Shown here piece by piece: positions 1-24,906 of a DNA stretch of 24,906 nt. Within the stretch, counting starts at the first letter, position 1; each line of letters opens with the position of its first letter. Both the position numbers and the translations under genes were made by a program. Origin of the DNA: Agmasoma carcini (nom. nud.) (Eukaryota; Microsporidia; Thelohaniidae); assembly GCA_029232285.1 (NCBI GenBank), contig JAOXFI010000044.1, positions 1 to 24,906 of the forward strand. Direction: 5' to 3'. The notes under the pieces were generated by a model. The model made no database searches, was not told where the DNA came from, and saw only the letters and a program-made list of their open reading frames with translations.

Positions 1-384
1 AGTGATATTTTTAAAAATATGGTTGTGCCAAATTCTTCAATGTATAATATTTTACAGAATATTAGAGTGTTTCTCATTAATTCAAAGTTTCATCTTGCGT
101 TTAAGAATGCCATATCAACCAGTAAATAATTTTTTTTTTCAGTTGGGGTATTTATGTTAAATTTTATTATTATAAATATAAAAACTTTGGAAAAAATCAT
201 CATGAGTTATTTTTTTATTAGATTGATTTTCATAAATTAACAATATAAAAAATAATACTTTAAAGTTACAATTTTATTTTGATATTGTATATATTATAAA
301 TCTTGTGACTCATAGTGTCAATATGTTATATAATAAAATTGATTTTTAACATGAGTAATCAAATATTCAAATATAAAGTAGAAA
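1..384. other. AT-rich stretch without a gene
   Basis: Very AT-rich DNA with stops in all frames. I see no gene, RNA gene or clear repeat. It lies beyond the C-terminal end of the transposase relic that begins near 385 and probably includes the decayed flank or terminal sequence of that element, but no inverted repeat could be matched by eye. Confidence 0.5.
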
Positions 385-1165
385 ATCAATCCTTTCGCAT
401 GAATTCAAATAAATACACTTCTAACAACTGTTTCTTACATTCATGCTTTCCCTTTATATGAGATTTGCTTTTATTTATTCCCATATGATACAATCGCTTG
501 TGTATGTACACCTATTGTCAGTTTTATAAAATTAAGATAATGGTTATCAGTCAAGAGGGTGGATCCTATACCATCAATTTTATATACGCTCTTTACTCAT
601 CAGAATATATTATTGTACTAGACAGTGCAATGCTTTGAATAATTAGAAGAAGTTTATCAGCATCTCTTCTATCCACAATTTACATATAAGCAATCTCGGT
701 TTTATATTAGTATCAATAATGTCAAACCCTCCATGTCTGGGTCTCACTTGCCCCCCTCTCTGATATTAAGTATTATTTAAAGAGAAGGATTCATGTATTT
801 TCAATATTATTCTAGGTCCACCAAAGGTTACTGAGTTCAAATCAAAATATCAGCATATTATTTTCCTAAAAAATTATATAATTGAATTTGTTCTTTCAGA
901 TACACCTAATTGCCTGCATACCCTAGTTTCTAAAACACTTTCACTCTATAATTACATATCATGAACTTATGATTGAAGAAAAAGTTTTGATTTAAAGAAA
1001 ATTTATCCGTGCCTTATTGAAACTCTTATTTTATATTTTAAGCAGGTTTTGTTTTTGGAATTTTCACATATATCCATTAATACATTATATGCACTTTGTC
1101 TAATGTATTGTTCTTCAGTTCCCTTCGCAAATCATGTTATTTTTTAATAGGCGGTTTTGTTTTAA
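385..1165 (-). mobile_element. Degenerate Merlin-type transposase, near full length
   Basis: Read on the minus strand with frameshifts and stops, this stretch gives the order of a Merlin (IS1595/ISXO2-like DDE) transposase. A zinc-ribbon tail resembling 'KIRVSIRHG' lies near 1005-1045. 'GVSERTNSII' and then 'FGGPRIILKIHES' (the usual IDES first catalytic site, D changed to H) lie near 780-835. 'RRDA' and 'STIISDE' (second catalytic D) lie near 590-690. 'GVHTQAIVSY' lies near 500-530, where the family's third acidic residue reads V. A basic C-terminus ending 'LLEVYLFEFMRK' lies near 392-430. Many stops and two substituted catalytic positions mean it cannot encode an active enzyme. Ends are approximate and no terminal inverted repeats were identified. 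Confidence 0.75.
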
Positions 1166-2284
1166 CCAGTTTATAACAGGAAGATCGATAATTGTATTAT
1201 TATATTTCTAAAATATTGATTTATAATGATATATTTTGAAAATAAAACACTAGCTAAAAATTTAACTTAAATAATAATTATCTTATTATTTTCAAATTAA
1301 ACAATCAAAATCTTATTTCACCCCAATTGAACATTATAAAACATAAATTGAGTTAAGATGAATATTGTAAAGTATATTTTTTATTTCCTATCTATTTGCA
1401 CATTTTTATAGCAATAAATAAATAAAATTTTACTAAAAAACACATTTGTAAGTTGATATGAAAGTGTTATATGTAGATGTATAATCTTAATAATTGGATA
1501 GAGTATTCTTATATAATGTAAGAATTAAAGTAGTTCTGGTAGGTACAAAATTCCTGAGATGGGTGATCAAATTATCTTTAAAATATTTAGAAATCCTATT
1601 TTTAACTTTACTAGAACAAGTAAAAAAACTTTTTGGTGTATGTAACTGCCAGAATATACGGTATATTTCATATAATATAAATATTTGTGTAAGAGTTGCC
1701 TCTAATAAACCAATTTGATAAATTTACATAAGGAAACACATTTGAAGTGAATATTAAAAAACTTAAACAAAAGAAAATAATTTAAATTAATTATATAGAG
1801 TGGTTGGTGTGATTTAAGTTGTATGAGGATTATAGAAAGAAGTTAATGTATAAATCTCAAATAAGGGTTATTAACAAAAGTATAATCTGAAGGAAGTAGT
1901 TTGATGTAATATGGTTAAATATCAAGAGAAAAATTCTTTAAATTTTATTATGGTAAATAAAAATATAAAACACGTGGTTATATTGATTTTTAATTCCATA
2001 ATTTACATACTTTGGTACAAAAGATATTTTATCATCCTAGTTTACTGGAGTACAATACTTCTTGCTATGTTTCTAGGTTTACGATGTTTTATTTTCAGTA
2101 TATAATCTTAATGTCATATATTGACTAACACAATCATCTGATTTAAATACAACATAATTATTTTTGCACATAGTTGATTTCTTGTATGAGGAATGAGTGC
2201 AAAATTATAATCGATGTAAATAATATAAATTCTATTTTTGATATATTTTGTAATTTATATTGTGGTACCCTATTAATACATCAC
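1166..2284. other. AT-rich intergenic DNA, no supported gene
   Basis: Two short open frames occur here (1494-1718 from a TTG, and 1911-2105 from an ATG). Both give hydrophobic, low-complexity translations typical of chance frames in AT-rich DNA and neither shows a domain. The stretch is probably old decayed mobile or genic DNA that is no longer recognisable. Confidence 0.5.
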
Positions 2285-2520
2285 ATAGATAATTCCTTTA
2301 TTATATAAAAGCTTCTATTTAGAAAGTTGCCCAAAAGATTTGAAAATAAACTATATGAACCCAAAGAGTGTGATGGTGACAAACATTTGGGTGAAAGAGT
2401 GCATCTCTAAGTTAACAATGTGTATAAATTGTACCTGATCAAGTTTTACATGTTGAATTAGCGTGTTCCTCCAGTAGGTTATTTCAAAAAATTTAACAAA
2501 TTACATATAGTAATATATAT
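2285..2520 (+). repeat. Dispersed repeat R1, copy 1 (gene-family relic)
   Basis: This resembles about 6135-6355 in the same orientation. At protein level on the plus strand both copies share the order IDN..., a basic run, 'NKLYE', an acidic/basic stretch, 'KHLG', RV, 'NN', 'LYLI', LN, VP. The differences are conservative (Y/F, L/M, M/V, K/R), which suggests a former coding sequence. Here the frame 'FENKLYEPKECDGDKHLGER' starts near 2340 and is broken by stops after 'RVHL' and 'YMLN'. It then runs on for more than 40 codons in a hydrophobic segment (to about 2620). I do not recognise the family. Confidence 0.6.
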
Positions 2521-3339
2521 TATACTTATTGTTATGATTTGGTATATCTCTATCATCTATAATGTTTCTGAGCATTATAAAAGTGTATATTTTTTATTTA
2601 AACCTATTCATAGTCAGTGATAAATTCCATATCTTTGATTTTTCGGAATAATTCCTTACGGTGACATTATAAATTTGAAAAAATTACAACATTTGGGTTT
2701 ATAAAAAATATGCATTTTAAGATGAATAGTTTTTTCATCAGTGTATTTTCTTCAACTGTCTCATCTCGAGATAGATATATATTAATAAAATGGCATCATC
2801 AAATACATAGCATGTTTTATTGTATTTTAACCAAAAAATGATATTATATTAGACTTAAATTTATATATTTTATCACTTTTGATTTAAATACATAGTTAAT
2901 TAGGTGTTGTTTCGAATTGCGATCTGGTAAATTTTTACAAATATTGAAAGCACTATAAAGAGTTCAGAATATCTATGTGATAAGAATAGAAAACACAATA
3001 AACCGACATTAATGGCCTAATATTTACAAAATTGATAAAATTTTTTTGTTCACTCTGAAAAGATGTTTATTATCAGTGAAATACATCCTTCATACTATCT
3101 TACTTTAATAAATTAATTTTCAATTCTTTTTATTTAATGTTTAGCTTTTAATCCTTTTAAGGTTTCTGGTGGTGCTCTTAGATCGTATAAAAATTAGAAG
3201 ATAGCTTAAATACACTTGCCCCAGTTTCTAATATATTTTTATGATCACAGCTTATAATAAATCCCTTTTTATTGATATAAAGGCTCTATATATCTCAAAA
3301 ATGATGTGAAAATATCACCTTGAAAGTTTCTAGAATCCT
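2521..3339. other. AT-rich intergenic DNA, nothing recognised
   Basis: There is no open frame of useful length and no repeat I could match elsewhere in the window. It separates repeat R1 copy 1 from the C-terminal end of the next transposase relic. Confidence 0.45.
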
Positions 3340-4255
3340 TCCAGCAATTAAAATGTAATTGAAATGTGCTGGGTGTTACTCTAATCATTTTCTTTAATTT
3401 TTTTATTTTTGAATCTGGCCATGACCTTTCAATTTATTGTTGTATGCGCTCGTGTCAAAAGGTTAATAAAGTTGTTTTGATGATTTACACTATAATGAAT
3501 ATAATTTAATTCTTTTAAATTTAAGTACGCAAGTCATTCATCAGAAAATATTATTAAACCTGATTTACAGTAAAATGAATATGATTTAATTCGTTTAATT
3601 TAAGTACACGAGTCATTCATCAGAAAATATTATTGAACCCTCTTCTACCTCTCTCTGAATTATAGGTATAAGTGTTTCTCGTTTCGTTTTTCAACATAAA
3701 AATATTTCAAATCTTTACCTTGCATCAATCCAAAAACTCAATATCCATCTATTCTGCTGCCGTAGTTTCTATTCTTATGTATCTCAATACTATTTTTTGC
3801 CTTATTTGGTAAATTGTTACGATTTAATAATCATCTCTATTTATACTTTTGCAGCCGGCGAACCTTGATTCATCTATTTGAACGGGTGATTTGATTCTCC
3901 GCATTGTTTTGAATCTATTATCAATAGACACAATTTCTAAGCTAAGTTTTCTAAAAAATCAAACCATTTACATTTTGTTTATTGTGATTCGACCCGTGTG
4001 TTCCTTCACTGACTTATATAGTGTCTCAATCGTGAAGTAAAACACAAGTTCTAAAATCTTACAAATATTTAAATTTACAAAATTAAGGTATTTTTTGACG
4101 TGTACGTCTGACAATAATAATTTTTACATTGCATGGTTTGAACTATATCCTTTTTTCGATTTTTTTCTTTGCGCATCTTTAAATTCAATCCCATATCGAA
4201 TACAAAGCCTTGTCTCTTGGGTTTCATCTAATAGACCATTTTTCTAAAATTTCTA
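3340..4255 (-). mobile_element. Degenerate Merlin-type transposase with internal duplication
   Basis: Minus-strand reading gives a nearly complete transposase skeleton. 'NGLLDET' and 'YGIEFKDAQRKKSKKGYS' (zinc-ribbon region) fall near 4130-4230. A helix-turn-helix-like stretch follows, then 'PVQIDESRFAG' (first catalytic D) near 3855-3885. 'EEGSIIFSDE' followed by 'LNELNHIHFTVN' (second catalytic D and the H..VNH motif) lies near 3560-3640. 'RAHTTIN' and 'KNKKIKEN' lie near 3390-3450. The SDE-to-VN segment is present twice in tandem (see the 80-bp repeat). Stops and frame changes are frequent, so the copy is dead. Ends are approximate. Confidence 0.75.
3481..3639. repeat. 80-bp tandem direct duplication (two units)
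   Basis: Units at 3481-3560 and 3561-3639 both begin 'tgatttaca' and contain a shared 'gtcattcatcagaaaatatt' core. They differ at roughly one position in eight. On the minus strand each unit encodes the 'IIFSDE...LNELN/LKELN...VN' catalytic segment of the surrounding transposase relic. The duplication therefore arose inside the element, and its divergence shows it is not recent. Confidence 0.85.
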
Positions 4256-4452
4256 AAGTGGGTTTTAAACTTCTTATTATCTTGTAAAACACCTTTGCTA
4301 GCATAATAAGGAATAAAATATTTAAAAATAAATGTTTATAATAAAGAAAATATGTTCGAATGAATTATTTATCAAGTATTTATATAATTGAAACATGTAT
4401 TTGTATTATATAAAATTTTTTAATCATTTTTATAAAAAATAATAATTTTTTT

Positions 4453-4455
4453 CCC
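4453..4455 (+). promoter_or_regulatory. CCC motif abutting the start codon
   Basis: A CCC triplet directly precedes the ATG at 4456 after a T-run. Short C-runs just upstream of start codons are a reported microsporidian start/promoter signal, and this one supports the choice of start. The function is inferred from position only. Confidence 0.45.
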
Positions 4456-5910
4456 ATGAAAAATATGAATTTAATCTTATCAGTAGGTGCTGCTTTATCT
4501 GTTTTAAGTTTATTTTTATATTTAAAAGGCAGAGTGAATGAGCAAGGTGGTTCAAATACTTCTAAAGGGTTGCCAGGAAGTGAATTTGGTGTTATATCGA
4601 CGTTTTACACTCAGAGTAACATATTCCAGATTCGTGAAAACGTTCATCAGAATTATATGAATCAGGAAGACAAAAATGGAAATGATTTTTTTAGTGAAAT
4701 GGCAAAAATTCTTACTGATGGATTAAAGCAAATTGGTAATAGCAATTTAAATAAGAAAAACATGTATAGGTTTGTTAAATGTACAATTATTGAGTTGTTT
4801 GAAAGAAATTTATACAAATTTAAGAAAATTCTTCTATTTGAAGATTTTTTTAAAAAAAATATCACAAAATATTTAAAATTTTTGTATAAATTCTTCGCCG
4901 GTTTATCAAATGACAAGATGAGCTTGTTTAACCAATTTTTCAAAAGTTTTAATGATTTTGATCATAAAAATATTAACTCTGTTCTATCCAAAATACTAGA
5001 AATTAAAAATCGTCAAAATTATGAAGATTTTAGTATTTTATATACAATTTTAAAGAATAAAAATGTGAAAATATTACGAGAATTTGATTTAGAAAATGAA
5101 CTAAACACGTTTAAAAGTTTATGTAATAAGTCAGAATCGATTGAAGACTTTAATCAAAAGATGAAAATTTATAAGAATGATTTTATAGCTGAGATTTTTA
5201 ATAATGGTTTTATTCATGATTTCTTAAATATTTTTTTAAATTGTTATTTAACTTTATTAAGAGAGTTGAATATTGTAAAAGCGTGTTATTATAGTCCAAG
5301 TGATAAAGAATTGAATAAGTTTGAAAAGTTTTTTAAGCAATTTAAGGGAGAGGCTTTAAAGCCCTACGATTTAATATTGAAATCGTTAAAAAATTGTGAT
5401 GAACCTGATTTAGCTCAAAACTTTATAAATTCTAATATATTTGTAAATTATCTTATTTATATGGATCAATTAAGTCTAAGGGATAAGCATTTGTGCTTAA
5501 GATATATTTTGTACTCTACCTATATTTCAGATAATCATTTGGTATTTATTCATGTTGAATTAGCCATGATATTGAATTCATTGTTTACAGAATCTGAAGT
5601 TCAAGCTAATAATAAAATTGATACTCTTTTTAGAAAAGGAATTTATAATTATATTTATGATAAAGAAATTTTATCTTGTTATAATTATTTCAATAATAAT
5701 GTTGTAAATTCTAAAAAGGATTTAGCTAAGGTGAGAGACACAATTAATAAAGGTGAATTTGTTTTAAGTAAAAGTTTGATGAGTATCAATATTATAGAAT
5801 ACTTCATTGACAATTATAGTTTGATATTACCACCATCATTTATAAAGAAAAATGATTTCATTAATAAATATAAAGAAAATGTTGAAAAATTTCAGAATCA
5901 AAAGCTTTAA
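4456..5910 (+). CDS. Hypothetical N-terminally membrane-anchored or secreted protein
   Basis: This is a 484-residue protein that I do not recognise. Residues about 5-23 form one hydrophobic segment after a short basic start, so it is either a signal peptide or an N-terminal anchor with the rest outside the cytosol. A Gly/Ser-rich linker (to about residue 45) follows. The remainder looks like a long, predominantly helical Lys/Asn/Phe/Ile-rich domain with few cysteines and no visible catalytic motif. The start is well supported: CCC abuts the ATG and the 5' side is very AT-rich. The only other frame here is an antisense shadow. It stands alone between two copies of repeat R1 and between transposase relics. 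That setting is common for lineage-specific secreted or surface proteins in microsporidia, which is an inference. Confidence 0.8.
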   Translation: MKNMNLILSVGAALSVLSLFLYLKGRVNEQGGSNTSKGLPGSEFGVISTFYTQSNIFQIRENVHQNYMNQEDKNGNDFFSEMAKILTDGLKQIGNSNLNKKNMYRFVKCTIIELFERNLYKFKKILLFEDFFKKNITKYLKFLYKFFAGLSNDKMSLFNQFFKSFNDFDHKNINSVLSKILEIKNRQNYEDFSILYTILKNKNVKILREFDLENELNTFKSLCNKSESIEDFNQKMKIYKNDFIAEIFNNGFIHDFLNIFLNCYLTLLRELNIVKACYYSPSDKELNKFEKFFKQFKGEALKPYDLILKSLKNCDEPDLAQNFINSNIFVNYLIYMDQLSLRDKHLCLRYILYSTYISDNHLVFIHVELAMILNSLFTESEVQANNKIDTLFRKGIYNYIYDKEILSCYNYFNNNVVNSKKDLAKVRDTINKGEFVLSKSLMSINIIEYFIDNYSLILPPSFIKKNDFINKYKENVEKFQNQKL

Positions 5911-5932
5911 TAAATTTATTTTATATTATAAG

Positions 5933-5996
5933 AAGTGTTAATAGGAAGTGTTGATATGAAGTGTCAATAGGAAGTATTAATAGGAACTATTCAACG
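5933..5996. repeat. 13-bp minisatellite
   Basis: Four consecutive 13-bp units (5933, 5946, 5959, 5972) have consensus 'aagtgttaatagg', followed by a partial, diverged fifth. The array begins 23 bases after the stop codon of the 484-residue gene, so it would fall in the 3' untranslated region of that transcript. Confidence 0.85.
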
Positions 5997-6134
5997 TTTT
6001 TAAGGGATCAACCACATAAAGATTAAAAAACTTTTTAGAACAATAATAGTTATTGAAAATTTGGTCAAAATCACGATAAAGGGATTTAAATTGCAACAAA
6101 CATAATATTATGGTAGTCCAATGAATCAATAATT

Positions 6135-6355
6135 GATAATCTCTTAAATATATTTAACCTTTTATTAAAAATTTACCAAAGGCTTTGACAAACAAATTAT
6201 ATGAGCACAGAGAGCGTGATAGTACCAAACATTTGGGCAATAGAGTGTATCACCTTAATAATATGTATTGATTATACTTGATTAACTATTATCTGCTTAA
6301 TCAAAATGTTCCGCAACAAGTTACTTCAATATTATTTTTAATAATTATATTATCA
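6135..6355 (+). repeat. Dispersed repeat R1, copy 2 (gene-family relic)
   Basis: This is the second copy of the repeat at about 2285-2520, in the same orientation. The plus-strand reading has 'NKLYEHRERDSTKHLGNRVY', 'HLNNMY', 'LYLINYYLLN' and 'NVP', aligning residue by residue with copy 1. A frameshift before 'NKLYE' and a stop in 'NMY*LYL' show it is not functional. The two copies bracket a transposase relic and the 484-residue gene. The family is unknown. Confidence 0.6.
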
Positions 6356-6579
6356 AGAATGAAGCATCTAGAAAACTATAAAAAATAATATAAAAAATTA
6401 TCAAAAATTTTTTATATTCAACAATAAGCAACCCAACTTAATTTAGAGTAAAACAAAATATGGGTCAACTGGATAAATTTCATTTTTAAAATATAATAAT
6501 TAATTTATTATTATTTTAATGTTTTATACTCTTTATAAGATCATAACTTTAACATATTTTATCAAATTTCACTACTCTC

Positions 6580-7040
6580 CTGTTTCTTATATCAATTTTT
6601 AAACTCGGCTTAACATTCTCAATATTATTAGTGTGTTCACCTCCTTCATTTCTAAACCCATTATTATGATTTATAATACTGTGTCTACAATAACAGCTTT
6701 GGGATATGAAGGATACCTATCATTTTTTACAAGTGTACCTTCTTTGATGTTGTTCTTAATAAATGTTTTAAAGTCTTGAATGCTTTTATCTTGGAATACA
6801 TCCAATTTAACCTCTTTTGTATGTTTACAAATCACACCAATAATTCATTTTCTACTTCATATTTCAGTCTCCATAGTTGTGGGGTTATATATAGTTATTT
6901 CTCCGGCAGTAAACAGTCTCATCGATTTGAAAAAATTTCACTGGCCTCTGATTTTTTTTCTTACACCAACTATGTCTCCAATACTATCAATAATTATATT
7001 TTTTAATTGTGACGAGGCTGACCAATTTGGTGTGTTTTGA
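6580..7040 (-). mobile_element. Degenerate Merlin-type transposase (QIDETV subfamily)
   Basis: Minus-strand reading gives 'NTPNWSASSQLKN', then 'KFFQIDETVYCRRN' (first catalytic D, near 6900-6940). 'IIGVICKHTKEVKLDVFQDK' and 'FKTFIKNNIKEGTLVKNDRY' (second catalytic D) lie near 6700-6830. 'GFRNEGGEHTNNIEN' (third catalytic E retained) lies near 6610-6660. The order and spacing match Merlin/IS1595 transposases, and the motif style matches the relic at about 14825-15660 more closely than the others. Frame changes and stops remain, so it is inactive. Sequence upstream to about 7250 may be its decayed N-terminus. Confidence 0.75.
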
Positions 7041-7424
7041 GAGTATAAATGGACTAAAGTATTTTTAATCTAGTAAATGTTACATTAAGTACTTGATTTT
7101 TTGGTGCTTTCAGAACACTTTAAAATCAACCTTTTAAATACCTAATTGATATATTTATCGTTAAATGCTTTTTGTACATATTTTTCCTATATAAGAATTC
7201 CTCTCTTTATGTTATATTTAAAATAAACGAAAGTGTTTTTCTCCTGTGTTGATAAGAATTCTATTAGTATAAAACTCATAAATTAATAAAATTTCAAAAT
7301 TATCAACATAATAAGAATAAAATTAAAAGCCATGGCTTATGTTTCATTTTTCAAAAATATATCAATATTTTAGTAATGTAATAATATTTTTACTTTTCGA
7401 AGACAGTATTCTGGTCATAAACTG
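7041..7424. other. Decayed DNA between head-to-head transposase relics
   Basis: No gene. It lies between the N-terminal sides of a minus-strand and a plus-strand transposase relic, so it probably consists of their eroded 5' parts. A 69-codon minus-strand frame reaching into this stretch (7362-7571) runs antisense to the neighbouring relic and has no family features. Confidence 0.4.
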
Positions 7425-8125
7425 GTTAAAGTATAATAATTTTTGAAAAAGATGTGAACAAGGCAATGAGTTGGACAAAGTGTAGTAGATGAATTGTTGG
7501 TTATATGTGGAAATATCATCACAAACCCAGTTTAAAATATATATAAAAGATTTCATTGAAGCACGGAACAATTTTCATCAATTCAAAACCCCGCTTCAAT
7601 CATAGATTTCTGCCATGTACTTATAGAGTGAGCATGTGAATATGAAAGAACTTTGATTAGTTATATAAAAAATTGGGTATTTTATATTAACCAGTAACTC
7701 TTAGTGGCCCTGTCTTAATATTACAAATTGATGGTATTGCTTTTCATAAAAGATAAAATATAACAGAAAGTAAATAAGGCCTATAAACTCTTTTTTGGTA
7801 TTGTCGATACTAGAATAAAAACGTGAATGGTTATATAAATTGTGGATAGAAGATATGCTGATAATCTTCTTCCAATCATTAAAACTATTACACTATTGGG
7901 TTCAGTAATTATTTCTGATAAATAGAGCGAGTGTAAGAATATTATTGGTCTATGATACACTCAAGGGCGGTCAACCATTCTCTTAATTATATAGAGCCAA
8001 CAACGGTTGTTCATACACAGGCAATCAAATCATATTATAATAAATGGGAGTTGCACGTAAAGAGAATGCATGACTGTAAAGGAATGGTTGTTAGATTGTA
8101 TTTATTGGCAGGTTTAGTTTTCTAC
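7425..8125 (+). mobile_element. Degenerate Merlin-type transposase
   Basis: The plus-strand reading, with stops and shifts, includes 'MWKYHHKPSLKYI' and 'ISLKHGTIFINSK' (zinc-ribbon region, near 7510-7585). 'LQIDGIAF' at 7720-7745 is the first catalytic site with E replaced by G. 'FGIVDTR' lies near 7795-7815, and 'VDRRYADNLLPIIKTI' near 7840-7890. 'SVIISDK' near 7900-7925 is the second site. 'YTGNQ/TQAIKSYYNKWELHV' near 8010-8060 has K at the expected third acidic position. 'KRMHDCKG' follows. It resembles the 385-1165 relic closely ('VDRRDADKLLPII', 'TQAI.SY'), so the two probably belong to one subfamily. It is inactive. Confidence 0.75.
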
Positions 8126-8592
8126 TAACACATTTGAAAGTTCGATTGAGAAATTGGTCTTTTGTGTGGCATCTTTATAGTATAACTCGCATATGATTTA
8201 TAATATTTAAATAAAATTGCGACGTTAAGCTTTTTTGTATTGTTGAATTATAAAAATGTTAAACCAAGAAGAATATATTATCAATAAAGATATTGAAAAA
8301 TATTTATTGTTTTCATATTTATAATAAATTTAAAAATAGTCTAATTGAACATTATTTTTCTACAAGAAAATCTAACTAACTGATAAATTTGGCTGTGATT
8401 TTTAAATAAATCAATATCATTTTATGTTGATACTTTTTTATCATCCTGTAATGTTGTAATTAGCCCAATTGTATATAATTTAGTTAATAATCTGTACAAT
8501 TCTCGTTGTGATGGCCTTGTAGTAAATCTTAGAATTGATCAAAACTAAATTATACTTATCTATAAAAATTACAATACATTAACAGTAAGATT
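8126..8592. other. AT-rich intergenic DNA, nothing recognised
   Basis: The 3' flank of the preceding transposase relic. There is no open frame of note and no repeat recognised apart from AT-rich tracts. Confidence 0.4.
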
Positions 8593-8970
8593 CAAAGGGA
8601 AAAAACAGATGATGGGAATACCAATCATACACTCATAATATTTTGACAGAAGGCTAAAAGCAGAACGTCACAACTTCTTAGATGGTAAAATTTTAAAGAA
8701 ATTTGCCTTGGGGTGTGTTGCAACTGTGTTAGTTCTTTACACATACTGGCCGGTTTATATCTTCTAAACCTTGAGGTGGTATTCTCTGCCAAATGATAAA
8801 TTTTTATATCTGTTGATCACAGCAAACTAGTTTCACAGAGTAAACAAAGTTATCTGGTATCCCCCCACGTCTTTGCCTTATCTCCTGATAATACCAAACT
8901 TGCTATGGGTCGTATTGATTGTTGTTTTCTAACGTTTCTACTCTGCACCATGCAAGGATCTCGATTCATT
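8593..8970. repeat. Dispersed repeat R2, copy 1
   Basis: Diverged direct repeat of about 11900-12265. Shared landmarks in order are 'aaaacagat', 'catacact', a 'cttagat/cttagatgg' block, 'tttatatcttc', 'gagtaaacaaagttatctgg' against 'gagtgaacaaggttatccg', 'tatcccc', and a final 'tactctgca'. On the minus strand both copies can be read as protein with conservative changes ('ITLFTL', 'GREY' against 'GREV'), suggesting a former coding sequence. Stops are frequent here. GC content is clearly above that of the surroundings (25 of 60 in 8701-8760). I do not recognise the encoded family. Confidence 0.65.
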
Positions 8971-9303
8971 GCTAAACATCTTAAATTGATAACAAATATA
9001 AATAAAATACGCAGATCTAAATTGCTTGATAGAATATTTAAATATTTTGTTAAATTATTAAAATTTGGTTATTAAAGAATTTTTATACTTTGGTTAATAT
9101 CATAAAATCAAATTATTAAAGTTGATAATCATATGTAAGAGCATTATAACACAAATTAACAAAAAAATAAATGATATTTTGATTATTTTTAATATAAAAT
9201 CAATGCCTGTTATTAAACAAATTTGTAAAGGCTATAAAAATATGATTAAGAAAATAATTCAATATTAAAAATGTTAAATAATATAAATAAACGAATTTAA
9301 TCA
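8971..9303. other. AT-rich downstream region of the 330-residue gene
   Basis: Extremely AT-rich, with no reading frame. It is the 3' side of the minus-strand gene ending at 9304. Confidence 0.5.
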
Positions 9304-10296
9304 TTATGAAGTTTGAAATATCCAACTTAAAAATCCACCTCCTGTTTTTTTCTCGTTTTCCTTGATTTTTTTATCGTTAAAGTCTTCATTGACTACTTTT
9401 TTATTATTTTCAATAATTTTTTGAGTGTCTGTAGCTTTTTGTTCAACTTCTAATGTTGATTTTTGAAGATCCTCACATGATTTTAATGGCGAGTTGTTGC
9501 TGTCGAGTGATGTTTGAACATCTTGTTCAAGTTGTGGAATCTCTCCAGATTGATCGTATTCGTTTATTTGAACATTTTCATTCGAGGTTGGTTGTGGCTT
9601 AGTATTATCAGATGGTTCAGGCAAATGATCTGCTTCGGGCAAAGGGTGTACATCTTCATATGATTGGCGTGTATTATCCCCTTGAACAGCTTCATCTAAG
9701 GTTGGAAGTGATTTAACATTGTCAGATGTCTCAGGCAAATGGTCTGCTTCAGGATTAGGGTGTACATCTTCATATGATTGGCGTGTATTATCCCCTTGAA
9801 CAGCTTCTTCCGACGTTAATACTATATTAGTATGTTCAGATGATATCTCAGACAAATTTTCTGCGTCAGACTGAGGTTGAACTTCTTCATATGATTGACG
9901 TGTATTATCCCCTTGAACAGGCTCATCAGTATTTTCAGGTGAGCAATGTACTTCTTGGTTAGGGTGAAATTCTGTTGAGTTAAACTTAGAATTAACCATC
10001 AAAGTTCCTTGTACATTGTCTTTATCCTGAATGTTTAATGTTTGAGAGGCATCATCTAAACGTGAATCAGGTTCTTTAGATGTACGTTGTGGTTCTAAAT
10101 CTCTCTTAAACCGCCTTGGTGTTCTTATAACGACCCTTTCCTCAGAATTATTGGTTTTTGGTTGTGTTGAATAACTAAATACAAGAAAGATACCTACAGC
10201 AGTACCAAATACTAAAAGACCTGTTGTTATACTTAACATATTACCTAATTTCATTGTAAAAAAATTTTTTATCATATTTATACTATTTGCTGTCAT
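9304..10296 (-). CDS. Single-pass membrane protein with about 39-residue repeats
   Basis: This is a 330-residue protein with no recognised domain. Residues about 20-42 form one strong transmembrane segment. A basic patch follows (RRFKR near 61-65). Residues 126-240 hold three near-identical repeats of 38-39 residues, each starting with VQGDNTRQSYE(D/E)V, with weaker traces on both sides. The C-terminal part is a charged Lys/Glu/Asn region ending in an amphipathic 'GGGFLSWIFQ'. The in-frame ATG at 10296 is used; internal ATGs at residues 8, 15 and 20 would still leave the membrane segment. No CCC motif is seen near the start. It lies in tandem with the gene at 10731-11315, which has the same plan (N-terminal anchor, repeats, acidic region). 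A surface-exposed or secretory-pathway protein is likely but inferred. Confidence 0.85.
   Translation of the reverse strand: MTANSINMIKNFFTMKLGNMLSITTGLLVFGTAVGIFLVFSYSTQPKTNNSEERVVIRTPRRFKRDLEPQRTSKEPDSRLDDASQTLNIQDKDNVQGTLMVNSKFNSTEFHPNQEVHCSPENTDEPVQGDNTRQSYEEVQPQSDAENLSEISSEHTNIVLTSEEAVQGDNTRQSYEDVHPNPEADHLPETSDNVKSLPTLDEAVQGDNTRQSYEDVHPLPEADHLPEPSDNTKPQPTSNENVQINEYDQSGEIPQLEQDVQTSLDSNNSPLKSCEDLQKSTLEVEQKATDTQKIIENNKKVVNEDFNDKKIKENEKKTGGGFLSWIFQTS
9577..9921 (-). repeat. Three coding tandem repeats (114-117 bp units)
   Basis: These encode residues 126-164, 165-202 and 203-240 of the membrane protein. The 'ttccccttgaaca'-type block at the start of each unit is nearly invariant at DNA level on the plus strand, while unit ends have diverged. 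Such arrays change copy number easily, so length variation between strains is expected. Confidence 0.9.
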
Positions 10297-10730
10297 CTTT
10301 CAATTAGAAGTAAAGGTATTTGATGGAATATTTAGAATCTAATAATTTAATATAAAAGGTTTTTAGATATTAAAATCATAAAAATAATTATTTTGACATT
10401 TATGATTTATTAGTTAAAAAAATAATATTAAGTAAAAGTTTATTTATAGATAAATCAAAATAATTTTGATATGTTTAGATTTCACTTTTTTGTAATAAAG
10501 AATGATTATAAATCGTTGTTTTATTGGTTGATGATTACGTATAATCTAGATATATGTATAAAATAATGATATTATGACAATGTTTGTTATATTTTTACTT
10601 AAAAATGGTATTTATATATTAGTAATAAGAAAAAATATATTTTAAAGTAAATTTTATTACAAATTAAGTCATAGCTAATATATAATATTATTACTTTATA
10701 GGAATACAATTTTAAATTAAAATTTATTTA
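10297..10730. other. AT-rich intergenic DNA between two minus-strand genes
   Basis: Contains the upstream region of the 330-residue gene and the downstream region of the 194-residue gene. No frame, repeat or clear promoter motif was seen. Confidence 0.5.
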
Positions 10731-11315
10731 TTAATTAGGACCAATAATATAACGTAAGGGATTTAAATAGCTTCGCTCTCCTGTATTTATCTCACCTTCT
10801 TCTTCTTCTTCTTCTTCATCTTCTTCATCTTCTTCATCTTCTTCATCTATAAATTCATATTCTTCGTCGTCTTCTTCATCATCAACTGATGGTTTTTCCT
10901 TATCTGAAGGTTTGCCATTTTTATTTTGTTTTACTTGTGTCTCACTGGGAGTTTGAACAGGTGGATTTTTATTACTAGGAGGATTCCCTTGGCCTTGCTG
11001 TTGGACCTCATCGGAGGGTGTCGAACCAGGTGTGACAATTGGTTGACCACTTGGTGGTGCAGAAGGATTCCCTTGGCCTTGCTGTTGGCCTTCATCGGAG
11101 GGTGTCGAACCAGGTGTGACAATTGGTTGACCACTTGGTGGTTCAGAAGGATTCCCTTGGCCTTGCTCTTGATCGCCAACAGGGGATGTAACGATGGCTT
11201 CCCCACTTGATAGATTTGATGATGTATCATCATCTTTTGTACTATAAATTAGAGCACAAACTACTATAAATATTAATATTGAAATGATTAATGTATGTTT
11301 CATAGAACTTTCCAT
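10731..11315 (-). CDS. Single-pass membrane protein with Pro/Gln repeats and acidic tail
   Basis: I choose the ATG at 11315, giving 194 residues. The open frame extends 21 bases further only through a TTG, and a CCCC run sits one base before this ATG. Residues about 6-26 are a transmembrane segment or signal anchor. Residues 51-106 are two near-identical 28-residue repeats (QGQGNPS.PPSGQPIVTPGS...), with partial copies before and after. Residues about 144-173 are almost entirely Asp/Glu. The C-terminus is a short uncharged 'LNPLRYIIGPN'. There is no recognised domain. The architecture parallels the neighbouring 330-residue protein, so they may be diverged relatives or act together. An exposed, disordered, possibly Thr/Ser-glycosylated stalk is an inference from composition. 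Confidence 0.85.
   Translation of the reverse strand: MESSMKHTLIISILIFIVVCALIYSTKDDDTSSNLSSGEAIVTSPVGDQEQGQGNPSEPPSGQPIVTPGSTPSDEGQQQGQGNPSAPPSGQPIVTPGSTPSDEVQQQGQGNPPSNKNPPVQTPSETQVKQNKNGKPSDKEKPSVDDEEDDEEYEFIDEEDEEDEEDEEEEEEEGEINTGERSYLNPLRYIIGPN
10998..11165 (-). repeat. Two 84-bp coding tandem repeats
   Basis: Two 84-bp units are almost identical in DNA, encoding the 28-residue Gly/Gln/Pro/Ser repeats. Traces of a third lie on each side. High DNA identity implies recent duplication or gene conversion. Confidence 0.9.
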
Positions 11316-11316
11316 T

Positions 11317-11320
11317 GGGG
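11317..11320 (-). promoter_or_regulatory. CCCC run one base before the start codon
   Basis: On the minus strand the sequence reads CCCC-A-ATG. It matches the C-run-before-ATG pattern seen at 4453-4455 and decides the start of the acidic membrane protein at 11315. Confidence 0.45.
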
Positions 11321-11899
11321 TATTCCTGATTTTCAATATTTATAGCTGTACCTGTCAAAATATTTTAAATAAAAATATCAACTTAAATTATAAATTTTTC
11401 TGAAAATAAAGAAACTATGAAGTTTCTATGTAAAAAAAATATAAATTAAAGGAGTGGTGACTTAAAGGTGTTTATTCTATAAATTATATTGTTAGAAATT
11501 AAAAATTATTGGTCAATTTAAATAAGGAGATGTTGTAATGAAAGATACATAAAATTTTACAAAATTATTTTTTATCAATGTTTATTGTAACGCTTACATA
11601 TCTTAATAATTATTGATATATAATATAAGTATTTCTTTACATTATAAAGTGATTTTATGTTATGCTTTAACACTATAAAAATTATTAAATATTTTATATT
11701 TAATAAAAGGTTTATTTATTCAATATGCTTGCTCAGGCAAAAGTGTGAAAAAAGAAAAGCACAAAGTAGTATCGATTGGAAACCTATCCGCTAATATTCG
11801 CCTTTTTTACAAGGAATCTTAGTTATCAATAAACTTACCTTAGAAGAAAAGCCGAACCAGCATTAAAAACTCCTAAATCAAACAAAATAATAAAATATA
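11321..11899. other. AT-rich DNA with a possible short relic
   Basis: There is no supported gene. A segment around 11780-11815 ('cgctaatattcgcctttttt') resembles one near 18635-18680, and both can be read as 'IR.FY...'. The match is too short to name. Confidence 0.35.
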
Positions 11900-12265
11900 G
11901 AAGGGATGAAAACAGATATCAATGAACATACACTATTCGTGTTTTGTAAAAGGCAATAGAAAAAATTGTTTGTCGTTCTACCTTAGATAGTGACAGTAAG
12001 ACATGAACCATACTATAGGATGCGGTTGTAGCTGGGCTTGGAGCCATTACGCACACTATCTGGCTTATATCTTCAGAAAGTGGCACTTCCCTGCCAATGA
12101 AGAAGAGGTGTTTGTCTATAACCGAACCAAACCAGTTTTCCAGAGTGAACAAGGTTATCCGTATCCCCACGGCCATGCTTTATCCCCTGGCAGACCTTGA
12201 CCTGTTATAGTCCAACTAGTCATTGTTTCCAACATTTACTCTGCATCACGTGGAGGCCTGGACTA
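11900..12265. repeat. Dispersed repeat R2, copy 2 (GC-rich, less decayed)
   Basis: Second copy of the repeat at about 8593-8970, same orientation, 3.3 kb away. Within 12001-12180 I count 84 G/C in 180 bases (47 percent), roughly twice the surrounding level. The minus strand keeps a frame of 85 codons (12176-11919) that aligns to copy 1 with conservative changes. A plus-strand frame of 65 codons also exists but is less consistent between copies. The high GC and open frame suggest a younger or differently biased sequence, perhaps a mobile element fragment. Family not recognised. Confidence 0.6.
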
Positions 12266-12278
12266 TCGCAGAGTAAAT
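12234..12278. repeat. 11-bp perfect inverted repeat (potential hairpin)
   Basis: 'atttactctgc' at 12234-12244 and its exact reverse complement at 12268-12278 enclose a 23-base loop. It lies at the right end of repeat R2 copy 2 and 60 bases before the proteasome gene start. It could be the decayed end of the element or a structural signal; neither is shown. Confidence 0.7.
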
Positions 12279-12337
12279 ATTTTATCAATTATGAAAATTC
12301 TTTGATTTAAAATTTTACAAACAATAAAAATTTATCC

Positions 12338-12940
12338 ATGTCTTTTGAATCATCAAATGCAATGTTTAGACCTGATGGAAGACTTAGTCAGGTGGAGTAT
12401 GCTCAAAAATCTAGTGATTTCAGCACCAGCATTGTTTTAAATAAAACAGAGAATGGTGTTTATATTAGTTATGATAACAAATCACCTAACAACCTTATCA
12501 TATCACCTAAGAGAATAATCAAATTTTTAAATTTCTATGCTTGCTTCTCGGGTCTTAGCACTGATTCTCAAATCATTATAAGTAAACTTAATGAAATATG
12601 TCATAATTTTAAACTTAACAAACAAAGAGACATTCCTTTAAAGACCGTGGCTAGAACTATTGGTAAATACATGCAATCATTCTCAGTAGATCCTGATTCA
12701 AGGCCTTTTGGTGTTAGAATTGTATTAATAAGTAAAGATATATTAGTTGTAGAGACTGATGGTAATGTTGTTGAGTATTCTCGTTTAGCTATTGGGTTTA
12801 ATTCTTCTAAAATTAATGAAGATCTTGAGAGTAGCGTTATGGAGCCAAAAGAAGCTTTGCTAAAGCATGTTCAGAGTGATGAAAAGAAGATAAAAAATTT
12901 TTTAATTTCAAATGATTTATATATGAGTGAGATTGAATAA
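12338..12940 (+). CDS. 20S proteasome alpha-type subunit
   Basis: This is a 200-residue alpha-ring subunit of the 20S proteasome, the core protease for ubiquitinated proteins in cytosol and nucleus. The family signature is clear: 'FRPDGRLSQVEYAQK' at residues 10-24, corresponding to the usual F(S/x)P(D/E)GR(L)xQVEYA helix that gates the ring. 'ACFSGLSTDSQ' (68-78) matches the (A/S)GLTAD(A/S) strand. 'DSRPFGVRIVLI' (120-131) matches the RPFGV motif. The IPLK...Y..S segment most resembles alpha7, and the RPFGV context also fits alpha5, so I leave the subtype open. It is short for the family (usually 230-260); the N-terminal extension and C-terminal tail are reduced. The ATG is preceded by 'tttatcc'. 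It stands alone between repeat R2 copy 2 and transposase relics. Confidence 0.93.
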   Translation: MSFESSNAMFRPDGRLSQVEYAQKSSDFSTSIVLNKTENGVYISYDNKSPNNLIISPKRIIKFLNFYACFSGLSTDSQIIISKLNEICHNFKLNKQRDIPLKTVARTIGKYMQSFSVDPDSRPFGVRIVLISKDILVVETDGNVVEYSRLAIGFNSSKINEDLESSVMEPKEALLKHVQSDEKKIKNFLISNDLYMSEIE

Positions 12941-13049
12941 TAAATTTGTTTCTTTTATAGGAATATATAATAGTATAAAGTAATTAACGTTATGTGTGTG
13001 TTTGAGTAGTAAATGTATTAATGATTTACAAATATAAATATTAATAGAT

Positions 13050-13390
13050 TAAGCTGTGTGCACATGTGGAATTTTTGGTAAAAAGCAATTAGTATACATT
13101 TCGAATCATTGTTGTTAAGGATTGTGGAATGTGCAACCTTTCAATGGGAGATAATCTATTTGTTCTAACTGTAATGAACTTTCATCTTTGAATCATTCAA
13201 ATTACGAAGCAGTGTATGCACTGGGAAGACAAAAACTGAAATGATGAACCATAATTTTTCTGTTATTTTTAGTAACTTCTTAGGAAAATGAACAGTTCAT
13301 CGAATCTTTTATATCTTTTGCTGGTCTGGTATTTTCCCGTATATGAAAATATAGTGTAAATTTGCGTTAAATCATTGTATAACATATAAA
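13050..13390 (+). mobile_element. Probable N-terminal fragment of a Merlin-type transposase
   Basis: A plus-strand reading gives 'KDCGMCNL', then after a shift 'CSNCNELSSLNHSNYEAVYA', which fits the zinc-ribbon region of IS1595/Merlin transposases (C-x2-C, then ...Y..AW). A hydrophobic 'EQFIESFISFAGLVF' follows, where the family has its '..ILxFIYLW' helix. The catalytic core is not found in this orientation downstream, so this would be a fragment. The support is thinner than for the other relics. Confidence 0.45.
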
Positions 13391-13799
13391 ATTATCAATA
13401 AAAACTATATATAAATACAGAAAAATTAAATAAAATTACAATTTACAATATTTTCTTTTAAAGCCACCAAGTAAAACGATTCTAACAACCCATCAAAAAT
13501 TTAAGTATGAATACTATCAATTGGATCAACAAAATTAAAATTTAATGAAATACTTAAATGGTGAAGAATTAACCTCTCTTGGTGATGGTAACGACGTTCT
13601 TTTCACTATTTTAAAAGATTTAGATAATTTTACTTATCGCATGGCAGTAGAGCATAACAAGAACAAACCATCATAAGGTATACATAAGATTAATAAATCA
13701 ATTTATATCCGAATGAGTCAAGACAATATGATTAAATGTAAAAATTTAAATTGGTTATATTCATATAACTATGTAATTATTTAATATATTACGGTTTCT
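13391..13799. other. Intergenic DNA with a 43-codon open frame
   Basis: This stretch includes a short ATG-to-stop frame at 13545-13676, listed separately. Otherwise nothing is recognised. Confidence 0.4.
13545..13676 (+). pseudogene. Short open frame, possible gene relic
   Basis: Forty-three codons from ATG to TAA encode a balanced, non-repetitive peptide that includes 'GEELTSLGDGNDVLFTILKD' and ends 'MAVEHNKNKPS'. Its composition is more protein-like than the chance frames around it, which are dominated by Ile/Lys/Asn/Phe. A stop lies just upstream in the same frame. No family is recognised; it may be a fragment of a displaced gene or a small real gene. Confidence 0.3.
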
Positions 13800-14050
13800 T
13801 CAATAAACATCTTGTAAAATGTGTAATAGAGTTGGTGCACAAATATCATCCACCAGTTTAACAAAGTACTTTGAAAGTGATGTAGATGTATTCGAAATAC
13901 CAACCACATGCCTAGCTTCATCACCAACTCTCCCGAATCTTATTCTGCTTATACTTGAACATGGATTCATCAATTTGATAAATTTCACCCAACCAACTTA
14001 AAATTATTGGAAATTTATCAAAATATAATTTTATTCATTCTCGTTTCATT
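13800..14050 (-). mobile_element. Fragment of a Merlin-type transposase core
   Basis: The minus-strand reading has 'GEIYQIDESMFKYK' (first catalytic D, near 13945-13990). After a frameshift comes 'GRVGDEARHVVGISNTSTSL', then 'VKLVDDICAPTLLHIL', matching the family's GR..., W.FGI.DT(S)T and L(V)..R...TLLPII blocks. The second and third catalytic blocks were not located below 13800. A 62-codon minus-strand frame (13988-13800) covers the second half only, in a different frame from the IDES motif. Confidence 0.65.
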
Positions 14051-14824
14051 TGATAAACTTAGACATATTAACTCTCGAAGTGTGATAGATTTTGGTATAT
14101 TCTCTAATACTTAAAACATAATATAATTATTTGCTTAGGGGTATTTTGATATCACAATAATGTTTGCGCATATGCTTATTTTTTAAAATAAACTAGTTTT
14201 AGTATTAATAAATGCTATATTATAAATAACGCTTATTCTTCACTTCTCTAAGAGGAGTATACAACCAAATAAATGACATAATAAAAAAATACCTTTCCTT
14301 ATTAGTATATTTATAATCGTAGTATTATTGTTTTATGTTATACCTACATATTTTCAAAATTAAACATGCCAATTTTTTGGTATTTTTTACTCTTAGAAAA
14401 ATGATGCAATTTATAAGATTTATTCACTTTTGTAAAAATGTTATAACTCATCATTCTTTAATTTAGTACTGTTACTGTGTCAGACACATGAAATATTATA
14501 CTTACACGTGAAATATAAAAGTGGTTAATAAAATTAAACCAATAGAAAATTTATATATTTTTAGATGTGAGCCAAGTGTTCTTCCAGAAATCTATACATT
14601 AGATAACGTTAACAAATATTAATCAATGAATTTTCAAACCTTATTTTATTGAAGAATAATTATATTAGGTTTGGAAAAAGACTTCATAATATTCAAGTCT
14701 TACTTTTTACAAATTACGTGTTTATATCTATCAACATTATCTAGTGCATAGATTTTTGGAACCATGATTAGTTAAAATCTAAAATATTCGGTAATACTGT
14801 ATAAGACACCAGTGATTAATTACA
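14051..14824. other. AT-rich intergenic DNA, nothing recognised
   Basis: There is no open frame or matched repeat. A small pair, 'acatgaaatatta' and 'acgtgaaatataa' (about 14485 and 14504), is the only local repetition seen. The left part may be the eroded N-terminal region of the minus-strand relic at 13800-14050. Confidence 0.4.
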
Positions 14825-15660
14825 AATTTTTACCAAGTCTTATGCAGAAAATCACATGTTTCTACCTGTGGATCTAGAAGAATTGATCAATACACTTATG
14901 AATTAATTAATTATGAAAAACCACTATTTATATTTTGAGAATTACTAGCAAAATTAAGTATCTCTGCCAAGAGAACAATTGTCTAGGCAAGTTTAAGACA
15001 TTAAGATCAAAAAACTTTTAATGAGATGTTTTTAAAGGCATGGAATTAACGGTTTTTTTAATCCTAATTTATCACAGATAAAAATTAAAAAAAATTGTAT
15101 TATCCGAATATTTATATGCATATAAAACACCAAATTAGTCAACTATAGCTCAATTAAATATGTATGAAATATTTTTTATTGATGCAATTGTAGATTTTGC
15201 TGGTAAAAGAGAGAAAGTTGGAGGAATGGGTAGGTCTATTCAAATTGATGAAACAGTATGTTGTCGTAGAAAGCTTATTTATATCCATACAACCATGAAA
15301 CCGAAGTTAAGGGTAATGAATGGATTATAGGAGCAATATAATAAGCCACAAAAGAAATAAAGTCTGTAGTTTTGCCAGATAGAACAATTGACACTTTTGA
15401 AATATTTATAAAAATAATATAAATGAACTGATGGTTTTCCATATTATCCTAAGCTGTATGCATAGTATAATTAATCATAGTAAGGGGTTTAGGAATGATA
15501 AAAGAAACTATACAAATACTATAGAAAGTATTTGCTCGGGTTGAAAATTGAACTTAAATCAAGAAGAGGTGTATCTTATAATACTTTTGTAAGGGAATAT
15601 GAAATTTTATCGGATTCTTATACAGTTTTCTTAAATTTTCTATTTGGTAAATTTTATTAA
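14825..15660 (+). mobile_element. Degenerate Merlin-type transposase, best-preserved core
   Basis: The plus-strand core is only lightly broken. 'REKVGGMGRSIQIDETVCCR' (first catalytic D, 15209-15270) is followed by 'KGNEWIIGAI' (near 15310-15335), 'TKEIKSVVLPDRTIDTFEIF' (near 15352-15408), 'INHSKGFRND' (near 15470-15500), 'YTNTIES' (third catalytic E retained, 15509-15529), and 'LKIELKSRRGVSYNTFVREY' (near 15540-15600). A stop follows GAI, frameshifts occur, and the segment carrying the second catalytic D is not visible in frame. It shares the QIDETV-CRR style with the relic at 6580-7040. The N-terminal part (14825-15180) is weakly recognisable. Confidence 0.8.
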
Positions 15661-16649
15661 CCCCTTTTATACTTAAAATACAGATGAAAAATTTGTGTAC
15701 CTTATTCGGCAACACTCTTCCATCATCTAAACAAATTCCAGTTTTTATAGAATTTAAAATAGTGATATATAAATATACTAATATTTCTTTACTATTTTCT
15801 ATTATAAAATTGTATTTATCTTAAATCAATTTCAAAATTTATGTTTGATAGAGAAATCTGAACACGGAGCTTTCAGTTTTTTAGAAATTTACCACATAAT
15901 TGTATTTTTTTTATCCTTGATGTATTGTTTTAAAAAATATTATTTGATATATAATTCGACCCATAGTTATAGACATAAATTATATTTTTATATTTCTAGA
16001 TTTATCGTATTATAATTTATATTTCTAGATTTGTCGTATTATATGTTTTTCATTACCCAAACTCATTTTATAAATTGCTGTAATGAGTATTTATATGTCA
16101 TCTGAAAATCAAAGGTTATCGATATGACTTTTATTTAGATATTATACTTTCAAAATCTAACACTACGTCTGTTCTCGGTTTAAAAATTTTGAACTTTTAT
16201 ATTCTCCGCTATTTTTACTGTGTTTAACTTATATACCTTTGTAATCACACTTGGTTCAAATCTAAAATTTTAAAATTTTAAACTACTTTATACTTGATAT
16301 GTAAGTATAATATTTCATGTAGCCAACTCGACATCAAAATCATTAGAAGAGTTTATAGAAATTCAACAAATAAAATTTGAAAATAATTTTTTTAAAATCT
16401 TTTTGATATTTACCAGCAAATAAAATACAAATGAGATTTCAATATACATAATGCTAGACTTATTATTTTTAAGTATTTATATTTTGAATCCTCCAAGATC
16501 TCTCCATTGTTTTGTTGTGTTAGAGAAAGTCAACATATTTTGACTGTGTAATTCAGATATACTGTCATAAGATTTTAGACAATTGATTAAAAAGGAATAT
16601 AAATTTATTTATAAAAATATCCACATTGTCCAATTTAGAACCACAACTA
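15661..16649. other. AT-rich intergenic DNA with one small tandem repeat
   Basis: No gene is supported. It holds the 29-bp tandem duplication at 15987-16044. The rest shows stops in all frames and no match to the repeats named elsewhere in the window. Confidence 0.45.
15987..16044. repeat. 29-bp tandem duplication (two units)
   Basis: 'tttatatttctagattt' followed by 'a/gtcgtattat' occurs at 15987-16015 and again at 16016-16044, with few differences between units. It lies in noncoding DNA. Confidence 0.85.
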
Positions 16650-17330
16650 AAGGTTGATATCAAATCTATCCACATCATTATGAGACAACCCATAAGAGTG
16701 AATCAGGACAATACATTTAAGTATTCAGAGTAATGCTGAATCATCTTCAATATCTCTCTGAAGTATATGTATTAATGTTAATATGTCTCTTCTTTCAATA
16801 TAAAATAGCAACAGTCACACCTTCAACTGAACCATCCAACCTATTCCCACAGTTTCCATTATTGTCTGATATAACACTGTTTTTAATTATTAGGTGGTCT
16901 ATCACCTTAAAACATACTATTTTTACTTTCCTTATAAGTTTAGATTCGTTAATTTGAAGGGGTGTTCCACGGTGCTTGACAATTTATATAGCCTTGAAAT
17001 TATTAAATAACAGAATACACTAAAAATTCTAAACGATTCAAAGATGTATCACTAATATAGCTGATAAATTGATATATTATTATATATGATACCTCCATTG
17101 TGAAATAAAATACCAATTCCAATATTTGAAAAATTATTAATGTGCTACCCGTCTTTTTATTCAGATTTGTAAAATTGAGAATAATAAATTTAATAATTTC
17201 AATGTTAACAGAATTTCACATTTTCTCTTTACTTATATAAACTCTTTCACACAGCATTGGATTTTTTTTACAATTTCAGTTAATAATGCTCTCTTCTCAA
17301 TAATTCAACCGCCTTAAACCCATCTCCTAA
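16650..17330 (-). mobile_element. Strongly decayed Merlin-type transposase
   Basis: The minus-strand reading contains 'KHRGTPLQINESKL' (near 16935-16980), aligning with the family's GGPG..VQIDES motif with D changed to N. Upstream is 'FKYWNWYFISQWR' (near 17085-17125), comparable to the helix before the catalytic core. Downstream motifs are no longer clear. It shares the '(P)xQI(D/N)ES' style and flanking pattern with the relic at 3340-4255. A 74-codon plus-strand frame at 16733-16957 is its antisense shadow. Confidence 0.5.
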
Positions 17331-17602
17331 TATTTCCTAATATTTCATCTGTATGTTTGTGATTCTAAAAAAGATAAATATAATTAAAAATCAACGTAAT
17401 TTATAGAATATAAAGCTCTTTATCCATTATTTTGATTAACAATCCATTAATATGTAATTTCAAACACTAAAGACATATTCTATACTTGTAGTATTACGTC
17501 CGCCTTACCATTTTATTTTATTATTTAAAAATTAGTCAGACCGCAAATCAAAACAGCACCCCTCGTTTTTAGTTATATTTTTTATTTAAAAAAATTTACC
17601 AA
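17331..17602. promoter_or_regulatory. Upstream region of the 107-residue gene
   Basis: AT-rich, with a CCCC run at 17559-17562 (41 bases before the ATG) followed by T- and A-rich tracts. The C-run fits the upstream motif of other genes here but is farther from the start, so its role is uncertain. Confidence 0.3.
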
Positions 17603-17926
17603 ATGAATTTTAAAAAAATATTTTATAAAGTTTGTAAGGCTAATAAAATATCTATTAACATCTTTATAGAAGAGTTTGATGCATTTTATAACGATTATAT
17701 ACAAAAACTAACTCATGTTGATGATGTTATAGTAGAAACATATTGTAATTCCTTTCTTTATATAAAAACTGGATCATCTAAAAATTTTGTTAAAACTATA
17801 AAAATTAATTCAATAATATTTAGAAATGCTCTTAAGGAAGTAAAAAAATTTAAGTATCAAAAAGTTAAGGTTGATGACTTTATACCAGTTTGTAATTTAT
17901 ATAGTATGAAGAATTATAAGTTATAA
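17603..17926 (+). CDS. Small hypothetical protein
   Basis: A 107-residue, Lys/Ile/Phe/Asn-rich protein with no membrane segment, signal peptide or recognised motif. It appears to alternate short helices and strands and has three cysteines (residues 11, 48 and 97). The start 'accaaATG' resembles the context of the next gene. Its frame is cleanly open and stops just before AT-rich DNA. The next gene begins 242 bases downstream on the same strand, so the two could be co-regulated, which is speculative. It could be a fast-evolving version of a small conserved protein that needs profile searching to identify. Confidence 0.65.
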   Translation: MNFKKIFYKVCKANKISINIFIEEFDAFYNDYIQKLTHVDDVIVETYCNSFLYIKTGSSKNFVKTIKINSIIFRNALKEVKKFKYQKVKVDDFIPVCNLYSMKNYKL

Positions 17927-18168
17927 ATGAATGATATCACAAGGTTATCATTATATGTTTATTAACTATCTATAAATATCATTGGTTTGTGATTAAGTCA
18001 AAAATGTTTAATTAAAATAATCACTTACCTTAATCAATATATAATGTTTTTTTAAAAATACCATTTTTGACAAAAATATTTATGCATCAGTAATTTTGTT
18101 TTAGAAATCAATCAAATATGAAACAAAGTTTTAAAAATAATATTTAAGAAATACTAACCAAACAAACA

Positions 18169-18483
18169 ATGTTTCTTCTTAATCTTTTATCTATCTTCGT
18201 ACAAGCTGAACCTACAATCATGATTCGAGGTATTTCACCATTCCAACCACATCCTTTCCATAGTCAATTTGATCCTAACATAACTTTTAACAGAATCTTA
18301 AGAGATGAAGATGTTGAGAGAATAACCAAGGAGAAGAGTCCTGTAGATAGAATTAAGTCTGTTAAGCATCCTTTCATGCTTGGTGGTAGTATTTTAGTTC
18401 TTGTAGCTCTTTCATTGTGCGTTGGCTATACTTTAGGAAAAAGATCACATGATGGATACACAAGGGTTGTTCATACTAATTAA
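18169..18483 (+). CDS. Small type I membrane protein
   Basis: A 104-residue protein not assigned to a family. Residues 1-13 (MFLLNLLSIFVQA) form a short signal peptide with a likely cleavage after Ala13. Residues about 14-68 would be luminal or external and include 'NIT' at 37-39, a possible N-glycosylation site by sequence only. Residues about 69-89 are a strong transmembrane helix. The tail 'GKRSHDGYTRVVHTN' would face the cytosol; 'YTRV' could be a sorting motif of the YxxPhi kind. The start is in the context 'aaacaaacaATG'. The size and topology suit a small secretory-pathway or spore membrane protein, but that is an inference. Confidence 0.75.
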   Translation: MFLLNLLSIFVQAEPTIMIRGISPFQPHPFHSQFDPNITFNRILRDEDVERITKEKSPVDRIKSVKHPFMLGGSILVLVALSLCVGYTLGKRSHDGYTRVVHTN

Positions 18484-18764
18484 ATATCTTATTTAAATTT
18501 ATTTTTAAAAATTTATAAACAATGGCTAAGCCTGTTCAAAAATATACAAAAATTAGTTTACGTTCAATAGATAGACCCATCTAGAGATCACATTATATAA
18601 AATGACTGTTGTGTAAATAGAGCTGTCATCGTATGCTATTGATATTGCCTTTAAAATTCGCCGTTTTTATCAAAGGACTATAAGATTATGATTGATGTGT
18701 CCATGATGTTAATATAAGGGTCTAAAAGGTTTATAATTTTTATTTATTTGATTTGTATTATTTA
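18484..18764. other. Intergenic DNA with a 20-codon mini-frame
   Basis: An ATG at 18522 in a gene-like context ('tttataaacaATG') opens a 20-codon frame (MAKPVQKYTKIS..., stop at 18582-18584). It could be the start of a broken gene. Around 18635-18680 a short segment resembles 11780-11815. Neither can be named. Confidence 0.35.
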
Positions 18765-18975
18765 TAGTTATATTATATATTGATATTTATACTGATATAC
18801 ATTATACTGATATATTTATATATTATATACTTATATACTTATATACTTATATACTGATATACTATATACTATATACTATATACTATATACTTATATACTA
18901 TATTATATATTATATATTGGTATTTATACTTATATACTATATACTAAATATTTATACTTATATACTAAATATTAA
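18765..18975. repeat. TA-rich minisatellite/microsatellite
   Basis: Long array built from 'tatactta', 'tatacta' and 'tatactga' units of 7-10 bases. It lies directly downstream of the HAP2 stop codon at 19010 on the minus strand. The composition is almost purely A/T with regularly spaced C, so replication slippage is likely. Confidence 0.85.
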
Positions 18976-19009
18976 TAAAAATTATTTACAAGTTTATTAT
19001 ATTTTTATA

Positions 19010-19348
19010 TTAATTTCTATTCATTTCATCAAATTGCTTTTTAGCCATTTCATTTTTTTTTATTTCTAACAATTCCTGTTTCGTAAGAAAACGTCCAGAA
19101 GGTGCCCTCATTCGCTTCATCGCATGTCTATGACGGCTCTCATGTAGATAATTGGTTCGTTGACGTACCATAAGACCATCTAAAAAGTCCCTCCTAAGCT
19201 TTCGCTTTTGTATCCAAGGTATTTGCTTACCATTCAAGTAAAATTCAGCTACTCCATTATTATTCTTATATGGATCCATATACAAAAAAAACCTCTCCCC
19301 TTTTATAACACTGAAACTTTGTTTCAAAAAATTCACTAATTCAATCAT
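19010..19348 (-). CDS. CCAAT-binding factor subunit NF-YA/HAP2-like
   Basis: A 112-residue protein whose centre matches the NF-YA/HAP2 core, the DNA-contacting subunit of the CCAAT-box complex (with HAP3 and HAP5) in the nucleus. Residues 36-58 ('EFYLNGKQIPWIQKRKL...') align with the YVNAKQ...RR helix that binds the NF-YB/NF-YC pair. Residues 67-87 ('YLHESRHRHAMKRMRAPSGR' then F) match the DNA-binding YLHESRHRHAM.R.RG..GRF segment almost exactly. The first helix has diverged: a Pro-Trp where YHRI is usual. Almost nothing lies outside the core, far shorter than yeast or animal homologues. The ATG directly abuts the TAA of the upstream Cdc20-type gene, in the same frame; an internal ATG at residue 24 is an alternative start. 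Confidence 0.9.
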   Translation of the reverse strand: MIELVNFLKQSFSVIKGERFFLYMDPYKNNNGVAEFYLNGKQIPWIQKRKLRRDFLDGLMVRQRTNYLHESRHRHAMKRMRAPSGRFLTKQELLEIKKNEMAKKQFDEMNRN

Positions 19349-20239
19349 TTATCTAATTCTTATCTCTTGATCATCTCTACTTAACTCCCAGAAACACAAA
19401 TCAGAATCATAACTACCTGTCACAAAGTATTGTTCATCATCTGATATTCCAAAATGTATCACTCGATTCTTATGCTCTATAAACCTCTTCTCCACTTTAT
19501 AATTATGTATCATCTTAATATCATCATTTGTGTATCCAAAACACCCCAAAATCCTGTTATTTCTTAAATATTTCAAATTACAGACCTGTGAATCAAAATC
19601 TAATTCTTTATCTAACGTAAAATATTTAGTATTCCATATTTTTATCTTTCTATCAGCTGATCCTCCACCAGTCACCAATTTAGAATTAGAAAATGATAGC
19701 GCTTTCACTGCTGCATTATGTTTAATATTTTTTATCTCTGTGTTTCTCTTTAGATCATAAACCACCACTTTATTATCATTACCACCGGTAGCTAAATAAT
19801 TTCTATCATTCGTAGCCAATCCACATACCTCTTGCGTGTGACTTTCAAATGTAAATATTGGCTTGTTAATCCGTAAATCAAGCATCTTCGCCTTTCTATC
19901 TCTTGATCCAGATATAATGAGATCTTTGTAGATTTCAAGTCTACCAATTCTAGAATTATGTAATTTGTATATCATCTGTGGCATTCCCTTGTTTAAGTCT
20001 CTAATTTCAAGATTTCCAAATATATCACCAGTAACAAGAAGATTATTGAGTAATTTGATTGAACTAACTGATTTGTTAATTATTTTAAATTTTTTTTGGG
20101 AATAAAAATTATAGGCGTAAATTGCATTATTAGATTGAAATACCACAAAATCACCACACCAATCTAAAAGACTTGAATAGAAATCATCTTCTAAATGAAC
20201 ATTCTTTAGTTTTCTTATCGGCTTGGCAGTGGATTCCAT
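19349..20239 (-). CDS. Cdc20/Cdh1-family APC/C activator, WD40 propeller
   Basis: A 296-residue activator and substrate receptor of the anaphase-promoting complex. Family blocks appear in order. 'LEDDFYSSLLDW' (16-27) is followed by 'SGSRDRK' (110-116), 'HTQEVCGL' (134-141), 'GGNDNKVVVYD' (152-162), 'AAVKAL' then 'GGGSADRKIKIWNT' (190-204), and 'SQVCNL' (217-222). The exact C-terminal Ile-Arg tail used for docking to APC/C is present. About seven WD40 blades are present. The N-terminal region with C-box, KEN and regulatory sites is missing: the protein starts just before the propeller. The open frame continues some 44 codons upstream without an ATG or any C-box-like DR(F/Y)IP. Cdc20 against Cdh1/Fzr cannot be decided. 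It is followed without a gap by HAP2. Confidence 0.93.
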   Translation of the reverse strand: MESTAKPIRKLKNVHLEDDFYSSLLDWCGDFVVFQSNNAIYAYNFYSQKKFKIINKSVSSIKLLNNLLVTGDIFGNLEIRDLNKGMPQMIYKLHNSRIGRLEIYKDLIISGSRDRKAKMLDLRINKPIFTFESHTQEVCGLATNDRNYLATGGNDNKVVVYDLKRNTEIKNIKHNAAVKALSFSNSKLVTGGGSADRKIKIWNTKYFTLDKELDFDSQVCNLKYLRNNRILGCFGYTNDDIKMIHNYKVEKRFIEHKNRVIHFGISDDEQYFVTGSYDSDLCFWELSRDDQEIRIR

Positions 20240-20895
20240 GTTGTTAGTAAATAAATTAATTTCTAAAAATAAACAACGAAAATCTAAATAAACAAAATTG
20301 ATACAAAAACAACACCAAATTTGTTTATTATTAAAATATTTCTGATGATAAGCTTTATTTCGAAAGAATTATATAGAATATTAGTAGTTGATATTTATAA
20401 AAGCCAAAAAAATTATATATTAAACTTTATAATTTAGGCTTGATTCAGTATATGTTAATCACATATAGTAAGATGGTCACATCGTCACACCATCATCATA
20501 ATTGTCACACTGTCATAGTCACATCATCAAACTATCATAACATCATCACACGCCCATAGTCACACTATCATAGTCACACTATCATAGTCACACGCCCATA
20601 ATCACACTATCATACCATCATCAAACTATCATAACATCATCAAACTATCATAACATCATTGTCACACTACCAAACCATCATCAGAGTCCAGTATTGGTTA
20701 ATCTTTTATATTTCCTTACCTTTCAATTTTAAATTTGTTAAAAATCACTATAACCCTTTTGTATAAACATTTAAATTGAGGTTTAGAATATAAATCACTA
20801 CACTTATATCTTATCTTTAAAAATATTTTAGTATTAAATACGATAAAATATATTCACAATATCAATAATAATTTACAAAAATATCAATGAAATAT
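20240..20895. other. Intergenic region between Mot1 and Cdc20-type genes
   Basis: On the minus strand this is the 3' side of Mot1 and the upstream region of the Cdc20-type gene. It holds the minisatellite at 20457-20690. The 200 bases nearest the Cdc20-type start are AT-rich without a C-run near the ATG. Confidence 0.5.
20457..20690. repeat. CATCA/TCACAC minisatellite
   Basis: An irregular tandem array on the plus strand of 'tcacactatcatag' (14 bp), 'tcatcaaactatcataaca' (19 bp) and 'tcacacgcccata' variants. Higher-order blocks recur, for example 'cacgcccata' twice and 'aaactatcataacatcat' three times. It is distinctly less AT-rich than its surroundings and has strong strand asymmetry (almost no G on the plus strand). 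Confidence 0.9.
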
Positions 20896-23800
20896 TTAAT
20901 TAAACCTTTCAAGTATATTTTCAGTGTCCATAGTCCTTACATCAGTGTTTTGCTGTGATACAATACTACCTGCAACAAATTTCTTAAAATTTTGATAATT
21001 CATAACTTTAGATTCAATAGTATTCAAGGAAATCAACCTAAAAACATTAACAACATTTTTTTGACCTAATCTATGGCATCTATCCATAGCCTGTAGATCA
21101 TTAAACGGATTCCAATCATGTTCATAAAAAATAACAGTACTGGCACTTGTTAAATTCAAGCCTACACCCCCAATCGAATTTGTTAACAAAAGAATTTGAA
21201 TATCACCAGTATTAAAGCTTTGAACAACCTTTTGTCTATCGCCCGCAGGAACTGATCCATCTAATCTTAAATATTCCATGCCTAACTCTTCAGCTACAAA
21301 TTCTAGTGTTTTTCTAAATTGAAAAAATATCAAAACTTTTCTTTCTTCATTAATTTTTAACAAATCAAGTAAAATTTTCGTTTTGGATGATCCAACATTA
21401 GAATCAAAGTGTTTAGGATGACTAGCAACCTTACAAAGGCTTCTGCTAAGTGATAGTCCATCTTTAGCACCATCACCCATATCATAACAAGTATTAGAAT
21501 CTAATTTGGTATTTTTATCATCTATTTTAATCTTAGAAGTACCAGATGATACATTATTGTATAACTTAAGATGATCTGGATTAAGTGTAACATTAACATC
21601 TTCAATAATCTTAGCAGGTAAGTCCTTAAGTACATCTTCCTTAAGCCTTCTCATCATAAAAGGTTGTATTTTCTTTCTAAGTAGTCGTAAACGTTCATTT
21701 AAATCATCAGCATTCTTATCAGTCACCTTAACATTGTACAAACTCATAAATTTCTTTTGCTCACCAAATAAATTTGGCATTATCAAATTAAACAAGGAAT
21801 ATAAATCAACAACTGAATTATGTACAGGAGTACCTGTAAGTAATAACTTATGTCTAGCATTTATATTTTTTACTGAAGAATAAATCTTTGAATTTTGACT
21901 TTTAAGAAAATGTGCTTCATCAACAATCAAACATGAATATTTTGCTTTTGTATTTTTTCTTCTTATGTTATCGTAAGATGCAACAATTATTGAATTTTTC
22001 ATATAATCATGATTAGTGTACAGATGAGATGGTAAGTTGAAGTATGTCTCTATTTCTTGTCTCCAGTGACCAGTAAGACTGCCAGGACAGACAATCAATG
22101 CACAATTATCATCTTTCTTTATATCTTTTGTAATAAAAGATAAAACTTGTATGGTTTTACCCAATCCCATATCATCTGCTAAAATACCATTTAAATCCCA
22201 CTTAAATATAAAGGCAATCCAGTTAACACCACGTCTCTGATAATCTCTTAATTCAATATTGACATGAGAACAGTCAAATTCATCTATTTCAGATGGATTT
22301 AAGAGTGATTGAATGTCTTTTTTCTCATTATTTATCATTTCTTGAAGATCTTCGTCAACTTTTAATTCACAGGAAATATGAAGATATGGTATTATTTTTA
22401 AAAGAAGGGCATGTTCATTTGACTTGAGTAATAATTTTGTAAATAATATGTTGAATATAGGGTGTGATGCATCAATAAGTGCATCAAAGACAAACGGATC
22501 AAAGTTTTGTACTAAATAACGAACATATTTCATGTTATAGACCAATGAATGCCTGATGAAACCTTCCAATATGATAATTTTTCCATTTTCTAAAGCTTCT
22601 GTAAAAATTTTATCCATGTATTCTGTAATTTTATCAAAATTATTAACCAATTCTGGTCTAAAAGAATCGTTAATGTATACTTCGACAGTGTGAGCAAAGA
22701 AATCAAGCCTGTTTTGATCATTCATGATTGTTTCAATGTAACAAGTGTTGAATAGTTCATAACCCAACCCTTTAAAGAATATTATACAATTGTTAACTGA
22801 TATACCACGAGTGATCAGATCATATACATTTTTGATTGAACCAAGTGTGTAAGTATGATTTTGAAAATAAAAATTTAAGAATGTATCGTTAGTCTCGCGA
22901 AATAATAAAATTTCAAAATCATCAAAATTGTTTTCTAAATACGTTAGCCTGACCAAATCTATAAAATGTTCATCTGCAGATAAAAAATTTGTTAGTTTTC
23001 CATCAATCATAGAAATAAATTCTTTAAGAGGCATCCTTCGAAGCTCATCCTTAAATATTTCAAAATATTTTGGTATTTTTGACTTTAGAAGGTCTTTGTA
23101 AGTGCCAATTTGTTGATCCTCTGTTTCAACTACCTTCTTAGATATTATATCCTTACCTATGAAGCACATAAGAGTTCTAGAAAATATATTTTTAGTCTCT
23201 TCCTTAACTATGAACTTTCTTATAACTTTAAACAATTCAATTCTGTTTGATATTGCTGCATCCCTACCAACTGATTTAATTCCAGCATCTGAAAAAAAAT
23301 TATCGTCATAGCAAACAAATTCATTTTGTTCGTATGGGCCTATTGGCTTGCTTATAATTTTAAAAAAATATTCACATATTTCTTCTGTGAGTGGCTTTGA
23401 TCTTAAAATATCAATAGCCTTCTGTTGAACCTCTTTGTCCAGTGATAGCAGGATCACCTCGCACAAGAGAAATATAATTTCTTCAATGTCGGTGATAGCT
23501 GCAAGGTCTAACGCACTTAGTCTTATTTCTTTAATTGATGAATTAAAGCAAGAATATGTGCTTTTTATACGTTCTCCATTTTTTAGATCATAATTCTTGT
23601 TAATTGATAGGACCAAATCTAATAAAATTGATTTTCCATATGCTAAATTATCATCTGTTTCAATTTGCTTCCATGCTGCTTCAAATACAAGCTTTGCGAT
23701 ATCTAAATCAATTAATTTAGAATTTATAAAGAAAAATAATAAATCAGCTGATGAATGTTTAACATCCTCGTCTGTAGAGTGAATGATATTGATACATCTG

Positions 23801-24654
23801 TTTGCAATGTCATCTGTGATCTTTCCCTTAACAAAGTATTCCTTTAGAGAGCCTAAAGCTAGAAGTCCTGACATTTGTTCTTGCCAATCAGTAGATTCTA
23901 AAAATGGTACTAAAGAATCAATTATAGTAGTTTTGCCTAAATATGGGTAGACATACTTAAGAAGATCGGATGCAGATTCTCTGACTGGTGCTGATGTTTG
24001 ATTGTTGACAAAATCGTTAAATTTGTCGTTTTTTAGTATTTCGAATATTTTGTTTACAATTTCCTTATCAAGTGAAATTTCCATTTTACCAATAGTTTGT
24101 GAGTTGGTATTTTTATTAAGGATTCCTTTAAATATTTCAGTGTAGGTTAAAAAGGCGCCGTGTCTCTTGAACCATTCTGATGATATTAGATTCATATTTA
24201 TGTTAGTGAAGAAGTCCCATATGTTTCTTATGTCTGTGTTTGAGTCTTTTCTAGTTTTAAAGCTTGCTTCTTCTGACTTGTCCTCATGTTTTAAGTCTTT
24301 TATGAATTTAGTTTCTTCAAAGTCCATTTTTAATTTTTTTTTGATATCTTTTTCGCTTATAGAGAAGGCGGTAGTTTTGTAATCCATTGTTTGTAAGTAT
24401 AAATAGTCGGTTTGTGTGTTTTTGATGTTTAATTCGACTTTATATGTAAAATATTTGTTGAGAGAAGAGATTAATTTTTGTCCAATCAGACGGTTGTCAT
24501 TGTTCTGGGAGATAAGTAGTTTGTAAGTGTTTTTCAAGACGAATAGTAGGTTGTCATTATTGATTTCTTCTATGATAGTTGAGGTGATATAGTTTTTAAC
24601 ACTGTAGTGAGCTGTTTGGGATATACCTTCAAATAGCTTTTGCAGTTTGTTCAT
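20896..24654 (-). CDS. Mot1/BTAF1-like TBP-removing Swi2/Snf2 ATPase
   Basis: A 1252-residue nuclear ATPase that in known homologues strips TATA-binding protein from promoters. Residues about 140-780 are a HEAT-like helical solenoid, including 'SSEWFKRHGAFLTYTEIFKG', which matches the (H)W(E)xRHGA motif of Mot1. The Snf2 core follows: 'LRDYQRRGVNWIAF' (802-815), Walker A 'DDMGLGKT' (827-834), 'VDEAHFLKS' (911-919), 'LLLTGTPVHNS' (937-947), 'LRLDGSVP' (1129-1136), 'LLTNSIGGVGLNLTSA' (1156-1171), 'DWNPFNDLQAMDRCHRLGQ' (1180-1198). All key residues are present. It is about two thirds of yeast Mot1 length, with the reduction mostly in the solenoid and spacers. Box II reads DEAH, whereas Mot1 orthologues that I recall have DEGH. 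Start ATG at 24654 has a GCCC run 16 bases upstream. Confidence 0.95.
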   Translation of the reverse strand: MNKLQKLFEGISQTAHYSVKNYITSTIIEEINNDNLLFVLKNTYKLLISQNNDNRLIGQKLISSLNKYFTYKVELNIKNTQTDYLYLQTMDYKTTAFSISEKDIKKKLKMDFEETKFIKDLKHEDKSEEASFKTRKDSNTDIRNIWDFFTNINMNLISSEWFKRHGAFLTYTEIFKGILNKNTNSQTIGKMEISLDKEIVNKIFEILKNDKFNDFVNNQTSAPVRESASDLLKYVYPYLGKTTIIDSLVPFLESTDWQEQMSGLLALGSLKEYFVKGKITDDIANRCINIIHSTDEDVKHSSADLLFFFINSKLIDLDIAKLVFEAAWKQIETDDNLAYGKSILLDLVLSINKNYDLKNGERIKSTYSCFNSSIKEIRLSALDLAAITDIEEIIFLLCEVILLSLDKEVQQKAIDILRSKPLTEEICEYFFKIISKPIGPYEQNEFVCYDDNFFSDAGIKSVGRDAAISNRIELFKVIRKFIVKEETKNIFSRTLMCFIGKDIISKKVVETEDQQIGTYKDLLKSKIPKYFEIFKDELRRMPLKEFISMIDGKLTNFLSADEHFIDLVRLTYLENNFDDFEILLFRETNDTFLNFYFQNHTYTLGSIKNVYDLITRGISVNNCIIFFKGLGYELFNTCYIETIMNDQNRLDFFAHTVEVYINDSFRPELVNNFDKITEYMDKIFTEALENGKIIILEGFIRHSLVYNMKYVRYLVQNFDPFVFDALIDASHPIFNILFTKLLLKSNEHALLLKIIPYLHISCELKVDEDLQEMINNEKKDIQSLLNPSEIDEFDCSHVNIELRDYQRRGVNWIAFIFKWDLNGILADDMGLGKTIQVLSFITKDIKKDDNCALIVCPGSLTGHWRQEIETYFNLPSHLYTNHDYMKNSIIVASYDNIRRKNTKAKYSCLIVDEAHFLKSQNSKIYSSVKNINARHKLLLTGTPVHNSVVDLYSLFNLIMPNLFGEQKKFMSLYNVKVTDKNADDLNERLRLLRKKIQPFMMRRLKEDVLKDLPAKIIEDVNVTLNPDHLKLYNNVSSGTSKIKIDDKNTKLDSNTCYDMGDGAKDGLSLSRSLCKVASHPKHFDSNVGSSKTKILLDLLKINEERKVLIFFQFRKTLEFVAEELGMEYLRLDGSVPAGDRQKVVQSFNTGDIQILLLTNSIGGVGLNLTSASTVIFYEHDWNPFNDLQAMDRCHRLGQKNVVNVFRLISLNTIESKVMNYQNFKKFVAGSIVSQQNTDVRTMDTENILERFN

Positions 24655-24669
24655 AAAATTTTTACAAAA

Positions 24670-24673
24670 GGGC
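24670..24673 (-). promoter_or_regulatory. GCCC motif upstream of Mot1 gene
   Basis: On the minus strand 'tagcccttttg' lies 16-19 bases before the ATG at 24654, in an A/T-rich leader. It fits the microsporidian CCC-type upstream motif and supports the chosen start; the role is inferred. Confidence 0.4.
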
Positions 24674-24719
24674 TATTTAAACAAATAAAATTTAATTATT
24701 ATGAAAAGGACTTGTCAAT

Positions 24720-24906
24720 AATAACAATAGTTGTATTTTAGTATATGTTAGGTTAGAATAGGTTAGATTAGTTAGTAAGATTAGTTAGTAAGATTAGTTA
24801 GTCAGGTTAGTTAGTCATGGTCAGTTAGATTAGTTAGTCATGGTCAGTTAGATTAGTTAGTCATGGTCAGTTAGATTAGTTAGTCATGGTCAGTTAGATT
24901 AGTTAG
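24720..24906. repeat. TTAG-rich minisatellite running off the window
   Basis: It begins with loosely telomere-like 'gttaggttagaataggttag'. It passes into 13-bp 'gattagttagtaa' units, then at least four regular 23-bp units of consensus 'tcatggtcagttagattagttag', with identical units up to the last base of the window. The true length is unknown because the window ends inside it. It lies just upstream of the Mot1 start region (minus strand). Confidence 0.9.

Follow-up and report, generated by a model that had tools for sequence, protein, structure and literature searches.

Merlin relics and a SINE-like retroposon, probably with a 5' HDV-like ribozyme, in a gene-poor stretch of a microsporidian contig

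The window (the whole stretch of DNA analysed, 24,906 nucleotides of a microsporidian contig) includes a gene-poor 18 kb that is very probably a mixed transposon graveyard, in which Merlin relics lie together with a SINE-like retroposon. The retroposon matters more than the Merlin relics. Its family has two copies in the window and, in other parts of the genome, a subfamily that has probably been active more recently. The family probably relies on a 5' HDV-like self-cleaving ribozyme to turn host read-through transcripts into RNAs with exact ends. The microsporidian host proposed in the initial annotation is borne out by the window's Cdh1-like protein, for which the best named among the listed relatives are from Glugoides, Pancytospora, Vittaforma and Enteropsectra.

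Decayed Merlin copies

Merlin elements are eukaryotic IS1016/IS1595-like DDE transposons and are already known in microsporidia, among them Anncaliia algerae and Nosema (available portions of PMC4202319 and PMC8101967). As those portions describe them, they share with the elements of the window a DDE_Tnp_IS1595-type transposase with QIDE(T/S), SD and IES motifs and an occurrence in microsporidian hosts in many lineages; in contrast to them, all copies seen here were broken. The window was searched by tblastn with 121 database proteins, by tblastn with 106 pieces of genome copies, and with lineage profiles (linA, linB and linAll), and the reversed window served as a control for both tblastn query sets and for the profiles. 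Homology to Merlin/IS1595-type (ISXO2-type) DDE transposases was found at seven places, one of them weak, and the relics come from at least two Merlin lineages, A and B. The relics and an inverted repeat around relic 6 are as follows.

377-1228, minus strand: relic 1, lineage B (linB 53.4 bits, linAll 25.7 bits; tblastn with P0011, E = 2e-19)
3287-4246, minus strand: relic 2, lineage B (linB 31.1, 20.4 and 19.0 bits; L044, E = 2.7e-21; PF12762, E = 5.9e-5)
6522-7282, minus strand: relic 3, lineage A (linA 78.7 bits; tblastn with P0003, E = 5e-27; own-genome search)
7336-8104, plus strand: relic 4, lineage B (linB 38.7 bits, linAll 26.5 bits; P0011, E = 5e-18)
13453-14091, minus strand: relic 5, lineage B (L019, E = 1.6e-14; linB 17.0 + 12.0 bits, linAll 14.6 bits)
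14511-14553, no strand: left arm of the inverted repeat around relic 6 (43 bp, imperfect, 88%; repeat search)
14950-15642, plus strand: relic 6, lineage A (linA 52.3 + 26.1 bits; P0001, E = 2e-12; L053, E = 6e-17)
15632-15674, no strand: right arm of the inverted repeat around relic 6 (repeat search)
16398-16962, minus strand: relic 7, weak (L044, E = 2e-5, at 16728-16962; L048, E = 2e-4 to 3e-4, at 16398-16484)

Eight relics had been listed in the initial annotation, and its family assignment, strands and approximate coordinates held for seven of them, as did the translated search that it proposed (six places clear, one weak). For the eighth, at 13050-13390 on the plus strand, that strand stayed blank throughout: in tblastn with database proteins and with genome copies, with the profiles, in Pfam scans of read-through translations, and in tblastn of the junk against the loci, the last likewise controlled with reversed sequence. 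A relic placed at 13800-14050 is clearly Merlin, with an actual extent of 13453-14091, and the last, placed at 16650-17330, corresponds to the weak relic 7. Here the genome-copy matches (E = 2e-5 to 3e-4, against 0.011 for the best control) argue for homology, while database proteins reached only E = 0.068 and no profile matched at 9 bits or more.

It is very improbable that chance alignment of AT-rich sequence with bridged stops produced the Merlin-like matches, and at six places this explanation is already refuted. The GC content of 22-33%, the bridging of stops and the faint response of most relics to PF12762 alone would all favour chance. The reversed window, however, scored at most 4.4 bits with the profiles, compared with 12-79 bits for the relics, and its best tblastn matches had E = 0.04 with the database proteins and E = 0.011 with the genome-copy pieces, whereas the best database-protein match to each of relics 1-6 had E = 3e-6 to 5e-27. 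The QIDET/SDE/IES motifs were also conserved and in order on one strand. Three stray matches outside the relics, at 11667-11816 on the plus strand (E = 0.011, database proteins), 1565-1660 on the minus strand (E = 0.008, genome copies) and 16313-16402 on the plus strand (E = 0.007, genome copies), were about as good as the reversed controls and were not counted. PF12762 gave a single window match at E <= 1e-3 (3366-3686, 24.6 bits; cut-off 27) and matched 3 of 9 read-through pieces at E <= 1; the Pfam IS1595 check suggested earlier thus found one relic at that threshold and barely registered most of the others, and used alone it is a blunt and insensitive test for decayed Merlin copies.

No Merlin copy in the window is intact, as first proposed, each relic spanning several frames and/or stops. 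The DDE triad is legible piecewise in relics 2, 3 and 6: relic 2 has readable D, D and E motifs scattered across frames with stops, relic 3 has fragmented QIDET, ND and IEN motifs, and in relic 6 QIDET, TDG and IES are readable, each in different frames. In relic 1 the second Asp is retained while the first is changed to His and the Glu to Val; in relic 4 the Glu is changed to Lys, and in relic 7 the first Asp to Asn. Alignments of relic 5, with sub-matches at 13504-13581 (E = 2e-4) and 13453-13575 (E = 5e-4), cover the triad only partly. The N-terminal end of relic 1 lies at 1079-1228 (L052, E = 3e-4), and relic 4, which matches L052 at 7336-7602 (E = 5e-10), is related to relic 1 in the opposite orientation through inverted repeats I1 (77%) and I12 (90%). 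Relic 2 carries a 79-bp tandem duplication at 3515-3639 (repeat family D10). Downstream of relic 1, at 256-375, a weak similarity to L045 was also seen (E = 0.002).

Merlin elements have terminal inverted repeats starting with GG and target-site duplications of 8-9 bp. The 43-bp inverted repeat, a possible terminal inverted repeat, was seen around relic 6 only, and no 8-9 bp target-site duplication was recognisable by eye at that relic, the only one inspected. The relics are assigned to Merlin because of transposase homology, rather than terminal repeats or target duplications.

Across the 4.26-Mb genome, 415 Merlin matches fell into 180 clusters, and no full-length copy was found in the assembly. 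Retention of acidic catalytic motifs in several relics might suggest domesticated or still-expressed transposase-derived genes; this is exceedingly improbable given that every relic crosses several frames and/or stops and that the longest stop-free match among those listed in the genome has 145 residues, of a protein of about 300. The Merlin copies would instead have been inserted by cut-and-paste, have lost function, and have since decayed through point changes and small indels.

Composition of the gene-poor region

Merlin had initially been held to make up most of the apparent junk. It accounts for about 40% of the non-coding bases in 1-18000, with the weak relic 7 and the inverted repeat counted in; the SINE-like retroposon accounts for about 7%, and about half are neither. 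The window contains 4 Merlin clusters compared with 1.03 expected from the genome mean (Poisson P = 0.02, from genome-wide searches and for a window not picked blindly). Because this density is above the mean, Merlin contributes to the low gene density, as had been proposed, without being its whole explanation. Decayed copies of this kind are missed by ordinary gene calling and largely by the Pfam profile; with a family-specific profile, Merlin is seen to fill a large part of the DNA that seems empty in this small genome of a microsporidian.

No Pfam assignment was obtained for 1201-3299 (six frames), for 5911-6551, 14096-14950 and 12945-13453 (plus frames only), or for 15676-16397 (minus frames only). 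A DUF7045 match (E = 0.034) in the scan of these blank regions was set aside. ARAGORN and Rfam scans of the window returned nothing.

A SINE-like retroposon

The second component of the region is a dispersed repeat whose similarity ends at the same two boundaries despite 200 bases of flank in the query.

8582-8971, minus strand: second retroposon copy, older and incomplete (nhmmer E = 6e-32, profile positions 6-412 of 596)
11686-11697, no strand: target-site duplication, 3' side, 12 bp (identical to 12274-12285)
11698-12273, minus strand: full-length SINE-like retroposon, older subfamily (DNA matches in its own genome; nhmmer E = 2.7e-172, with a model that includes this copy itself)
12274-12285, no strand: target-site duplication, 5' side (identical to 11686-11697)

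A DNA search of the genome with the full-length copy gave at least 51 matches, 40 of 144 candidates having been scored. The 5' end of this copy, at about 12204-12273, is a decayed HDV-like ribozyme region, and its 3' tail is short and of TTA type. Between its two ends the retroposon measures about 575-620 bp, with an (ATT)n tail. Target sites are dispersed, and duplications scoring 9 or more were present in 7 of 21 full-length copies compared with 11 of 420 mismatched pairs, a count from which repeated views (L056, L061, L063 and L077) and copies short of either model end were left out. Eight places match both the younger 5' 147 nucleotides (87-100%) and the younger 3' region. All four younger copies fetched have duplications, of 15, 18, 15 and 11 nucleotides (14 with one mismatch), compared with 2-4 nucleotides in swapped pairs by a strictly anchored measure that gives the fourth copy only 3; in all four the duplication abuts the first base of the element, and hence of the ribozyme. 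The target-site duplications vary in length from about 8 to 18 bp and the tail is simple and A/T-rich, both features of a SINE. No tRNA-, 5S- or 7SL-type head was matched by Rfam inside the copies scanned, and we therefore use the label 'SINE-like'. A tRNA in L080 and a U6 in L081 lie outside the retroposon copies.

The genome also holds LINE-like reverse transcriptase remains. A LINE sharing the 3' end of the retroposon was found neither among the reverse transcriptase loci L083-L091, whose sequences are incomplete, nor with a 3'-region search. The retroposon may, with somewhat less than even probability, have arisen from a longer autonomous LINE by internal deletion and not be a SINE in its own right; in trypanosomatids, SINE-like elements with HDV-like ribozymes are truncated LINEs (available portions of PMC4035085). 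The incomplete loci L083-L091, however, lack retroposon sequence except for a copy beside L087 that is separate from the reverse transcriptase sequence, and all eight younger 3'-region matches are the eight short copies themselves, which argues for an independent SINE-like element.

An HDV-like module at the 5' end

HDV-like ribozymes fold as a nested double pseudoknot of helices P1-P4 with a catalytic C in J4/2, and the 5' module of the retroposon would have the same helices and catalytic residue. In a whole-genome search with Rfam model RF02682, the best match (E = 1.2e-4) was below the gathering score. Among 14 matches with E < 0.03, eight lie at the 5' ends of copies known from the search with window-derived DNA, five at copies found with a query from one such match, and one is unplaced; rescans of preselected loci agree with this result. 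Matches begin at the first base of the element in L068, L070, L079 and L075 (in L075 with 35.3 bits, E = 0.0041), while 16 of 20 repeat-copy loci are unmatched, as is the window, whose copies have decayed. At E <= 10, RF02682 also matches 8 of 14 control genomes, none above the cut-off.

The module resembles RF02682 (HDV-F-prausnitzii) in P1, in P3 with a near-identical L3 loop, in P4 and in a GGCUAA joining segment (model positions 1-74), and it scores higher with this model than with the drz-agam models. It differs in its retroposon context and in its score, at best 35.3 bits where 44 is the gathering score, and it is therefore classed as HDV-like only and not as a member of RF02682. Pairs of P1, P1.1, P2, P3 and P4 form in 85% of cells compared with 33-47% in slid versions. 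Covarying pair counts were not beyond those of shuffles, an absence that is expected for dead copies and gives no independent support, and a pseudoknot-free fold of one copy was no better than shuffles (z = -0.11). One P1 strand is missing in 5 of 20 aligned copies, which would mean recurrent deletion or the spread of some copies that lacked the intact ribozyme. We also examined by eye whether the 5' end could be a hammerhead and rejected this interpretation.

The 575-bp repeat is unlikely to be a solo LTR or a MITE with a coincidental ribozyme-like module at its 5' end. It is short, and MITEs have been reported in Nosema (available portions of PMC4405373). Against this stand the variable duplications, the tail, the lack of any terminal inverted repeat visible by eye, and the agreement of four HDV-type Rfam models on one stretch of L068, three of them weakly (E = 0.38-2.8).

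In non-LTR retrotransposons, HDV-like ribozymes occur in R2, L1Tc and the SINE-like NARTc, RIME and SIDER elements of trypanosomatids (available portions of PMC4035085 and PMC3774820). As in those accounts, the module here lies at the extreme 5' end, where cleavage is expected just upstream, and is accompanied by target-site duplications and short non-autonomous forms; it differs from them in its microsporidian host, its dispersed target sites and the lack of a related LINE among those found. Our literature search found no paper on HDV-like ribozymes in microsporidia.

Target duplications ending at the first base of the element are indirect evidence for RNA cleavage before that base. The ribozyme, in a transcript of the element, would cut directly upstream of the first base to give RNA with an exact 5' end, and the reverse transcriptase of a partner LINE would then insert the cleaved RNA by target-primed reverse transcription. 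If correct, this would bring HDV-like ribozymes into microsporidia and provide a simple route by which a promoterless SINE sets its 5' end. The family has younger copies suited to direct testing of cleavage.

Decayed Merlin transposases in the window

Two queries were used to collect database relatives of the Merlin transposases: a read-through piece from one genome copy yielded 8, and an uninterrupted frame of 199 residues from another yielded 113. The 121 proteins were compared with the window by tblastn, with the reversed window as control, and gave a best E of 5e-27 versus 0.04 for the control. Pieces of other Merlin copies from the same genome (106 in all) agreed with this result and reached further (control best E 0.011). 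With profiles of the two lineages, A and B, the relics scored 12 to 79 bits and the reversed window at most 4.4 bits. Six relics were placed by profile, and a seventh, weaker one by matches to genome copies.

Merlin relics in the window
377-1056, minus strand: relic 1, profile
3375-4246, minus strand: relic 2, profile
6683-7282, minus strand: relic 3, profile
7785-8104, plus strand: relic 4, profile
13803-14091, minus strand: relic 5, profile
15061-15571, plus strand: relic 6, profile
16398-16962, minus strand: relic 7, weakly supported, matches to genome copies (E 2e-5 and 2e-4 to 3e-4)

N-terminal extensions matching genome copy L052, which had no match in the reversed sequence, carry relic 1 to 1228 and start relic 4 at 7336. 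The low end of relic 3 lies at 6522 (own-genome search with the database protein P0003), and protein comparisons place the C-terminal part of relic 5 at 13453-13590. A further relic proposed in the initial annotation, at 13050-13390 (+), received no support from any Merlin search. Three stray window matches (E 0.007-0.011) were about equal to the controls and were left uncounted.

The same annotation had described the relics as never intact, and this was borne out: every one changes frame, is interrupted by stops, or both. Catalytic motifs can still be read in relics 2 (QIDES, SDE, IERSW), 3 (QIDET, ND, IEN) and 6 (QIDET, TDG, IES), and altered in relics 1 (IHES, IVS), 4 (IKS) and 7 (INES). 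Relics 1 and 4, which lie in opposite orientation, are related to each other. Relic 6 is flanked by a 43-bp imperfect inverted repeat (14511-14553 and 15632-15674, 88%); no 8-9 bp target duplication was recognisable by eye at this relic.

Merlin across the genome

The presence of Merlin in microsporidia is already established: PMC4202319 gives 120 families for Anncaliia, and PMC8101967 counts copies in Nosema, Pseudoloma and Hepatospora. The 4.26-Mb assembly, of which the window is the beginning of contig C2, comprises 69 contigs. Whole-genome searches returned 60 matches with the Pfam DDE_Tnp_IS1595 profile (PF12762), at least 149 with a lineage-B fragment (150 of 216 candidates scored), 79 with P0003 and at least 127 with a second database protein, P0010 (128 of 238 candidates scored). 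Merging within 1 kb reduced at least 415 rows to at least 180 clusters on 59 of the 69 contigs; the window holds 4, where 1.03 would be expected (P 0.02, post hoc). At their sensitivity, these searches detected no intact Merlin in the genome, since the longest stop-free match among those listed covers 145 query residues (contig C43), about half a transposase.

Counting nine open frames as genes puts the coding share of 1-18000 at 22% and leaves 14,040 bases. Merlin makes up 40.4% of these, a figure that includes the weak relic 7 and the inverted-repeat arms and takes relic 1 to 1190, and the retroposon described below 6.9%. Roughly half is left without assignment, and the claim that Merlin accounts for most of the apparent junk is therefore too strong.

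A SINE-like retroposon and its candidate ribozyme

The retroposon is a SINE-like element of about 575 bp.

Retroposon copies in the window
11702-12273, minus strand: retroposon copy, profile
8582-8971, minus strand: retroposon copy, profile

The DNA query 11700-12290 matched its own genome at least 51 times (40 of 144 candidates scored). When 200 bases of flank were included, similarity to the copies ended near 11701 and 12274 and the flanks diverged. The copy at 11702-12273 (-) is bracketed by an exact 12-bp duplication, TAAATATTTTAT. Duplication scores of 9 or more occurred in 7 of 21 full-length copies versus 11 of 420 mismatched pairs (means 8.3 and 4.9). At their ends the copies carry tails of the TTA/ATT type.

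An HDV-like ribozyme can be drawn in the first ~70 nt, with a P1 of 7 bp, a P2 of 6 bp, a P3 of 3 bp and a P4 of 5 bp. The Rfam HDV-F-prausnitzii model (RF02682, gathering score 44) matches the exact 5' end in 4 of 20 loci picked as repeat copies, at 25-28 bits in L068, L070 and L079 and at 35.3 bits in L075 (E 0.0041 in 34 kb); neither the other 16 loci nor the window gave a match. A short rescan of L068, a locus picked after an earlier RF02682 match, gave E 0.0011, and the same stretch showed weak matches to RF00094, RF01787 and RF01788. Genome-wide there were 27 matches at E <= 10 (best E 1.2e-4), none above the gathering score; 8 of 14 control genomes also had matches at E <= 10, none above the cut-off. 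Fourteen genome matches had E < 0.03. Eight coincide with the 5' ends of copies that the window-derived DNA query had detected, five sit at copies detected by a query drawn from one of the RF02682 matches, and one is unplaced.

Across 20 copies, the predicted helix positions pair in 85% of cases by pair counts, with no covariation beyond shuffles. One P1 strand is absent from 5 of the 20; in L065, L066, L073, L074 and L081 it has been lost with the same 10 nt between two GTGGT repeats. Judged from sequence, the deletion would be either a recurrent event or the mark of a subfamily that spread without an intact predicted ribozyme.

Four RF02682-matched copies have a longer P4 loop and belong to a younger subfamily. 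The first 147 nt of one match 8 places at 87-100%, and its 3' region matches the same 8. Where both ends were examined (n = 4), duplications of 15, 18, 15 and 11 nt lie directly before the first base, versus 2-4 nt for swapped pairs of ends; the fourth is 11 nt exact, or 14 with one mismatch, and because of that mismatch the true pair scores 3 in this comparison. An all-Rfam rescan returned RF02682 for the four copies, with E between 1.1e-4 and 6.9e-4; this is not independent because RF02682 had selected them.

No partner LINE for the retroposon was identified among the incomplete reverse-transcriptase loci L083-L091 of the genome; LINE-like reverse-transcriptase remains are present on contigs C48 and C59. 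Reverse-transcriptase remains at L083 (open frame of 333 residues), L085 and L088, labelled LINE by eye, are candidates for its machinery. Long open frames with RVT_1 matches at L084 3-2186 and L086 1-1746, which run through 728 and 582 residues of these loci, have the look of Ty3/gypsy-type polyproteins, and two adjacent open frames at L013 2250-3191 (-) resemble a Tc1/mariner-type transposase.

Within literature that leaves most subscription journals outside its coverage, no report of an HDV-like ribozyme in microsporidia was found, searches pairing self-cleaving or hepatitis delta ribozymes with microsporidia returned only papers unrelated by title, and no microsporidian SINE was reported by title in part of the matching literature; SINE is absent as a whole word from PMC7313128.

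Genes and minor repeats

Pfam matches were obtained for 4 of the 9 open frames scanned in the window, and none for the other 5.

Genes with Pfam matches
12338-12940: proteasome subunit
19010-19348: NF-YA
19349-20239, minus strand: Cdh1/Cdc20-like WD40 protein
20896-24654: SNF2 helicase

In a database search, the best named relatives of the Cdh1/Cdc20-like protein were microsporidian. The open frames 9304-10296 and 10731-11315 (-), which had no Pfam match, contain internal repeats (114-bp and 84-bp units) and an apparent N-terminal hydrophobic stretch, seen by eye; their products are possibly secreted or surface proteins.

An old repeat joins 2319-2405 and 6165-6251 (72% identity). Parts of 1900-3000 have 69-84% matches elsewhere in the assembly, on contigs C28, C6, C52 and C30; a Pfam scan gave no assignment in the frames scanned around these repeats. 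Short tandem and minisatellite-like repeats occupy the intergenic stretches 18750-18970, 20497-20693 and 24745-24888. A short coding-looking, FRCEPSVLPEIYTL-like stretch at 14537-14601 (+) matches two loci of the same genome, L050 (E 7e-5) and L012 (E 0.003).
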